The position numbers and the translations under genes are program-made. From Streptococcus oralis (GTDB taxonomy: Bacteria; Bacillota; Bacilli; Lactobacillales; Streptococcaceae): 64,000 nucleotides of DNA. Of this stretch, positions 1-64,000 are shown one piece after another. The stretch covers positions 205,001 to 269,000 of the forward strand of contig NZ_CP046524.1 in NCBI RefSeq assembly GCF_021497945.1, written 5' to 3'. The notes beneath the pieces are model-generated. The model ran no database searches and was not told the origin of the DNA. It worked only from the letters and a program-made list of their open reading frames with translations. The first letter of the stretch is position 1, and every line of letters begins with the position of its first letter.

Positions 1-910
1 TTATTGGTTAAGTGCATACGAAAAATAGGGCGATAAAATCGCTTATCGCTCAGTTTACGACTATCTTGTTGAATGAGCTTCCAGTAACGTTTGATAGCTT
101 TGTATTCATGGGATTTCCAATCAAACTGATTCATAATTTGGACACGCACACGACTCATAGCACGGCTTAAGTGTTGGACAATATGAAAACGATCTAGAAC
201 GATTTTAGCATTTGGGAGTGAAACAGTCTGGGAGACTGTTTCAGCCTGAGCCTAGAAATTCGAAAGCGAAGCTGTTTAGCCAAGGCATAGTAAGGACTAA
301 ACATATCCATAGTAATGATTTTCACCTGACAGCGAACGGCTCTATCATATTTAAGAAAGTGATTTCGGATGACAGCTTGTGTCCTGCCTTCAAGAACAGT
401 GATGATATCGAGCTTTTCAAAATCTTGTGCAATAAAGCTCATCTTGCCTTTCTTGAAGCTGTATTCATCCCAAGACATGTGAGTTGGAAGATAAGATAAA
501 TCTGTCTTGAATTTAAACTCTTTCAGTTTACGAATGACGGTGGAAGTGGAGATAGCCAAGCTTTCAGCGATGGCCGTTATAGGGACTTTCTCGATTAATT
601 TTTGAGCGATTTGGTGTTTTTTCTTGACTAAGGGAGTTTCTGCGACAGCCATTTTTCCACAGACTTTACAGCGGAAATGCCGTTTTCTCAATCGAATCAG
701 CGTTTTGTATCCCCGCACATTCTAGGTAAGGTATTTTAGATTCCTTTTTGAAGTCATATTTAGCCATTTTTCCTTGGCAGTGAGGACATTTAGGTGCTGG
801 ATAATCTAGCTTAGCGATGACTTCCTTGTAGGTATTCATATTAACGATATAATCTGGATATTAGGGTCTTTAATATCGAGTAGTTTTGTGATAAAATGTA
901 ATGGTTCCAT
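1..910 (-). pseudogene. ISL3-family (IS1167-like) transposase remnant
   Basis: Decayed DDE transposase of the ISL3 family, read on the minus strand and cut by the window edge. The reading frame would start at 910 (MEPLHFITKLLDIKDPN). It is broken at about 860 by a small deletion giving a stop, again at about 714 where one extra base disrupts the segment before GYKTLIRLR, and a third time at 216-270 by a roughly 50-bp insertion. Intact stretches still show the zinc-ribbon pairs (CPHC near 800-780, CKVCGK near 665-650), the helix-turn-helix (ITAIAESLAISTSTVIRKL) and, after the insertion, the segment PNAKIVLDRFHIVQHLSRAM. With three lesions it cannot make active transposase. The family call rests on recognised motifs; the exact IS name is an inference. 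Confidence 0.88.
216..270. repeat. Palindrome-bearing insertion inside the dead transposase
   Basis: Where the transposase should run directly from ALAKQL to PNAKIV, about 50 extra bases interrupt the frame. The insert carries a perfect 10-bp inverted repeat with a 3-nt loop (gaaacagtct-ggg-agactgtttc, 220-242), followed by a short gaaattcgaaagcgaagc stretch. The origin is unknown: a small repeat element of the streptococcal hairpin kind or a local rearrangement. The boundaries are approximate because they were inferred from the expected protein sequence. Confidence 0.55.
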
Positions 911-985
911 ATGATTCTTTCTAATGATGGTTTGGTCGCTTTTCATTATAAATCTTATGGGACTTTTTTTCTACAACAAAATAAG

Positions 986-1030
986 CTCCATAATCCCTGC
1001 GGTGGATTTACCCACTACAGAATTATAGAG
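986..1030. repeat. Imperfect palindrome at the outer end of the IS remnant
   Basis: ctccataatccctgcggtgg (986-1005) is largely complementary to cccactacagaattatagag (1011-1030), giving arms of about 20 bp with 4-5 mismatches or wobbles and a short loop. It lies about 75 bp outside the transposase start, where the IS terminal sequence is expected, so it may include the terminal inverted repeat. The partner end lies outside the window. Confidence 0.45.
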
Positions 1031-1105
1031 TTATTTTTAATAAAGAAATAAGAGGAATATAAAAGAGTTTAACAAATGACATCAGCTATATATTTTCTTT
1101 AATTA

Positions 1106-1114
1106 TGGTAAAAT
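1106..1114 (+). promoter_or_regulatory. polC promoter (extended -10)
   Basis: TGGTAAAAT is an extended -10 element with no good -35 at 17 bp. It is followed by a GAGG Shine-Dalgarno at 1131-1134 that places the polC start at 1142. An earlier out-of-frame ATG at 1138 encodes only MNVK and a stop. Confidence 0.6.
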
Positions 1115-1141
1115 AGTAAGAGAATAATGTGAGGAAAATGA

Positions 1142-4100
1142 ATGTCAAGTAAGTTTGAAATCTTAATGAATCAACTAGGAATCTCTGACCAACTGAAACA
1201 GAATCCTGCTCTCGTTGATGCAAGCATTGAGCGAGTTGTGGTTCATAAAATTAGTAAGGTATGGGAGTTTCATTTCGTATTTTCTAATATATTACCGATT
1301 GAAATCTTTTTAGAATTAAAGAAAGGTTTGAGTGAGGAATTTTCTAAGACAGGCAATAAAGCTGTTTTCGAAATCAAGGCTCTGTCTCAAGAATTTTCAA
1401 ATCAACTCTTGCAAGCATATTATAGAGAAGCTTTTTCTGAGGGGCCGTGTGCTAGTCAAGGCTTTAAATCTCTTTATCAAAATCTGCGAGTTCGTGCTGA
1501 AGGTAATCAACTGTTTATTGAAGGTTCAGAGGCGATTGATAAGGAACATTTTAAGAAGAATCATCTTCCTAATTTAGCTAAACAACTTGAAAAATTTGGA
1601 TTTCCAACTTTCAACTGTCAAGTAGAGAAGAATGATGTGCTGACTCAAGAGCAGGAAGAAGCCTTTCATGCTGAAAATGAGCAAATTGTTCAAGCTGCCA
1701 ATGAGGAAGCGCTCCGTGCTATGGAGCAACTGGAACAGATGGCGCCACCTCCAGCAGAAGACAAACCAGCCTTTGATTTTCAGGCCAAAAAAGCTGCGGC
1801 TAAACCGAAGTTGGACAAGGCGGAGATTACTCCTATGATTGAAGTGACGACTGAGGAAAATCGTCTGGTCTTTGAAGGGGTTGTTTTTGATGTAGAGCAA
1901 AAAGTGACTAGAACAGGTCGTGTTTTAATCAACTTTAAAATGACGGACTACACTTCAAGTTTTTCGATGCAAAAGTGGGTTAAAAATGAGGAAGCGGCTC
2001 AGAAATTTGACCTCATCAAGAAGAATTCTTGGCTCCGAGTGCGTGGGAATGTGGAGATGAATAACTTCACACGTGATTTGACTATGAACGTGCAGGATGT
2101 GCAGGAAGTTGTGCATCATGAAAGAAAGGATCTCATGCCAGAAGGTGAGCGTCGGGTTGAGTTTCATGCTCATACTAACATGTCAACCATGGATGCTCTG
2201 CCAGAGGTTGAAGAAATCATTGCGACAGCTGCTAAGTGGGGACACAAGGCTGTTGCCATCACGGACCACGGGAATGTCCAGTCCTTCCCACACGGATATA
2301 AGGCGGCTAAAAAAGCTGGAATTCAGCTAATCTATGGAATGGAAGCCAATATCGTGGAGGACCGGGTTCCTATCGTCTACAACGAAGTGGAGATGGACTT
2401 GTCAGAAGCAACCTATGTGGTCTTTGACGTGGAAACGACGGGGCTTTCAGCTATCTATAATGATTTGATTCAGGTTGCAGCCTCTAAGATGTACAAGGGG
2501 AATGTCATTGCCGAATTTGATGAATTTATCAATCCTGGACATCCTTTGTCAGCTTTTACCACGGAGTTGACTGGTATTACAGATGATCATGTCAAAAATG
2601 CCAAGCCACTGGAACAAGTTTTGCAAGAATTCCAAGAATTTTGCCAGGATACTGTCCTAGTCGCCCACAATGCGACCTTTGACGTTGGCTTTATGAATGC
2701 CAACTATGAGCGTCATGGTCTTCCTAAAATTAGCCAGCCAGTTATTGATACGCTGGAGTTTGCTAGAAACCTCTATCCTGAGTATAAACGTCATGGTTTG
2801 GGACCTTTGACCAAGCGTTTTGGTGTTGCCTTGGAACATCACCACATGGCCAACTACGATGCGGAAGCTACTGGTCGTTTGCTCTTTATCTTTATCAAGG
2901 ATGTAGCAGAAAAACATGGTGTGACTGATCTGGCTAGACTGAATATTGATTTGATTAGTCCAGACTCTTATAAAAAAGCTCGGATCAAGCATGCGACCAT
3001 CTATGTCAAGAATCAAGTAGGTCTAAAAAACATCTTTAAGCTGGTTTCGTTGTCCAATACCAAGTACTTTGAAGGGGTGCCACGGATTCCGAGAACGGTT
3101 CTAGATGCTCATCGGGAAGGTTTGATTTTGGGCTCAGCCTGTTCAGAAGGTGAAGTTTTTGATGCAGTCGTTTCCCAAGGTGTGGATGCGGCGGTTGAGG
3201 TGGCCAAGTATTATGACTTTATCGAGGTCATGCCACCAGCTATCTATGCTCCCTTGATTGCTAAGGAGCAGGTCAAGGATATGGAGGAACTCCAGACCAT
3301 TATCAAAAGTTTGATAGAAGTGGGAGACCGTCTTGGCAAGCCCGTCTTGGCTACGGGAAATGTTCACTATATTGAACCGGAAGAAGAGATTTACCGTGAA
3401 ATTATCGTCCGTAGTTTGGGACAGGGGGCTATGATTAACCGAACCATTGGTCACGGTGAACATGCTCAACCAGCTCCTCTTCCAAAGGTTCATTTTCGAA
3501 CAACCAATGAGATGTTGGATGAATTTGCCTTCTTGGGTGAGGATCTAGCACGCAAATTGGTTATTGAAAACACTAATGCCTTGGCAGAAACCTTTGAGCC
3601 TGTTGAGGTGGTTAAGAGTGACTTGTACACGCCTTTCATTGACAAGGCGGAAGAAACGGTTGCTGAGTTGACCTATAAGAAGGCCTTTGAGATTTATGGA
3701 AATCCGCTGCCAGATATTGTTGATTTGCGGATTGAAAAAGAATTAACATCCATACTGGGAAATGGATTTGCCGTGATTTATCTGGCATCGCAGATGCTGG
3801 TGCAACGTTCCAATGAACGGGGCTACTTGGTTGGTTCTCGTGGGTCTGTTGGGTCCAGTTTTGTTGCGACCATGATTGGGATTACGGAGGTTAATCCTCT
3901 CTCTCCTCATTATGTTTGTAGTCAGTGTCAGTATAGTGAATTTATCACAGATGGTTCTTATGGTTCAGGATTTGATATGCCCGATAAGGATTGTCCAAAG
4001 TGTGGCCACAAACTCAGTAAAAATGGGCAGGATATTCCGTTCGAGACCTTCCTTGGTTTTGATGGGGACAAGGTTCCCGATATTGACTTGAACTTTTCGG

Positions 4101-5533
4101 GAGAAGACCAGCCTAGCGCTCACTTGGATGTGCGTGATATCTTTGGTGAAGAATATGCCTTCCGTGCAGGAACGGTTGGTACGGTGGCTGCCAAGACTGC
4201 CTATGGATTTGTAAAGGGCTATGAGAGAGATTATGGCAAGTTCTATCGTGATGCAGAGGTGGAACGCCTCGCTCAAGGTGCGGCTGGTGTCAAGCGGACT
4301 ACAGGACAACACCCAGGGGGAATCGTTGTTATTCCTAACTACATGGATGTCTATGATTTTACGCCTGTCCAGTATCCAGCAGATGACGTGACGGCTGAAT
4401 GGCAGACCACTCACTTTAACTTCCATGATATCGATGAGAACGTCCTCAAACTTGATGTACTGGGACATGATGATCCGACCATGATTCGGAAACTCCAGGA
4501 CTTGTCTGGGATTGATCCTAATGAAATTCCTATGGATGACGAAGGCGTTATGGCCCTCTTTTCAGGGACCGGTGTGCTAGGGGTAACACCTGAGCAAATC
4601 GGAACGCCGACGGGTATGCTGGGAATTCCAGAATTTGGAACCAACTTCGTACGTGGAATGGTAGACGAGACGCATCCGACGACTTTTGCGGAATTGCTTC
4701 AGCTGTCTGGACTGTCCCACGGTACTGACGTTTGGTTGGGGAATGCACAAGATTTGATTAAACAAGGGATTGCGGATCTATCAACTGTTATCGGTTGTCG
4801 AGACGACATCATGGTTTACCTCATGCATGCTGGTCTTGAACCTAAGATGGCCTTTACCATCATGGAACGGGTGCGTAAAGGCTTGTGGTTGAAGATTTCC
4901 GAGGAGGAGCGAAATGGCTACATCGAAGCCATGAAGGCCAATAAGGTACCAGAGTGGTATATAGAGTCCTGCGGGAAAATTAAGTACATGTTCCCTAAAG
5001 CCCATGCGGCAGCCTACGTTATGATGGCCCTTCGCGTAGCCTACTTCAAGGTTCACCATCCCATTTATTATTACTGTGCTTACTTCTCAATCCGCGCTAA
5101 GGCTTTTGATATCAAGACTATGGGTGCAGGCTTGGATGCTATCAAGCGCAGAATGGAAGAAATCTCTGAAAAACGGAAGAACAATGAAGCTTCTAATGTG
5201 GAAATTGACCTCTATACCACTCTTGAGATTGTCAATGAAATGTGGGAACGCGGTTTCAAATTTGGCAAACTCGCTCTCTACCGTAGTCAGGCAACAGAGT
5301 TTCTCATTGATGGGGATACCCTCATTCCGCCATTTGTAGCAATGGATGGTTTGGGAGAGAACGTTGCTAAGCAGTTAGTGCGTGCGCGTGAAGAGGGAGA
5401 ATTCCTCTCTAAAACAGAACTGCGCAAGCGCGGTGGGCTTTCATCGACCTTGGTTGAGAAGATGGATGAAATGGGGATTCTCGGCAATATGCCAGAGGAT
5501 AACCAGTTGAGTTTGTTTGATGAGTTTTTCTAA
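1142..5533 (+). CDS. polC: DNA polymerase III alpha subunit, PolC type
   Basis: Replicative C-family DNA polymerase of low-GC Gram-positives, 1463 aa, normal length. An N-terminal region is followed by an OB fold (about 240-322), a PHP domain starting near EFHAHTNMS (340), a DEDDh 3'-5' proofreading exonuclease inserted in the PHP domain ([10 protein letters not shown], about 427, through about 590), a four-cysteine zinc finger (CSQCQ...CPKCG, about 925-955) characteristic of PolC, and the polymerase catalytic region with PDIDLNFSG. It acts at the replication fork with the beta clamp. The ATG at 1142 has a GAGG 7 nt upstream. It lies directly downstream of the IS remnant and has its own promoter. 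The frame is intact with no anomalies. Confidence 0.98.
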
Positions 5534-5552
5534 AATATAGAAAGAGGTTTTT

Positions 5553-5705
5553 ATGAAACTTACTATTTCTGCTCAGGATAAGCCAGCGCAAAAGGTGTTT
5601 GATTACCAGCTGGATCTTGATCCTGATACGATTTTGAGAATGACCGCTTTGATTTGCGGCACTGTGGCAGCGGTTAGCCTGTTGTCCTTGTTTAAAGAGA
5701 AATAA
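5553..5705 (+). CDS. Small hypothetical membrane-associated protein, 50 aa
   Basis: A short ORF between polC and pepS starts MKLTISAQDKPAQKVFDYQL and ends LLSLFKEK. It has an AAAGAGG ribosome-binding site 7 nt before the ATG. The N-terminal half is polar. The C-terminal half (about residues 27-46, MTALICGTVAAVSLLSLF) could form one membrane helix. It sits 19 nt after polC and 21 nt before pepS, so it is probably co-transcribed. I do not recognise a family. The good RBS, tight spacing and sensible composition favour a real gene. Confidence 0.6.
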   Translation: MKLTISAQDKPAQKVFDYQLDLDPDTILRMTALICGTVAAVSLLSLFKEK

Positions 5706-5726
5706 CAAAAGAAAAGGAAAAATAAA

Positions 5727-6968
5727 ATGGTTTTACCAAATTTTAAAGAAAATCTAGAAAAATATGCTAAATTGTTGGTTGCGAACGGAATTAACGTGCA
5801 ACCTGGTCATACCTTGGCTCTCTCTATCGATGTGGAGCAGCGTGAGTTGGCGCATTTGATCGTGAAGGAAGCTTATGCCCTGGGCGCGCATGAGGTCATC
5901 GTTCAGTGGACAGATGATGTGATCAACCGTGAGAAATTCCTCCACGCGCCGATGGAGCGTTTGGACAATGTGCCAGAATACAAGATTGCTGAGATGAACT
6001 ATCTCTTGGAGAACAAGGCTAGCCGTCTTGGTGTCCGTTCTTCTGATCCAGGTGCCTTGAACGGAGTGGACGCTGACAAGCTTTCAGCTTCTGCTAAAGC
6101 TATGGGACTTGCCATGAAGCCAATGCGTATCGCAACGCAATCCAACAAGGTTAGCTGGACTGTAGCAGCCGCTGCTGGACTTGAATGGGCTAAGAAAGTC
6201 TTTCCAAATGCTGCGAGCGATGAAGAAGCAGTCGATCTCCTTTGGGACCAAATCTTCAAAACTTGCCGTGTCTACGAAGAAGATCCCGTGAAGGCTTGGG
6301 AAGAGCATGCAGCTATCCTTAAGAGCAAGGCGGAAATGCTTAATAAAGAGCAATTCTCAGCCCTTCACTACACAGCGCCAGGGACAGATTTGACACTTGG
6401 TTTGCCTAAGAATCACGTTTGGGAATCAGCTGGTGCTATCAATGCACAGGGCGAAGGGTTCTTACCAAATATGCCAACAGAAGAAGTCTTTACGGCTCCT
6501 GACTTCCGTCGTGCAGATGGTTATGTAACCTCTACAAAACCACTTAGCTATAACGGAAATATCATCGAAGGGATTAAAGTGACCTTCAAGGATGGACAAA
6601 TCGTAGACATCACTGCTGAGAAGGGTGATCAGGTCATGAAAGACCTTGTCTTTGAAAATGCGGGTGCTCGTGCCTTGGGGGAATGTGCCTTGGTACCAGA
6701 TCCAAGCCCAATTTCTCAGTCAGGCATTACCTTCTTTAATACCCTTTTCGACGAAAATGCGTCAAACCACTTGGCTATCGGTGCTGCCTATGCGACCAGC
6801 GTTGTTGGTGGAGCAGAGATGAGCGAAGAAGAGCTTGAAGCTGCAGGGCTTAACCGCTCAGATGTTCACGTGGACTTTATGATTGGTTCTAGTCAAATGG
6901 ATATCGATGGTATCCGTGAGGATGGAACACGCGTGCCCCTCTTCCGTAATGGAGACTGGGCAATTTAA
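5727..6968 (+). CDS. pepS: Aminopeptidase PepS (M29 family)
   Basis: 413-aa metal-dependent cytoplasmic aminopeptidase of the M29 (AmpS/PepS/thermophilic aminopeptidase) family, which releases N-terminal residues from peptides during nitrogen nutrition. The length matches streptococcal PepS. Recognisable stretches are the N-terminal LPNFKENLEKYAKL, the central LHYTAPGTDLTLGLP, and the C-terminal ALVPDPSPISQSGITFFNTLFDENASNHLAIG, which carries metal-ligand Glu/His residues of the family. The start has an AAAAGGAAAA ribosome-binding site. It probably shares the polC transcript. It complements PepC and the Ami importer found elsewhere in this window. Confidence 0.93.
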   Translation: MVLPNFKENLEKYAKLLVANGINVQPGHTLALSIDVEQRELAHLIVKEAYALGAHEVIVQWTDDVINREKFLHAPMERLDNVPEYKIAEMNYLLENKASRLGVRSSDPGALNGVDADKLSASAKAMGLAMKPMRIATQSNKVSWTVAAAAGLEWAKKVFPNAASDEEAVDLLWDQIFKTCRVYEEDPVKAWEEHAAILKSKAEMLNKEQFSALHYTAPGTDLTLGLPKNHVWESAGAINAQGEGFLPNMPTEEVFTAPDFRRADGYVTSTKPLSYNGNIIEGIKVTFKDGQIVDITAEKGDQVMKDLVFENAGARALGECALVPDPSPISQSGITFFNTLFDENASNHLAIGAAYATSVVGGAEMSEEELEAAGLNRSDVHVDFMIGSSQMDIDGIREDGTRVPLFRNGDWAI

Positions 6969-6977
6969 GGAGAAACT

Positions 6978-7208
6978 ATGCTTGGAAGTATGTTTGTCGG
7001 TCTCTTAGTAGGACTCTTGGCAGGTGCTTTGACCAATCGTGGAGAGAGCATGGGATGCTTTGGAAAAATGTTTCTCGGCTGGATTGGTGCCTTTTTGGGC
7101 CACTTGCTCTTTGGGACTTGGGGACCAATTCTAGCGGGAACAGCTGTTATTCCTGCTGTTTTAGGCGCTATGATTGTCTTAGCTATCTTCTGGGAAAGAG
7201 GAAGTTAG
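6978..7208 (+). CDS. GlsB/YeaQ/YmgE-like small membrane protein
   Basis: 76-aa hydrophobic protein with three predicted membrane stretches (about 1-18, 28-48 and 52-72) and many glycines (LVGLLVGLLAGALTNRGE, GCFGKMFLGWIGAFLG). It fits the transglycosylase-associated/GlsB small membrane family often linked to general stress, though the biochemical role is unknown. The ATG follows pepS by 9 nt with a GGAG ribosome-binding site, so it is the distal gene of that operon. A strong terminator follows at 7227. Confidence 0.7.
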   Translation: MLGSMFVGLLVGLLAGALTNRGESMGCFGKMFLGWIGAFLGHLLFGTWGPILAGTAVIPAVLGAMIVLAIFWERGS

Positions 7209-7226
7209 TTCCTTAAATCTGAAATG

Positions 7227-7260
7227 AAAAGGAGGTTGATCATTGAGTCAGCCTCCTTTT
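7227..7260. terminator. Bidirectional-looking terminator after pepS operon
   Basis: aaaaggaggttga (7227-7239) pairs with tcagcctcctttt (7248-7260), giving a 13-bp stem with one G-U. It ends the pepS operon and lies immediately before, and partly within the -35 region of, the next promoter. Confidence 0.8.
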
Positions 7261-7265
7261 GAGTA

Positions 7266-7274
7266 TGATATAAT
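7266..7274 (+). promoter_or_regulatory. Promoter giving a leaderless mRNA (rsuA-type gene)
   Basis: A perfect extended -10, TGATATAAT, ends 6 nt before the ATG at 7281, so the expected +1 is the A of the start codon. There is no Shine-Dalgarno between promoter and gene. Confidence 0.75.
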
Positions 7275-7280
7275 AGTTCT

Positions 7281-8003
7281 ATGAGATTAGATAAATTTTT
7301 AGTTGCCTGTGCTGTGGGGAGCCGGACAGAGGTCAAAAACTTGCTCAAGGCTGGGCGTGTGATGGTAAATGGCAAGAAAGAAAAGTCAGCTAAATTGCAG
7401 ATCAATGAAGAAAGAGATGAGATCCGCTTTGATGGCCAAGTGCTAGAGTATGAAGAGTTTGTTTACTACATGATGAACAAGCCCCAAGGAGTCATTTCAG
7501 CGACTGAGGATACCAAGCATAGAACGGTTCTAGACTTGTTGGATGATTTAGCTCGGACCAAGGAAGTTTTTCCAGTCGGGCGCTTGGATATCGATACGCA
7601 TGGTCTTCTGCTCTTGACCAATGATGGCCAGCTTGCCCATGCTTTGCTTTCGCCCAAGCGACATGTGGATAAGACTTATCTAGCTCAAGTCAAAGGTATC
7701 ATGACCCAAGAAGACGTGGAGACATTTGCCAAGGGCATTCCGCTCAAGGATTTTACCTGCCAGCCTGCTAGACTGGAGATTATATCGGTAGATACAGAAA
7801 AGAATCAAAGTCTGGTTCGTGTGACCATTGCAGAAGGGAAATTCCACCAGGTCAAACGGATGGTAGCCTACTGTGGTAAGGAAGTGGTGGACCTACAACG
7901 TTTGACGATGGGAACTTTAGCCTTGGACGAGAACTTAGAACGAGGAGAATGGCGTCGCCTGACCAAGGAGGAGTTAGAGGTTCTCCTTGCGAGTATTGCT
8001 TAA
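7281..8003 (+). CDS. rsuA: 16S rRNA pseudouridine synthase, RsuA/RluB family
   Basis: 240-aa pseudouridine synthase with an N-terminal S4 RNA-binding domain (MRLDKFLVACAVGSRTEVKN, residues 1-60) and a catalytic domain with the GRLDIDTHGLLLLTNDG motif, in which D103 is the expected nucleophile. The likely target is U516 of 16S rRNA by family resemblance; RluB-like 23S specificity cannot be excluded. The gene has no ribosome-binding site, and its ATG lies 7 nt from the last base of a TGnTATAAT promoter, indicating leaderless translation. It is a separate transcription unit between two terminators. Confidence 0.88.
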   Translation: MRLDKFLVACAVGSRTEVKNLLKAGRVMVNGKKEKSAKLQINEERDEIRFDGQVLEYEEFVYYMMNKPQGVISATEDTKHRTVLDLLDDLARTKEVFPVGRLDIDTHGLLLLTNDGQLAHALLSPKRHVDKTYLAQVKGIMTQEDVETFAKGIPLKDFTCQPARLEIISVDTEKNQSLVRVTIAEGKFHQVKRMVAYCGKEVVDLQRLTMGTLALDENLERGEWRRLTKEELEVLLASIA

Positions 8004-8018
8004 TTTAATTTATGCTAG

Positions 8019-8048
8019 AAAAGGTGAGGAGAATGTCCCTGCCTTTTT
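8019..8048 (+). terminator. Probable terminator after rsuA
   Basis: aaaaggtgagga and tccctgcctttt form a stem with one mismatch and two wobbles, followed by a T run. Confidence 0.5.
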
Positions 8049-8058
8049 CGTTTTTCAG

Positions 8059-8086
8059 TTGCTTCCTTTGTGAAAAGAGTTATAAT
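8059..8086 (+). promoter_or_regulatory. pepC promoter
   Basis: TTGCTT (8059-8064), a 16-bp spacer and TATAAT (8081-8086). The transcript begins about 20 nt before the AAAGGAGG site of pepC. Confidence 0.7.
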
Positions 8087-8112
8087 AGACAGTAGAATAA
8101 AAGGAGGAATCT

Positions 8113-9447
8113 ATGAACTCGATTCAAGAATCATTTACAGATAAACTATTTGCCAACTATGAAGCAAATGTCAAATACCAAGCAATTGAAAATGCTGCCA
8201 GCCACAATGGAATTTTTGCAGCTCTAGAACGTCGCCAAAGTCATGTAGACAATGCACCTGTTTTCTCATTGGATTTGACCAAGGACAAGGTTACTAACCA
8301 GAAAGCGTCTGGTCGTTGCTGGATGTTTGCAGCTCTCAACACCTTCCGTCACAAACTCATTTCTCAATATAAATTGGAAAACTTTGAATTGTCACAAGCC
8401 CACACTTTCTTCTGGGACAAGTATGAAAAATCTAACTGGTTCTTGGAGCAAGTCATTGCGACTGCAGATCAAGAATTGACGAGCCGTAAGGTTAGCTTCC
8501 TACTCCAAACTCCACAACAAGACGGTGGACAGTGGGATATGGTCGTGGCCCTCTTTGAAAAATATGGTGTCGTTCCTAAGTCAGTTTACCCTGAGTCTGT
8601 TTCATCTAGTAATAGCCGTGAGCTCAATGCAATTCTTAACAAATTGCTTCGCCAAGATGCCCAAATCTTGCGTGACTTGCTCGCTTCTGGTGCTGACCAA
8701 GCGACTGTTCAAGCTAAGAAAGAAGACCTCTTGCAAGAAATCTTTAACTTCCTTGCTATGTCACTAGGTCTTCCACCGCGTAAATTTGACTTTGCTTATC
8801 GCGATAAGGATGATAACTACCAAAGCGAAAAGGGTATCACGCCACAAGAGTTTTACAAGAAATATGTCAATCTTCCTCTAGAAGACTACGTTTCTGTTAT
8901 CAATGCTCCAACTGCTGACAAGCCTTACGGTAAATCTTACACAGTTGAGATGTTGGGAAATGTGGTTGGTAGCCGTGCAGTTCGTTACATCAACGTACCA
9001 ATGGAGCGCTTAAAAGAATTGGCGATTGCCCAAATGCAAACAGGAGAAACTGTTTGGTTTGGTTCAGATGTCGGCCAGCTCAGCAACCGCAAAGCTGGAA
9101 TCCTTGCGACTGATGTTTATGACTTTGAATCAAGCATGGATATTCAACTGACTCAAGACAAGGCTGGACGTTTGGACTACAGCGAAAGTTTGATGACCCA
9201 CGCCATGGTCTTGACAGGTGTGGACTTGGACGAAAATGGCAAGTCAACCAAGTGGAAAGTTGAAAACTCATGGGGAGACAAGGTCGGTGCAGATGGTTAC
9301 TTTGTCGCCTCAGACGCTTGGATGGACGAATACACTTACCAAATCGTTGTCCGTAAAGAATTGCTGACAGCAGAAGAACAAGCTGCCTATGAAGCAGAAC
9401 CAATCGTACTTGCACCATGGGATCCAATGGGAGCCTTGGCAGAATAA
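8113..9447 (+). CDS. pepC: Aminopeptidase C (bleomycin-hydrolase family, C1B)
   Basis: 444-aa cytoplasmic cysteine aminopeptidase that forms a hexameric barrel in its family and trims peptides. The papain-like triad is visible: Gln63 and Cys69 in NQKASGRCWMFAALN, His in SLMTHAMVLTGVD (about 360) and Asn in KVENSWGDKVG (about 381). The C-terminus ending in LAPWDPMGALAE fits the family's self-compartmentalising tail. The start has a near-perfect AAAGGAGG. It is monocistronic, with its own promoter and a terminator at 9459. Confidence 0.96.
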   Translation: MNSIQESFTDKLFANYEANVKYQAIENAASHNGIFAALERRQSHVDNAPVFSLDLTKDKVTNQKASGRCWMFAALNTFRHKLISQYKLENFELSQAHTFFWDKYEKSNWFLEQVIATADQELTSRKVSFLLQTPQQDGGQWDMVVALFEKYGVVPKSVYPESVSSSNSRELNAILNKLLRQDAQILRDLLASGADQATVQAKKEDLLQEIFNFLAMSLGLPPRKFDFAYRDKDDNYQSEKGITPQEFYKKYVNLPLEDYVSVINAPTADKPYGKSYTVEMLGNVVGSRAVRYINVPMERLKELAIAQMQTGETVWFGSDVGQLSNRKAGILATDVYDFESSMDIQLTQDKAGRLDYSESLMTHAMVLTGVDLDENGKSTKWKVENSWGDKVGADGYFVASDAWMDEYTYQIVVRKELLTAEEQAAYEAEPIVLAPWDPMGALAE

Positions 9448-9458
9448 AGCATAAAGAA

Positions 9459-9488
9459 AAGAGGTTAGGGGAATCCTAGCCTCTTTTT
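9459..9488 (+). terminator. pepC terminator
   Basis: aagaggttagg (9459-9469) pairs with cctagcctctt (9475-9485), followed by T residues: an 11-bp stem with one G-U. Confidence 0.85.
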
Positions 9489-9554
9489 AAGTTCTTCTTG
9501 AAGTGGCGATAGGTGATGCTTGCCAAGGGAGTTCTCCTTATTTTGAGTCTTTAA

Positions 9555-9583
9555 GTGACAGAGAAAAAGATATGTGTTACTAT
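9555..9583 (+). promoter_or_regulatory. Promoter of the P-type ATPase gene
   Basis: GTGACA (9555-9560), a 17-bp spacer and an extended -10 TGTTACTAT (9575-9583). The GTG that would give the longest reading frame coincides with this -35 box, which rules it out as the translation start. Confidence 0.75.
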
Positions 9584-9611
9584 AGTAGTACAAAAGGATA
9601 TCGGAGTAGAA

Positions 9612-11840
9612 ATGAAGTATTTAAGCAGTCAAGACATCAAGGATCGTCAACGAAATATCAGCGACATTAAACCCTACAAAACAACCAAGGAAATCGTCGT
9701 TTCAAATATCTTTACCTTCTTTAATGCCATGAACCTGGCTCTGGCAGTTCTGGTAGCCACAACCTTGCGATTTGAGAACATGCTCTTTTTAGGTGTGATT
9801 GCTATCAATACAGCTATCGGGATTTTCCAAGAAGTGCGTTCAAAAAATGCTTTGGAAAAGCTAAGTTTGCTTGGTAAAAGTAAGTACAAGGTCAATCGAG
9901 ATGGTCAAACGATCGAGATTGATCCAGAAGACATCGTTCTGGGGGAATATCTGCATCTCAATCTGGGAGATCAGGTACCTGTCGATGCAGAAGTGCTTGA
10001 AGGAACGATCGAAGTGGATGAGTCCTTGCTGACTGGTGAGAGTGATTCAGTCTTTAAAACAGCAGGTGACAAGCTGATGAGCGGAAGCAATGTCGTTAGC
10101 GGTACTTGTCTGGTCACGGCGACGGCGGTCGGACCCGATAGTTATATCAACAAACTCGCAAAATCCAGCAAGGAATTCAAAAAATACCCTTCTCAACTAC
10201 GCGATTACATGGATAAGATTTTAAAAATCGTCTCGATCTTGCTGGTGCCAGTTGCCATTCTGCTCTATGTCAGAGGTTTTAGTCTAGGACGGTCTTATGT
10301 TGAAATTGTTTTAGGAAGTTCAGGTGCCTTGGTCGGCATGATTCCAGAGGGTTTGATTCTCTTGGTTAGTGTGTCCCTAGCAGTAGCAGCCATGAAGCTG
10401 GCTAAAAAGAAGGTTCTGGTACAGGAGCTATACTGTGTAGAGACCTTGGCGCGAGTAGATATTCTTTGTTTTGATAAGACGGGAACTATCACGACGGGGA
10501 ATATGAAGGTCCAAGAAATGGATGCTAATGTAGCAGAGAAACTATCTTCTTATTTGGCTTATTTCGAAGATGAAAATGCAACTTCCCGAGCTCTGAAGAC
10601 TTACTTAACCTGTGAGAAAAAGTGGGAAGTTCAAGAAGTCGGTGCCTTTTCAAGTAAAAACAAGTATTCCTTTGTCCAAGTAAAAGACAGTGGGACCTAT
10701 TTCTTCGGAGCCTATGAATTTCTAGGCTTTACCCAGCCGATGGATGCCTACTATGAGCATCTGAAACAGCAAGGTTTTCGAATCTTAACACTCGCTCATA
10801 GCAAGGACCAGATTACTAGTCCAGCTAATATGGAACTACTAGGCCACGTCGTTTTGTCAGATGAGATTAAGGACAATACCAAGGAAACCTTTGACTATTT
10901 CGAATCTCAAGGTGTTGAAGTGAAGATTATCAGTGGTGATAATCATGTGGCTGTATATGGGGTGGCTCGTAAGGCAGGTTTTAAGGAAGAAGCGCGGGCT
11001 ATTGATATGACCAAGGTGAGCGATGATGACTTTGAAAGAGTGGTCTTGGAACACGAAATATTTGGACGTGTGACACCTGAACAGAAGCAAAAGATGGTAT
11101 CTATTTTGCAAAATGCTGGTAAAACAGTTGCCATGAGTGGTGATGGAGTCAATGATGTTCTGGCTCTCAAGAAAGCAGATATTAGTTTTGCCATGAAGGG
11201 GGCTACGAGTGCAGCCAAAAGTGTATCCAATATTGTTTTTCTCACAGATGACTTTGCAGTATTTTATGATATCTTGATGGAAGGACGCCGGGTCATTAAC
11301 AACATCCAAAAGGTAGCCTCTCTTTTTCTAACAAAGACCTTCTTCTCCATCGTGTTTGCCATTTTGAGTGTGGTATTTGGTTTGGAATTTGCCTTTATCC
11401 CCATTCAGTTTACAATCATTTCAGCCATTACGATTGGGATTCCATCCTTCTTCCTGACTTTTGAGTCCAATAAAGAAAAGGTTAGCACTCACTTTATGAG
11501 AGATATCCTAACCAACGCGGCGATTGGTGGTGGCGTTCTGGTTGCTAGTGTTCTTTTGACCAATTTCTTTATCACTGTCCCAGGTCAGGTCAAATTTATT
11601 TGCTTCCTCCTTGCCCTGATCAATGGTCTGTGTCTAGTTGCCAAGGTCAGCTTGCCTTTTAATCGATACAAGATGCTTTTGCTCACGTTTTTGAGCCTTG
11701 CAGCCCTTGTTGGTGTACTTGCCAATACTTTTATCCTACAGGGAGCTTTTGTGCCTTTAGAAGCCAAACAGCTACTCTATGTTGCCATACTAGCAGTGGT
11801 GATTGGGTGCTTTCATTATCTTACTAGGAGAAAAAGTTGA
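9612..11840 (+). CDS. P-type cation-transporting ATPase (CtpE-like)
   Basis: 742-aa P-type ATPase (about ten membrane helices), probably exporting a divalent cation. Calcium is favoured by resemblance to CtpE-type pumps, but the substrate is not proven. Motifs in order: actuator TGES (LLTGESDSV, about 140), membrane PEGL (about 240), phosphorylation site CFDKTGT (about 288) and hinge SGDGVNDVLALKKADIS (about 510). The ATG at 9612 is chosen because it has GGAG 5 nt upstream and because the promoter lies over the alternative GTG at 9555. The gene is monocistronic, between the pepC terminator and a convergent terminator shared with manN. Confidence 0.88.
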   Translation: MKYLSSQDIKDRQRNISDIKPYKTTKEIVVSNIFTFFNAMNLALAVLVATTLRFENMLFLGVIAINTAIGIFQEVRSKNALEKLSLLGKSKYKVNRDGQTIEIDPEDIVLGEYLHLNLGDQVPVDAEVLEGTIEVDESLLTGESDSVFKTAGDKLMSGSNVVSGTCLVTATAVGPDSYINKLAKSSKEFKKYPSQLRDYMDKILKIVSILLVPVAILLYVRGFSLGRSYVEIVLGSSGALVGMIPEGLILLVSVSLAVAAMKLAKKKVLVQELYCVETLARVDILCFDKTGTITTGNMKVQEMDANVAEKLSSYLAYFEDENATSRALKTYLTCEKKWEVQEVGAFSSKNKYSFVQVKDSGTYFFGAYEFLGFTQPMDAYYEHLKQQGFRILTLAHSKDQITSPANMELLGHVVLSDEIKDNTKETFDYFESQGVEVKIISGDNHVAVYGVARKAGFKEEARAIDMTKVSDDDFERVVLEHEIFGRVTPEQKQKMVSILQNAGKTVAMSGDGVNDVLALKKADISFAMKGATSAAKSVSNIVFLTDDFAVFYDILMEGRRVINNIQKVASLFLTKTFFSIVFAILSVVFGLEFAFIPIQFTIISAITIGIPSFFLTFESNKEKVSTHFMRDILTNAAIGGGVLVASVLLTNFFITVPGQVKFICFLLALINGLCLVAKVSLPFNRYKMLLLTFLSLAALVGVLANTFILQGAFVPLEAKQLLYVAILAVVIGCFHYLTRRKS

Positions 11841-11845
11841 TACAT

Positions 11846-11878
11846 AAAAAGAATCAGGTTTAATCCTGATTCTTTTTT
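11846..11878. terminator. Shared convergent terminator (ATPase gene / manN)
   Basis: aaaaagaatcagg and cctgattcttttt form a perfect stem with a 6-7 nt loop. T runs on both strands let it end the ATPase transcript rightward and the manLMN transcript leftward. Confidence 0.88.
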
Positions 11879-11899
11879 GTTTATATATTCTCACCGAGA

Positions 11900-12811
11900 T
11901 TACATGATACCGAAGAAACGAGCTGCGATACCAACTGCAAAGAGGGCAAGGATGATTGTGATTGGAGATACTTTTTTCTTAAGCAACCACATGCAAAGGA
12001 AAGTAAGGAGAAGTCCCATCAATCCTGGAATCAATGAGTCCAACTGACCTTGAAGCGTTTGTGGTTGAACTCTATCTAGGCTCATACCACTAAGCGCTTG
12101 ACCAAGAATGCCCTTCAACTCAGCTCCTGTAACAGGACCTTCTGGGAAGTTGATGTAGGCACCTTCTGACAATTGTTTGCCTGGAAGGTTGATAGTGAAG
12201 TTGATGGATACCCAACGTTGTACAAGAACGGCAAGGATGAACATACCAAGGATAGAAGCACCTTTAGTGATGTCTTTCAAGATACCACCAGACATGTCTT
12301 TAGTGATCTCAGATCCAGCTTTGTAACCGAACTCTTGTGTATACCATAGGAAGGCCATACGGATAGCATTCCATCCAAAGAAGAAGAGAAGGGGACCAAC
12401 AATGTTACCAGATGCAGCAAGTGATGCACCAAGGGCTCCAAGGATAGGACGAACTGTAAACCAGAATACTGGGTCACCGATACCAGCAAGAGGTCCCATC
12501 ATACCGATTTTAACCCCTTGGATAGCCGCGTCATCGATTTCTACACCGTTAGCGCGCTCTTCTTCAAGTGCAAGAGTAACCCCCATGATAGGAGCAGCTA
12601 CGTATGGGTGAGTGTTGAAGAACTCAAGGTGACGCTCAAGAGCAGCCGCTTGGTCTTCTTTTTTAGTGTATAATTTTTTGATAGCTGGGATTAATGAGTA
12701 AGCCCAACCCAAGTTTTGCATACGTTCGTAGTTCCAAGAACCTTGAAGGAATTGTGAACGCCACCAAACTTTTTGACGATCTGATTTTGATAATTGAATT
12801 TTTTCAGCCAT
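11900..12811 (-). CDS. manN: PTS mannose/glucose transporter subunit IID
   Basis: 303-aa IID component of a mannose-family phosphotransferase system. With ManM it forms the membrane channel importing mannose, glucose and other hexoses. Family landmarks are the N-terminal WWRSQFLQGSWNYERMQNLG, central MGPLAGIGDPVFWFTVRPILGA, and hydrophobic segments at the C-terminus. RBS AAAGGGG precedes the ATG. It is the third gene of manL-manM-manN, 14 nt after manM. Mannose-PTS IIC/IID pairs are also receptors of class IIa bacteriocins, as known for the family. Confidence 0.96.
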   Translation of the reverse strand: MAEKIQLSKSDRQKVWWRSQFLQGSWNYERMQNLGWAYSLIPAIKKLYTKKEDQAAALERHLEFFNTHPYVAAPIMGVTLALEEERANGVEIDDAAIQGVKIGMMGPLAGIGDPVFWFTVRPILGALGASLAASGNIVGPLLFFFGWNAIRMAFLWYTQEFGYKAGSEITKDMSGGILKDITKGASILGMFILAVLVQRWVSINFTINLPGKQLSEGAYINFPEGPVTGAELKGILGQALSGMSLDRVQPQTLQGQLDSLIPGLMGLLLTFLCMWLLKKKVSPITIILALFAVGIAARFFGIM

Positions 12812-12825
12812 GATTGTTCCCCTTT

Positions 12826-13638
12826 CTAGTAGTCTTCTAGGATATCACCGATTGGGTCGTTAGAAGTCGCAGCTCCGCCGCCACCGTTTCCACCTTGTTT
12901 TGTAAGGTTAAGGTAGATGAAGGCAAGGGCAACACCGATGACACCAAGGGCAATCAAAGTCAATTGAGAGATAGCTGCAAGAGCAAAACCGATAGCGAAG
13001 AATGGCCATACTTCACGAGTTGCCATCATGTTGATAACCATAGCGTAACCAACGGCAACGACCATAGCACCACCAACAGCCATACCACCATTCAACCATT
13101 CTGGCATCAATTTAAGAGCATCTTGAACGGCAGAAGCTGGGATAGCGATAAGGAAGGCTGCAGGGATTGCAATACGAAGACCTTGAAGAAGAAGTGCGAT
13201 AAAGTGAGCACGTTCAACAGCTGCAATATTTCCTTCTTTAGCGGCAGCATCTGCAGTGTGAACCAAACCAACTGAGATTGTACGAACAATCATAGTCAAG
13301 AAAAGTCCAGCTACGGCAAGAGGGATAGCTGTTGCTGTTGCAACGGCGATACCTTCAGTAGTAAAGTTACCACCTTTGATCAAGATGATTGCTGCGGCAA
13401 CAGATGCAAGAGCAGCATCAGGAGCTACGGCAGCTCCGATGTTTGCCCAACCAAGGGCGATCATTTGAAGAGATCCACCAAGCATAACACCTGCTTCGAG
13501 GTTACCAGTTGCAAGTCCGATAAGGGTACATGCGACGATTGGTTGATGGAATTGGAATTGGTCGAGGATACCTTCAAGACCTGCAAGGAAGGCAACAACT
13601 ACAACCAAGATAGCAGAAATGATTGAAATATCTGACAT
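12826..13638 (-). CDS. manM: PTS mannose/glucose transporter subunit IIC
   Basis: 270-aa polytopic IIC component forming the sugar channel with ManN. It is rich in hydrophobic helices, and the stretch FLAGLEGILDQFQFHQPIVACTLIGL near the N-terminus is typical of the family. The C-terminus has a glycine run (GGNGGGGAA) and an acidic tail. RBS AAAAGGA precedes the ATG. It lies between manL and manN in one operon controlled by the promoter with a cre-like site at 14771. Confidence 0.96.
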   Translation of the reverse strand: MSDISIISAILVVVVAFLAGLEGILDQFQFHQPIVACTLIGLATGNLEAGVMLGGSLQMIALGWANIGAAVAPDAALASVAAAIILIKGGNFTTEGIAVATATAIPLAVAGLFLTMIVRTISVGLVHTADAAAKEGNIAAVERAHFIALLLQGLRIAIPAAFLIAIPASAVQDALKLMPEWLNGGMAVGGAMVVAVGYAMVINMMATREVWPFFAIGFALAAISQLTLIALGVIGVALAFIYLNLTKQGGNGGGGAATSNDPIGDILEDY

Positions 13639-13715
13639 GGTTTTATTCCTTTTCTATTTAAGTATAATAAAGTGTAAAATCTTTCTTCTAAGAGTTCGAG
13701 AGAAGAAGATTCTAA

Positions 13716-14705
13716 TTATTGAACGTTCGCTTTGTTAATCAAGTCAAACAAATCTTTTTTCGTGTCGTTTGGTACTTTACGTACGTCAAATTCAACACCG
13801 AGGTCACGCATTTTTTCAAATGTTGCAACATCATCTTTGTCCATAGACAAAACGTTGTTAATCATTGTTTTACCTGTTGAGTGAGCCATGGAACCAACGT
13901 TAAGAGTCTTGATTGGTACGCCGCCTTCGATTGCACGAAGTGCATCTTGTGGAGTTTCAAACAAGATAAGGGCATGAGTGTCACCGAAACGTGGGTCTTT
14001 TGCAACGTCGATCAATTTTTGGATTGGAACAACGTTGGCTTTTACTCCGTTTGGAGCTGCTTGTTTGATCAATTCTTTACGCAAGTCGTCGTTTGCGACG
14101 TTGTCTGAAGCAACGATGATACGATCTGCTTTTGAATCTGGAGTCCAAGCAGTGGCAACCTGACCGTGAAGGAGACGAGTGTCTAGACGAGCAAGGTTGA
14201 TTTTCAGTTTACCGTCGCCGATAACTGTTCCTTCTGGAATAGCAGCTTGGGCAACTGGAGCAGCTGCAGCACTTGCAACTTCCTCAACTGGGTTAAGCTC
14301 TTCTGGAAGAGCTTTGATGCCATCTTTGGCTTCTTTAATGATATTCGCAGCGACTTTATCCACACCTGCATTCGCGTCCATCAGGCGCTCTGTGTAGGCT
14401 TGGATCAACATCGGTAAGTTCAGTCCTGTGATGATGGCAAACTTGCGCTCAGGATTTTCTCCCATCACGCGACTAGCTTGGTTGAATGGAGATCCACTCC
14501 AAAGGTCAGCCAATACTAGCACCTCATCTTCTGCGTCAAATGCAGCCACAGCGTTGTTGAATTTAGCGTAAAGATCATCTGGACCTTCGTTTGGCATAAA
14601 GGTTACAACTTGAACCTTTTCTTGTTCACCAAAGATCATAGATCCGGACTGATGAATACCCGCAGCAAATTCGCCGTGGCTTGCAATAATGATTCCGATA
14701 CTCAT
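13716..14705 (-). CDS. manL: PTS mannose/glucose transporter subunit IIAB
   Basis: 329-aa soluble fusion of the IIA and IIB phosphoryl-transfer domains. The IIA domain starts [14 protein letters not shown], with His10 as the phosphorylation site. An Ala/Pro-rich linker around residues 140-155 leads to IIB, whose phosphorylated His is in [17 protein letters not shown]. The start at 14705 is preferred over the ATG at 14714 because the AAAGGAGG then sits about 10 nt upstream, and 329 aa matches pneumococcal ManL. It takes phosphate from HPr and passes it to the incoming sugar. First gene of the operon. Confidence 0.96.
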
Positions 14706-14770
14706 TATTGTCATTCCTCCTTTAAAATGTTTGACTCTTAGTTTTTAAGAAAACTTTAAGACTACCATTA

Positions 14771-14799
14771 AGTATAAACCGTTTTCAAACAAAAAGCAA
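14771..14799 (-). promoter_or_regulatory. manLMN promoter with embedded CcpA cre site
   Basis: On the minus strand TTGCTT (14799-14794), a 17-bp spacer and TATACT (14776-14771) form a good promoter. The spacer and -10 contain TGAAAACGGTTTAT (14787-14774), which matches 12 of 14 positions of the cre consensus TGWAANCGNTNWCA. CcpA bound here would occlude RNA polymerase, though activation has been reported for some man operons, so direction is an inference. Confidence 0.75.
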
Positions 14800-14952
14800 C
14801 CATTTCTTATAAATATGTGTTGGTTTTCGATGAAAACTCGCTTACAAAATGTTAATATATAAATACTTTTGTAGGAATGTATAAAAAGATAAGGGAGTAA
14901 TTTAATATAAAAAAATGAAAACAGGTCGGTTAGTTGAAAAATTGTGAAAATT

Positions 14953-14978
14953 AAAAAGCTAGCACAAGCTAACTTTTT
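14953..14978 (-). terminator. Terminator of the Cof phosphatase gene
   Basis: aaaaagctagc and gctaacttttt form an 11-bp stem with one wobble and a 4-nt loop, 5 nt beyond the stop codon. The 14800-14950 stretch between it and the man promoter is AT-rich with no gene that I can support. Confidence 0.75.
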
Positions 14979-14983
14979 GAGTG

Positions 14984-15796
14984 TTATAGGAACAAATCTT
15001 GTAGGGCATGGGCAACACCATCTTCATCATTTGTCAGAGAGAGTTGCTCATCTGCATATGGTAGCAAATCGGGATTGGCATTCTTCATAGCATAACCCTT
15101 GCCTGCAAAAGCCAGCATTTCGGTGTCATTGTGTTCATCTCCAAAGGCAATCAAATCTTGTCTGTCTCGGTTCATAACATTGAGCAAATACTCTAAAGCA
15201 AAGGCCTTGTTGACTCCTTTTGGTGTACATTCGAGAATGTTGAGGGGGCCTCCCCAGGTATTGATTGCTAGTTGGTGTTGGTAAAAACGATTCATCTCAT
15301 CTGCTAGCGCGTATTTATCATCGACTCTTGTTTGCAAGAGGATACAGTTAGGGTCCTTGGTCACCAATTCAGATTTGAATTGATTTTCTGGTTGGAAATT
15401 TTCTACACCAAATAGTTTGGGATTGGCAATTTCTTCATTAGGAGCCGTGATATAAAATTTTTTGCGGTATTCTCCTGCAATAAAGTCGGCTTGGATATCC
15501 TCTTTGCGTTTGACCATGTCCAAGAGGTATTTTTTGTCCAAGGTCAAGCACTTTTCGTGTTCCCAAGTCTGCCCTGGTAGATGGGTAAGGGAACCGTTGA
15601 AGTTGATCATAGGTGTGTGCAACTCTAGTTCCTGATAAAATTCTTTTGCCATACGGTAAGGGCGCCCAGTAGTGATGATGACATGGTGGCCTTTTTTAGC
15701 AATTCGTTTAATTGTGTTTCGAGTAAAATCTGAAATCTTACTCTCTGAGTTGAGCAGGGTTCCGTCCAAATCGACTGCGATAATTTTTTTAGTCAT
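14984..15796 (-). CDS. Cof-type HAD family sugar phosphatase
   Basis: 270-aa haloacid-dehalogenase hydrolase of the Cof/YidA type. Motif I is VDLDGTLLNSES (D8 and D10 catalytic), motif II is ITTGRP, and motif III/IV lie in IAFGDEHNDTEMLAFAG, with GVNKAFALEYLL before them. These enzymes dephosphorylate sugar phosphates or nucleotide-derived metabolites in the cytoplasm. The natural substrate cannot be read from sequence. RBS AGGAAGG precedes the ATG. It is a single gene divergent from the purine permease. Confidence 0.9.
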   Translation of the reverse strand: MTKKIIAVDLDGTLLNSESKISDFTRNTIKRIAKKGHHVIITTGRPYRMAKEFYQELELHTPMINFNGSLTHLPGQTWEHEKCLTLDKKYLLDMVKRKEDIQADFIAGEYRKKFYITAPNEEIANPKLFGVENFQPENQFKSELVTKDPNCILLQTRVDDKYALADEMNRFYQHQLAINTWGGPLNILECTPKGVNKAFALEYLLNVMNRDRQDLIAFGDEHNDTEMLAFAGKGYAMKNANPDLLPYADEQLSLTNDEDGVAHALQDLFL

Positions 15797-15916
15797 ATAA
15801 ACCTTCCTAGTACATTCCAGATAAGATGTCTACTATTATATCAAAAAGAAAGAAGAAAAACAGACTCAAAACAAAAAATAGAAATTTCATTTTGTTAAAT
15901 AAATCAAACAAACATA

Positions 15917-15964
15917 TTGAAAAGGTGAATAATAAATGTTATAATACTCTCATTGTTCGTAAAA
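15917..15964 (+). promoter_or_regulatory. Purine permease promoter with PurR box
   Basis: TTGAAA (15917-15922), a 17-bp spacer and extended -10 TGTTATAAT (15937-15945). Just past the expected start of transcription, cattgttcgtaaa (15951-15963) reads tttACGAACAATg on the other strand, matching the PurBox core CGAACAWT bound by PurR in lactococci and streptococci. The purR gene is at 38359 in this window. Confidence 0.7.
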
Positions 15965-15983
15965 AAACAAAAGGAGATTAAAC

Positions 15984-17402
15984 ATGGACAAACTATTTAA
16001 ACTAAAAGAGCACGGGACAGATGTCCGTACAGAGGTGCTTGCTGGTTTAACAACATTCTTTGCAATGAGTTATATTCTCTTTGTAAACCCTCAAATGCTT
16101 TCACAAACAGGGATGCCTGTTCAAGGTGTGTTCTTGGCAACAATTATCGGTTCTGTAGTTGGTACTTTGATGATGGCTTTCTATGCTAATTTGCCATACG
16201 CACAAGCACCAGGTATGGGACTCAATGCTTTCTTCACATTTACAGTTGTATTTGGGATGGGCTATACTTGGAAAGAAGCTCTTGGTATGGTCTTCATTTG
16301 TGGAATTATTTCACTGATTATTACCTTGACAAATGTTCGTAAAATGATCATCGAATCTATTCCTACAACACTTCGTTCAGCTATTTCCGCTGGTATTGGT
16401 GTTTTCCTTGCCTATGTTGGGATTAAGAATGCTGGTCTCTTGAAATTCTCAATTGACCCAGGTACTTATACTGTAGCAGGTGAAGGAGCAGACAAGGCTC
16501 AAGCTGCACTTACTGCAAACTCAGCAGCCGTTCCAGGATTGGTAGACTTCAATACTCCAGCAGTATTGGTAGCTCTTGCAGGTTTGGCTATTACCATCTT
16601 CTTTGTTGTTAAAGGCATCAAAGGTGGAATCATTCTTTCTATTTTAACAACGACTGTGCTTGCCATTGCTGTTGGTGTTGTGAATTTGTCAGGGATTGAC
16701 TTCGCTAGCAACAATCTTTCATCAGCGGTTAATGATCTAGGAACTTTGTTTGGTGCTGCTCTGGGTTCAGAAGGTTTAGGATCTTTGATTTCAAACACTT
16801 CACGTTTGCCAGAAACTTTGATGGCTATTCTTGCCTTCTCATTAACGGATATTTTTGATACAATTGGTACTCTTATCGGTACTGGTGAAAAAGTTGGTAT
16901 CGTTGCGACAAGTGGGGAAAACCATGAGTCCGCTAAATTGGACAAGGCTCTATACTCTGACTTGGTGGCGACTTCAGTAGGTGCCATTGCAGGTACTTCA
17001 AACGTTACGACTTATGTTGAGTCTGCGGCGGGTATCGGTGCTGGTGGACGCACTGGTTTGACGGCCCTAGTAGTTGCGATCTGTTTTGCTCTCTCTAGCT
17101 TCTTTAGCCCACTTCTAGCGATTGTTCCGACAGCTGCAACAGCGCCAATTTTGATCATCGTCGGAATCATGATGCTTTCTAACTTGAAAAACGTTCCTTG
17201 GGATGATATGGCTGAGGCTGTTCCTGCCTTCTTCACATCTATCTTTATGGGATTCAGCTACTCTATCACACAAGGGATTGCTGTTGGTTTCTTGACTTAT
17301 ACCTTGACAAAAGTTGTCAAAGGTCAAGCCAAGGATGTGCACGTGATGATTTGGATTTTGGATGCCTTGTTCATCCTGAACTATATTAGCATGGCGCTAT
17401 AA
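15984..17402 (+). CDS. Purine permease (NCS2/AzgA-like adenine/guanine/hypoxanthine)
   Basis: 472-aa membrane transporter of the AzgA-like NCS2 group, with about 12-14 helices. It starts KEHGTDVRTEVLAGLTTFFAMSY and carries the LPYAQAPGMGLNAFFTF segment and the conserved DIFDTIGTLIGTG and GTSNVTTYVESAAGIGAGGRTGL motifs of the family. It imports purine bases. RBS AAAGGAG precedes the ATG. The PurBox at its transcription start fits salvage under PurR control. The substrate preference among adenine, guanine and hypoxanthine is unresolved. Confidence 0.92.
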   Translation: MDKLFKLKEHGTDVRTEVLAGLTTFFAMSYILFVNPQMLSQTGMPVQGVFLATIIGSVVGTLMMAFYANLPYAQAPGMGLNAFFTFTVVFGMGYTWKEALGMVFICGIISLIITLTNVRKMIIESIPTTLRSAISAGIGVFLAYVGIKNAGLLKFSIDPGTYTVAGEGADKAQAALTANSAAVPGLVDFNTPAVLVALAGLAITIFFVVKGIKGGIILSILTTTVLAIAVGVVNLSGIDFASNNLSSAVNDLGTLFGAALGSEGLGSLISNTSRLPETLMAILAFSLTDIFDTIGTLIGTGEKVGIVATSGENHESAKLDKALYSDLVATSVGAIAGTSNVTTYVESAAGIGAGGRTGLTALVVAICFALSSFFSPLLAIVPTAATAPILIIVGIMMLSNLKNVPWDDMAEAVPAFFTSIFMGFSYSITQGIAVGFLTYTLTKVVKGQAKDVHVMIWILDALFILNYISMAL

Positions 17403-17410
17403 GCTATAAA

Positions 17411-17444
17411 TGGTATAATATAGAAAGGGGGTCTTCCCCTTTTT
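17411..17444 (+). promoter_or_regulatory. CPBP gene promoter followed at once by a hairpin
   Basis: Extended -10 TGGTATAAT (17411-17419) has an expected start near 17426. An aaagggg/cccctttt hairpin with T run (17424-17444) begins at that point. The hairpin can terminate the permease transcript and would also form the extreme 5' end of the next one. Confidence 0.6.
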
Positions 17445-17462
17445 ATTATAAGGAGGTATATC

Positions 17463-18170
17463 ATGAAGAAAAAAAGTATCTGGCAAGAAATTCTGGATAG
17501 AGGAATATGGGTGTTGATTTTTTTAATAGGATTGGTGTTATCCCAACTTCCTTTAATTTTATCTGCCCTTTTATCCGCCAGACAATTCCCACTCCTCCAG
17601 TCAGGACTTTTGGTGGCTTTGCTGTCGGTTGTTATTCTAACTGTTTTTATCTTTAGTGCGCGAAAAACAGAGATTGCGAGCTTCAATCTTTCTTTTTTCA
17701 AGGCAAAAGATCTAGCCCGCTTGGTTTTGAGTTATTTGGTTATTTTCACAAGTAACTTATTCGGCTCTGCCTTGCTTCGTCTGATGAATGAATCTACGAC
17801 CAGCAATCAATCAACTATTAATAATCTGGTTCAGAATAGCTCGCTGATTTCCAGTTTTTTCTTACTGGTTCTGATTGCTCCCATTTGTGAGGAAATATTG
17901 TGTCGTGGAATTATCCCTAAAAAGATCTTCCGTGGGAAGGAGAAGTTGGGTTATCTTGTAGGTGCAGTCGTCTTTGCCTTGCTCCACACACCGACCAATC
18001 TGCCTTCTCTCCTTATCTATGGAGGAATGTCGACAGTTTTAACTTGGACAGCCTACAGAACAGAACGTTTAGAGATGTCGATCTTGCTTCATATGATTGT
18101 CAATGGTATTGCCTTTTGTTTGCTGGCTTTACTGGTTTTGATTAGTCGAAATGTAGGCTTGCCTTTCTAA
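17463..18170 (+). CDS. CPBP-family intramembrane metalloprotease (Abi/CAAX-like)
   Basis: 235-aa integral membrane protein with about seven or eight hydrophobic segments. The CPBP signature is present: CEEILCRGIIPKKIF (Glu-Glu-x3-Arg, about 140-150), then FALLHTPTNLPSLLIYGG with the expected His, and HMIVNGIAF with the last conserved His/Asn. Relatives include Rce1 prenyl-protein endoprotease and bacteriocin self-immunity or lysis-resistance proteins. No bacteriocin gene is adjacent, so the substrate is unknown. The start has a strong AAGGAGG. Confidence 0.85.
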   Translation: MKKKSIWQEILDRGIWVLIFLIGLVLSQLPLILSALLSARQFPLLQSGLLVALLSVVILTVFIFSARKTEIASFNLSFFKAKDLARLVLSYLVIFTSNLFGSALLRLMNESTTSNQSTINNLVQNSSLISSFFLLVLIAPICEEILCRGIIPKKIFRGKEKLGYLVGAVVFALLHTPTNLPSLLIYGGMSTVLTWTAYRTERLEMSILLHMIVNGIAFCLLALLVLISRNVGLPF

Positions 18171-18187
18171 ACCATTTCCTTACTTGG

Positions 18188-18219
18188 AAAAGATGAATGC
18201 TGGCGTATCCATCTTTTTC
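18188..18219 (+). terminator. Terminator after CPBP gene
   Basis: aaaagatgaatgc pairs with gtatccatctttt through a 4-nt loop, with two wobbles, followed by T residues. Confidence 0.7.
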
Positions 18220-18235
18220 TTTTTATGGTAAAATA

Positions 18236-18244
18236 GAGAAATAA
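18236..18244 (+). promoter_or_regulatory. Folate operon promoter (extended -10)
   Basis: TGGTAAAAT directly after the upstream terminator, 30 nt before folP. Confidence 0.55.
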
Positions 18245-18252
18245 TGTGGTGA

Positions 18253-19218
<966 letters not shown>

Positions 19219-19219
19219 G

Positions 19220-20542
19220 ATGAACGAAATTCAAAACAATCAGTGGATTGCCCACTACCGGACGGACCAACCGCATTTTGGTTTGGAGCGAATGGTAGAA
19301 CTCCTAGCCCTGCGAGGCAATCCCCATCTCAAACTCAAGGTTATCCATATCGGTGGAACCAATGGAAAGGGTTCGACCATTGCTTTTTTGAAAAAGATGC
19401 TGGAAAAGATGGGGTTGAAAGTTGGAGTTTTTAGCTCGCCTTATCTCATTCATTACACAGACCAGATTAGCATCAATGGGGAATCCATCCCAGAAGCAAG
19501 GCTAGAAGCCCTCATGGCAGACTATCAGTCTTTGCTTGAGGGGGAGAGGAGCGCTGCTTTACAAGAAACGACTGAGTTTGAGATTATCACAGCCATAGCT
19601 TATGATTATTTTGCCTCAGAGAAAGTAGATGTGGCTATCATGGAAGTCGGCATGGGTGGACTCTTGGATAGTACCAATGTCTGCCAGCCGATTCTGACAG
19701 GGATTACAACTATTGGCTTGGATCATGTGGCCCTACTTGGTGACACCTTGGAAGCTATAGCAGAGCAGAAGGCTGGTATTATCAAACAAGGTATTCCCTT
19801 GGTGACAGGTCACATTACTCCAGAAGCTTTGGCTGTGATCGATCCTATTGCAGAAGCTAAAAATGCGCCGAGACTTGCCTATGGAAAAGATTATCAGGTT
19901 GGTCATCAAGAAAGTGTGGTGACGGGCGAGGTTTTTGACTATACAAGTCCTGTCAGACAAGGTCGCTTCCAGACAGGTCTGCTTGGTTTACATCAGATTG
20001 AGAATGCAGGGATGGCACTTGCTCTCTTAGACACTTATTGTCAGGAGGTTGGACGAGAATTAGCTAGCAATGACTTGGTTGCTCAAGCCATGGAGGAAAC
20101 CAGATGGTCAGGGCGTTTGGAGGTCCTGTCTAGTGAACCTCTGATGATTTTGGATGGAGCCCATAATCCTCATGCTATCAAGGCTTTATTAGCAACCTTG
20201 CAAGAACGCTTTGCGGATTATCATAAGGAAATCCTCTTTACCTGCATCAAAACCAAGGCCTTGGAGGATATGCTGGATTTGTTGGAGGAAATCCCAGATA
20301 CCGAGCTTACCCTGACACATTTTGACGATAGTCGGGCGACGGATGAAAGCGTGCTGAAAGAGACAGCCAAGTCTAGAAATCTCAATTACCAAAGTTGGCA
20401 GGATTTTCTAGAGCAGAAATTGACAGATAGAAAAGAAGAGAAACAAACAGTTAGGATTGTCACGGGTTCCTTGTATTTCTTGAGCCAAGTGAGAGCCTAT
20501 CTGACGGAGAGGAAGAACGAGAATGGATACACAAAAGATTGA
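19220..20542 (+). CDS. folC: Dihydrofolate/folylpolyglutamate synthase
   Basis: 440-aa Mur-ligase-like enzyme that adds glutamate to dihydropteroate and to folates. The P-loop is [18 protein letters not shown] (about 45), followed by the family's [26 protein letters not shown] and [16 protein letters not shown] motifs. It starts one base after the folP stop codon, so translation is likely coupled. Overlaps folE by 20 nt. This is sulB in pneumococcal nomenclature. Confidence 0.96.
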
Positions 20543-21077
20543 AACGGCTGTAAAAATGATTATTGAGGCTGTTGGTGAGGACGCTAACCGCGAGGGCTTG
20601 CAGGAAACACCTGCTCGTGTAGCCCGTATGTACCAAGAGATTTTTTCAGGTCTTGGACAAACTGCTGAGGAACACCTGTCAAAATCTTTTGAGATTATTG
20701 ATGATAACATGGTAGTAGAAAAAGATATCTTTTTCCACACTATGTGTGAGCACCACTTCTTGCCCTTTTATGGTAGAGCCCACATTGCCTATATTCCAGA
20801 TGGACGTGTGGCAGGCTTGTCTAAGCTAGCCCGTACGGTTGAAGTTTATTCTAAAAAACCACAGATTCAAGAACGGTTGAATATCGAAGTGGCCGATGCC
20901 TTGATGGACTATCTGGGGGCTAAAGGGGCCTTTGTTGTCATTGAGGCCGAGCATATGTGTATGAGCATGCGTGGTGTCAGAAAACCAGGTACTGCGACTT
21001 TGACAACAGTCGCTCGTGGTCTATTTGAAACAGATAAGGACCTCCGAGATCAGGCTTATCGTTTAATGGGACTATAA
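20523..21077 (+). CDS. folE: GTP cyclohydrolase I
   Basis: 184-aa enzyme converting GTP to dihydroneopterin triphosphate, the first step of folate synthesis. The zinc-binding and active-site motifs are intact: [18 protein letters not shown] (Cys and two His), [22 protein letters not shown], and [15 protein letters not shown] (second Cys). The start overlaps the end of folC by 20 nt. This is sulC of the folate cluster. Length is typical. Confidence 0.97.
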
Positions 21078-21081
21078 AAAG

Positions 21082-21105
21082 AATCCGCTTCATGCGGATT
21101 TTTCT
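21082..21105 (+). terminator. Intra-operon hairpin between folE and folBK
   Basis: aatccgc-ttcat-gcggatt followed by ttttt: a 7-bp perfect stem with a short T run. It could cause partial termination and lower expression of the last gene. Confidence 0.6.
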
Positions 21106-21119
21106 AGAAAGGACTAGTT

Positions 21120-21932
21120 ATGGATCAACTGCAGATTAAAGATTTGGAAATTTTTGCCTATCATGGTCTCTTTCCAAGTGAGAAAGAATTGGGGCAGAAG
21201 TTTGTTATTTCCGCAAGCTTATCCTATGATATGACCAAGGCGGCGACAGACTTGGATTTAACAGCATCTGTCCATTACGGAGAACTGTGTCAGCAGTGGA
21301 CGACTTGGTTTCAGGAAACCACTGAGGACTTGATTGAAACGGTAGCCTACAAACTAGTTGAACGTACCTTTGAGACTTATTCTCTTGTCCAAGAGATTGA
21401 GTTGGAACTAAAAAAACCGTGGGCTCCAGTGCATTTACCGCTAGATACCTGCTCGGTGACCATTCACCGTCGTAAGCAGCAGGCCTTTATCGCTCTAGGA
21501 AGCAATATGGGGGACAAGCAAGCAAACTTGGAACAAGCCATTGACAAACTGCGAGCTCGAGGCATCCATATTCTCAAAGAGTCCAGTGTCTTGGCGACGG
21601 AACCTTGGGGTGGTGTGGAGCAGGAGAGTTTTGCCAATCAGGTGATTGAAGTAGAAACCTGGCTACCAGCACCAGTCTTGTTAGAAACATTATTAGCCAT
21701 TGAGTCAGAAATGGGACGGGTGAGAGAAGTGCATTGGGGGCCTCGCTTGATTGATTTGGACCTGCTTTTTGTGGAGGACCAGATTATTTACACAGACGAG
21801 CTCATCTTGCCTCATCCTTATATAGCAGAACGCCGATTTGTCCTTGAACCGTTAGCGGAAATAGCTCCCCATTTTATTCATCCGATCCTAAAACAACCAA
21901 TTCGCCACTTGTATCAAGAATTGAACAAATAG
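21120..21932 (+). CDS. Bifunctional dihydroneopterin aldolase / HPPK (FolB-FolK)
   Basis: 270-aa natural fusion, SulD in pneumococcus. Residues 1 to about 119 are dihydroneopterin aldolase ([33 protein letters not shown], then the Lys of [15 protein letters not shown]). Residues about 122-270 are 6-hydroxymethyl-dihydropterin pyrophosphokinase ([47 protein letters not shown]). Together they make the substrate consumed by FolP. RBS AAAGGA precedes the ATG. It follows the hairpin at 21082 and ends at a strong bidirectional terminator. Confidence 0.95.
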
Positions 21933-21933
21933 A

Positions 21934-21980
21934 AAAAACTCTAGTTCCTCAGCAGTTTGCGCCGAGAAGCTAGAGTTTTT
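21934..21980. terminator. Convergent terminator folate operon / DUF960 gene
   Basis: aaaaactctag and ctagagttttt form a perfect 11-bp stem around a 25-nt loop, with T runs on both strands. It overlaps the last two bases of the minus-strand gene. Confidence 0.8.
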
Positions 21981-22296
21981 AAAATAGGTCATTTTCTTCT
22001 GGAAGGAGGATGGTTTCTCTGCCGTCCATGTCTAAAACAAGGACCCTAGGAGGGTAAAGTGGATCGAAAGGATGATTGAAATCAAAATCAATGCTAGTCG
22101 GAAGGTGCTGGCTAGAAAAATGGAAGGTGATGGTTCCCTCGTTATTTAGCAGTTGAAATTCAAGTTCCTCTTCTAATTCAAAGACGTTTTTCAAAAAATG
22201 ATCGATAATAAACCATAAAGAGTCGATAACATCGTCAGGCAAGCTGGTCACAACGCCAAAACTGGCCGAACGTCTCTGAGTATTTGTAAAAGCCAT
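21979..22296 (-). CDS. DUF960-like protein of unknown function
   Basis: 105-aa soluble acidic protein starting MAFTNTQRRSASFGVVTSLP and ending ILLPEENDLF. It resembles the small DUF960 family of streptococci and other Firmicutes, for which I know no function. The ATG at 22296 is preferred because GGGAGG lies about 8 nt upstream. The frame extends further upstream but without a better site. It is monocistronic and divergent from ccpA, with its own promoter at 22328-22356. Confidence 0.7.
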   Translation of the reverse strand: MAFTNTQRRSASFGVVTSLPDDVIDSLWFIIDHFLKNVFELEEELEFQLLNNEGTITFHFSSQHLPTSIDFDFNHPFDPLYPPRVLVLDMDGRETILLPEENDLF

Positions 22297-22327
22297 AAAC
22301 ATTCCCTCCCCCATTTTATTTTTCCTT

Positions 22328-22356
22328 ATCATACAGCAAAACATCCCAAAAATCAA
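22328..22356 (-). promoter_or_regulatory. Promoter of the DUF960 gene
   Basis: On the minus strand TTGATT (22356-22351), a 17-bp spacer and TATGAT (22333-22328). The start lies about 25 nt before the ATG. Confidence 0.6.
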
Positions 22357-22425
22357 GAAATTGTACTTGCTTTTTCAAAATGGGAATAGGTTGTGAAATT
22401 TTTTCAAAGTTTCTCTAAAAAATAC

Positions 22426-22454
22426 TTGAAAGTGTTTACAATAAGTGATAAAAT
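22426..22454 (+). promoter_or_regulatory. ccpA promoter overlapped by a cre site
   Basis: TTGAAA (22426-22431), a 17-bp spacer and extended -10 TGATAAAAT (22446-22454). TGAAAGTGTTTACA (22427-22440) overlaps the -35 and spacer and matches 13 of 14 cre positions, indicating autoregulation by CcpA. A weaker cre-like sequence, TGAAAGCG followed by AAATTTTCA, lies in the leader at 22471-22487. Confidence 0.8.
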
Positions 22455-22505
22455 GGAGTAAGCAGATGCATGAAAGCGAAATTTTCAATATAGAAAGGAA
22501 ACAGA

Positions 22506-23516
22506 ATGAACACAGATGATACAGTAACGATTTATGATGTTGCCCGTGAAGCTGGGGTCTCAATGGCAACTGTTAGCCGTGTAGTGAATGGCAATAAGAA
22601 CGTCAAAGAGAATACTCGTAAAAAAGTTCTAGAGGTGATCGATCGTCTTGACTACCGTCCAAATGCGGTAGCGCGTGGCTTGGCCAGCAAGAAAACCACG
22701 ACAGTTGGTGTTGTGATTCCAAATATCACTAATGGCTATTTTTCAACCCTAGCCAAGGGGATTGATGATATTGCAGAGATGTATAAGTACAATATCGTCC
22801 TAGCCAACAGTGATGAAGACGATGAAAAAGAAGTTTCAGTAGTTAATACTCTCTTTTCAAAACAAGTTGATGGTATTATCTTTATGGGCTATCACTTGAC
22901 TGAAAAGATTCGTTCAGAATTTTCTCGTTCTCGGACACCAGTTGTCCTTGCAGGGACGGTGGATATCGAACACCAGTTGCCAAGTGTTAATATTGACTAC
23001 AAACAAGCAACGATTGATGCAGTAACTCATTTGCTTCAGGAAAATGAAAAGATTGCCTTTATCAGTGGACCACTTGTTGATGATATCAACGGCAAAATTC
23101 GATTGATTGGTTACAAGGAAGCTTTGAAAAAGGCAGGAATCCCTTATAGCGAGGGCATGGTATTTGAGTCTAAATACAGCTATAATGATGGCTATGCCTT
23201 GGCAGAGCGCTTGGTTTCTTCACAGGCTACAGCCGCGGTTGTGACAGGTGATGAATTGGCTGCGGGTGTGTTAAATGGCTTGGCAGATCACGGTATTTCT
23301 GTACCAGAAGAGTTTGAAATCATCACGACAGATGATTCTCAAATTGCACGATTCACTCGTCCAAACTTAACGACAATTGCTCAACCTCTATACGACCTTG
23401 GTGCTATCAGTATGCGTATGTTGACCAAGATTATGCATAAGGAAGAGTTGGAAGAACGTGAAGTTCTTTTGCCTCACGGTTTGACAGAACGTCGCTCTAC
23501 ACGAAAACGTAAATAG
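22506..23516 (+). CDS. ccpA: Catabolite control protein A
   Basis: 336-aa LacI/GalR-family regulator mediating carbon catabolite control together with HPr-Ser-P. The N-terminal helix-turn-helix and hinge helix are clear (VTIYDVAREAGVSMATVSRVV, then YRPNAVARGLASKKT), followed by a periplasmic-binding-like core with VVIPNITNGYFSTLAKGID. The C-terminal TERRSTRKRK tail fits CcpA. RBS AAAGGAA precedes the ATG. Candidate targets inside this window are ccpA itself, manLMN and pflA. Confidence 0.97.
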   Translation: MNTDDTVTIYDVAREAGVSMATVSRVVNGNKNVKENTRKKVLEVIDRLDYRPNAVARGLASKKTTTVGVVIPNITNGYFSTLAKGIDDIAEMYKYNIVLANSDEDDEKEVSVVNTLFSKQVDGIIFMGYHLTEKIRSEFSRSRTPVVLAGTVDIEHQLPSVNIDYKQATIDAVTHLLQENEKIAFISGPLVDDINGKIRLIGYKEALKKAGIPYSEGMVFESKYSYNDGYALAERLVSSQATAAVVTGDELAAGVLNGLADHGISVPEEFEIITTDDSQIARFTRPNLTTIAQPLYDLGAISMRMLTKIMHKEELEEREVLLPHGLTERRSTRKRK

Positions 23517-23551
23517 AAAAAATCAGGAAATCTTCACGATTTCCTGATTTT
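23517..23551. terminator. Convergent terminator ccpA / ansA
   Basis: aaaaaatcaggaaatc pairs perfectly with gatttcctgatttt across a 5-nt loop; usable in both directions. Confidence 0.9.
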
Positions 23552-23569
23552 GTATTCTAGAGAAGAGGA

Positions 23570-24532
23570 TTAGCCTTCCATATAGTCTTTTAAGGCCTGT
23601 CCTTTTAGTCCAGCATTAAGGGCGATCAATAATTTGAGACGAGCTTTTTGGGCGTTGAGTTCTTTAACAAAGAAAACGCCTGCCTTTTGCAACTGCACGC
23701 CCCCACCTTGGTAGGCATAAACAGGCTCGGCAATACCATTAAAGCATCGTGAAACCAGGGCGACGGGAATCCCTTTTTGGAGGAGATTCTCTAACTTTTG
23801 AGCTGTTTCTTTGGGGACATTGCCTGCTCCAAAAGCTTGAACGACTAATCCATCTAGGTGATCTAGGTCAAGCATATCAATCAGCTCATCTGTCATACCT
23901 GCATAGGCCGAGATGATGGGAACCAGACCTTGAATATGTTCGAGATCAAAACGGACACGAGGCTCAGCTGTTTTGAAGTAGAGGATTTCTTGCTTCATGA
24001 TGAGACCGAGAGGCCCGTGAGTAGGAGTTTGAAAGGTACCGACGTTGGTCGTATGGGTTTTGGTAACATACTTTGCTGCGTGGATCTCATCATTCATGAC
24101 GACCAGCACACCCTTGTTGGCTGCTTTGTCATCGCTGGCAACTCGTAAAGCGCTCAGATAGTTATAAACTCCATCACTACCGAGTTCGTTTGAACTACGC
24201 ATAGCTCCTGTTAGAACGATGGGCATGTGTGGGATTTCCATGGTATCAAGGAAGTAGGCAGTTTCCTCTAGCGTATCTGTTCCATGTGTGATGACAACTC
24301 CATCGTAGTGGTCTGCTTCCTCTTTAATCTTATGGTAGAGGGCTAGCATGTGTTTGGGTTTGATATGGGGGCTCGGTAGGTTAAAAAAGTCTAGGGCATG
24401 AACCTCAATCCCTTCAAGTGGATTGGATACATGGTTCATGGGATTGTCCTGGCTGGTCACAACTGCGCCAGAGGCGTCTGCTTGCATGGAAATAGTCCCA
24501 CCTGTATGTAAAACAAGGATTTTCTTAGGCAT
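23570..24532 (-). CDS. ansA: L-asparaginase, type I
   Basis: 320-aa cytoplasmic asparaginase hydrolysing L-asparagine to aspartate and ammonia. The two catalytic threonine motifs are intact: VLHTGGTISMQ near residue 12 and VVITHGTDTLEETAYFLD near 85-95, with the PIVLTGAMRSSNELGSDG stretch between catalytic segments. There is no signal peptide, so type I is favoured over the periplasmic type II. Convergent with ccpA and divergent from the HAD fusion gene. Confidence 0.93.
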   Translation of the reverse strand: MPKKILVLHTGGTISMQADASGAVVTSQDNPMNHVSNPLEGIEVHALDFFNLPSPHIKPKHMLALYHKIKEEADHYDGVVITHGTDTLEETAYFLDTMEIPHMPIVLTGAMRSSNELGSDGVYNYLSALRVASDDKAANKGVLVVMNDEIHAAKYVTKTHTTNVGTFQTPTHGPLGLIMKQEILYFKTAEPRVRFDLEHIQGLVPIISAYAGMTDELIDMLDLDHLDGLVVQAFGAGNVPKETAQKLENLLQKGIPVALVSRCFNGIAEPVYAYQGGGVQLQKAGVFFVKELNAQKARLKLLIALNAGLKGQALKDYMEG

Positions 24533-24557
24533 GAATTACTCACTCTTTCTGAAATGT

Positions 24558-24565
24558 GGTATAAT
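24558..24565 (+). promoter_or_regulatory. Promoter of HAD/NTP-pyrophosphatase gene
   Basis: Extended -10 TGGTATAAT ending at 24565, about 26 nt before a short GGGATAGG preceding the ATG. Confidence 0.55.
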
Positions 24566-24597
24566 CATTGTAACACAAAAGGGAAGAATGGGATAGG

Positions 24598-25983
24598 ATG
24601 GAAGTCAAAGCTGTTTTTTTTGATATCGATGGAACGCTAGTCAACGATCGTAAGAGTGTTTTGAAATCCACTAAGGACGCGATTAGGATTGTGAAAGAGC
24701 AAGGGGTGCTTGTTGGAGTGGCGACAGGACGGGGGCCTTTCTTTGTCAAGGAATTGATGGAAGATTTAGATCTGGATTTTGCAATAACTTATAACGGACA
24801 ATTTATCTTTAATAAAGAAAAAGTTTTATTTGCTAGTCCGATTGCTAAGTCAAGCCTGCGTCAATTGATTGCCTATGCTAAAAAAGAGCGAAAAGAAATC
24901 GCTCTTGGAACCGAGCATGCTGTTGTTGGTTCGAAAATTATGTCATTTGGTCTCGGATCCTTTTCACAGCTGGTTAGCCGTTTTATTCCAACTGGCTTAA
25001 CAAGAACCGTTAGCCGTTCCTTTAATCGAATGGTTAGCAAGGCAGTCCCTCAAAAGGAAGATGACCTGCTTCGTTTGATTAATGAGCCAATCTATCAAGT
25101 GTTAATGCTGATGACTCCTGAAGAATCTGAGAAAGCTGCAAGTGATTTTGAAGATTTGAAATTGACTCGAAGCAATCCTTTTGCAGCAGATATCATCAAC
25201 CAAGGAAATTCCAAACTAGAAGGCATTCGTCGAGTTGGGAAAGAATATGGCTTTGATCTCAACCAAGTCATGGCTTTCGGAGATTCAGACAATGACCTGG
25301 AAATGTTGGCAGGTGTTGGTATGTCTGTAGCCATGGGAAATGGCAGTAGCAGCGTCAAAGAAGTTGCCAAGCACATTACAGCAAGTAACCAACAAGATGG
25401 CATCCACAAGGCGCTCGAGCACTTTGGTGTTTTGGCTTCAGAAAAAGTGTTTGTCAGTCGAGATTACCATTTTAATAAGGTCAAGACCTTCCACCACATG
25501 ATGGATGAACGGACGCAGGAAGAGCCACAGGCATGGGATGTTGAGGGGGCGACCCACCGTGCAGACTTTAAAATTGAAGAATTAGTAGAGTTTGTTCGCG
25601 CGGCAAGTTCTTCGGAGGAAGAATTCCAGCAGTCACTTAACAGCATGCATGCGGCACTTGATAAGGCAGCAGAAAAGGTGAGGCAAAAAACGCCTGCCCA
25701 AAAAGATCTAATCGGGCAGGTTGATGCCTTAATCGATACACTGTATTTTACTTACGGCAGTTTTGCCTTGATGGGAGTGGATCCAGAACGCATCTTTGAT
25801 ATTGTGCATGAGGCAAACATGGGGAAGGTTTTTCCTGATGGAAAAGCTCATTTTGATCCAGTTACACATAAAATCTTAAAACCGGATGACTGGGACGAAA
25901 AATATGCTCCAGAACCTGCTATCAGAAAGGAACTGCAGCGTCAGCTCAAGGCTTATGAGCGACATAAAGAGAGAAATAAGTAA
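24598..25983 (+). CDS. Cof-type HAD phosphatase fused to an all-alpha NTP pyrophosphatase domain
   Basis: 461-aa two-domain protein. Residues 1-270 are a Cof-type HAD hydrolase (FFDIDGTLVNDRKS; GVATGRGPF; FGDSDNDLEMLAGVGMSVAMGNG). Residues about 275-461 resemble a MazG/phosphoribosyl-ATP pyrophosphohydrolase-like helical domain: DFKIEELVEFVRAASSSEEEF provides acidic metal-ligand residues, then DALIDTLYFTYGSFALMGVDP and FDIVHEANMGKVFPDGKA. The combination suggests removal of pyrophosphate from a nucleotide and then of the remaining phosphate, perhaps nucleotide-pool cleaning. That role is inference. The RBS before the ATG is weak. Confidence 0.85.
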   Translation: MEVKAVFFDIDGTLVNDRKSVLKSTKDAIRIVKEQGVLVGVATGRGPFFVKELMEDLDLDFAITYNGQFIFNKEKVLFASPIAKSSLRQLIAYAKKERKEIALGTEHAVVGSKIMSFGLGSFSQLVSRFIPTGLTRTVSRSFNRMVSKAVPQKEDDLLRLINEPIYQVLMLMTPEESEKAASDFEDLKLTRSNPFAADIINQGNSKLEGIRRVGKEYGFDLNQVMAFGDSDNDLEMLAGVGMSVAMGNGSSSVKEVAKHITASNQQDGIHKALEHFGVLASEKVFVSRDYHFNKVKTFHHMMDERTQEEPQAWDVEGATHRADFKIEELVEFVRAASSSEEEFQQSLNSMHAALDKAAEKVRQKTPAQKDLIGQVDALIDTLYFTYGSFALMGVDPERIFDIVHEANMGKVFPDGKAHFDPVTHKILKPDDWDEKYAPEPAIRKELQRQLKAYERHKERNK

Positions 25984-25986
25984 GAA

Positions 25987-26012
25987 AAAAGGGAGCCTAG
26001 CAGGCTCCTTTT
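25987..26012. terminator. Convergent terminator HAD fusion / uspA
   Basis: aaaagggagcc-tagca-ggctcctttt: 7-bp GC stem flanked by A and T runs, usable from both sides. Confidence 0.8.
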
Positions 26013-26018
26013 ATGTTC

Positions 26019-26471
26019 CTATAATGTTTTTTCTTGTTCTCTCACGACGAGCAAATCAACTTTTGCGTGGCGGAGGATGTATTCAGATGAAGAGCCAACC
26101 AAGAGGCGTTCAAAGGCATTAAGACCTGTTGCGCCGACGAGAATCAGGTCAACATTTTCCGCGTCTGGAATGGTACGGGCAAGGAGGGTTTTCGGATTTC
26201 CCATTTCGATGACGGTATGAATATCGGTCACACCCGCATCTTTTGCACGTTTTTCGTACTCTTTCATCAAACTTTCAGCGTCAACTTGGAGTTCTTCGTA
26301 AACTTCAGCATCAAAGGTAGATACGCTTTGAAGAGCGCGTGTGTCAATAACATGGGCAATGGTGAGCTTGGAATCATTGCGTAGAGCAGTGTAAACACCT
26401 TTAACAAAAGCCAAGTCTGCCTCTTTAGAACCATCAATTGCAACCATAACATTTTGGTAACGTTGTGCCAT
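26019..26471 (-). CDS. Universal stress protein (UspA family)
   Basis: 150-aa cytoplasmic UspA-fold protein. The start is MAQRYQNVMVAIDGSKEADLAF, with the family's early Asp. The ATP-binding signature Gly-x2-Gly-x9-Gly-Ser appears as GATGLNAFERLLVGSSSEY near residues 115-135. This predicts the ATP-binding subclass. RBS AGGAGG lies 7 nt before the ATG. Monocistronic. Confidence 0.93.
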   Translation of the reverse strand: MAQRYQNVMVAIDGSKEADLAFVKGVYTALRNDSKLTIAHVIDTRALQSVSTFDAEVYEELQVDAESLMKEYEKRAKDAGVTDIHTVIEMGNPKTLLARTIPDAENVDLILVGATGLNAFERLLVGSSSEYILRHAKVDLLVVREQEKTL

Positions 26472-26637
26472 AATGAAACCTCCTGAAATTTTCTTACTGT
26501 TATTGTAACCCTTTTCACTAAAGAAGTAAAGTAAAAATCATATTTAAATAAATATTATCGGAGATTCGATTTGGTGGAGATATGTTAAAATAAAAGAAAA
26601 CGGGATAGTAGGAAACATAGTGAGGAGATGAGAAAGT

Positions 26638-26937
26638 ATGAAAGATTTTGTTCAAGCTTCTAAAAAAATAAGTCTTCTTTATCATGGAATTATCCTTGCG
26701 TCACTTGTAGGAGAAGTAGTGATGCTTTGGCAGCTGGAAAGAGTCGTGCCTGTTCTCTATCCAGGTTTTGTTGGCTTTCTTCTCTTTCACTTAGTCTACC
26801 ACATCATTTTATTTGTGATTGCAAAGAGAAGTGGTCGCTTGAACTATTTGGTCACGTGGGGGCTCTTTCTCATGTTTAATCTTTTGTATGATTCCTTTTT
26901 AGTATTAGTCTTTCTAGGTTTGTCTTTTGGTATGTGA
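26638..26937 (+). CDS. Small hypothetical membrane protein
   Basis: 99-aa protein with three hydrophobic segments (about 15-33, 41-60 and 70-95) and short charged loops (KRSGR). It starts MKDFVQASKKISLLYHGIIL. The ATG has a GAGGAG about 10 nt upstream. A TGTTAAAAT extended -10 lies near 26582-26590. I do not recognise a family. It stands alone between uspA (divergent) and alaT. Confidence 0.7.
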   Translation: MKDFVQASKKISLLYHGIILASLVGEVVMLWQLERVVPVLYPGFVGFLLFHLVYHIILFVIAKRSGRLNYLVTWGLFLMFNLLYDSFLVLVFLGLSFGM

Positions 26938-27022
26938 GAAAATACTTCTGCATTCTAGTTGTTTAGACAGTGAGAACCTAGTCGTTGTGAGTTTTTTTCT
27001 TTGCTTGCTCATTTCAGGAAAC

Positions 27023-27051
27023 TTGTCGCAATCCCTTTCTAGTGGTATAAT
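27023..27051 (+). promoter_or_regulatory. alaT promoter
   Basis: TTGTCG (27023-27028), a 17-bp spacer and TGGTATAAT (27043-27051). Confidence 0.7.
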
Positions 27052-27081
27052 GTTACTATCTCGATGAATTGAGGAAACAAG

Positions 27082-28296
27082 ATGAAAGAATATAACAAGT
27101 CTAGTAAGTTAGAACATGTTGCCTATGATATCCGTGGACCTGTTTTGGAAGAAGCCATACGGATGCGAGCAAACGGAGAAAAGATTTTACGCCTGAATAC
27201 AGGGAATCCAGCAGAATTTGGCTTTACAGCACCTGATGAGGTCATTCATGATTTGATTATGAATGCGCGTGATAGCGAAGGCTACTCTGATTCTAAAGGG
27301 ATTTTCTCAGCCCGTAAGGCCATCATGCAGTATTGTCAACTGAAGAAATTCCCAAATGTGGACATTGATGATATCTACCTTGGAAATGGTGTCAGTGAGC
27401 TGATTGTTATGTCCATGCAAGGGCTTTTGGATAATGGCGATGAGGTCTTGGTACCTATGCCAGACTACCCTCTCTGGACAGCCGCGGTCAGCCTAGCTGG
27501 GGGAAATGCCGTTCACTATATCTGTGATGAAGCTGCAGAGTGGTACCCAGATATTGACGATATTAAGTCAAAAATTACTTCCAATACCAAGGCCATTGTC
27601 CTTATCAATCCCAATAACCCGACGGGAGCTCTCTATCCTAAGGAACTCTTGTTGGAGATTATTGAGATTGCCCGTCAAAACGACTTGATCATCTTTGCGG
27701 ACGAAATCTACGACCGCATGGTAATGGATGGACATGTGCATACGCCTGTGGCGAGCTTGGCACCAGATGTCTTCTGTGTCAGCATGAATGGTCTGTCAAA
27801 ATCCCACCGTATCGCTGGTTTTCGTGTGGGCTGGATGGTCTTGTCTGGTCCTAAGACACATGTTAAAGGCTATATCGAAGGTCTCAATATGCTGTCTAAT
27901 ATGCGTCTTTGCTCCAACGTTTTAGCCCAGCAAGTTGTACAAACCTCGCTAGGTGGGCACCAGTCAGTGGACGAATTACTCCTTCCTGGTGGTCGCATCT
28001 ATGAGCAAAGAAACTTTATCTATAATGCCATTCAAGATATTCCAGGTTTATCTGCGGTCAAGCCGAAGGCGGGTCTTTATATCTTCCCGAAAATCGACCG
28101 CAATATGTATCGCATCGATAATGATGAACAGTTCGTTCTTGATTTCTTGAAGCAGGAAAAGGTTCTCCTGGTTCATGGTCGAGGATTTAATTGGCAAGAA
28201 CCAGACCATTTCCGTATCGTTTACCTCCCACGAGTGGACGAATTAGCACAAATCCAAGAAAAGATGACTCGTTTCTTGAAACAGTATCGTAGATAG
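27082..28296 (+). CDS. alaT: PLP-dependent aminotransferase, AlaT type
   Basis: 404-aa class I/II aminotransferase. Residue runs TGNPAEFGFTAPDEV and SEGYSDSKGIFSARKAI near the N-terminus, INPNNPTGALYP (about 175), FADEIYDRMVMDG (about 205) and the PLP-lysine motif SMNGLSKSHRIAGFRVGWMV (about 235-250) are intact. Closest named relatives transfer amino groups between alanine and 2-oxoglutarate. Exact specificity is inferred. RBS GAGGAAA precedes the ATG. It has its own promoter. Confidence 0.9.
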   Translation: MKEYNKSSKLEHVAYDIRGPVLEEAIRMRANGEKILRLNTGNPAEFGFTAPDEVIHDLIMNARDSEGYSDSKGIFSARKAIMQYCQLKKFPNVDIDDIYLGNGVSELIVMSMQGLLDNGDEVLVPMPDYPLWTAAVSLAGGNAVHYICDEAAEWYPDIDDIKSKITSNTKAIVLINPNNPTGALYPKELLLEIIEIARQNDLIIFADEIYDRMVMDGHVHTPVASLAPDVFCVSMNGLSKSHRIAGFRVGWMVLSGPKTHVKGYIEGLNMLSNMRLCSNVLAQQVVQTSLGGHQSVDELLLPGGRIYEQRNFIYNAIQDIPGLSAVKPKAGLYIFPKIDRNMYRIDNDEQFVLDFLKQEKVLLVHGRGFNWQEPDHFRIVYLPRVDELAQIQEKMTRFLKQYRR

Positions 28297-28337
28297 GGCT
28301 TTCATAGGAAAAGCTAGAAAACATTTGCTTGGAGCTA

Positions 28338-28366
28338 TTGACAAAAGTGGCAGAATCAGATAGAAT
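28338..28366 (+). promoter_or_regulatory. rpmH promoter and leader
   Basis: A consensus TTGACA (28338-28343), a 17-bp spacer and TAGAAT (28361-28366). The roughly 70-nt leader contains gtttag...ctaaac (about 28377-28409), able to pair around a loop of about 20 nt. Whether it has a role in feedback control is not evident. Confidence 0.8.
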
Positions 28367-28440
28367 AGTAAAGTATGTTTAGTAACTGATCACTTTATAG
28401 CCGGCTAAACGAATACAAAATCTATGAGGAGGTATTCATC

Positions 28441-28575
28441 GTGAAACGTACTTATCAACCAAGTAAACTTCGTCGTGCGCGCAAACACGGATTCCGTAAC
28501 CGTATGTCAACTAAAAACGGTCGTCGCGTATTGGCAGCTCGTCGTCGTAAAGGACGCAAAGTTTTGGCTGCTTAA
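28441..28575 (+). CDS. rpmH: 50S ribosomal protein L34
   Basis: 44-aa very basic ribosomal protein: [20 protein letters not shown] at the start and a run of Arg/Lys ([13 protein letters not shown]) at the end. It begins with GTG, preceded by a strong GAGGAGG 8 nt upstream. It is alone, not followed by rnpA as in many bacteria. The terminator lies at 28596. Confidence 0.98.
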
Positions 28576-28595
28576 TCCAAACGAATTCAACACAG

Positions 28596-28633
28596 AAGTC
28601 AGTAGGAACTCGAGTCTACTGGCTTTTCTTTTT
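28596..28633 (+). terminator. rpmH terminator
   Basis: aagtcagtag (28596-28605) pairs with ctactggctt (28616-28625), one G-U, followed by a T-rich run. Confidence 0.8.
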
Positions 28634-28713
28634 ATCTTACATAGTGAATTGTCCACGAAATCGTCCATTTCAACTGAAACTCATAGAAGGCTTATTTAAA
28701 AGAACAGATATAG

Positions 28714-28755
28714 AAAAACTCAAAACCAGATAGAAGTTACTGATTTTGAGTTTTT
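28714..28755 (-). terminator. Terminator of the KimA-like gene
   Basis: aaaaactcaaaa (28714-28725) and ttttgagttttt (28744-28755) form a perfect 12-bp AT-rich stem just beyond the stop codon of the minus-strand gene. Confidence 0.7.
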
Positions 28756-28757
28756 GT

Positions 28758-30602
28758 TTATTCTTTTAAGTGATAGGAGTAGCTAGCGACAACGACATCT
28801 TCGTGCCATCTGAGAGCGTATTTTAGTTTGAGGCTCATTTGATTGTGCAGGATATTTTGCCAAGGTTTGTTAGGGATAAACTGTGGGACGAGGACTGTAA
28901 CGGTATAGTTTTTTTGCTTGGCTTCTTGGGCGATTCGTTTGACATACTTGACGCTAGGGGCGATGATGTTTCGGTAGCTGGTGGTGATATTTTTCAGAGT
29001 GATATTTGGGAAGTAATCGGCAAATTCCTGAAGAATTTCTTGGTCTTTTTCAGCTGTTTCTTTAGTAGAGATGTGCATGGCCAATACTTCATCACCGATA
29101 CTTTGAGCGTAGTTAATCGCTCCGATACTTACTCGAGTGACATTCCCTACTAGGACAAGGACAAGGTTGCCGTCGTAAGTGCGTTTTTCAATTCCTTCGT
29201 AGAGTCGCAGTTGTTTTGCCACTTTTTGATAATGGTTGTGAATGGACAAAAAGAGGAAGGTTAAAACTAGGATAATTGGGAAGAAAGGCCAGATATCACC
29301 CAGTCTAAAAAGGAGTAAAATGAGGACGATAGCATAACAAATGATGGCTCCAAGGATATTAGCAAAGGCAGGTTTTAAGAAGTTTGCTCCTTTTTCCTTT
29401 TTCCAATGGCGAATCATCCCAGTCTGAGATAGGGCAAAGGGAACGAAGACCCCAATCGTATAAAGAGGAATCAAGCGTTCAGTATTCCCATTAAAAATGA
29501 GAAGAAGGATCATAGCCCCAAAAGCCAGAGTTAAGATACCATTGGAGTAGCCAAGACGATCCCCTTTTTCCATAAAGAGATGGGGCATGTACTTGTTTTT
29601 TGCCATATTGTAGGCCAGCATAGGGAAGGCTGAAAATCCAGTATTTGCAGCTACAGCTAGAATCAAGGCTGTCGAGAACTGGAAGAGATAGTAGCTAGCA
29701 TGACCAAAAAATGAATCTCCCAGAATGCCCTTGGCCATTTGCGAGAGAATGGTTTCTCCGTGTTGAGGTGTGATGCCCATCCAGTAGTTTAGGAAGGTAA
29801 TGCCTGCAAAAAGAAAACCTAGAATTAGTGACATGATGGTCAAGGTCTGAGCAGCATTCTTTTCTTTTGGAGTTTTGAAAAATGGCACTGCATTTGAAAT
29901 AGCCTCAACCCCAGTTAGAGAGGCTGAACCGCTAGTAAAGGCTCTCAATAGGAGAACGATGGAAAGGCTAGGAACAGTTTGTCCAATGGTTGAAGTCGCC
30001 TGATAATTTAGGGAACCTGTAAATAGTTGAAAGAACCCATAAAGCAAGAGAAAGGCCGTGCTGAAGATAAAAAGGTAGACAGGAATCATTAAAGAACTGG
30101 CAGATTCTTTCAATCCTCTTAAATTCAAGAGCATGAGCAGGCAGACTAGGAAAATAGAGATATGAAGATTATAAGGATGGAGGGCAGGGATGGCTGCTGT
30201 AATAGCATCAGCTCCAGACGCAACGGATACGGCTACTGTCAGCATATAGTCAACAAGGAGACTACCTCCTGCAATCAAGCCCAGTTCAGGGGAGAGATTT
30301 TCCCGAGTGACCATATAAGCCCCTCCACCTTGAGGATAGGCATGAATGATTTGACGATAGGAAATGGTCAAACTAGCGAGGAGTAAGAGGACAAAAATAC
30401 CGATAGGGAGGCTCCACCAAATAGCGAGAGGAGAGAGACTGACTAAAACGAGAATGACTTGTTCAGGTCCATAGGCAATAGAAGACAGGGCATCACTGGA
30501 TAACATTGCAAGTGCCTGCATTTTTCCTAATAAGCCCCCTTCGCCGTCTGTGAGAGACTTGAGTGGCCGACCGATAAAGGTATATTTTAATTTTCTAAAC
30601 AT
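28758..30602 (-). CDS. KimA-like potassium importer (APC superfamily)
   Basis: 614-aa transporter with about 12 membrane helices and a C-terminal cytoplasmic domain of about 150 residues. The N-terminal run GRPLKSLTDGEGG followed by LAMLSSDALSSIAYG, YPQGGGAYMVTRENL, GGSLLVDYMLTVAVS and SGSASLTGVEAISNAVPFF closely follow Bacillus KimA as I recall it; the tail VPQFIPNKPWQNILHNQ matches the end of KimA. KimA imports K+ with protons and is inhibited by c-di-AMP. The ATG at 30602 has AAGGA 8 nt upstream. No c-di-AMP riboswitch is visible upstream. It would often be labelled only amino acid permease. Confidence 0.82.
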   Translation of the reverse strand: MFRKLKYTFIGRPLKSLTDGEGGLLGKMQALAMLSSDALSSIAYGPEQVILVLVSLSPLAIWWSLPIGIFVLLLLASLTISYRQIIHAYPQGGGAYMVTRENLSPELGLIAGGSLLVDYMLTVAVSVASGADAITAAIPALHPYNLHISIFLVCLLMLLNLRGLKESASSLMIPVYLFIFSTAFLLLYGFFQLFTGSLNYQATSTIGQTVPSLSIVLLLRAFTSGSASLTGVEAISNAVPFFKTPKEKNAAQTLTIMSLILGFLFAGITFLNYWMGITPQHGETILSQMAKGILGDSFFGHASYYLFQFSTALILAVAANTGFSAFPMLAYNMAKNKYMPHLFMEKGDRLGYSNGILTLAFGAMILLLIFNGNTERLIPLYTIGVFVPFALSQTGMIRHWKKEKGANFLKPAFANILGAIICYAIVLILLLFRLGDIWPFFPIILVLTFLFLSIHNHYQKVAKQLRLYEGIEKRTYDGNLVLVLVGNVTRVSIGAINYAQSIGDEVLAMHISTKETAEKDQEILQEFADYFPNITLKNITTSYRNIIAPSVKYVKRIAQEAKQKNYTVTVLVPQFIPNKPWQNILHNQMSLKLKYALRWHEDVVVASYSYHLKE

Positions 30603-30717
30603 TTTCTTTTCCTTTACTGAAAATTTCAATAAGTGTTATTATACTGCTTTGAAAAAAGGTAGTCAAGGGAGAACGATTGATATTAGAATATTTTTACGAG
30701 CCGAGGAATGCTATTTT

Positions 30718-30726
30718 TGGTATAAT
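30718..30726 (+). promoter_or_regulatory. tatD-rnmV promoter
   Basis: Extended -10 TGGTATAAT, followed by a short leader. Confidence 0.6.
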
Positions 30727-30753
30727 AGATGGAAGAAAATGAGGTTAGAAGAG

Positions 30754-31527
30754 ATGATTTTTGATACGCACACACATTTAAATGTAGAAGAATTTGCAAG
30801 ACGTGAGGCCGAAGAAATCGCCTTGGCAACTGAGATGGGCGTGACTCGGATGAACATTGTTGGTTTTGACAAGCCGACCATTGAACGTGCCCTGGAGTTA
30901 GCAGATGAGTATGAGCAACTCTACGCAACTATTGGCTGGCATCCGACGGAAGCAGGGACATACACAGATGAGGTCGAAGCTTACTTGCTTGAAAAGCTAA
31001 AACATCCCAAGGTTGTTGCTTTAGGTGAGATTGGTCTGGACTACCATTGGATGACAGCACCTAAGGAAGTGCAGGAACGGGTTTTTCGTCGTCAGATTCA
31101 GTTATCCAAGGACTTGAATTTACCTTTTGTGGTCCATACCCGTGATGCGCTAGAAGATACTTATGAGATTATCAAGAGCGAGAGCGTTGGTCCACGAGGT
31201 GGGATTATGCATTCATTTTCAGGCTCTTTGGAGTGGGCTGAGAAGTTTGTCGAACTTGGCATGACCATTTCTTTCTCAGGAGTGGTGACCTTTAAAAAAG
31301 CGACGGATATTCAAGAGGTTGCTAGGGAACTTCCTTTGGATAAGATTTTGGTAGAAACGGATGCCCCTTACCTGGCTCCTGTTCCTAAACGTGGTCGTGA
31401 AAACAAAACAGCCTATACTCGCTATGTGGTAGATTTTATCGCGGATTTGCGTGGGATGACGACTGAGGAGTTAGCCGCAGTAACAACTGCAAATGCAGAG
31501 CGTATCTTCGGATTGGACAGCAAGTGA
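30754..31527 (+). CDS. tatD: TatD-family metal-dependent DNase
   Basis: 257-aa TIM-barrel hydrolase of the TatD family (DNase / quality-control nuclease). The metal ligands are visible: FDTHTHLNVEEF at the N-terminus, ALGEIGLDYHWM (about 90), VVHTRDA (about 125), MHSFSGSLEWA (about 150) and LVETDAPYLAP (about 205). The start at 30754 begins exactly at MIFDTHTH; an in-frame ATG at 30739 would add five residues and cannot be excluded. It is followed by rnmV with a one-base stop/start overlap. Confidence 0.93.
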   Translation: MIFDTHTHLNVEEFARREAEEIALATEMGVTRMNIVGFDKPTIERALELADEYEQLYATIGWHPTEAGTYTDEVEAYLLEKLKHPKVVALGEIGLDYHWMTAPKEVQERVFRRQIQLSKDLNLPFVVHTRDALEDTYEIIKSESVGPRGGIMHSFSGSLEWAEKFVELGMTISFSGVVTFKKATDIQEVARELPLDKILVETDAPYLAPVPKRGRENKTAYTRYVVDFIADLRGMTTEELAAVTTANAERIFGLDSK

Positions 31528-32090
31528 TGAAAGAAAAAATTTCCCAAGTCATCGTGGTCGAAGGTCGCGATGATACGGTCAATCTCAAACGCTACTTTGA
31601 TGTAGAGACCTACGAAACAAGAGGTTCCGCAATAAATGACCAAGATATAGAGCGCATTCGTCGTTTGCATGAACTGCATGGGGTCATTGTTTTTACAGAT
31701 CCAGATTTTAATGGGGAGAGGATTCGGCGCATGATTATGACGACCATTCCAACTGTGCAGCATGCCTTTCTCAAGCGAGATGAGGCTGTTCCCAAATCTA
31801 AGTCCAAGGGACGTTCTCTGGGAATTGAACACGCCAGCTATGAAGACCTAAAAACAGCGCTGGCTCAGGTGACAGAGCAATTTGAAAATGAGAACGAATT
31901 TGACATCAGTCGTGGTGACTTGATTCGCCTAGGTTTCTTAGCGGGAGCAGACAGTCGTAGGCGCAGAGAGTATCTAGGCGAACAGCTCCGCATCGGCTAT
32001 TCCAACGGCAAGCAACTCCTCAAGCGCTTAGAGTTATTTGGGATAACCTTGGCAGAAGTGGAAGAGGCTATGACCAGTTATGAGGATTGA
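31527..32090 (+). CDS. rnmV: Ribonuclease M5
   Basis: 187-aa Toprim-domain ribonuclease that matures the ends of 5S rRNA precursor. Toprim motifs are VIVVEGRDDTVNL near the start and VIVFTDPDFNGERIRR near residue 55. The C-terminal half carries the RNase M5-specific region (GDLIRLGFLAGADSRRRREYL). The ATG at 31527 shares its A with the tatD stop codon (TGATG); a GTG three bases upstream is less likely. It forms an rRNA maturation run with rsmA and rsgA downstream. Confidence 0.95.
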   Translation: MKEKISQVIVVEGRDDTVNLKRYFDVETYETRGSAINDQDIERIRRLHELHGVIVFTDPDFNGERIRRMIMTTIPTVQHAFLKRDEAVPKSKSKGRSLGIEHASYEDLKTALAQVTEQFENENEFDISRGDLIRLGFLAGADSRRRREYLGEQLRIGYSNGKQLLKRLELFGITLAEVEEAMTSYED

Positions 32091-32156
32091 GAAACCGTCC
32101 CAAAATGTAGGCGGAATGTGTTACAATAGAAGTGAATAGATTGAGATGCTGGCTGT

Positions 32157-32249
32157 ATGGAAACTGGTGTCCTACCTCATAAGATAGAACTTGAAATTTC
32201 TGAAGATATGTTGAAAGTCTATATAGATTTATCTACGGAAGAGGGATGA
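32157..32249 (+). CDS. Possible 30-aa peptide or gene remnant
   Basis: An ATG-initiated frame encodes METGVLPHKIELEISEDMLK and ten more residues ending DLSTEEG. It ends overlapping the ATG at 32246 of the longer upstream extension of the next gene. There is no clear Shine-Dalgarno. The peptide looks protein-like (alternating hydrophobic and acidic residues), so it may be a decayed gene end rather than a working small protein. A TGTTACAAT extended -10 lies upstream near 32119-32127. Confidence 0.3.
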   Translation: METGVLPHKIELEISEDMLKVYIDLSTEEG

Positions 32250-32293
32250 GTAGAATTCCATATCTTACTTTTAAAAAATTGAAAGGAAACAAC

Positions 32294-33001
32294 ATGGGCA
32301 ATAGAAGCCATATTTACTTAAAAAACGGAGATGAAGCCCGTATTCTAACAGAGGGAATTTACACAATACCTTATTTTTGGCAATTGTTTTGGGATGAAGC
32401 AGATTTAAAAGCTCCTATTGCTCTCTGGGAAACAGCAGAAAAACTCGAAGAAGATGAAGAGGAAGCAGAAAAGTTTTACCAAGAGCAGAATGTAGATATC
32501 TTACTTTCTATTGAAAAATTCCAGCAAAATGCCCTCCAAAATCGGTCTTTTTTAGAAGAAAATGCCCCGCAAGCCTTGCAACTATATGATGCCTTTGTTC
32601 GTTATATTCTTGCAAATGTCAAAGACGGTGATGTGCTTGGATTTGATGTTTTGGATGTAGTTTTTATGAATCAAGTGTCTGTAGTTTCTGATAAACTGTT
32701 AAAAAATATCCGAGCTATTCAGGAAAATCAACCAGAAGATTTGGATTTTTCTCTAACGGATAAGAACCTAATTGGCCTTGCTATGGGTTTTCCTGATTAT
32801 TATGCTTCAGAATTATTGCCAGAAGACAATATTCTAGATTCAGTTGCCTATCAGGATGAATTTAAGAAAATGAACCCCAAAGAAGATAAGAAAGCGCTTG
32901 ATATGACTGGATCCGATTCAAACAAGCATCGTATTCATTTTGTGTTTTGGATTGTATTGGTACTAGGAATTATATGGGTTCTATATATTGTTTTTAGCTA
33001 A
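32294..33001 (+). CDS. Hypothetical protein with C-terminal membrane anchor
   Basis: 235-aa acidic protein of unknown family starting MGNRSHIYLKNGDEARILTE. Most of the chain is soluble and Glu-rich (KLEEDEEEAEKFYQEQ near 55-70), and the last about 20 residues (FVFWIVLVLGIIWVLYIVF) form one membrane helix with almost no tail, so it should be a tail-anchored cytoplasmic-facing protein. The ATG at 32294 follows GAAAGGAAAC; an upstream in-frame ATG at 32246 has poorer context. It lies between rnmV and rsmA. Confidence 0.65.
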   Translation: MGNRSHIYLKNGDEARILTEGIYTIPYFWQLFWDEADLKAPIALWETAEKLEEDEEEAEKFYQEQNVDILLSIEKFQQNALQNRSFLEENAPQALQLYDAFVRYILANVKDGDVLGFDVLDVVFMNQVSVVSDKLLKNIRAIQENQPEDLDFSLTDKNLIGLAMGFPDYYASELLPEDNILDSVAYQDEFKKMNPKEDKKALDMTGSDSNKHRIHFVFWIVLVLGIIWVLYIVFS

Positions 33002-33020
33002 TAAATAGAAAAGAGAATAA

Positions 33021-33893
33021 ATGAGAATTGCAGATTATAGCGTGACTAAGGCAGTGCTGGAGCGTCACGGTTTTACCTTTAAAAAGTCCTTTGGGCAAAA
33101 TTTCCTGACGGATACTAATATCCTTCAAAAAATCGTGGATACGGCTGAAATTGACGACCAGGTCAATGTCATTGAAATTGGACCAGGGATTGGTGCCTTG
33201 ACAGAATTTTTGGCAGAGCGTGCAGCTCAAGTCATGGCCTTTGAGATCGACCACCGTTTGGTACCGATTTTGGCAGATACCCTACGTGATTTTGACAATG
33301 TGACAGTAGTCAACGAGGATATTCTCAAAGTTGACTTGGCGCAACATATCCAGAATTTCAAAAATCCAGAATTGCCAATTAAAGTAGTAGCCAACTTGCC
33401 CTACTATATCACGACACCTATTCTCATGCACTTGATCGAGAGTGGCATTCCTTTTAGTGAGTTTGTCGTCATGATGCAAAAAGAAGTGGCGGATCGGATC
33501 TCAGCACAGCCAAATACCAAGGCTTATGGTAGTTTGTCGATTGCTGTGCAGTATTATATGACAGCCAAGGTTGCCTTCATCGTGCCTCGTACGGTCTTTG
33601 TGCCAGCGCCAAATGTGGACTCAGCCATTTTAAAAATGGTGCGCCGTCCAGAGCCAGCTGTAGCAGTGAAAGATGAACAGTTCTTCTTTAAGATTTCCAA
33701 GGCTAGTTTCACCCATCGTCGCAAGACCTTGTGGAACAACTTAACAGGCTACTTTGGTAAGACCGAAGAAGTCAAGGATAAGCTGACCAAGGCTTTGGAC
33801 CAAGCAGGCTTGTCACCAAGTGTGCGTGGGGAAGCACTAAGCTTGGAAGAATTTGCTAGCCTTTCAGATGCGCTTAAAGGGCAAGGACTCTAA
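33021..33893 (+). CDS. rsmA: 16S rRNA adenine N6,N6-dimethyltransferase
   Basis: 290-aa KsgA/Dim1 enzyme that dimethylates the two adjacent adenines near the 3' end of 16S rRNA in late 30S assembly. Motifs are [10 protein letters not shown], the SAM site [28 protein letters not shown] and the catalytic [11 protein letters not shown] (Asn-Leu-Pro-Tyr), followed by the C-terminal helical domain. Adjacent to rsgA, which also acts in 30S maturation. The start lies after AAAAGAGAAT. Confidence 0.97.
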
Positions 33894-33894
33894 G

Positions 33895-34773
33895 ATGCAG
33901 GGACAAATCATTAAAGCCTTGGCAGGATTCTACTATGTAGAGAGTGATGGTCAAGTTTACCAGACACGCGCGCGTGGGAATTTCCGCAAAAAAGGCCACA
34001 CGCCCTACGTCGGAGACTGGGTAGACTTTTCTGCGGAGGAAAATTCAGAAGGTTATATCCTCAAAATTCACGAACGGAAAAACAGTTTGGTTCGTCCACC
34101 TATTGTCAATATTGACCAAGCTGTGGTGATCATGTCGGCTAAGGAGCCTGATTTTAATAGCAATTTGCTGGATCGCTTCTTGGTTCTTTTAGAGCACAAG
34201 GGTATTCATCCCATCGTTTATATTTCCAAAATGGACTTGCTGGAAGATCGGGCAGAATTGGATTTTTACCAGCAGACTTACGGTGCCATTGGTTACGACT
34301 TTGTGACCAGTAAGGAGGAACTTCTGCCTTTGTTGACAGGAAAAGTGACGGTCTTTATGGGGCAGACAGGTGTTGGGAAGTCAACCCTTCTCAATAAAAT
34401 CGCACCGGACCTCAATCTTGAAACAGGAGAAATCTCAGATAGTCTGGGTCGCGGTCGTCATACCACTCGAGCTGTTAGTTTTTATAACCTCAATGGGGGT
34501 AAAATCGCGGACACACCAGGATTTTCATCGCTGGATTATGAAGTGTCAACGGCTGAAGACCTCAATCAGGCCTTTCCAGAGATTGCCAGTGTCAGTCGAG
34601 ACTGCAAGTTCCGTACTTGTACCCATACCCATGAGCCGTCCTGTGCGGTTAAGCCGGCTGTAGAAGAAGGCGCTATTGCGACCTTCCGTTTTGACAACTA
34701 CCTGCAATTCCTCAGTGAGATTGAAAATCGCAGAGAGACTTATAAAAAAGTCAGTAAAAAAATTCCAAAATAA
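33895..34773 (+). CDS. rsgA: Ribosome small-subunit GTPase RsgA
   Basis: 292-aa circularly permuted GTPase that acts as a 30S maturation checkpoint. An N-terminal OB fold ([20 protein letters not shown]) precedes the GTPase, where the G4-type ISKMDLL comes before the P loop [12 protein letters not shown] and switch [12 protein letters not shown], as expected for the permuted order. The C-terminal zinc cluster is [14 protein letters not shown]. It starts one base after the rsmA stop, which implies translational coupling. Confidence 0.97.
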
Positions 34774-34783
34774 GGAGAAACCT

Positions 34784-35440
34784 ATGTCTCAATACAAGAT
34801 TGCTCCGTCAATTCTGGCAGCAGATTATGCCAACTTTGAACGTGAAATCAAACGTCTAGAAGCAACTGGGGCAGAATATGTTCATATCGATATCATGGAT
34901 GGTCATTTTGTGCCGCAAATCAGCTTTGGTGCAGGTGTGGTCGAGAGCCTTCGCCCCCATAGCAAGATGGTATTTGACTGCCACTTGATGGTATCAAATC
35001 CAGAGCACCATCTAGAAGACTTTGCGCGCGCAGGAGCGGATATCATCAGTATCCATGCAGAAGCAACTCCTCATATCCATGGCGCCCTCCAAAAGATTCG
35101 TTCTTTGGGAGTGAAACCTTCAGTTGTGATCAATCCTGGGACACCTGTTGAGGCTATCAAGCACGTCCTTCACCTAGTTGACCAAGTCTTAGTCATGACG
35201 GTTAACCCTGGCTTCGGCGGGCAAGCTTTCCTACCTGAAACCATGGATAAGATTCGCGAGTTGGTTGCCCTTCGTGAGGAAAAAGGCTTGAACTTTGAGA
35301 TCGAAGTCGATGGTGGGATTGATGATCAAACCATTTCTCAAGCTAAAGAAGCTGGTGCTACAGTTTTTGTAGCAGGGTCTTATGTCTTTAAGGGAGATGT
35401 CAATGAACGAGTGCAAACGCTCAGAAAACAACTGGACTAG
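34784..35440 (+). CDS. rpe: Ribulose-phosphate 3-epimerase
   Basis: 218-aa TIM-barrel enzyme of the pentose phosphate pathway interconverting ribulose-5-P and xylulose-5-P. Signatures are IAPSILAADYANFEREI, HIDIMDGHFVPQISFG, DCHLMVSNPE, MTVNPGFGGQAF and EVDGGIDDQTI, with metal ligands His and Asp in place. RBS TAAGGAG precedes the ATG by 6 nt. The last 38 nt overlap the start of thiN. Confidence 0.97.
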   Translation: MSQYKIAPSILAADYANFEREIKRLEATGAEYVHIDIMDGHFVPQISFGAGVVESLRPHSKMVFDCHLMVSNPEHHLEDFARAGADIISIHAEATPHIHGALQKIRSLGVKPSVVINPGTPVEAIKHVLHLVDQVLVMTVNPGFGGQAFLPETMDKIRELVALREEKGLNFEIEVDGGIDDQTISQAKEAGATVFVAGSYVFKGDVNERVQTLRKQLD

Positions 35441-36065
35441 GGTTGCTGTTTTTGCAGGTGGAGACCGTGGTCATTATCGGACGGATTTTGATTGCTTTGT
35501 CGGTGTGGATCGAGGATCGCTCTGGGTCTTGGAAGAAGACTTGCCTCTTACTCTAGCAGTTGGAGATTTTGATTCTGTCACTGCAGTTGAACGTCAGTTG
35601 ATTCAAAAACGAGCCCTGCGCTTTGTTCAAGCTCAGCCAGAAAAGGATGATACGGATCTGGAATTGGCTCTCTTAACCATCTTTGAGCAAAACCCTCAGA
35701 CTCAGGTCACTATTTTTGGTGCCCTAGGTGGTCGTATTGACCATATGCTGGCCAATGTCTTTCTGCCTAGCAATCCCAAGTTGGCACCCTATATGCGCCA
35801 GATAGCGATTGAGGATGGGCAAAACTTGCTTAGCTATTGTCCAGAAGGAACCAGTCAGCTTCAACCCCGTTCAGACTATGACTATCTAGCCTTTATGCCA
35901 GTTCGGGATAGTCAGTTGACCATTATCGGTGCTAAGTACGAATTGACTGAGGAAAATTTTTTCTTTAAAAAAGTGTACGCTTCTAACGAATATATAGATA
36001 GGGAAGTTTCGGTGACTTGCCCAGATGGTTATGTAGTCGTACTGCATAGCAAGGACAGGAGGTAG
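35403..36065 (+). CDS. thiN: Thiamine pyrophosphokinase
   Basis: 220-aa enzyme making thiamine pyrophosphate from thiamine and ATP. Visible motifs are VAVFAGGDRGHYRTD, VGVDRGSLWVL, VGDFDSVT and QPEKDDTDLELAL, typical of the catalytic domain, then GALGGRIDHMLANV. The ATG at 35403 is preferred since GGGAG lies 6-7 nt upstream; earlier in-frame ATGs lie deeper inside rpe. Overlap with rpe is 38 nt. Confidence 0.94.
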   Translation: MNECKRSENNWTRVAVFAGGDRGHYRTDFDCFVGVDRGSLWVLEEDLPLTLAVGDFDSVTAVERQLIQKRALRFVQAQPEKDDTDLELALLTIFEQNPQTQVTIFGALGGRIDHMLANVFLPSNPKLAPYMRQIAIEDGQNLLSYCPEGTSQLQPRSDYDYLAFMPVRDSQLTIIGAKYELTEENFFFKKVYASNEYIDREVSVTCPDGYVVVLHSKDRR

Positions 36066-36066
36066 G

Positions 36067-37323
36067 ATGGAGACTGTATTATTACTATTATTAATTGCCA
36101 ACCTAGCTGGACTCTTTCTGATTTGGCAAAGGCAGGATAAGCAGGAGAAACACCTAAGCAAGAGTTTGGAGGGTCAGGCAGATCATCTGTCAGACCAGTT
36201 GGATTATCGTTTTGAGCAAGCCAGACAAGCTAGTCAACTAGACCAAAAAGACTTGGAAGTGGCTGTCAGCGACCGTTTGCAGGAAGTGCGAATGGAGTTG
36301 CACCAAGGTCTGACGCAAGTTCGTCAAGAAATGACGGATAATCTCATCCAAACCAGAGACAAGACCGACCAACGTCTTCAAGCCTTGCAGGAATCAAATG
36401 AGCAACGTTTAGAACAAATGCGTCAAACAGTCGAGGAAAAGTTGGAAAAGACCTTGCAGACGCGCTTGCAGGCTTCCTTCGAGACAGTTTCCAAGCAACT
36501 AGAATCTGTCAATCGTGGCCTTGGAGAAATGCAGACAGTTGCCCGTGATGTCGGTGCCCTCAATAAGGTTCTATCAGGTACTAAAACGCGAGGAATTCTG
36601 GGTGAATTGCAACTGGGCCAAATCATCGAGGACATCATGACACCTGCCCAGTACGAACGAGAATACGCAACGGTTGAAAACTCCAATGAACGAGTGGAGT
36701 ACGCCATCAAGTTGCCTGGGCAAGGTGACCAGGAATATGTCTACCTGCCGATTGACTCCAAGTTTCCACTGGCAGATTATTACCGCTTGGAAGAAGCCTA
36801 TGAGGCAGGTGACAAGGACGAGATCGAACGCTGTCGCAAGTCACTCTTGGCAAGCGTTAAGCGCTTTGCCAAGGATATCAAGAGCAAGTACTTGGCTCCC
36901 CCTAGAACAACAAATTTTGGAGTTTTGTTTGTCCCGACAGAAGGTCTCTACTCAGAAATTGTACGCAATCCTGTTTTCTTTGATGATTTGAGACGGGAGG
37001 AGCAGATTATTGTCGCAGGGCCAAGTACCCTGTCAGCCCTCCTCAATTCCCTATCAGTTGGCTTCAAAACTCTCAATATCCAAAAGAGTGCCGACCATAT
37101 CAGTAAGACCCTTGCCAGCGTCAAGACGGAGTTTGGCAAGTTCGGGGGAATTTTGGTTAAGGCACAGAAACATCTCCAACATGCCTCTGGCAATATTGAT
37201 GAATTATTAAACCGTCGTACCACAGCTATTGAGCGGACGCTCCGTCACATTGAGTTATCAGAAGGTGAGCCTGCGCTTGATCTACTCCATTTCCAAGAAG
37301 ATGAGGAAGAATATGAAGATTAG
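36067..37323 (+). CDS. rmuC: DNA recombination protein RmuC family
   Basis: 418-aa protein with an N-terminal membrane helix (METVLLLLLIANLAGLFLIW), a long Gln/Glu/Arg-rich coiled coil (about 25-145), and the RmuC nuclease-like domain (GILGELQLGQIIEDIM, LPIDSKFPLADYYRLEEAY, FVPTEGLYSEIV). RmuC is reported to limit inversions at short inverted repeats; mechanism is not settled. It begins one base after the thiN stop and overlaps the next gene by 11 nt. Confidence 0.93.
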   Translation: METVLLLLLIANLAGLFLIWQRQDKQEKHLSKSLEGQADHLSDQLDYRFEQARQASQLDQKDLEVAVSDRLQEVRMELHQGLTQVRQEMTDNLIQTRDKTDQRLQALQESNEQRLEQMRQTVEEKLEKTLQTRLQASFETVSKQLESVNRGLGEMQTVARDVGALNKVLSGTKTRGILGELQLGQIIEDIMTPAQYEREYATVENSNERVEYAIKLPGQGDQEYVYLPIDSKFPLADYYRLEEAYEAGDKDEIERCRKSLLASVKRFAKDIKSKYLAPPRTTNFGVLFVPTEGLYSEIVRNPVFFDDLRREEQIIVAGPSTLSALLNSLSVGFKTLNIQKSADHISKTLASVKTEFGKFGGILVKAQKHLQHASGNIDELLNRRTTAIERTLRHIELSEGEPALDLLHFQEDEEEYED

Positions 37324-38254
37324 TCACATGAAAAAAGATGAGCTTTTTGAAGGCTTTTACCTAATCAAGTCAGCTGACCTGAGACAGACGCGTGCTGGGA
37401 AAAACTACCTAGCCTTTACTTTCCAAGATGATAGTGGAGAGATTGAAGGGAAACTCTGGGATGCCCAACCACATAATGTTGAGGCCTTTACCGCTGGGAA
37501 AGTAGTCCACATGCAGGGACGTCGAGAAGTTTATAACAACACTCCTCAAGTTAATCAAATCACGCTTCGTTTACCTCAGCCTGGCGAACCCAACGATCCA
37601 GCTGATTTCAAGGTCAAGTCACCAGTCGATGTCAAGGAAATCCGTGACTACATGTCGCAAATGATTTTCAAAATTGAAAATCCTGTCTGGCAGCGTATCG
37701 TTCGCAGTCTCTACACCAAGTATGATAAGGAATTCTACTCTTATCCAGCTGCCAAGACCAACCACCATGCCTTTGAAACGGGTTTGGCCTATCATACAGC
37801 AACCATGGTACGCTTGGCAGATGCCATTAGCGAGATCTACCCCGAGCTCAACAAGAGCCTCCTCTATGCTGGGATTATGTTGCATGACTTGGCCAAGGTT
37901 TTAGAGCTCAGCGGTCCCAATCAGACGGAGTACACAGTGCGAGGCAATCTCATCGGCCATATAGCCCTCATCGATAGTGAAATTACCAAGACAGTCATGG
38001 AACTGGGCATCGATGATACTAGAGAAGAAGTGGTGCTACTGCGCCATGTGATTCTCAGTCATCATGGCTTGCTGGAGTATGGAAGTCCAGTCCGTCCACG
38101 CATTATGGAGGCAGAGATTATTCATATGATTGACAATCTAGATGCCAGCATGATGATGATGTCAACAGCTCTTGCTTTGGTGGACAAAGGAGAGATGACC
38201 AATAAAATCTTCGCTATGGACAATCGTTCCTTCTATAAACCAGATTTAGATTAA
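37313..38254 (+). CDS. 3'-5' exoribonuclease, YhaM/Cbf1 family
   Basis: 313-aa RNase with an N-terminal OB fold (ELFEGFYLIKSADLRQTRAGKNYLAFTFQDDSGEIEGKLWD) and a C-terminal HD hydrolase domain (HHAFETGLAYHTATM ... AGIMLHDLAKVLELSG ... HVILSHHGLLEYG). YhaM homologues trim 3' ends of mRNA after Rho-independent termination in streptococci. The ATG at 37313 with GAGGAAGA upstream overlaps rmuC by 11 nt. The gene ends the tatD-to-yhaM run at a hairpin that also carries PurR-box-like sequences. Confidence 0.92.
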   Translation: MKISHMKKDELFEGFYLIKSADLRQTRAGKNYLAFTFQDDSGEIEGKLWDAQPHNVEAFTAGKVVHMQGRREVYNNTPQVNQITLRLPQPGEPNDPADFKVKSPVDVKEIRDYMSQMIFKIENPVWQRIVRSLYTKYDKEFYSYPAAKTNHHAFETGLAYHTATMVRLADAISEIYPELNKSLLYAGIMLHDLAKVLELSGPNQTEYTVRGNLIGHIALIDSEITKTVMELGIDDTREEVVLLRHVILSHHGLLEYGSPVRPRIMEAEIIHMIDNLDASMMMMSTALALVDKGEMTNKIFAMDNRSFYKPDLD

Positions 38255-38263
38255 TAATTTAAG

Positions 38264-38302
38264 AAAAACGAGCATTTTTTACGCAATAATGTTCGTTTTT
38301 TT
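38264..38302 (+). terminator. yhaM terminator built from two PurBox-like arms
   Basis: aaaaacgagcatt (38264-38276) pairs with aatgttcgttttt (38288-38300) through one G-U, ending in T residues. The right arm read on the minus strand contains ACGAACATT, matching the PurBox core CGAACAWT, and the left arm contains ACGAGCATT, one mismatch away. The purR promoter is 12 bp downstream. Confidence 0.75.
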
Positions 38303-38311
38303 ATGTGAATA

Positions 38312-38320
38312 TGGTATAAT
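38312..38320 (+). promoter_or_regulatory. purR promoter
   Basis: Extended -10 TGGTATAAT. The 17-bp-distant hexamer TTCGTT falls inside the PurBox arm at 38292-38297, so a protein on the box would cover the -35 region. Confidence 0.65.
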
Positions 38321-38358
38321 GGATAAAATATCAAAATTAAATGGAATGGTAAATAAAA

Positions 38359-39186
38359 ATGAAATTAAGAAGAAGTGATCGGATGGTTGTCATTTCCAAC
38401 TATTTGATTAATAATCCATACAAACTAACAAGTCTCAATACCTTTGCAGAAAAGTACGAATCTGCTAAATCATCGATTTCAGAGGACATCGTGATTATCA
38501 AGCGTGCCTTTGAGGAAATTGAAATCGGCCATATTCAGACTGTGACTGGAGCAGGTGGTGGCGTTATCTTTACACCATCAATCTCGAGTCATGAAGCCAA
38601 AGAAATGATTGCAGACTTGCGTGACAAACTTTCAGAAAGCGACCGTATCTTGCCAGGTGGCTATATCTACTTATCTGATTTGCTCAGTACACCTGCCATT
38701 TTGAAAAATATTGGGCGTATCATTGCCAAGAGCTTTATGGACCAAAAAATCGATGCCGTTATGACAGTGGCAACAAAGGGTGTTCCGCTCGCAAATGCGG
38801 TTGCCAACGTTCTCAATGTTCCTTTTGTTATCGTGCGTCGTGATTTGAAAATCACTGAAGGTTCAACTGTCAGCGTCAACTACGTATCAGGTTCAAGTGG
38901 AGACCGTATCGAGAAAATGTTCCTTTCAAAACGCAGCCTCAAAGCAGGCAGTCGTGTCTTGATTGTGGATGACTTCTTGAAAGGCGGCGGAACTGTCAAT
39001 GGGATGATTAGTCTCTTGCGTGAGTTCGACTCTGAACTAGCTGGCGTCGCAGTATTTGCAGACAATGCCCAAGAAGAACGTGAAAAGCAGTTCGATTACA
39101 AGTCACTCTTGAAGGTAACCAATATTGATGTTAAGAACCAATCCATCGATGTTGAGATTGGAAATATCTTTGACGAAGACAAATAA
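38359..39186 (+). CDS. purR: Purine operon regulator PurR
   Basis: 275-aa regulator of the Gram-positive PurR type: an N-terminal winged-helix domain (KLRRSDRMVVISNYLINNPYK to about residue 75) joined to a phosphoribosyltransferase-like domain with the PRPP loop VLIVDDFLKGGGTVNGM near 205. PRPP is the known effector. It acts on PurBoxes (CGAACAWT). In this window such boxes lie at its own promoter and at the purine permease. The start has weak RBS AATGGTAAATAAAA, so initiation may be inefficient. Confidence 0.96.
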   Translation: MKLRRSDRMVVISNYLINNPYKLTSLNTFAEKYESAKSSISEDIVIIKRAFEEIEIGHIQTVTGAGGGVIFTPSISSHEAKEMIADLRDKLSESDRILPGGYIYLSDLLSTPAILKNIGRIIAKSFMDQKIDAVMTVATKGVPLANAVANVLNVPFVIVRRDLKITEGSTVSVNYVSGSSGDRIEKMFLSKRSLKAGSRVLIVDDFLKGGGTVNGMISLLREFDSELAGVAVFADNAQEEREKQFDYKSLLKVTNIDVKNQSIDVEIGNIFDEDK

Positions 39187-39197
39187 GAGATAGAACT

Positions 39198-39229
39198 AAA
39201 GGTTGGAACGATTGTCCCAGCCTTTCTTT
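39198..39229 (+). terminator. purR terminator
   Basis: aaaggttggaacg and tcccagccttt form a stem of about 10 bp with wobble pairs, followed by a T-rich run. Confidence 0.65.
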
Positions 39230-39252
39230 GCAAACAGAATAGAAGGAAGCTT

Positions 39253-40509
39253 ATGAAAACACCATTTATCAGCCGAGAAGATTTAGAAACAATTGTTTCC
39301 GAATTCCCGACTCCCTTTCACTTGTACGACGAGAAGGGGATTCGCGAAAAAGCAAGAGCAGTCAATCAGGCCTTTTCATGGAACAAGGGATTCAAAGAAT
39401 ATTTTGCCGTCAAGGCCACTCCAACTCCAGCCATCTTGAAAATTCTCCAAGAGGAAGGTTGCGGTGTGGACTGTTCTAGTTATGTGGAGCTCTTGATGAG
39501 TCACAAACTGGATTTTCCCGGTTCTGAGATCATGTTCTCTTCTAACAATACCCCAGACCAAGAGTACGCCTATGCGCGTGAATTAGGTGCGACCATTAAC
39601 TTGGATGCTTTTGAAGATATTGAACATCTGGAGCGAGCGGCAGGCATTCCAGAAATCATCTCTTGTCGTTACAATCCTGGTGGCGTTTTTGAACTAGGAA
39701 CAGATATCATGGACAATCCTGGAGAGGCCAAGTTTGGGATGACCAAGAATCAACTCTTTGAAGCTTTTGCCATCTTAAAGGAAAAAGGAGCTAAGACTTT
39801 TGGGATTCACTCTTTCCTAGCATCCAATACTGTCACCCATCTCTATTATCCAGAGTTGGCACGTCAGCTCTTTGAATTGGCTGTTGAAATCAAGGAAAAG
39901 TTGGGAATTTCACTAGACTTTATCAATCTTTCCGGAGGTATTGGTGTCAACTATCGTCCGGAGCAGGAACCAAATGACATCGCTGTGATTGGTGAAGGGG
40001 TGCGTAAGGTGTATGAGGAAGTCCTTACACCAGCAGATCTCGGTCAGGTCAAGATTTTTACTGAATTGGGTCGATTTATGTTAGCCCCTCACGGAGCTTT
40101 GGTCACAAGAGTCACTCATAAGAAAAAAACTTACCGTACCTATCTAGGTGTGGACGCATCAGCAGTCAACCTCATGCGTCCCGCCATGTATGGAGCCTAC
40201 CACCATATCACCAATCTGACCCATCCAGATGGACCTATTGAGATGGTAGATGTGGTCGGTTCACTCTGTGAAAACAATGATAAATTTGCAGTGAATCGCG
40301 AACTACCTCATACAGAAATCGGTGATTTGCTGGTAATTCATGATACAGGTGCACATGGATTCTCCATGGGTTATCAGTACAATGCCAAATTACGCTCTGC
40401 AGAAATCCTCTATACTGAAGAAGGCAAAGCCCGTCAAATCCGCCGTGCAGAGCGTCCTGAGGACTATTTTGCAACCTTGTATGGTTTTGATTTTGAATCG
40501 GATCATTAA
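39253..40509 (+). CDS. lysA: Diaminopimelate decarboxylase
   Basis: 418-aa PLP-dependent fold III decarboxylase forming L-lysine from meso-diaminopimelate, supplying lysine for protein and streptococcal peptidoglycan. The PLP lysine is K54 in YFAVKATPTPAIL; SGGIGVNYRPEQEPND and the LGRFMLAPHGALV stretch form the phosphate- and substrate-binding sites; GSLCENNDKFAVNREL contains the catalytic cysteine region. Related carboxynorspermidine decarboxylase is usually shorter (about 370 aa), which favours lysA. RBS GAAGGAAG precedes the ATG. Confidence 0.88.
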   Translation: MKTPFISREDLETIVSEFPTPFHLYDEKGIREKARAVNQAFSWNKGFKEYFAVKATPTPAILKILQEEGCGVDCSSYVELLMSHKLDFPGSEIMFSSNNTPDQEYAYARELGATINLDAFEDIEHLERAAGIPEIISCRYNPGGVFELGTDIMDNPGEAKFGMTKNQLFEAFAILKEKGAKTFGIHSFLASNTVTHLYYPELARQLFELAVEIKEKLGISLDFINLSGGIGVNYRPEQEPNDIAVIGEGVRKVYEEVLTPADLGQVKIFTELGRFMLAPHGALVTRVTHKKKTYRTYLGVDASAVNLMRPAMYGAYHHITNLTHPDGPIEMVDVVGSLCENNDKFAVNRELPHTEIGDLLVIHDTGAHGFSMGYQYNAKLRSAEILYTEEGKARQIRRAERPEDYFATLYGFDFESDH

Positions 40510-40527
40510 AAGAAATTGAAAATGAAA

Positions 40528-40579
40528 GTGAAAAACAGATTGCTTTCTAAAAAATAGACAAAAAAACCTTGTTTTTCAC
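40528..40579. repeat. 10-bp inverted repeat around the pflA -35
   Basis: gtgaaaaaca (40528-40537) and tgtttttcac (40570-40579) are perfect inverted copies separated by 32 nt. The right arm covers the pflA -35 hexamer TTGTTT. It could be a dyad operator or a weak terminator for lysA. Confidence 0.5.
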
Positions 40580-40616
40580 CTTACTCGTGATATAATAAAA
40601 CTATAAAACGGTTTCA
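40569..40616 (+). promoter_or_regulatory. pflA promoter with cre-like site at +1
   Basis: TTGTTT (40569-40574), a 16-bp spacer, TGATATAAT (40588-40596). ATAAAACGGTTTCA (40603-40616) matches 12 of 14 cre positions and lies on the expected transcription start, where CcpA would block elongation or initiation. Confidence 0.65.
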
Positions 40617-40630
40617 AGGAAGGTGACGAT

Positions 40631-41425
40631 ATGTCTGAAGAAACAATTGACTATGGACAAGTGACAGGAATGGTGCATTCGACAGAGAGTTTTGGGGCGG
40701 TAGATGGTCCTGGGATTCGTTTTATTGTCTTTTTGCAGGGTTGTCACATGCGTTGCCAGTACTGCCATAACCCAGACACATGGGCTATGGAGACCAATAA
40801 ATCACGCGAACGGACAGTAGATGATGTCTTGACAGAAGCCCTTCGTTATCGTGGTTTCTGGGGAGACAAGGGAGGAATCACTGTCAGTGGTGGAGAGGCT
40901 CTCTTACAGATTGATTTCTTGATTGCCCTCTTTACCAAGGCCAAGGAAAAAGGGATCCACTGTACCTTGGACACCTGTGCCCTTCCTTTCCGTAATACAC
41001 CACGTTATCTCGAAAAGTTTAATAAACTCATGGCGGTGACAGACTTAGTTCTCTTGGATATCAAGGAAATCAACGAAGAACAGCACAAGATCGTTACTAG
41101 CCAAACCAATAAAAACATCTTGGCCTGTGCCCGGTACCTATCAGATATTGGAAAACCTGTTTGGATTCGCCACGTATTGGTTCCAGGATTGACAGATAGA
41201 GATGACGACTTGATCGAACTCGGTAAATTCGTCAAAACCCTCAAAAACGTTGACAAGTTTGAAATCCTACCTTATCACACTATGGGAGAATTCAAGTGGC
41301 GTGAACTAGGAATTCCTTATTCGCTCGAAGGAGTCAAACCTCCCACAGCAGACCGTGTGAAGAATGCCAAGGAATTGATGGATACAGAAAGCTACCAAGA
41401 CTACATGAAACGTGTTCATGGATAA
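40631..41425 (+). CDS. pflA: Pyruvate formate-lyase activating enzyme
   Basis: 264-aa radical SAM enzyme that installs the glycyl radical on pyruvate formate-lyase under anaerobic conditions. The [4Fe-4S]-binding CxxxCxxC is CHMRCQYC (Cys38, 42, 45). GGITVSGGEALLQ and VWIRHVLVPGLTD are further family motifs. The glycyl-radical enzyme itself is not in the window. RBS AAGGAAGG precedes the ATG. The cre-like site links it to sugar supply. Confidence 0.96.
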   Translation: MSEETIDYGQVTGMVHSTESFGAVDGPGIRFIVFLQGCHMRCQYCHNPDTWAMETNKSRERTVDDVLTEALRYRGFWGDKGGITVSGGEALLQIDFLIALFTKAKEKGIHCTLDTCALPFRNTPRYLEKFNKLMAVTDLVLLDIKEINEEQHKIVTSQTNKNILACARYLSDIGKPVWIRHVLVPGLTDRDDDLIELGKFVKTLKNVDKFEILPYHTMGEFKWRELGIPYSLEGVKPPTADRVKNAKELMDTESYQDYMKRVHG

Positions 41426-41455
41426 AAAGGAGCCTGATGGAAACATCGGGCTTTT
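41424..41455 (+). terminator. pflA terminator
   Basis: agcctgatg-gaaa-catcgggct with flanking A and T runs; starts at the stop codon. Confidence 0.75.
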
Positions 41456-41462
41456 GTGATGC

Positions 41463-41492
41463 AAAAAGACTTAGCCTTTCAGCTAAGCCTTT
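41463..41492 (-). terminator. yidC terminator (minus strand)
   Basis: aaaaagacttagcc and agctaagccttttg form a stem of about 10 bp with one wobble just beyond the minus-strand stop. Confidence 0.75.
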
Positions 41493-41498
41493 TGAGTC

Positions 41499-42428
41499 TT
41501 ATCTAGATCGTTGTTTGCCAGAGTTGCGGTTTTTCTTTTTCTTATTGGTTGTGATACCCTGAGGCTGTTTAGGAGTCACATCTTTTCTTGCACCTGCAGA
41601 AGGGCTGACTTTCGGAGGGTTCTTTTCGTATTCTTCACGTACTTTTTGACGAAGTTTTGGACGAACGACATAGTTGACGATAAATTGTTGGAGAATCATC
41701 ATGAAACCACCGACAACCCAGTAAAGTGTCACACTGGCTGGTGAGAAGAGGGAGAAGATAACAATCATGAGTGGGCTCATGTAGATCATTTTCTTAAGTT
41801 GTTCTCTTTGCATCTCATCTTCTACTCCATGAAGCGAGAGGAGAGATTGGATATAGTAAAGAATACCTGCAAAGGCTACGAGAAGCATGCTTGGTGAGCC
41901 AAGATCAATTCCCAAGAAGTTAGAACCAGCAACTCCTTCAGTGTGTTGGGCAGCAAAGAAGATAGCAGAGAAGAAAGGCATTTGGAGCAAGATAGGGAAA
42001 CATCCGACGCCTCCTAGCATGCTGATACCATGTTCTTTTTGGGCGGCAAAGAGAGCTTGTTGAGCCTCAAGTTTTTCTTCTTGAGTTGTTGCCTCTTTGA
42101 GACGTGTTTGATGTGGTTCAAGCACGTGTTTGAGGGCGTTCATCTTTTCAGAGTGAAGCGTCGCCTTCCACGATTGGTAGATACCGAGTGGCAAGATAAT
42201 CAAACGCACGATAATGGTTACGATGATAATCCCCATTCCAAAACCAAGTCCCATATCATTGGCAAAGTATTTGATGGCCTCTGCCATAGGCGCTCCGATG
42301 GTGTTCCAGATAAATCCAGTCGGTTCTCCAGTTGTTTTATCAACAGAAACACAGCCTGTCAAGATAAGTAGCATAGCCACTCCCATAGCTGAGAGGGCAA
42401 AACGTTTAATAGATTTCAATGTTTTCAT
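41499..42428 (-). CDS. yidC: Membrane protein insertase YidC/Oxa1 family (lipoprotein)
   Basis: 309-aa insertase. A signal peptide ends in the lipobox LILTGC (Cys about 26), so it is a lipid-anchored precursor. Five membrane segments of the Oxa1 core follow, with LPLGIYQSWKATLHSEKM and GCFPILLQMPFFSAIFFAA typical of the family. The C-terminal tail is strongly basic (KKKKNRNSGKQRSR), as in YidC proteins that bind ribosomes. The annotated ATG sits very close to its GAAGGA; a TTG nine bases downstream is an alternative start. Streptococci usually carry two YidC paralogues; this is one. Confidence 0.94.
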   Translation of the reverse strand: MKTLKSIKRFALSAMGVAMLLILTGCVSVDKTTGEPTGFIWNTIGAPMAEAIKYFANDMGLGFGMGIIIVTIIVRLIILPLGIYQSWKATLHSEKMNALKHVLEPHQTRLKEATTQEEKLEAQQALFAAQKEHGISMLGGVGCFPILLQMPFFSAIFFAAQHTEGVAGSNFLGIDLGSPSMLLVAFAGILYYIQSLLSLHGVEDEMQREQLKKMIYMSPLMIVIFSLFSPASVTLYWVVGGFMMILQQFIVNYVVRPKLRQKVREEYEKNPPKVSPSAGARKDVTPKQPQGITTNKKKKNRNSGKQRSR

Positions 42429-42496
42429 TCCTTCTTTAAAAATTATACCTTTCTATTCTACTGTTTTTTTGTAAAATATACAATAGTTCTGGAGAC

Positions 42497-42775
42497 CTAA
42501 TTTGCGACTTTGAAGTCCGAATAGGATGAAAAGTTGCTCATCTGCACATCTAGATAGGTAACTTTTGAAAAAGGCGTTGGACCTTTACGGATTTCTTGGA
42601 TAAATTTTGCCATAGTGGCAGAGGACTCTGCCTGAGCAAGAATTTCCACTGTGCCATCGTCATTATTCCAGACACGACCAGTGATGCCACCGATTTCAAG
42701 CGCTAGAGTATAAACGCCCCAGCGAAAACCAACACCCTGTACTCTGCCTTGGGCAATCATTCTAACCTTTTGCAT
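42497..42775 (-). CDS. acyP: Acylphosphatase
   Basis: 92-aa small enzyme hydrolysing carboxyl-phosphate bonds. The signature is GRVQGVGFRWGVYTLAL (catalytic Arg in GFRW) followed by GRVWNNDDGTVEILAQ with the catalytic Asn. It starts divergent to the rRNA methyltransferase gene; the two start codons are only 33 nt apart. RBS AGGGG is 6 nt from the ATG. Confidence 0.94.
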   Translation of the reverse strand: MQKVRMIAQGRVQGVGFRWGVYTLALEIGGITGRVWNNDDGTVEILAQAESSATMAKFIQEIRKGPTPFSKVTYLDVQMSNFSSYSDFKVAN

Positions 42776-42793
42776 ACTAAACCCCTTTGATTG

Positions 42794-42802
42794 TGTTATA
42801 AT
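42794..42802 (+). promoter_or_regulatory. Promoter giving a leaderless mRNA (TrmH-family gene)
   Basis: TGTTATAAT ends 6 nt before the ATG at 42809. No Shine-Dalgarno can fit in this interval. Confidence 0.75.
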
Positions 42803-42808
42803 GTTTCT

Positions 42809-43549
42809 ATGACTATTATAACCTCAAAAGCCAATTCTGTGGTAAAAAATGCCAAGAAATTGCATCAAAAAAAATATCGAAAGTCTGCCTATTTGATTGA
42901 AGGTTGGCACTTGTTTGAAGAAGCTGTTCAAGCAGGAGTGACGATTGAGAAGATTTTTGCCTTAGAAAGTTATCGAGATCAGTTAGCTGCTTTTCCTCAA
43001 ACTGTCTGGGTTTCAGAGGAGATTTTGCGGGACTTAGCAGATACGCAAACCCCTCAAGGCATTGTCGCAGTTATTCAAAAAGAAGAAATGGGACAGCCTG
43101 ATCTTCGTCAGGGCAAGTTTCTATTTTTAGAAGATGTTCAAGATCCTGGTAATGTAGGTACCATGATTCGGACGGCGGATGCTGCAGGTTTTACAGGGGT
43201 CATTGTTTCAGACAAGTCAGCAGATATCTACAGTCTCAAGACCCTGCGTTCCATGCAAGGCAGTCATTTTCACTTGCCCATCTATCGTATGCCTCTTGCC
43301 ACCTTTGTAGAAGGGGCTAAAAAGAGTGACTTGCCCATTCTGGCAACGACCTTATCGAGAGATTCAAAGGATTATCGTGAGCTTTCTCCTCTAGAAAACT
43401 TTGCTTTAGTTATGGGAAATGAAGGACAGGGAATTAGTCCTGTCATGGTTGAGAGTGCTGATCAGCTGGTTCATATAGGCATGAAAGGCCGAGCAGAAAG
43501 TCTCAACGTGGCAGTTGCCGCAGGTATATTGATGTTTTATTTCAGCTAA
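42809..43549 (+). CDS. TrmH/SpoU-family RNA 2'-O-methyltransferase
   Basis: 246-aa SPOUT methyltransferase, probably acting on 23S rRNA (RlmB-like) though the exact nucleotide is unknown. An N-terminal substrate-binding domain (TIITSKANSVVKNAKKLHQKKYR, LIEGWHLFEEAVQAG) precedes the knotted SAM domain with motifs EDVQDPGNVGTMIRTADAAG, VMGNEGQGISP and AESLNVAVAAGILMF. The start at 42809 is chosen since the -10 box of its promoter overlaps the longer frame at 42791. It appears leaderless. Confidence 0.88.
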   Translation: MTIITSKANSVVKNAKKLHQKKYRKSAYLIEGWHLFEEAVQAGVTIEKIFALESYRDQLAAFPQTVWVSEEILRDLADTQTPQGIVAVIQKEEMGQPDLRQGKFLFLEDVQDPGNVGTMIRTADAAGFTGVIVSDKSADIYSLKTLRSMQGSHFHLPIYRMPLATFVEGAKKSDLPILATTLSRDSKDYRELSPLENFALVMGNEGQGISPVMVESADQLVHIGMKGRAESLNVAVAAGILMFYFS

Positions 43550-43603
43550 TTTATAAAATCTTTGTTATAATCAAGACATATTTATAGAAAAAGGAGAATC
43601 GGA

Positions 43604-44287
43604 ATGAATCAAACAATTATTCAAGAACGTTCAGGTCTCAATCAATTTTACGCTAAGGTTTACGCCTTTGTGGGACTTGGGATTGGTCTGTCAGCTCTCG
43701 TGTCAGCTTTGATGTTGACGGTCTTTCAGACTCAATTGGTCTACTTTTTAATGCATGGCCGTCTCTGGTTGATGATTGCAACTTTTGCAGAACTTGGTCT
43801 GGTCTTTGTTGCAAGTAGCATGGCTGCTAAAAATAGCCCAGCAGCTCTGCCAGTATTTCTAGTATACTCCCTACTGAATGGCTTCACACTTAGCTTTGTC
43901 GTAGCTTTCTATACGCCGGGAACAGTTTTGTCAGCCTTTGTATCCAGTGCCCTACTCTTCTTTGTCATGGCGGCAATCGGGATTTTCACCAAGAAAGATT
44001 TGAGTGGAATGGGCCGAGCTCTGATGGCGGCGCTTGTTGGCCTCATCATTGCCATGATTGTGAATATTTTCTTAGCTAGTGGTTTCTTTGACTACATGAT
44101 TAGTATTGCCATGGTCTTGGTCTTCTCTGGTTTGATTGCTTGGGATAACCAAAAGATTCGCTATGTTTATGAGCAGTCACAAGGACAAGTAGCGACAGGC
44201 TGGGTCATTTCAATGGCACTCAGCATTTACCTAGACTTTATCAACCTCTTCCTTAGCATCTTGCGCATCTTTGGTCGAAACGATTAA
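43604..44287 (+). CDS. Bax inhibitor-1/YccA family membrane protein
   Basis: 227-aa protein with seven hydrophobic helices, beginning NQTIIQERSGLNQFYAKVYAF and ending AWDNQKIRYVYEQSQG, LSIYLDFINLFLSILRIFG, the typical BI-1/YccA end with the LDFINLF signature. Members leak calcium or modulate membrane proteases; the streptococcal role is not defined. RBS AAAAGGAG; a TGTTATAAT extended -10 lies near 43564-43572. Terminator at 44298. Confidence 0.9.
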   Translation: MNQTIIQERSGLNQFYAKVYAFVGLGIGLSALVSALMLTVFQTQLVYFLMHGRLWLMIATFAELGLVFVASSMAAKNSPAALPVFLVYSLLNGFTLSFVVAFYTPGTVLSAFVSSALLFFVMAAIGIFTKKDLSGMGRALMAALVGLIIAMIVNIFLASGFFDYMISIAMVLVFSGLIAWDNQKIRYVYEQSQGQVATGWVISMALSIYLDFINLFLSILRIFGRND

Positions 44288-44297
44288 AGAATTATAG

Positions 44298-44328
44298 AGT
44301 CAGTGTTCGAAAGTGCGCTGACTTTTTC
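44298..44328 (+). terminator. Terminator after YccA-family gene
   Basis: agtcag and ctgact close a hairpin with an inner short stem, followed by TTTTT. Confidence 0.7.
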
Positions 44329-44341
44329 TTATTTGCCCTTT

Positions 44342-44367
44342 TCTTTTCTGAAAAATAGGAGTATAAT
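44342..44367 (+). promoter_or_regulatory. asnA promoter with CodY-like box
   Basis: TATAAT at 44362-44367. Just upstream, tcttttctgaaaaat (44342-44356) matches 12 of 15 positions of the CodY box AATTTTCWGAAAATT and would lie between -35 and -10. Support is moderate only. Confidence 0.4.
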
Positions 44368-44395
44368 GCTAGTAATTATGTTTTTAGGAGTATTT

Positions 44396-45388
44396 ATGAA
44401 GAAAAGTTTTATTCATCAGCAAGAAGAAATTTCTTTTGTTAAAAACACCTTTACCCAGTATTTGAAAGATAAACTAGAAGTCGTTGAAGTTCAGGGACCT
44501 ATCTTGAGTAAGGTCGGCGATGGGATGCAAGACAACCTTTCAGGTGTTGAAAATCCAGTATCGGTGAAGGTCTTGCAAATTCCAGATGAAACCTACGAAG
44601 TCGTTCATTCACTTGCTAAATGGAAACGCCACACCTTGGCTCGTTTTGGTTTCGGTGATGGGGAAGGTTTGTTTGTCCACATGAAGGCTCTTCGCCCAGA
44701 TGAAGATTCGCTAGATGCGACCCACTCTGTTTATGTAGACCAGTGGGACTGGGAAAAAGTGATTCCAAATGGAAAACGTAATATCGCTTATCTTAAAGAA
44801 ACAGTTGAAAAGATTTACAAGGCTATTCGTCTGACAGAGCTAGCCGTAGAAGCCCGCTATGATATCGAATCAATCTTGCCAAAACAAATCACCTTTATCC
44901 ATACAGAAGAGTTGGTGGAACGTTACCCAGACTTGACACCAAAAGAGCGTGAAAATGCGATCTGTAAAGAGTTCGGTGCGGTCTTCTTGATTGGTATTGG
45001 TGGAGAGTTACCAGATGGAAAACCGCATGATGGCCGTGCGCCTGACTACGATGACTGGACCACAGAGTCTGAGAATGGCTACAAGGGATTGAATGGGGAT
45101 ATCCTGGTTTGGAATGAATCTCTTGGTTGTGCCTTTGAACTCTCCTCAATGGGGATTCGGGTAGATGAGGATACACTTCGTCGCCAAGTTGCCCTTACAG
45201 GAGACGAAGATCGTCTGGAGTTGGAATGGCATAAGGCTCTGCTTAACGGCCTTTTCCCACTGACAATCGGTGGGGGTATCGGACAGTCTCGGATGGCCAT
45301 GTTCTTACTTCGCAAGAAACACATTGGAGAAGTTCAGACCAGTGTCTGGCCTCAAGAAGTCCGCGATACTTACGAAAATATCTTGTAG
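44396..45388 (+). CDS. asnA: Aspartate-ammonia ligase (asparagine synthetase A)
   Basis: 330-aa AMP-forming, ammonia-dependent asparagine synthetase, structurally related to class II aminoacyl-tRNA synthetases. Landmarks are [45 protein letters not shown], and the motif-3-like [17 protein letters not shown]. The length equals the usual 330. The ATG at 44396 follows TAGGAG by 6 nt; the frame extends upstream over the promoter and terminator, which excludes earlier starts. It opposes the asparaginase at 23570 functionally. Confidence 0.96.
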
Positions 45389-45390
45389 AG

Positions 45391-45420
45391 AATCGAACCG
45401 CAAGGTTCGGTTTTCTTTCT
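45391..45420 (+). terminator. asnA terminator
   Basis: cgaacc-gcaa-ggttcg, with a stable GNRA-like loop and trailing T-rich stretch. Confidence 0.85.
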
Positions 45421-45436
45421 CTTTTTGCCTATAATT

Positions 45437-45445
45437 TGGTATAAT
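45437..45445 (+). promoter_or_regulatory. Promoter giving a leaderless mRNA (rsmD)
   Basis: TGGTATAAT ends 7 nt before the ATG at 45453, so the transcript should have no or only one leader base. Confidence 0.72.
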
Positions 45446-45452
45446 AAACGGT

Positions 45453-45992
45453 ATGAAAATCGTATCAGGAATCTACGGAGGGCGTCCTCTCAAGACGTTA
45501 GAAGGAAAGACGACGAGGCCGACATCGGATAAGGTGCGTGGAGCTATCTTTAACATGATAGGTCCTTATTTTGATGGTGGTCGTGTATTGGATCTCTATG
45601 CTGGCAGTGGTGGCTTATCTATTGAGGCAGTATCACGTGGTATGTCCTATGCTGTCCTAGTGGAACGGGATAGAAGAGCCCAAGCTATCATCGCTGAAAA
45701 TATCCAAATGACCAAGGAAGTTTCCAAATTTCAGCTCTTAAAGATGGAGGCTGAACGGGCCTTGGAGCAAGTGAAAGGTCCCTTTGACCTGGTCTTTTTA
45801 GACCCTCCCTATGCCAAGGAACAAATCGTTGCAGATATCGAAAAAATGGCAGAAAGAAACCTTTTCTCCGAAGAGGTCATGGTTGTCTGTGAAACCGATA
45901 AGTCTGTAGAACTACCAGAAGAAATCGCCTGCTTAGGTATCTGGAAGGAAAAAATATATGGGATTAGTAAGGTGACGGTCTATGTCAGATAA
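45453..45992 (+). CDS. rsmD: 16S rRNA (guanine(966)-N2)-methyltransferase RsmD
   Basis: 179-aa SAM-dependent enzyme. It starts [19 protein letters not shown], contains [16 protein letters not shown], the SAM-binding [15 protein letters not shown] and the catalytic DPPY in [12 protein letters not shown]. It methylates G966-equivalent of 16S rRNA. The transcript seems leaderless. The next gene, coaD, overlaps it by 11 nt, followed by sepM, forming an operon. Confidence 0.95.
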
Positions 45993-46470
45993 AATTGGAT
46001 TATTTACAGGTTCATTTGATCCTATGACAAATGGACATCTGGATATCATTGAACGTGCCAGCAAACTCTTTGATAAGCTCTATGTCGGGGTTTTCTACAA
46101 CCTCCACAAACAAGGTTTTCTCCCTGTTGAAAATCGCAAACGAGCAGTTGAAAAAGCTGTGGCGCATTTAGGTAATGTAGAGGTGTTGGCCTCTCATGAC
46201 CAACTAGTCGTCGATGTTGCAAGAAGACTGGGGGCTAAAACCCTTGTCCGTGGCTTGCGGAATGCCACAGACTTGCAATACGAGTCTAGTTTTGATTACT
46301 ACAATCATCAACTGGCTCCAGAAATCGAAACCATTTACCTATATAGTCGCCCAGAGCACCTCTATATTAGCTCTTCAGCCATGAGAGAACTTCTGAAGTT
46401 TGGTCAGGAGATTCAGCAATATGTACCAAACAGTGTTGTGGAGGAATTAGAACATGAAGAAAAAAACTAG
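45982..46470 (+). CDS. coaD: Phosphopantetheine adenylyltransferase
   Basis: 162-aa nucleotidyltransferase of coenzyme A synthesis, converting 4'-phosphopantetheine and ATP to dephospho-CoA. The T/HxGH-type motif is [17 protein letters not shown], and the second signature is [15 protein letters not shown]. Overlaps rsmD by 11 nt and sepM by 17 nt. The rsmD-coaD pairing is common in Firmicutes. Confidence 0.97.
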
Positions 46471-47491
46471 ATGGCCCTTATATGTCATCCTAGCACTAGT
46501 AGTGACTTTTTTAGCTTTTGTAGTGCCTTTACCCTACTACATAGAAGTTCCAGGTGGAGCGGAAGATATTCGTCAAGTTTTGAAAGTCAATGAAACAGAG
46601 GATACAGAAGCAGGAGCTTACCAGTTTGTAACAGTCGGTATTCGGCACGCAACTCTGTCGCATCTTGTCTATGCTTGGTTAACACCTTTCACGGATATTA
46701 GAAGCGCTAAGGAGACTACGGGTGGTTCTACGGATGCGGAGTTTATGCGGATCAATCAGTTCTACATGCAAACATCCCAAAATATGGCCAAGTATCAAGG
46801 CTTGAAGACGGCTGGCAAGGATATCGAGCTCAAGTATCTGGGAGTCTATGTCTTGACCGTGACGGACAATTCAACTTTTAAGGGCATTCTGAACATTGCA
46901 GACACAGTGACGGCTGTTAATGATAAGACATTTGACAGTTCCAAAGACTTGGTTGACTATGTCAACTCTCAAAAACTAGGAGATCCAGTCAAGGTAACCT
47001 ACGAAGAAGACGGAAGAATCAAGACTGCTGAAGGTAAAATTATCACTCTCGAAAACGGGAAAAACGGGATTGGGATTGGTTTGATTGACCGTACGGAAGT
47101 GACCAGTGATGTTCCGATTCGCTTTTCAACAGCTGGTATCGGGGGTCCAAGTGCAGGTCTCATGTTTAGCCTAGCTATCTACACCCAGATAGCAGATCCA
47201 GGTCTTCGTAATGGTCGTATCGTTGCAGGAACAGGAACCATTGATCGCGATGGAAATGTTGGCGATATTGGTGGAATTGACAAAAAAGTAGTTGCAGCCT
47301 CTCGTCAGGGAGCCAACATCTTTTTTGCTCCTGACAATCCAGTTACCGAGGAAGCAAAAAAAGCAGATCCCAATGCGAAAAGCAACTATGAAACAGCCCT
47401 AGAAGCTGCTAAAACGATCAAAACAGAGATGAAAATCGTTCCTGTTAAGACTTTGCAGGATGCAATTGATTACCTTAAAAACAATCCCTAA
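46454..47491 (+). CDS. sepM: SepM-like membrane PDZ/Lon-type serine protease
   Basis: 345-aa membrane-anchored protease facing outside. One N-terminal helix ([18 protein letters not shown]) is followed by a PDZ domain (about 125-200, [18 protein letters not shown]...[11 protein letters not shown]) and a Lon-type protease domain with the Ser-Lys dyad: catalytic Ser in [14 protein letters not shown] and Lys in [16 protein letters not shown]. In S. mutans SepM trims the competence-stimulating peptide; whether it does so here is inference. It overlaps coaD by 17 nt. Confidence 0.9.
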
Positions 47492-47531
47492 TTTGTAGAA
47501 AAATTGAAAACTAGCGCGCAAGCGGATAAGA

Positions 47532-47540
47532 TGGTATAAT
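47532..47540 (+). promoter_or_regulatory. Promoter giving a leaderless mRNA (DUF1146 gene)
   Basis: TGGTATAAT ends 6 nt before the ATG at 47547, the same geometry as at 7281 and 42809. Confidence 0.75.
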
Positions 47541-47546
47541 AGTCAA

Positions 47547-47777
47547 ATGGTTCAATTATTATTCACTCTAAGTAGTCATATACTCTTTATTTATTTGAGT
47601 TTTTACCTTTTAAAAGATCTTGTAAGATGGGAAAAGGTTTTAAAAGTAACTGCTACTAACACAAAAAAAGTTCGTTTATTGGTAGGCTTCTTTAGTATTG
47701 TGATGGGCTATATCTTGAGTTCATTCTTTATCAGTTTGTACCAACTGTGGCAAGAAGCACTTAGAGGACTATTATAA
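47547..47777 (+). CDS. DUF1146 / YwzB-like small membrane protein
   Basis: 76-aa protein with two membrane helices (about 1-22 and 48-70) separated by a basic stretch ([17 protein letters not shown]). It resembles the YwzB/DUF1146 family commonly next to murA, and sits 23 nt before murA here. There is no ribosome-binding site; it appears leaderless. No function is established that I know of. Confidence 0.75.
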
Positions 47778-47800
47778 AATCAAAAGTAAAGGAAATAACT

Positions 47801-49084
47801 ATGGAAAAAATTGTGGTTCAAGGCGGAGATAATCGTTTGGTCGGGAGTGTGACCATCGAGGGAGCAAAGAATGCCGTCTTGCCCTTGTTGGCAGCGACTA
47901 TTCTAGCAAGCAAGGGTAAGACAGTCTTGCAGAATGTTCCAATCTTGTCAGATGTTTTCACCATGAATCAAGTGGTTCGAGGTCTGAATGCCAAGGTGGA
48001 CTTTGATGAGGAAGGTCATGTTGTCGAAGTCGATGCGACAGGAGATATCACGGAGGAAGCTCCGTATAAGTATGTCAGCAAGATGCGGGCATCTATCGTG
48101 GTCTTGGGACCAATCCTTGCTCGTGTAGGCCATGCCAAGGTATCCATGCCAGGTGGATGTACCATCGGGAGTCGTCCGATCGATCTCCACCTCAAGGGTT
48201 TGGAAGCTATGGGGGCTAAGATCAGCCAGACAGCTGGTTACATTGAAGCCAAGGCGGAACGCCTGCATGGCGCTCATATCTACATGGACTTTCCTAGTGT
48301 CGGCGCAACACAAAACTTGATGATGGCAGCAACTTTAGCTGATGGTGTGACAGTCATTGAAAATGCTGCGCGTGAGCCAGAAATTGTAGATCTCGCTATC
48401 TTCCTTAATGAAATGGGAGCCAAGGTCAAGGGAGCTGGTACCGAAACAATCACAGTGACTGGTGTCGAGAACCTCCATGGTACGACTCATACTGTAGTAC
48501 AGGACCGTATTGAAGCTGGAACCTTTATGGTAGCAGCAGCCATGACAGGTGGGGATGTTCTCGTTCGTGATGCAGTCTGGGAGCATAATCGTCCCTTGAT
48601 TTCAAAACTACTTGAGATGGGTGTTGAGGTGACGGAGGAGTCGGAAGGTATTCGTGTTCGTTCTCAACTTGAAAATCTCAAGGCTGTTCATGTAAAAACC
48701 TTACCACATCCAGGATTCCCAACAGATATGCAGGCGCAATTTACAGCTCTGATGACAGTCGCAAAAGGGGAATCCACCATGGTGGAAACGGTGTTTGAGA
48801 ATCGCTTCCAACACTTAGAGGAAATGCGCCGTATGGGCTTGCATTCAGAGATTATCCGTGATACAGCTCGTATTGTAGGGGGACAGGCTTTACAGGGGGC
48901 AGAAGTTCTATCAACGGACCTTCGCGCTAGTGCTGCTTTGATTTTGACAGGTTTGGTGGCGCAGGGAGAAACAGTTGTCGGTAAATTAGTCCACCTTGAT
49001 AGAGGTTATTACCGCTTCCATGAGAAATTGGCTCAGCTAGGAGCGAAGATTCAGCGAATTGAGGCAAATGATGAAGAAGAATAA
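47801..49084 (+). CDS. murA: UDP-N-acetylglucosamine 1-carboxyvinyltransferase
   Basis: 427-aa first committed enzyme of peptidoglycan synthesis and fosfomycin target. The N-terminal [15 protein letters not shown], then [23 protein letters not shown] with the active-site Cys near residue 120, and [15 protein letters not shown] are diagnostic. Cys rather than Asp predicts fosfomycin sensitivity of the enzyme. Streptococci usually have two MurA paralogues. RBS AAAGGAAA. Overlaps epuA by 14 nt. Confidence 0.96.
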
Positions 49085-49265
49085 AAACTTACGCTATGTA
49101 CTCCGCCGCCTACTGTTGATTTTTATTGTTCTCTTGATAGGTTTCCTTGCTTTAGGAATCGGCTTGATGGTAGGCTATGGCATCCTAGGAAAGGGACAGG
49201 ATCCGTGGGCTATCTTATCTCCGGCAAAGTGGCAGGAATTGATTAGCAAATTTACAGGAAATTAG
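49071..49265 (+). CDS. epuA: EpuA-like small membrane protein (RNA polymerase beta-associated)
   Basis: 64-aa protein with one membrane helix (about 14-38, [24 protein letters not shown]) and a C-terminal [22 protein letters not shown]. It is the conserved EpuA family seen between murA and endA in streptococci, which databases often label DNA-directed RNA polymerase subunit beta family. The ATG at 49071 has GAGG 6 nt upstream; 49068 is a possible alternative. Confidence 0.85.
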
Positions 49266-49305
49266 ACTGGGAGACCAGTCTTTTTCTAAAGAAATAAGGA
49301 GAAAA

Positions 49306-50130
49306 ATGGACAAAAAAACAAGACAAGCTCTGATAGGGTTACTTCTATTCTTACTCTTGGCTGCTGGAAGCTACTATATCAAGCAGATGCAGACAGCGCC
49401 AAACACCCCTAGAACTAAGGTTAGTCAGAAAAAGCAAGCTTCAGAAGCTCCCAGTCAGGAGCTGGCTGAAAGTGTCTTAACTGAGTCAATCAAAAACCAA
49501 ATCAAGGGGGGACTCGAGTGGAATGGAGCAGGGGCCTTCATTGTCAATGGCAATAAGACCAATCTAGATGCCAAGGTTTCTAGCAAACCCTATGCGGATA
49601 ATAAGACAAAGACAGTGGGAAAAGAAACAGTTCCAACTGTTGCCAATGCCATCTTATCCAAAGCGACTCGGCAGTATAAGAATCGTGAAGAAACAGGAAA
49701 TGGATCCACCTCTTGGACGCCACCAGGATGGCATCAGGTTAAAAATCTAAAGGGAGCCTACACACATGCAGTTGATAGAGGACACCTGCTAGGCTATGCC
49801 TTGATAGGTGGTTTGGATGGTTTTGATGCCTCTACCAGCAATCCCAAGAACATTGCAGTCCAGACAGCTTGGGCGAATCAAGCGCAAGCTGAGGATTCGA
49901 CTGGTCAGAACTACTATGAGAGTTTGGTCAGAAAAGCCTTGGACCAGAATAAGAGAGTCCGTTATCGGGTAACTCTCCACTATGCGACAAATGAGGATCT
50001 AGTTCCGTCCGCTTCACAAATTGAAGCCAAGTCTTCGGATGGCGAGTTGGAATTCAATGTCCTAATCCCCAATGTTCAAAAGGGTATCCAGCTTGACTAC
50101 CGAACAGGTCAAGTTACGGTGATAAACTAG
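49306..50130 (+). CDS. endA: Membrane-bound DNA-entry nuclease EndA
   Basis: 274-aa membrane-anchored beta-beta-alpha-metal nuclease. One N-terminal helix (about 8-25, [18 protein letters not shown]) anchors it outside the cell. The catalytic motif is [15 protein letters not shown] (His about 160) with the metal Asn in [13 protein letters not shown]. In pneumococcus EndA degrades the non-transforming strand during DNA uptake and helps destroy neutrophil traps. RBS AAGGAGAA. It follows epuA by 40 nt. Confidence 0.96.
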
Positions 50131-50152
50131 AAACAATCTATAAAAGAACAAA

Positions 50153-50190
50153 AATTGCTCCCTTGTTTATCATACGATAAGGGAGCAATT
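50153..50190. repeat. Perfect 12-bp hairpin after endA
   Basis: aattgctccctt (50153-50164) and aagggagcaatt (50179-50190) are perfect complements; the 14-nt interior contains a further ttatc-atac-gata pairing. It lacks a clear T run on the + side, so it may be a weak terminator or an RNA-protecting 3' end for endA. Confidence 0.7.
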
Positions 50191-50229
50191 GTATAAATTA
50201 GAAAATAATGTGATTCCTACGCTAATTTA

Positions 50230-50238
50230 TGATATAAT
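50230..50238 (+). promoter_or_regulatory. Promoter of the CNNM/CBS protein gene
   Basis: Extended -10 TGATATAAT, about 33 nt before the ATG. Confidence 0.6.
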
Positions 50239-50270
50239 GGAACACGAGATACTATTTTAGGAGAAGGACT

Positions 50271-51602
50271 ATGGAAGACCCGAGCAGTCAGAATTTGTTG
50301 CTACAGTTTGTATTATTATTTATCTTGACCTTGTTAAATGCTTTTTTCTCAGCCACTGAAATGGCGATGGTGTCACTAAACCGTGCCCGAGTAGAGCAAA
50401 AGGCAGAAGAAGGAGACAAACGTTATATCCGTTTGTTAAAGGTACTTGAAAATCCTAATCACTTTTTATCAACGATTCAAGTCGGTATCACCTTGATTAC
50501 GATCTTGTCAGGGGCCAAATTGGCGGATACCCTTGGACAAGTGATCGCATCTTGGATGGGAAGCGGAGAGACGGCTTACGCCATTGCAAGTTTCCTCTCT
50601 TTGGCATTCTTGACCTATATCTCCATTGTTTTTGGTGAGCTCTATCCTAAGCGGATTGCCCTCAATTTGAAAGATGCTTTGGCGATTCGAACAGCACCAA
50701 TTATTATTGGTCTTGGAAAGATTGTAAGTCCCTTTGTCTGGCTACTATCTGCTTCAACTAATTTGTTGAGTCGTGTGACGCCAATGACCTTTGATGATGC
50801 TGATGAAAAGATGACACGTGATGAAATAGAGTACATGCTCACCAATAGTGAAGAAACACTGGATGCAGATGAGATTGAAATGCTACAGGGGATCTTTTCT
50901 CTAGATGAACTAATGGCTCGTGAGCTAATGGTGCCTCGTACCGATGCCTTTATGGTAGATATTCAGGATGACAGTAAGGCGATTATCGAAAGTATTTTGA
51001 AGCAAAATTTCTCACGTATTCCCGTTTATGACGGTGATAAGGACAATGTGATTGGTTTGATTCATACCAAGCGTTTGCTAAACGCCGCCTATGCAGATGG
51101 TTTTGAAAATATTATTTGGAAACGAATCCTCCAAACGCCACTATTTGTGCCTGAGACTATCTTTGTGGATGACCTCCTTAAAGAGCTTCGAAATACCCAA
51201 AATCAAATGGCTATCTTACTAGACGAATACGGTGGTATGGCTGGTTTGGTAACTCTGGAAGATCTCCTAGAGGAAATCGTCGGCGAAATTGATGACGAAA
51301 CGGACAGGGCAGAAATCGAAGTCCATCAAATCGGTGAGGATACCTATATTGCACAAGGAACCATGAATCTTAACGACTTCAACGACTACTTTGGCGTTGA
51401 ACTAGAAAGCGATGATGTTGATACTATCGCCGGTTATTATTTGACAGGTGTTGGAACGATCCCAACAACTGAAAAAATCAGTTATGAACTGGTCAGCCAA
51501 AACAAGCAGATCGTCTTGACCAATGATAAGGTAAAAAATGGACGTGTTACCAAGGTAAAAGTTCAAATCACCGAAATAGACCCCGAAGAAGAAACCGAGT
51601 AA
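50271..51602 (+). CDS. CNNM/CBS-domain transporter (HlyC/CorC family)
   Basis: 443-aa protein with an N-terminal CNNM membrane domain (about 1-180, FFSATEMAMVSLNRARVEQKAEEG and FGELYPKRIALN), two CBS domains (ELMVPRTDAFMVDIQDDSK, then PETIFVDDLLKELRNTQNQMAILLDEYGGMAGLVTLEDLLEEIVGEI), and a C-terminal CorC/HlyC domain. It is often called TlyC hemolysin but more likely exports or controls magnesium or cobalt. RBS GGAGAAGG. Monocistronic. Confidence 0.9.
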   Translation: MEDPSSQNLLLQFVLLFILTLLNAFFSATEMAMVSLNRARVEQKAEEGDKRYIRLLKVLENPNHFLSTIQVGITLITILSGAKLADTLGQVIASWMGSGETAYAIASFLSLAFLTYISIVFGELYPKRIALNLKDALAIRTAPIIIGLGKIVSPFVWLLSASTNLLSRVTPMTFDDADEKMTRDEIEYMLTNSEETLDADEIEMLQGIFSLDELMARELMVPRTDAFMVDIQDDSKAIIESILKQNFSRIPVYDGDKDNVIGLIHTKRLLNAAYADGFENIIWKRILQTPLFVPETIFVDDLLKELRNTQNQMAILLDEYGGMAGLVTLEDLLEEIVGEIDDETDRAEIEVHQIGEDTYIAQGTMNLNDFNDYFGVELESDDVDTIAGYYLTGVGTIPTTEKISYELVSQNKQIVLTNDKVKNGRVTKVKVQITEIDPEEETE

Positions 51603-51629
51603 AACAGTGATTTTCGTCACTGTTTTTTT
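51601..51629 (+). terminator. Terminator of CNNM/CBS gene
   Basis: aaaacagtga-ttttcg-tcactgtttt followed by T residues, a perfect 10-bp stem starting in the stop codon. Confidence 0.9.
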
Positions 51630-51696
51630 ATTCGCCCCAAATTCGCCTCAAAAGATTTTCAAAGTTATCCTTATTTTTATCCGAAGAAAAAAACAA

Positions 51697-51720
51697 AAAA
51701 GCCCGATTTTACGGGCTTTT
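51697..51720 (-). terminator. Terminator downstream of tRNA-Cys
   Basis: aaaagcccg-atttta-cgggctttt: perfect 9-bp stem. On the minus strand it is followed by a long T run (ttttttgttttttt), so it ends the tRNA-Cys transcript. Confidence 0.88.
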
Positions 51721-51754
51721 CATTCGGTTAATTCCTGTTAATTCAGGTACTGAA

Positions 51755-51825
51755 AGGCGGTAGACGGATTTGAACCGACGATCAAGCTTTTGCAGAGCCG
51801 TGCCTTACCACTTGGCTATACCGCC
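51755..51825 (-). tRNA. tRNA-Cys (anticodon GCA)
   Basis: A 71-nt cloverleaf on the minus strand: acceptor ggcggta pairs with taccgcc, D arm with gccaagtggtaaggc, anticodon loop ctctGCAaaag, T arm with gtcggttcaaatccgtc. The discriminator base is U and no CCA is encoded. Single-gene unit with consensus promoter and terminator. The stretch from 51830 to 52045 up to the ami control region holds only that promoter. Confidence 0.97.
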
Positions 51826-51837
51826 TCAACGTTTAAT

Positions 51838-51866
51838 ATTATACCTTGAAAATGATTCTACGTCAA
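51838..51866 (-). promoter_or_regulatory. tRNA-Cys promoter
   Basis: On the minus strand TTGACG (51866-51861), a 17-bp spacer and TATAAT (51843-51838), just 12 nt before the tRNA 5' end. Confidence 0.88.
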
Positions 51867-52045
51867 TAGTTTCTTAATCGAAAATCCAATTTAGAAGATT
51901 GCCCTTTCTGATTGGATAGAAAAATGGGGAGAGAAAACCTGAAAATCAGGCTTTATGGGCATTAAGTTTGCCTTATGACTTGATAGATAGCAAACAAAGA
52001 ATAGAAAAATTTGATAAATGAAAGTTTTTTGTGGTTACACGCCTA

Positions 52046-52091
52046 AATATTCTGAAAATTCGTTTACTTTTTGAGAAATCTATGGTATAAT
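52046..52091 (+). promoter_or_regulatory. amiA promoter with adjacent CodY box
   Basis: TTTACT (52063-52068), a 17-bp spacer and TGGTATAAT (52083-52091). Immediately upstream AATATTCTGAAAATT (52046-52060) matches 14 of 15 positions of the CodY consensus AATTTTCWGAAAATT. Position and quality suggest nutrient-dependent repression of peptide import. Confidence 0.8.
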
Positions 52092-52129
52092 TGACAATAA
52101 GCCTAAATTTTTTAAGAGGAGTTACATAC

Positions 52130-54109
52130 ATGAAAAAAAGTAGAGTATTTGTTACAGCAGGGATTGCTTTGCTGGCAACTGGCGTTCTCGCTGCTTGCGG
52201 TTCTTCAAAATCATCTGATTCAACAGCACCAAAAAATTATGGTTATGTTTATACAGCTGATCCGGAAACATTGGATTACCTCATTTCAGGGAAACAAAGT
52301 ACTAAGATTGCCACTTCAAATGGTATTGACGGTCTCTTCACAAATGACAAATATGGGAATTTGACTCCCGCAGTTGCAGAAGATTGGTCAGTCTCAAAAG
52401 ATGGTTTGACTTATACCTACAAAATCCGCAAAGGTGTTAAATGGATGACATCTGATGGGGAAGAGTACGCTGAAGTAACAGCTAAAGATTTCGTAAATGG
52501 TTTGAAACACGCAGCAGATAAGAAATCCGAAGCTCTATATCTAGCAGAAACTTCTGTTAAAGGATTGTCTGATTATTTGTCTGGAAATTCAAAAGACTTT
52601 TCTACGGTAGGTGTGAAGGCAGTTGATGATTATACTCTTGAATACACTTTGAACAAACCCGAACCATACTGGAACTCTAAGATGGCCTACTCAATCTTCT
52701 GGCCATTGAACGAAGAATTTGAAAAATCAAAAGGATCAGATTTTGCCAAAGCAACAGATCCTACGTCATTGCTTTATAATGGTCCGTTCTTGCTGAAAGG
52801 TTTGACTACTAAATCTTCTATCGAATTTGCTAAGAATGAGCAGTACTGGGATAAGGATAACGTTCACCTTGATAAAGTTACCCTTGCTTTCTATGATGGT
52901 TCAGACCAAGAGTCCATTGAGCGTAACTTTACAAGTGGAGCCTATAGCTATGCTCGCCTTTACCCAACAAGTTCAAACTATTCTAAAGTAGAAGAGACAT
53001 ACAAGGAAAATATCTTCTACACTCCATCAGGACCAGGGATTGCTGGTTTGGGTGTGAATATTGACCGTCAAGGTTACAAATACACTTCTAAGACAACTGA
53101 TGAAGAGAAGACTTCTACTAAGAAAGCCCTTCTTAACAAAGACTTCCGTCAGGCCTTGAACTTTGCCTTTGACCGTACTTCTTACTCAGCACAAATCAAT
53201 GGTAAGGAAGGGGCCCCCCTTGCAGTTCGTAACCTCTTTGTGAAACCAGGGTTTGTCTCTGCAGGTGAAAAAACTTTCGGTGACTTGGTAACTGATAAGA
53301 TGGCTACTTACGGTGATGAATGGAAGAACGTAAACTTTGCTGATGGTCAAGACGGTCTCTTCAATGCTGATAAAGCCAAGGCTGAATTTGCCAAAGCTAA
53401 AACTGCATTGGAAACAGAAGGCGTGAAATTCCCTATTCACTTGGATGTTCCAGTAGACCAAACATCTAAAAATTATATCGCTCGTATTCAATCCTTTAAA
53501 CAATCAGTTGAAAAAGTACTTGGTGAAGATAATGTAGTGATTGATATCCAACAAGTTTCTAAAGATGAGTTGAACAACATCACTTACTATGCTGCAAACG
53601 CTGCGGCAGAAGATTGGGACCTCTCAGGAGCAGTTGGATGGATCCCTGACTATGAAGATCCATCAACTTACCTTGATATCTTAAAAACAACGAATGCTGA
53701 ACAAACAAAAACATACATGGGTTATGAAGGTGCAGATAATGCTGCAGCAGCTCAAGTTGGTTTGAAAGAATACGATAAGCTAGTTGATGAAGCTGCTAAA
53801 GAAACAAGCGATTTGAATGTTCGTTATGAAAAATACGCGGCTGCTCAAGCTTGGTTGACAGATAGCTCACTCTTCTTGCCAGCTATGTCATCAAGTGGTG
53901 CTGCACCATTCATTTCTCGTGTTGTACCATTCACAGCATCATACAGCCAGTCTGGAGATAAGGGCTCAGATGTATACTTCAAGTATATTCAGTTACAAGA
54001 CAAGGTTGTAACAAAAGTTGACTATGAACAGGCTCGTGAAAAATGGCTCAAAGAGAAAAAAGAATCAAACGAAAAAGTTCAAAAAGAATTGGCTAATCAC
54101 GTTAAATAA
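52130..54109 (+). CDS. amiA: Oligopeptide-binding lipoprotein AmiA
   Basis: 659-aa substrate-binding lipoprotein of the Ami oligopeptide ABC importer. A signal peptide with lipobox LAAC (Cys about 23) begins MKKSRVFVTAGIALLATG. The mature SBP_bac_5 domain starts NYGYVYTADPETLDYLISG. The length matches pneumococcal AmiA. The ATG at 52130 has AAGAGGAG upstream; longer frames lack a site. Such proteins bring in peptides for nutrition and signalling (Rgg/competence-type peptides by family knowledge). Confidence 0.95.
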   Translation: MKKSRVFVTAGIALLATGVLAACGSSKSSDSTAPKNYGYVYTADPETLDYLISGKQSTKIATSNGIDGLFTNDKYGNLTPAVAEDWSVSKDGLTYTYKIRKGVKWMTSDGEEYAEVTAKDFVNGLKHAADKKSEALYLAETSVKGLSDYLSGNSKDFSTVGVKAVDDYTLEYTLNKPEPYWNSKMAYSIFWPLNEEFEKSKGSDFAKATDPTSLLYNGPFLLKGLTTKSSIEFAKNEQYWDKDNVHLDKVTLAFYDGSDQESIERNFTSGAYSYARLYPTSSNYSKVEETYKENIFYTPSGPGIAGLGVNIDRQGYKYTSKTTDEEKTSTKKALLNKDFRQALNFAFDRTSYSAQINGKEGAPLAVRNLFVKPGFVSAGEKTFGDLVTDKMATYGDEWKNVNFADGQDGLFNADKAKAEFAKAKTALETEGVKFPIHLDVPVDQTSKNYIARIQSFKQSVEKVLGEDNVVIDIQQVSKDELNNITYYAANAAAEDWDLSGAVGWIPDYEDPSTYLDILKTTNAEQTKTYMGYEGADNAAAAQVGLKEYDKLVDEAAKETSDLNVRYEKYAAAQAWLTDSSLFLPAMSSSGAAPFISRVVPFTASYSQSGDKGSDVYFKYIQLQDKVVTKVDYEQAREKWLKEKKESNEKVQKELANHVK

Positions 54110-54118
54110 ATAACTCTC

Positions 54119-54154
54119 AAGAGAACTTTCTCTCCATGAGGAGAAGGTTCTTTT
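54119..54154 (+). terminator. Partial terminator between amiA and amiC
   Basis: aagagaactttctctcc-atga-ggagaaggttctttt: long stem with a two-base bulge and one wobble, followed by TTTT. It probably lets only part of the transcripts continue, giving excess binding protein over permease. Confidence 0.75.
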
Positions 54155-54175
54155 GGGATTTTAAAAGGAAACGAT

Positions 54176-55672
54176 ATGAAGAAATATATTTTTATGCGTG
54201 TATTGCGTTCATTGGTGTCTATCTTCTTGGTGACAACCTTGACCTACACGATTATCTATACGATGGTTCCTCGAAAACTGATTTTCAAGCAGGATACCAA
54301 CTATAACAAAATTGCAACGACGCCAGATAAACGGGATAATTATGAAAATACCGTTTATGAGCGGATGGGCTATATAGAGTACTACGATACTAAGGAGTTG
54401 CAAGAAAAAGCGAGCACAATGGACTCATCTGTAACAGTAGATGCCAATGATACAAATAAGGCAATCTACGAAAAATACATCAACCAACTCGGTAATGGTT
54501 GGACACTCGGTGTATTCTCAGAAAGTGGTCAATTCTACGCTACGCGTGAAATTCCAATTTTTGAACGTGTTTTCAAATTCTACTCGAACTTGCTCGACAT
54601 TGATCATACAAACAAGATTCAAGACCCTGAAAATCCAAACTTGGAACGTTATCTTCGTTTTGAAAATGACCCTGCTATAGGTTGGTCATTGGTTGGTTCA
54701 GGTACAAAACATAAATACCTTTTGTATTTCAATAATCAATTTCCATTTGTACACCAAAACTTTGTGAACATTAACTTGGGAGACTCTTACCCAACTTATG
54801 CAAACACACCAGTGCTTCAAGTTATCACACAGGGTCAGGGACAAACCAAGACATCAGAAGTTCAATTCCCTACGGGTAAAAAGACTTCCTCTGTAGATAT
54901 TTACTCTCGTACCTACAAGTCACCAAGTCAAGCAGATGCGCGTGAGGTAGCTAACTATGGTAAAGACGATCCATATACAGCTACAGAAAGCAATTATCAA
55001 TATCCATCAATGATTGCAAGCTCGGCTGTTGCTGGTTTGATCGGTTTGATTATTTCTTATGCTATCGCAATTCCTCTTGGATCTGCTATGGCTCGCCACA
55101 AGAATACTTGGATTGATAGTTTCTCTACAGGTGCTCTAACCTTCTTGCTTGCCCTTCCAACGATCGCTTTGGTTTACATCGTGCGCTTGATTGGATCATC
55201 TATTGGTCTGCCAGACTCATTCCCTATCTTGGGTGCTGGGGATTGGCGTTCCTATGTCTTGCCTGCAGTCATTCTAGGTTTGTTGGGAGCGCCAAGTACA
55301 GCTATCTGGATTCGTCGTTATATGATTGACTTGCAATCTCAAGATTTCGTTCGATTTGCTCGTGCAAAAGGACTGTCTGAAAAAGAAATTTCAAATAAAC
55401 ACATCTTTAAAAATGCCATGGTTCCTTTGGTTTCAGGTATTCCTGGTGCCGTAATCGGAGTTATTGGTGGTGCAACATTGACAGAAACCGTCTTCGCCTT
55501 CCCAGGTATGGGTAAAATGTTGATCGACTCTGTTAAGGCATCAAACAACTCAATGGTAGTTGGTCTCGTCTTCATCTTCACATGTATTTCTATCTTCTCA
55601 CTCTTTGTAGGAGATATCTGGATGACCATGCTTGATCCACGTATTAAATTGACAGAGAAAGGAGGCAAATAA
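54176..55672 (+). CDS. amiC: Oligopeptide ABC transporter permease AmiC
   Basis: 498-aa inner-membrane permease. One N-terminal helix is followed by an unusually large extracellular segment (about residues 35-275) before five C-terminal helices. The permease signature with EAA-type loop is [27 protein letters not shown] (shown in part), near 400-425, which contacts the ATPases. RBS AAAAGGAA. The stop overlaps the start of amiD by one base (TAATG). Confidence 0.95.
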
Positions 55673-56598
55673 TGTCAACAATCGGAAAAGAAAAATTTCA
55701 GTTCGTAAAACGTGACGATTTTGCCTCTGAAACAATTGACGCCCCTGCCTATTCATACTGGGGTTCTGTATTTAGACAGTTTCTAAAGAAAAAATCAACA
55801 GTCGTTATGTTGGGGATTTTGGTAGCCATTATCCTGATGAGCTTTATTTACCCAATGTTCTCAAAGTTTGACTTTAACGATGTGAGCAAGGTCAATGACT
55901 TTTCTGCTCGTTTTATCAAACCAAACGCTGAACATTGGTTTGGTACAGACAGCAATGGTAAATCCTTGTTTGACGGGGTTTGGTTTGGGGCGCGTAACTC
56001 GATCCTCATCTCTGTCATTGCCACTTTTATCAACCTTGTGATTGGGGTTATTGTTGGTGGAATTTGGGGAATTTCAAAATCTGTTGACCGCGTCATGATG
56101 GAAGTTTATAACATTATTTCAAACATTCCATCTCTCTTGATTGTCATCGTATTGACTTACTCGATTGGTGCTGGTTTCTGGAATTTGATTTTTGCCATGA
56201 GTGTGACAACTTGGATTGGGATTGCCTATATGATTCGTATCCAAATCATGCGTTATCGTGACTTGGAATACAACCTTGCTTCTCAAACATTGGGGACACC
56301 AACCTTTAAAATCATCGTTAAAAACATCATGCCACAATTGGTATCCGTTATTGTTTCTACGATGACCTTGATGTTGCCAAGCTTCATCTCTTATGAAGCC
56401 TTCCTTTCCTTCTTTGGACTTGGCTTGCCTGTAACAGTACCAAGTTTGGGACGTTTGATCTCAGATTACTCACAAAACGTTACGACCAACGCTTACTTGT
56501 TCTGGATTCCGTTGACAACCTTGATTTTGGTATCCTTATCTCTTTTCGTTGTTGGTCAAAACCTAGCGGACGCTAGTGATCCACGTACACATAGATAG
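55672..56598 (+). CDS. amiD: Oligopeptide ABC transporter permease AmiD
   Basis: 308-aa second permease with about six helices. The N-terminal cytoplasmic stretch ends at [20 protein letters not shown], and the EAA loop is [22 protein letters not shown]. It pairs with AmiC to form the channel. The start is shared with the AmiC stop; GGAGGC lies 5 nt upstream within amiC. Confidence 0.96.
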
Positions 56599-56606
56599 GA
56601 GTAGAC

Positions 56607-57674
56607 ATGACAAAAGGAAATAATGTAATTTTGACTGCTCGTGATATTGTCGTGGAATTTGACGTTCGTGACAAAGTTCTGACGGCTATCCGAGGAGTTT
56701 CTCTGGACCTGATTGAAGGAGAAGTTCTTGCCTTGGTAGGTGAGTCCGGTTCTGGTAAATCCGTATTAACAAAAACCTTTACAGGGATGTTAGAAGACAA
56801 TGGACGTATTGCCCAAGGAAGCATCGACTATCGTGGACAAGACTTGACTGCTCTTACTTCTAACAAGGAATGGGAGAAGATTCGTGGTGCTAAAATTGCG
56901 ACCATCTTCCAAGACCCTATGACAAGTTTGGACCCAATCAATACAATCGGTAGCCAAATCACTGAAGTTATCGTTAAACACCAAGGGAAAACAGCTAAGG
57001 AAGCCAAAGAGATGGCAATCGACTATATGAACAAGGTCGGAATTCCAGATGCTGAAAAACGTTTTGAAGAGTATCCTTTCCAATATTCTGGAGGGATGCG
57101 CCAACGTATCGTTATTGCCATTGCCCTTGCGTGTCGTCCAGATATCTTGATCTGTGACGAGCCAACAACGGCCCTTGACGTAACCATCCAAGCGCAAATC
57201 ATTGATTTGCTTAAAACCTTGCAAAATGAGTACCACTTTACCATTATCTTTATCACCCATGACCTTGGTGTGGTAGCAAGTATTGCCGATAAGGTAGCGG
57301 TTATGTATGCTGGTGAAATTGTAGAATACGGTACTGTTGAGGAAGTCTTCTATGATCCACGTCATCCATATACTTGGAGTCTCTTGTCTAGCTTGCCTCA
57401 GCTTGCTGATGATAAAGGGGAATTGTACTCTATCCCAGGAACACCACCGTCTCTTTATACTGAGTTGAAAGGTGATGCCTTTGCCCTTCGTTCAGATTAT
57501 GCGATGCAAATTGATTTTGAACAGAAAGCACCTCAGTTTTCAGTCACTGATACCCACTGGGCTAAGACTTGGTTGCTTCATGAGAATGCTCCTAAAGTTG
57601 AAAAACCTGGAGTCATTGCAGATTTGCATGACAAGATTCGTGATAAAATGGGCTTTGCTCATCTAGAAGACTAG
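56607..57674 (+). CDS. amiE: Oligopeptide ABC transporter ATPase AmiE
   Basis: 355-aa ATPase (OppD type). Walker A is [12 protein letters not shown] (about 47-58), the signature is [15 protein letters not shown], Walker [13 protein letters not shown], and the switch His is in FITHDLG. The C-terminal oligopeptide extension includes [23 protein letters not shown]. It acts as a heterodimer with AmiF on AmiCD. Confidence 0.97.
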
Positions 57675-57684
57675 GAGGAAGGAA

Positions 57685-58614
57685 ATGTCTGAAAAATTAG
57701 TAGAAATTAAAGATTTAGAAATTTCCTTCGGTGAAGGAAGTAAGAAGTTTGTGGCGGTTAAAAACGCCAACTTCTTTATCAACAAGGGAGAAACTTTCTC
57801 TCTTGTAGGTGAGTCTGGTAGTGGGAAAACAACGATTGGTCGTGCCATTATTGGTTTAAATAATACCAGTAAAGGAGAGATTATCTTTGATGGCCAGAAA
57901 ATTAATGGGAAAAAATCTCATAAGGAATCCTCAGACTTGATTCGTCGTATCCAGATGATTTTCCAGGACCCTGCAGCCAGCTTGAATGAGCGTGCGACAG
58001 TTGACTATATCATCTCTGAAGGTCTTTACAACTACCACTTGTTCAAAGACGAAGAAGATCGAAAAGAAAAAGTTCAAAAGATGATTCATGAAGTTGGACT
58101 TTTGAAAGAACACTTGACCCGTTATCCACACGAGTTTTCTGGTGGTCAACGTCAGCGTATCGGGATTGCCCGTGCCCTTGTGATGGAGCCTGATTTTGTT
58201 ATTGCAGATGAGCCAATTTCAGCCTTGGACGTATCAGTGCGTGCGCAAGTTTTGAACTTGCTCAAGAAGTTCCAAAAAGAGTTGGGCTTGACTTATCTCT
58301 TTATCGCGCATGACTTGTCAGTTGTTCGCTTTATCTCAGATCGTATCGCGGTTATCTATAAGGGAGTTATCGTCGAAGTGGCGGAGACAGAGGAGTTGTT
58401 TAACAATCCTGTCCACCCATATACTCAGGCGCTTCTATCTGCTGTACCGATTCCAGATCCAATCTTGGAACGCAAGAAGGTCTTGAAAGTTTACGATCCT
58501 GACCAACATGACTATGAGACAGACAAACCATCTATGGTGGAAATTCGTCCAGGTCACTATGTTTGGGCTAACCAAGCAGAAGTTGCTCGTTACAAAGAAG
58601 CTCTTAAAAAATAA
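57685..58614 (+). CDS. amiF: Oligopeptide ABC transporter ATPase AmiF
   Basis: 309-aa ATPase (OppF type). Walker [15 protein letters not shown], signature [15 protein letters not shown], Walker [13 protein letters not shown], switch FIAHDLSVV, then the extension [16 protein letters not shown]. Last gene of amiACDEF, with a strong AGGAGGAA before the ATG and two terminators after it. Confidence 0.97.
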
Positions 58615-58623
58615 ACAGATTAG

Positions 58624-58651
58624 GAGAGGACCGAATGGTCTTCTCATTTTT
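58624..58651 (+). terminator. ami operon terminator
   Basis: gagaggacc-gaat-ggtcttctc with T run. Confidence 0.82.
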
Positions 58652-58660
58652 AATAGAAAA

Positions 58661-58692
58661 ATTCCCCTTTTACGAGCTTGTAAAAGGGGATT
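58661..58692 (-). terminator. trkA-trkH terminator
   Basis: tccccttttac and gtaaaagggga pair perfectly (11 bp); on the minus strand followed by AATTTTTC. Converges with the ami terminator. Confidence 0.85.
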
Positions 58693-58701
58693 GTATTGTA
58701 A

Positions 58702-60141
58702 TTAACGTTTAGACCAAGTGCGTTTCATAAAGAGTAGTAAAATTGGGTAAATCTCTAAGCGACCTGCAATCATTGCAAAGGAGAGGAGGATTTTAGAGAT
58801 GGGACTAAAGATGGCAAAACTCGAGGTTGTACCTAGAATAGGTCCGATATTGTTAAAACAGCTGAAGACCGCACTGGTCACGACTAGAAAATCATTGCTA
58901 TCAAGACTGACGATAAAGATGAGAGAGAGTATAATCATCACGTAGATAGCAAAATATTTAAGAATCTTGTGCTGGGTATCCTTATCAATCACAGTTTTAT
59001 TGACATGCAGAGTCAAGACACGGTGAGGGGATAAAATAGATAAAATCTGATTTTTGGCAATTTTTGTGAGGATGAGTCCACGGATAATTTTGAGACCACC
59101 AGCAGTTGAACCAGCTGAGCCACCGATTCCCATGAGGAAGAGGAGGATAAACTGGGAGAAGAGAGGCCAGTTGGTAATATCTCCGTAACCAAATCCAGTT
59201 GTCGTGATGATATTGGATACTTGGAAGAGAGCCATCTCAAAACTCTTAGAGACACCTTGGTAAAGGTGGAGGGTATTGAGAGTGATCAAACCTGTAGACA
59301 CTAGGACAATAATCACATAAGCCCGCAGTTCTTCATCTCCAAAGAAGGCCTTGACCCGACGGAGCATGAGGTAGTAGTAGAGATTAAAGTTAACCCCAAA
59401 AACCAGAACTCCGATACTAACTAGATAGGTGATGAGTGAGCTACCGTAGTGGGCAATTCCGTCGTTATAGACGGTGAAGCCTCCTGTTCCCGCTGTTCCC
59501 ATAGCGATGACAAAGCTATCAAACAAGGGCATACCTGCTAGATAGTAGATGACAACAAAGAGGGAGAATAGCCCTAGGTAAAGTAGATAGAGGATCTGGG
59601 CAGTGTTTTTTAGCTTGGATACGACCTTGCCAAAGACAGGTCCAGGGACCTCAGCCTTCATCACTTCCAAGTGGCTATTCTTGGCATTGTCCATAATGGC
59701 AAGTGCAAAGACGAGTACCCCCATTCCTCCGATCAAGTGGGTGAAACTTCGCCAGAAGAGGAGGGAACGACTGAGAACGGAAACATCTGTTAGGATAGTA
59801 GCACCAGTCGTTGTAAAACCAGAGCTAATCTCGAAAAATGCATCGATGATGCTGGGAATTTGTCCTGAAAAGACAAAGGGTAAGCCACCAAAGAAAGACC
59901 AGAGAATCCAACAGAGGGCAACGATTAAGACACCCTCCTTGGCATAAATCCGTTGATTTTTAGGTTTCCGTAAAACGCCAAAACAACCAAGAAGGACTAA
60001 TATTCCAATCGTAGAAAAAAGAGCTATAAATACTTGGCTGGATTCTTGGTAATAGGTCGCTACACCAACAGGTACTAGAAGGAGAGCTGCCTCAATCAAG
60101 AGAAGTTTTGAGAGGAGGTAACGAATCATACTTTTATTCAT
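58702..60141 (-). CDS. trkH: Trk-type potassium channel subunit TrkH
   Basis: 479-aa K+ translocating subunit with about ten membrane helices and the four selectivity-filter repeats: SSGFTTTGATIL, MGTAGTGGFTVY, NIITTTGFGYGD and CFNNIGPILG. It is encoded downstream of trkA with 3 nt between stop and start and RBS GAGAGG. With TrkA it forms a gated K+ uptake system. A KimA-like importer at 28758 is a second K+ route in this window. Confidence 0.94.
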   Translation of the reverse strand: MNKSMIRYLLSKLLLIEAALLLVPVGVATYYQESSQVFIALFSTIGILVLLGCFGVLRKPKNQRIYAKEGVLIVALCWILWSFFGGLPFVFSGQIPSIIDAFFEISSGFTTTGATILTDVSVLSRSLLFWRSFTHLIGGMGVLVFALAIMDNAKNSHLEVMKAEVPGPVFGKVVSKLKNTAQILYLLYLGLFSLFVVIYYLAGMPLFDSFVIAMGTAGTGGFTVYNDGIAHYGSSLITYLVSIGVLVFGVNFNLYYYLMLRRVKAFFGDEELRAYVIIVLVSTGLITLNTLHLYQGVSKSFEMALFQVSNIITTTGFGYGDITNWPLFSQFILLFLMGIGGSAGSTAGGLKIIRGLILTKIAKNQILSILSPHRVLTLHVNKTVIDKDTQHKILKYFAIYVMIILSLIFIVSLDSNDFLVVTSAVFSCFNNIGPILGTTSSFAIFSPISKILLSFAMIAGRLEIYPILLLFMKRTWSKR

Positions 60142-60144
60142 TTT

Positions 60145-61494
60145 TTACCTCTCAATCAAATCATAAATTTTGGTGATGTTCGGCAATAAGGTCGTCACGA
60201 GCAACTTGTCTCCTACCTCAAGCATATCCTCTCCAGTAGGGAAGATTGTTTTTCCTTTTCGGATAATAGCTGCGATGAGAACCCCTTTTTTCAATTTCAA
60301 CTGTGATAGAGGTTTGGCAGTCATTTTATTAGCTTCCTTGATATGGAATTGTAGGGTTTCAATTTGACCATTTGCAAGATGGTGCATGGCTTGAAGGTCT
60401 GAGTATTGGGCGTTTACCCGACCACGGATAAAGTGCATAATGGTATCCACTGCGATGATTTTCGGCGTGATGATACTTGAAAAATCAGGCGCATGGATAA
60501 TTTCTAGGAGGCTGGTCCGGTTGACCTTGGTGATATTTTTCTGAACACCAACACGGTCAAGAAACATAGAGGTGATGATGTTTTCCTCATCAACCCCGGT
60601 TAAGGTTGTGACTGCATCATAGTGGGGAGCACTTTCTTCCAGCAAAATGTCTTTTGCAGTTCCATCTCCTTGGACAATATAGAGATTTGGGAATTTTTCA
60701 CTAAAGAAACGAGCTCTTTCAGGATTAATTTCGATGACCTTGGTGTCAATACGGCTGTCTTTCAAGATGCCAACAAGATAGTAGGCAATTTTTCCAGCTC
60801 CAACGATAAGCAAACTTTTCACTGCACGCGATTTGAAATAGTTGTGGAAAAGCATCATATCCACACGATTTCCCGTAACAAAAATCCGATCCTTGTCCTG
60901 GATAGTAACATCACCACTTGGAATCATGAGTTGATGGTCTCTTTCCATAGCGCAGACAATGATGTTGCCAAATTTCTTACGAAAGTCTGAGATTGGCATT
61001 TGACAGAGCCCGCTAGAATCTTTGATAACAAACTCCATCAGGCTGACACGACCTCCAGCAAAACGCTCAACTGAGAGGGCATTAGGGAAATCGATGATAT
61101 TTGAGATGGCACGGGCTGCTAAGAGTTCTGGGTTAACGATAAGTGAGAATCCAAGAATATTTTTCTCTTTGAAATAGGCATTGGAGTATTCAGGATTTCG
61201 CACTCGAACGATGGTTTCTTTAGCGCCCATTTTTTTGGCAAGTACCGCTGAAATCATATTCACTTCATCGTATTCAGTTAGAGCGATAAAGATATCACAC
61301 TCTTGGACGCCGGCTTGCTCCAAGATGGCAAAGTCAGCACCATTTCCAAGGAGGCCCATGATATCAAAGCGACTGACAATATGGTTAAGTACAGCTTCAT
61401 TTTGCTCGATGAGGACAACGTCATGGTTTTCCGCTACTAGTGAACGACAGAGGGCAAAACCGACTTTCCCTCCACCAACAAGGACAATTTTCAT
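60145..61494 (-). CDS. trkA: Trk potassium uptake regulator TrkA
   Basis: 449-aa cytoplasmic gating protein with two tandem RCK units. The two Rossmann nucleotide sites are KIVLVGGGKVGFALCRSL (residue 1) and SLLIVGAGKIAYYLVGIL (about 228), each followed by a TrkA-C domain. It controls TrkH in response to NAD(H) or ATP/ADP by family knowledge. The ATG is at 61494; the promoter is not certain (a TATGAT lies about 31-36 nt upstream on the minus strand without a good -35). Confidence 0.93.
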   Translation of the reverse strand: MKIVLVGGGKVGFALCRSLVAENHDVVLIEQNEAVLNHIVSRFDIMGLLGNGADFAILEQAGVQECDIFIALTEYDEVNMISAVLAKKMGAKETIVRVRNPEYSNAYFKEKNILGFSLIVNPELLAARAISNIIDFPNALSVERFAGGRVSLMEFVIKDSSGLCQMPISDFRKKFGNIIVCAMERDHQLMIPSGDVTIQDKDRIFVTGNRVDMMLFHNYFKSRAVKSLLIVGAGKIAYYLVGILKDSRIDTKVIEINPERARFFSEKFPNLYIVQGDGTAKDILLEESAPHYDAVTTLTGVDEENIITSMFLDRVGVQKNITKVNRTSLLEIIHAPDFSSIITPKIIAVDTIMHFIRGRVNAQYSDLQAMHHLANGQIETLQFHIKEANKMTAKPLSQLKLKKGVLIAAIIRKGKTIFPTGEDMLEVGDKLLVTTLLPNITKIYDLIER

Positions 61495-61735
61495 ATAAAA
61501 AACCTACTTTTTCATGATGTAACTATCATACCCTTTTTTAGCAAAAAATGCACTTGCTAAGGCGATTTTTAGGGGAAGAAAGGCTTTTTTCAAGTTTTTG
61601 AAGCTACATTTGCTTAACTTCTATAACGATGTCTCTGATTTGAAGTGATTTTACTCTCTTGCTAAGGCTATTTTGAAAGTGAATGTCTCGGTATGAAAAT
61701 ATAATAAAAAAAGTAAAAAAATCAAGTCGTTTCTA
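61495..61735. other. Intergenic region trkA-trmL with a 17-bp direct repeat
   Basis: No gene is supported here. cttgctaaggcgatttt (61553-61569) recurs as cttgctaaggctatttt (61658-61674), 16 of 17 identical, 105 bp apart. The rest is AT-rich and contains the minus-strand trkA leader near 61495-61530. Confidence 0.55.
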
Positions 61736-61763
61736 TTGACATTGATTCTGAAAGTGTTATACT
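61736..61763 (+). promoter_or_regulatory. Promoter of the trmL leader RNA
   Basis: Consensus TTGACA (61736-61741), a 16-bp spacer and TGTTATACT (61755-61763), giving a start near 61770. Confidence 0.78.
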
Positions 61764-61769
61764 AAGAAA

Positions 61770-61870
61770 GTAGTTTCGCTGATTTACTTCAAACCTGTTG
61801 TGAGGTAAGTTAACGATGCCTTAACCACGCTGTTTGCTGAGCTTGACTCCGAGCAGTGTGGCTATTTTTT
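61770..61870 (+). ncRNA. Structured leader RNA or small RNA ending in a terminator
   Basis: About 100 nt between a strong promoter and trmL. Three stems are visible: ttacttca/tgaggtaa (61784-61791 with 61801-61808, one wobble), gttaa/ttaac (61809-61813 with 61821-61825), and a terminator-like hairpin ccacgctg/cagtgtgg (61825-61832 with 61854-61861) containing inner gct-gag pairs and followed by TTTTTTT. It could be an attenuator controlling trmL or an independent small RNA. I do not recognise the class. Confidence 0.55.
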
Positions 61871-61894
61871 TGCAATGGTGAAAGGAAGAAAGTC

Positions 61895-62398
61895 GTGACA
61901 AATCACATTGTATTATTTGAACCTCAGATCCCACAAAATACAGGCAACATTGCGCGTACTTGCGCTGCGACCAATTCTCCCCTCCACATCATCAAGCCAA
62001 TGGGCTTTCCCATTGATGATCGCAAGATGAAGCGAGCTGGTTTGGATTACTGGGATAAGCTTGAGATTTATTTTTATGATAACTTGGCAGACTTTATGTC
62101 TCAGATGAAAGGGCAACTTTACTTGATTTCCAAATTTGCAGAAAAGGTCTATTCTAAAGCAGATTTGGCAAGTAGTGGGGATCATTATTTTCTCTTTGGG
62201 CGTGAAGATAAGGGCTTACCAGAGGATTTTATGCGCGAACATCCCGAAAAGTCTCTCCGTATTCCTATGAATGATGAGCATGTTCGCAGTCTCAATGTTT
62301 CCAATACAGTCTGCATGATTGTCTATGAGGCTCTTCGTCAGCAGAACTTTGCAGGTCTTGAGCTTGTTCACACCTATGAAGCAGATAAATTGAAATAA
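61895..62398 (+). CDS. trmL: tRNA (cytidine/uridine-34-2'-O)-methyltransferase
   Basis: 167-aa minimal SPOUT methyltransferase that modifies the wobble base of certain leucine tRNAs. The motifs are [34 protein letters not shown] and [25 protein letters not shown] (shown in part). The GTG at 61895 with AAAGGAAG upstream is preferred; a longer frame from 61856 would start inside the terminator hairpin. A seven-codon ORF (MVKGRKS, 61875-61898) overlaps the start and ends on it. Also called CspR/YibK. Confidence 0.92.
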
Positions 62399-62404
62399 TC
62401 AAAA

Positions 62405-62428
62405 TGCTTGCACTTGCAAGCGTTTTTT
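62405..62428 (+). terminator. trmL terminator
   Basis: tgcttgc-actt-gcaagcg followed by TTTTTT. The stem contains the -35 hexamer of the next promoter. Confidence 0.82.
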
Positions 62429-62436
62429 GTTATGAT
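62408..62436 (+). promoter_or_regulatory. Promoter of the FMN riboswitch-ribU transcript
   Basis: TTGCAC (62408-62413), a 17-bp spacer and TGTTATGAT (62428-62436). The -35 lies in the left arm of the trmL terminator. Confidence 0.7.
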
Positions 62437-62439
62437 TAG

Positions 62440-62656
62440 AGGGTCTTCAGGGCTGGGTGTGATTCCCGACCGGCGGTAAATTTGACTAGCTATTTTAGCT
62501 TTCTCGTTGTTGTCTTGTCTCGATATACTTTAAGTATTATCTTCGACTGCGACGCCTAGATAAATCTAAAATATCTTAGCCAAATAAGTCCGCGAGCGCA
62601 AGCTGATGTGGTGCGATTCCACAACCGACAGTATAGTCTGGATGGGAGAAGACGAA
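62440..62656 (+). promoter_or_regulatory. FMN riboswitch (RFN element)
   Basis: All conserved RFN blocks are present in order: gtcttcagggctgggtgtga, ttcccgaccggcggtaaa, gtccgcgagcg, tggtgcgattccacaaccga, and cagtatagtctggatgggag ending in gaagac, which pairs with the initial gtcttc to close P1. Flavin mononucleotide binding should lower expression of the riboflavin transporter downstream. The aptamer is about 217 nt, longer than usual, because one variable arm is replaced by a 106-nt hairpin at 62480-62585. Confidence 0.95.
62480..62585. repeat. Long near-palindromic hairpin embedded in the FMN aptamer
   Basis: The left half from atttgactagctattttagc is matched by the right half ending ctaaaatatcttagccaaat. 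Aligned end to end the arms of about 50 nt pair along most of their length with interior mismatches, and the tip is gatatac-tttaa-gtattatc. It occupies the variable stem-loop of the riboswitch. It may be a lengthened native helix or an inserted palindromic element. Confidence 0.7.
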
Positions 62657-62810
62657 AGAATGGCTTTGTCTGTTCTGATGAGTTTATAGATGAATTGCAA
62701 CCGCTTGCTCAACAGAGTGAGGGGGAACTTTTGGGATATAAAAAGTGAGAATAGATAGAGGGATCCTTTCCAACTTCTTCTGATTTTATAGAAAATTGGA
62801 GGAACCTGTT
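62657..62810 (+). promoter_or_regulatory. Expression-platform region between FMN aptamer and ribU
   Basis: About 150 nt without a supported gene. I see no T-tailed terminator. tccaa (62769-62773) can pair with ttgga (62796-62800), which overlaps the GGAGG of ribU, so control by hiding the ribosome-binding site is plausible. A start-less open frame ends at 62748 and reads FVCSDEFIDELQPLAQQ followed by SEGELLGYKK, resembling a gene tail. Confidence 0.45.
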
Positions 62811-63374
62811 ATGACAAACACACGTCGAATTTCGACCATCGCGATTTTATCAGCCATTTCATTTGTGCTGATGTACTTTGACTTTCCGCTTCTACCAGCG
62901 GCGTCCTTCCTCAAGATCGAATTTAGTATCTTGCCAGTCCTTGTGGGTCTGGTGGTCATGGACTTACCTGCTGCTCTAGGAGTTCTCTTGATGCGTTCAC
63001 TCTTGAAGTTGCTTCTGAATAGCCAAGGAGTGAATACTTACATTGGTTTGCCGATGAATATCGTAGCTTTGGGAGTTTTTGTCATCGTATTTGCTTTGAT
63101 TTGGAAAAAGGAACGGACAACCCTTCGTTTCCTACTAGGATCTCTAGCTGGAACTATTGGCTTGACCGTGGCAATGTTGGTTCTCAACTATGTCTATGCG
63201 GTTCCTTTATACGCGCAGTTTGCTAACTTTGATATTAGAGAAATTATAGGACTTTCTAACTACTTGATGACCATGGTTTTACCTTTTAACCTGATTGAAG
63301 GTTTAATCTTTGCCGTTTCATTCTGGTTGTTATACGTCCTCTTGAAACCAACCTTAAAACATTATGAGAGATAA
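62811..63374 (+). CDS. ribU: Riboflavin ECF transporter S component
   Basis: 187-aa integral membrane protein with six helices. It starts MTNTRRISTIAILSAISFVL, and contains FPLLPAASFLKIEFSILPVLVG near 28-49, the substrate-binding segment typical of RibU. It works with the shared ECF AAT module (encoded elsewhere). The ATG at 62811 has TTGGAGG 8 nt upstream. Control by the FMN riboswitch upstream supports the substrate call. Overlaps the PAP2 gene by 11 nt. Confidence 0.94.
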   Translation: MTNTRRISTIAILSAISFVLMYFDFPLLPAASFLKIEFSILPVLVGLVVMDLPAALGVLLMRSLLKLLLNSQGVNTYIGLPMNIVALGVFVIVFALIWKKERTTLRFLLGSLAGTIGLTVAMLVLNYVYAVPLYAQFANFDIREIIGLSNYLMTMVLPFNLIEGLIFAVSFWLLYVLLKPTLKHYER

Positions 63375-64000
63375 ACAAACATTTTTAATGAAGGGCAGTT
63401 TTGCCCTTTTACTTTTCGTCCTTCTTGGCTATATGGTTAAGTTCTATCCTGAAACGCTGGTCGAATTTGACCAACCGATTCAGACTGCCCTTCGTGGGGA
63501 CTTGCCAAATTATTTGACAGTTCTATTCCGTGCACTTACGCATTTGATTGATATTCCAGTGATTATCACCTGGGTTGCCATTGCAGCCTTTATCTTTTAT
63601 CGTAAGCAGTGGAAGATAGAAAGCTACTTCATGGCGGGCAATCTAGCCTTAGCCGGTCTTTTGATTGTGACCTTTAAAAATATTTACCAGCGCCCACGAC
63701 CAGCTATCTTACACTTGGTAGAGGAGAAGGGATTTTCCTTCCCAAGCGGGCATTCTCTTGCAGTGACACTGATGGTAGGTACTTTGATTGTCATTCTCAG
63801 TCAACGAATTAAAAATCCAGTCTGGAGAAAAATCGTACAAATCGTTCTTGGGTTCTACCTAGTCAGTGTACTGGTGTCAAGGGTCTATCTGGGGGTTCAT
63901 TATCCATCTGATGTTCTTGCCAGTTTCTGTGTGGGCTTGGGAGTCTTGTTTATCGAATTTCCCTTCTATGACAAGCTTCGCTTCCAATGGCGATTTAAAG
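63364..64000 (+). CDS. PAP2-family membrane phosphatase (truncated by window end)
   Basis: Frame from ATG 63364 (MRDKQTFLMKGSFALLLFVL) open to the window end, 212 codons visible. It carries the three PAP2 motifs: KNIYQRPRP (about 100-108), PSGHS (about 125) and SRVYLGVHYPSDV (about 178-190), with catalytic His residues in the last two. Several membrane helices. It probably dephosphorylates undecaprenyl pyrophosphate or a lipid phosphate. It overlaps ribU by 11 nt and is therefore expected to be under the same FMN-controlled transcript. Confidence 0.9.
   Translation, partial: MRDKQTFLMKGSFALLLFVLLGYMVKFYPETLVEFDQPIQTALRGDLPNYLTVLFRALTHLIDIPVIITWVAIAAFIFYRKQWKIESYFMAGNLALAGLLIVTFKNIYQRPRPAILHLVEEKGFSFPSGHSLAVTLMVGTLIVILSQRIKNPVWRKIVQIVLGFYLVSVLVSRVYLGVHYPSDVLASFCVGLGVLFIEFPFYDKLRFQWRFK

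Follow-up and report, generated by a model that had tools for sequence, protein, structure and literature searches.

Four genes of the window, by which we mean the whole 64-kb stretch of DNA analysed, have an extended -10 element immediately upstream of their start codon, on the plus strand. The distance from TGnTATAAT to the start codon, which is ATG in all four genes (7281, 42809, 45453 and 47547), is 6, 6, 7 and 6 nt, respectively, a spacing that predicts a +1 on the start codon or no more than 1 nt away from it. No Shine-Dalgarno was found before these ATGs in a motif check, in which rsmD was represented by near-identical relatives, the copy of the window being read directly. The leaderless-type geometry that a sequence-only reading had claimed for these sites is present as described at each of them. 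At the first locus, the extended -10 TGATATAAT (7266..7274, with TG at 7266-7267 and TATAAT at 7269-7274) is followed by 6 nt and the ATG, the A of which, at 7281, is the predicted transcription start site (TSS). The gene (7281..8003) was named by family profiles: its product is an RsuA-type rRNA pseudouridine synthase whose modification site is not fixed, scoring 175.6 bits against a cut-off of 109.3 for the NCBIfam subfamily TIGR00093, and 196.6 against 275 bits for NF008097, the equivalog of RsuA proper (16S psi516). A terminator-like hairpin with a short T tail (7227..7260, plus strand, MFE -20.4 kcal/mol, z -4.06) lies just 5' of the promoter and should limit transcription running on from the gene that ends at 7208.

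The extended -10 TGTTATAAT at 42794..42802 (TATAAT 42797-42802) precedes by 6 nt a SpoU/TrmH-type RNA methyltransferase gene (42809..43549). Its product contains the SpoU domain PF00588 and the MRM3-like substrate-binding domain PF22435, and falls below the cut-off of the RlmB profile TIGR00186 (114.8 vs 160.15 bits), so the substrate is not fixed. A divergent acylphosphatase gene (PF00708, minus strand, 42497..42775) is located 33 bp from it, and a minus-strand TATAAT at 42815..42820, within the third and fourth codons (ATT ATA) of the SpoU-like gene, is a possible -10 for this neighbour; the internal TATAAT and the divergent acylphosphatase are both found in 8/8 genus loci. The rsmD promoter is preceded by a terminator-like hairpin with a T-rich tail (45387..45416, plus strand, MFE -20.2, z -4.24) and consists of the extended -10 TGGTATAAT at 45437..45445 (TATAAT 45440-45445), 7 nt before the gene (45453..45992); a second TATAAT, without TG, lies upstream at 45430-45435. 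The product is identified as the 16S rRNA (guanine966-N2)-methyltransferase by TIGR00095, at 171.5 bits for a curated cut-off of 117.5. The fourth gene (47547..47777) encodes a DUF1146 (YwzB-like) small protein, with TIGR02327 above cut-off, and has its extended -10 TGGTATAAT at 47532..47540 (TATAAT 47535-47540, then 6 nt). No terminator-like hairpin was found upstream of it, and a longer read-through transcript is therefore possible; a hairpin of this kind or a divergent gene precedes the other three of the four promoters. Family profiles bear out the earlier statement that three of the four genes encode RNA-modifying enzymes (RsuA-type, SpoU/TrmH-type and RsmD), and the upstream sequences of rsmA, rsgA, rnmV and trmL agree with the statement that these are arranged otherwise, the start of the trmL-looking SpoU-domain gene being uncertain.

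The geometry is kept in 8/8 genus genomes for the SpoU-like gene, and the leaderless flag was obtained at 21 of 29 conservation loci when the distant SpoU paralog L189 was left out. Upstream of rsmD, 78 of 80 Streptococcus loci have a spacing of exactly 7 nt; these 80 are the top-ranked of 513 confirmed loci, with many close relatives among them. The DUF1146 geometry is likewise kept in 8/8 genus genomes; in other genera a Shine-Dalgarno-like motif is present in 5/5 alignable loci (3/16 loci of this comparison were not alignable). The rsuA geometry is labile: of the 8 genus genomes, two carry the flag, three have a Shine-Dalgarno in its place and three more lack it. At the 22 remaining loci it was flagged six times, partly in paralogs.

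Genome-wide, the pattern TGNTATAATN{5,7}ATG gave 42 matches and its reversed control 1, which rules out a chance origin of the four sites. An ORF of >=60 aa is opened by 27 of the 42 matches, and only ORFs <30 aa by the remaining 15. Among the 25 gene-opening matches with spacing 6 or 7, 4 lie inside the window, where 0.8 would be expected (post-hoc Poisson). TATAAT without TG at N6-7 was found 56 times (90 matches in total less 34 with TG); three of these lie inside genes and were unscored, and 7 of the 53 scored are real gene starts, with no RNA modifier among them. The mean number of geometry matches is 35 per genome in 9 genomes of the genus (control 1.9) and 6.4 in 51 genomes of other families of the same order (control 4.3). 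The geometry is therefore frequent only in this genus within the order, among the genomes drawn. In a second genus (g7), the wider leaderless pattern abounds, with 122 matches. It could be argued that the -10-like elements arose by coincidence or act only as minor promoters, with translation from longer transcripts started upstream, as would suit the second TATAAT 5' of rsmD, possible read-through from the gene upstream of the hairpin-free DUF1146 promoter, and the 15 of 42 matches that open only minimal ORFs. Set against the ratio of 42 to 1, the conserved spacing, the missing Shine-Dalgarno motifs and the hairpin or divergent gene that precedes all but one of the four genes, this appears highly improbable. 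The leaderless interpretation is instead backed by sequence, genome-wide statistics, conservation and published TSS maps of the class.

Among 50 genes with leaderless geometry, 12 encode RNA-modification enzymes; among 81 leadered genes that share this -10, one does (P 3.5e-5). A genome scan for functional enrichment had been named beforehand as a refuting test, and enrichment is what it returned. The result is similar when the genes of the window are left out of the leaderless set (9/46 vs 1/81, P 4.5e-4) or out of both sets, 7 of the 81 controls lying in the window (9/46 vs 1/74, P 7e-4), and with the TGNTAVAAT set alone (4/16 vs 1/81, P 0.002). The twelve are RsuA-type, RsmD, RsmC-like, RlmB, RlmH and RlmI-like enzymes, together with RluA-type, SpoU-like, TruA, MnmL, TsaE and TrhP-like ones; the proteins called RlmI-like, RsmC-like, U32/TrhP-like and SpoU-like score lower than the curated NCBIfam cut-offs for the families so named. 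Four of them act on tRNA (MnmL, TruA, TsaE and U32/TrhP-like), and the set mixes 16S, 23S and tRNA modifiers. In the COG scheme, bacterial enzymes that modify rRNA or tRNA are usually placed in category J. A further, distantly related species of the genus (G016) has 12 RNA modifiers among 39 genes with the geometry and none among the 28 controls sampled (P 8e-4). These modifiers include RlmCD, RsmG and a TrmN6-like methyltransferase, which were not met in the own-genome sets; the class thus seems to change its members and keep its functional bias. No clear enrichment was seen in the second genus (3/46, P 0.13, for 57 of its 122 matches). The over-representation suggested by the four loci is supported for this genome and one distant species of the genus, and not clearly for the second genus; in the genomes examined, RNA-modification enzymes look strongly over-represented in the streptococcal leaderless class.

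These counts depend on the following exclusions and names. ORFs <60 aa were left out, which removed 15 of the 42 rows first collected (each <30 aa), 58 of 89 rows of the relaxed sets and two more, and 8 of 89 controls; eight relaxed matches judged to lie inside longer frames were also removed (L293, L295, L303, L372, L321, L351, L363 and L367), and two doubtful rows were kept (L024, RelQ-like with spacing 5, whose true start is probably downstream, and L339). The exclusion of L423 (long open frame upstream) and L465 (site apparently internal to pgk) reduced the G016 set from 40 to 39, and one ORF, L377, was excluded from g7. All 27 TGNTATAAT genes were scanned with NCBIfam, with no match for L003, L019 and L022; L003 corresponds to PF06161, and the other two were named by eye. 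Of the other 23 leaderless genes, 19 were scanned, among which L296, L302, L314 and L349 had no match at the chosen E-value; L328, L333, L339 and L366 have either a name assigned by eye or none. Pfam scans of 40 control proteins, two of them <60 aa, matched 33; the other controls, including MiaA, were named by eye, as were all G016 controls, taken from the 30 matches that come first by position among 84. Genes of G016 and g7 were named via BLAST to the own-genome set or by eye, except L425, L427, L463, L380, L399, L473 and L441. For L427, of G016, Pfam shows methyltransferase domains only, and we take it to be TrmN6-like.

The leaderless genes have lower codon adaptation (mean 0.53-0.55 vs 0.60, P 2e-4) and shorter upstream gaps (median 86 vs 140 nt, 31 and 29 loci) than leadered ones. 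A divergent upstream neighbour was rejected as the cause, being present at 14/31 leaderless and 11/29 leadered loci (P 0.6; long-flank loci only, mechanical ORFs). Low expression was likewise rejected as the whole cause of the enrichment: stratification by codon adaptation (CAI) weakens the signal and does not remove it, with a pooled permutation P of 0.0005, or 0.004 without the window genes, while single CAI tertiles are only marginal (P 0.11, 0.04 and 0.14). Low expression, as judged by codon use, is therefore not the full reason for the bias, although this control is rough: its reference was improvised from five of the control genes (pgk, pfkA, upp, leuS and malic enzyme, with a Pfam-based name for the malic enzyme alone), the exclusion of which left 76 controls. 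Most leaderless genes are unrelated to RNA modification (e.g. MurT, RibF, UvrC, PlsY and MATE), and a response regulator and a LysR-type regulator are also found among them. No assembly factor (GTPase or Rim) was recognised among the 50 own-genome leaderless genes, 40 of which have a family match, the other 10 having been named by eye or not at all; in g7, one gene with the geometry (L490) was judged by eye to be a RimM-like ribosome-maturation gene. Assembly-factor genes often lie inside operons.

We propose that the four genes are members of the leaderless mRNA class already known from streptococci, and that this class is a compact, constitutive, low-output mode for low-copy housekeeping enzymes, in which RNA modifiers are over-represented; taken as a whole, this explanation is, in our estimation, rather likely. 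RNA polymerase with the housekeeping sigma factor would start at the extended -10, with +1 on the A of the ATG or, for rsmD, on the base before it, and the ribosome would initiate on the 5'-terminal AUG without a Shine-Dalgarno. The class would serve low-copy housekeeping enzymes, many of them in nucleic-acid and envelope upkeep, and low steady dosage may be the reason for their place in it. We count against this explanation the DUF1146 promoter without hairpin, the rsuA geometry that is not genus-wide, the second genus without clear enrichment, the part of the enrichment that codon use does not explain, and the regulators inside the class.

The sequence-only reading had gone further, in suggesting that the synthesis of rRNA modifiers could be tied to the state of ribosome assembly. 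In its broader form, free 70S ribosomes or undermodified subunits and tRNAs would favour leaderless mRNAs, so that RNA modifiers are made when needed, and leaderless initiation in Streptococcus would define a loose regulon of rRNA and tRNA modifiers whose joint output tracks the pool of 70S or undermodified ribosomes. Such a system would let the state of the translation machinery feed back on RNA modification without a dedicated regulator, and the enrichment of RNA modifiers beyond the codon-adaptation prediction, its presence in two species of the genus, the strictly conserved rsmD geometry, the RimM-like gene of g7, and the 70S route and stress effects described for leaderless mRNAs in E. 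coli (cited in PMC6431027) speak in its favour. However, feedback from ribosome assembly is not supported when 4 of the 12 enzymes act on tRNA and the 50 genes contain no recognised assembly factor. The low codon adaptation of the class, its mostly unrelated members, the absence of the rsuA geometry from six of eight genus genomes (with a Shine-Dalgarno instead in three), the second genus without clear enrichment, and a leaderless pbp2A reporter to which the addition of an RBS made no difference (PMC6212727) also argue against it, and we consider both the coupling and the regulon unlikely. Somewhat less unlikely, but still doubtful, is that an ancestral streptococcal geometry has persisted because gaining a leader demands a simultaneous RBS, the functional bias reflecting which genes stood as single-gene units when the class arose. 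The strictly kept rsmD spacing, the conserved SpoU-like gene and the distance-dependent exchange between the two signals reported in silico, Streptococcaceae included (PMC3160421), are consistent with this; against it, rsuA indicates that exchange does occur inside the genus, and G016 has RNA modifiers with the geometry that the own-genome sets lack. The bias, seen in two distant species and exceeding the prediction of a rough codon-adaptation control, gives the loose notion of leaderless translation as a route of regulation a defined, testable gene set. Streptococcal leaderless mRNAs are documented; the bias bears on which genes use this mode and why, and even if it reflects only low-dose housekeeping expression, it still tells the purpose of the leaderless class in the genus.

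The class itself is known, as streptococcal leaderless mRNAs have been published, at about 9% of operons: 70 operons of S. pneumoniae D39 have their start exactly on the CDS (PMC6212727), and 8.6% of S. pyogenes mRNAs are leaderless, with 54 leaderless in S. pyogenes and S. agalactiae, 39 of those also in S. pneumoniae (PMC6431027). No functional bias towards RNA-modification enzymes is stated in the available portions of PMC6212727 and PMC6431027, and no statement of it for streptococcal leaderless genes was found in the literature searched, the closest source, in its available text, being PMC3160421. The in silico Lactococcus-Streptococcus set of that study has TATAAT just 5' of the start codon, as here; it describes a TG peak in several low-GC genomes and, within Lactobacillales, leaderless genes in the Lactococcus-Streptococcus and Oenococcus-Leuconostoc clades (PMC3160421). 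Its COG analysis, in the text available, pools all leaderless-bearing genomes and finds A (RNA processing and modification, with few prokaryotic genes) high and J (translation) low, so the present enrichment is not shown there (PMC3160421). In E. coli, 70S initiation and MazF-made ribosomes offer a possible mechanism for 5'-terminal AUG initiation; for the streptococcal genes, a role regulated by stress or ribosome state would be putative. Lactococcus cremoris, of the same family, has about 13% leaderless mRNAs and bimodal leader lengths with a leaderless mode (PMC10986495); it belongs to another genus. In S. pneumoniae D39, S. pyogenes and S. agalactiae (PMC6212727, PMC6431027, PMC4448216) the TSS were mapped experimentally, whereas the geometry here is read from sequence. 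These species are of the same genus, their transcripts begin at the AUG, and their leaderless share of operons is comparable, at 8-9%, with all S. agalactiae cases starting at AUG.

The geometry that the sequence-only reading described at four sites in the window is real: the extended -10 ends 6 nt upstream of the ATG of the gene for an RsuA-type pseudouridine synthase (7281; TGATATAAT), 6 nt from that of a SpoU/TrmH-type methyltransferase (42809; TGTTATAAT), 7 nt from that of RsmD (45453; TGGTATAAT) and 6 nt from that of DUF1146, a small protein (47547; TGGTATAAT). Given the usual distance between -10 and +1, transcripts are predicted to start at the first base of the start codon (for rsmD, at the base before it), and a motif check of the upstream sequence found no Shine-Dalgarno motif before any of the four. 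Very probably, all four genes are leaderless. A terminator-like hairpin is located directly 5' of both the rsuA and the rsmD promoter. Two TATAAT hexamers, 10 bp apart, are present before rsmD (window 45430-45445); the TG and the conserved 7-nt spacing are found only at the downstream one, and the upstream one occurs in several mitis-group loci. The SpoU-like gene is divergent from an acylphosphatase gene 33 bp away, and window 42775-42820 contains a plus-strand TATAAT 5' of its ATG and a minus-strand TATAAT within its codons 3-4 (ATT ATA), the latter kept in 8/8 genus loci. The minus-strand hexamer is possibly the -10 of the acylphosphatase gene; the two genes may have a common minimal back-to-back promoter in this interval, and their transcripts could begin at virtually the same base pair.

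The four sites are not due to chance. Across the whole S. oralis genome, a single contig of 1.944 Mb, TGNTATAATN{5,7}ATG gave 42 matches against 1 for the reversed pattern; 27 open an ORF of at least 60 aa. The pattern TGNTAVAATN{6,7}ATG added 38 matches (6 controls), from which 16 were accepted as genuine gene starts, and TATAAT without TG gave 56 matches, of which 53 were scored, yielding 7 further genes and a leaderless-geometry set of 50 (27 + 16 + 7). The remaining 15 of the 42 matches open tiny ORFs of less than 30 aa (e.g. L015, L023, L034, L014 and L016), some just 1-3 codons long; at L023, L025, L034 and L037 the -10 is common with a leadered-control match directly downstream. Close divergent pairs occur among certain of the genes: RluA-family/class A PBP (L291/L292, G000:C1:194661-194752), DUF3397/MnmL (L299/L011, G000:C1:634144-634255) and YqgQ-like, by eye,/LysR (L314/L315, G000:C1:1391933-1392049). 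The PBP gene L292, which has the leaderless geometry, is presumably the pbp2A orthologue, judging from gene order. In an order-wide sample of 60 genomes, TGNTATAATN{6,7}ATG was matched 23-42 times in the 9 of the genus (mean 35, control 1.9) and 1-15 times in the 51 of other families (mean 6.4, control 4.3).

The genome scan proposed by the sequence-only reading showed an enrichment: RNA modifiers make up 12/50 leaderless-geometry genes and 1/81 leadered controls (Fisher P 3.5e-5). The controls have the same perfect extended -10 followed by a leader and a GGA-type Shine-Dalgarno motif in the same genome (90 matches vs 1 control match; 81 of the 90 open ORFs that reach 60 aa); 40 of their proteins were scanned with Pfam and the others named by eye, including the sole modifier found, MiaA. 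One control, L104 (G000:C1 near 1355740), has a frame ending after 24 codons and looks, by eye, like RF2 with its programmed frameshift. The twelve modifiers are RsuA-type, SpoU-like, RsmD, RlmI-like, U32/TrhP-like, MnmL/YtqA, RlmB, TsaE, RluA-family, RsmC-like, TruA and RlmH. The enrichment persists with only modifiers above a curated NCBIfam cut-off (8/50 vs 1/81, P 0.002), with the four window genes left out (9/46, P 4.5e-4) and in the TGNTAVAAT set alone, unused by that reading (4/16, P 0.002). In a distant Streptococcus species, G016, TGNTAHAATN{6,7}ATG gave 64 matches (5 controls); all were examined, and of 40 plausible starts one, internal to pgk, was dropped. RNA modifiers account for 12 of these 39, including RlmCD and RsmG, neither met in the S. 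oralis sets, against 0/28 leadered controls (P 8e-4; the controls come from the first 30 of 84 control matches and were named by eye); rsuA is leadered there, outside those 30. The RluA-family/class A PBP pair recurs in G016 (L468/L469, G016:C1:1880492-1880680). Sequence evidence supports a bias towards RNA modifiers among putatively leaderless genes in two species. In a second genus of the family (g7, genome G013), the same pattern gave about double the matches (122 vs 6 controls); 57 were examined, and the modifiers, KsgA, an RsuA-family enzyme and QueH, amounted to 3/46 gene starts, no different from the S. oralis control (P 0.13). The functions of these 46 are widely spread. As far as tested, the bias is confined to Streptococcus.

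The geometry itself is unevenly conserved. In the best 80 of 513 confirmed Streptococcus rsmD loci, many from close relatives, 78 have the extended TATAAT exactly 7 nt from the ATG; one exception has a Shine-Dalgarno motif and the other a 10-nt spacing. It is kept in 8/8 genus genomes for the SpoU-like gene, and in 22 of 29 other family loci with an assignable start (one of the 22 a paralog). The DUF1146 gene likewise retains it in 8/8 genus genomes; in other genera a Shine-Dalgarno motif was present in 5/5 alignable loci, 3/16 loci being not alignable. The rsuA arrangement is labile (leaderless by this test in 2/8 genus genomes and 6/22 other loci), the remaining genus genomes having a Shine-Dalgarno motif (3) or neither signal (3).

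The most economical mechanism would be a minimal extended -10 promoter combined with leaderless initiation at a 5'-terminal AUG, which would constitute a short, low-output arrangement. Such a reading agrees with other class members (RuvB, UvrC, LigA, HemW, RibF, MurT); median upstream gaps are 86 nt for leaderless and 140 nt for leadered genes (31 and 29 loci; P 0.002), and codon adaptation is lower in leaderless genes (0.53-0.55 vs 0.60 in controls, P 2e-4). Low expression does not appear to account fully for the bias itself: when labels are permuted within codon-adaptation strata, a control that is rough because the reference set is small, enrichment persists (P 0.0005; 0.004 without window genes), although within single tertiles it is marginal. 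Codon adaptation of the RNA modifiers is not different from that of the remaining leaderless genes (P 0.28). It was also proposed that leaderless initiation feeds ribosome assembly state back to RNA-modification genes. This feedback is unproven. A RimM-like gene, identified by eye, has the geometry in g7, but the leaderless-geometry set contains tRNA modifiers (MnmL, TruA, TsaE, TrhP-like), and no assembly factor was recognised among the 50 S. oralis genes.

Leaderless mRNAs represent 9% of operons in S. pneumoniae D39, 70 starting exactly at the CDS, and adding an RBS to a leaderless pbp2A promoter reporter had no effect (PMC6212727). They account for 8% in S. agalactiae, all with AUG (PMC4448216), ~13% in L. 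cremoris (PMC10986495) and <1%, without functional enrichment, in enterococci (PMC7724050). For Lactobacillales, an in silico survey assigns leaderless genes to two clades, Lactococcus-Streptococcus and Oenococcus-Leuconostoc; over all genomes, it finds COG A high and COG J low among such genes (PMC3160421). In S. pyogenes they form 8.6% of mRNAs; 54 are common to this species and S. agalactiae, 39 of which are leaderless in S. pneumoniae as well (PMC6431027). The accessible portions of these papers do not state an RNA-modifier bias in streptococci, which, to that extent, appears unreported. The leaderless class is already known in streptococci, and the four window genes, being very probably leaderless, would therefore be members of it.
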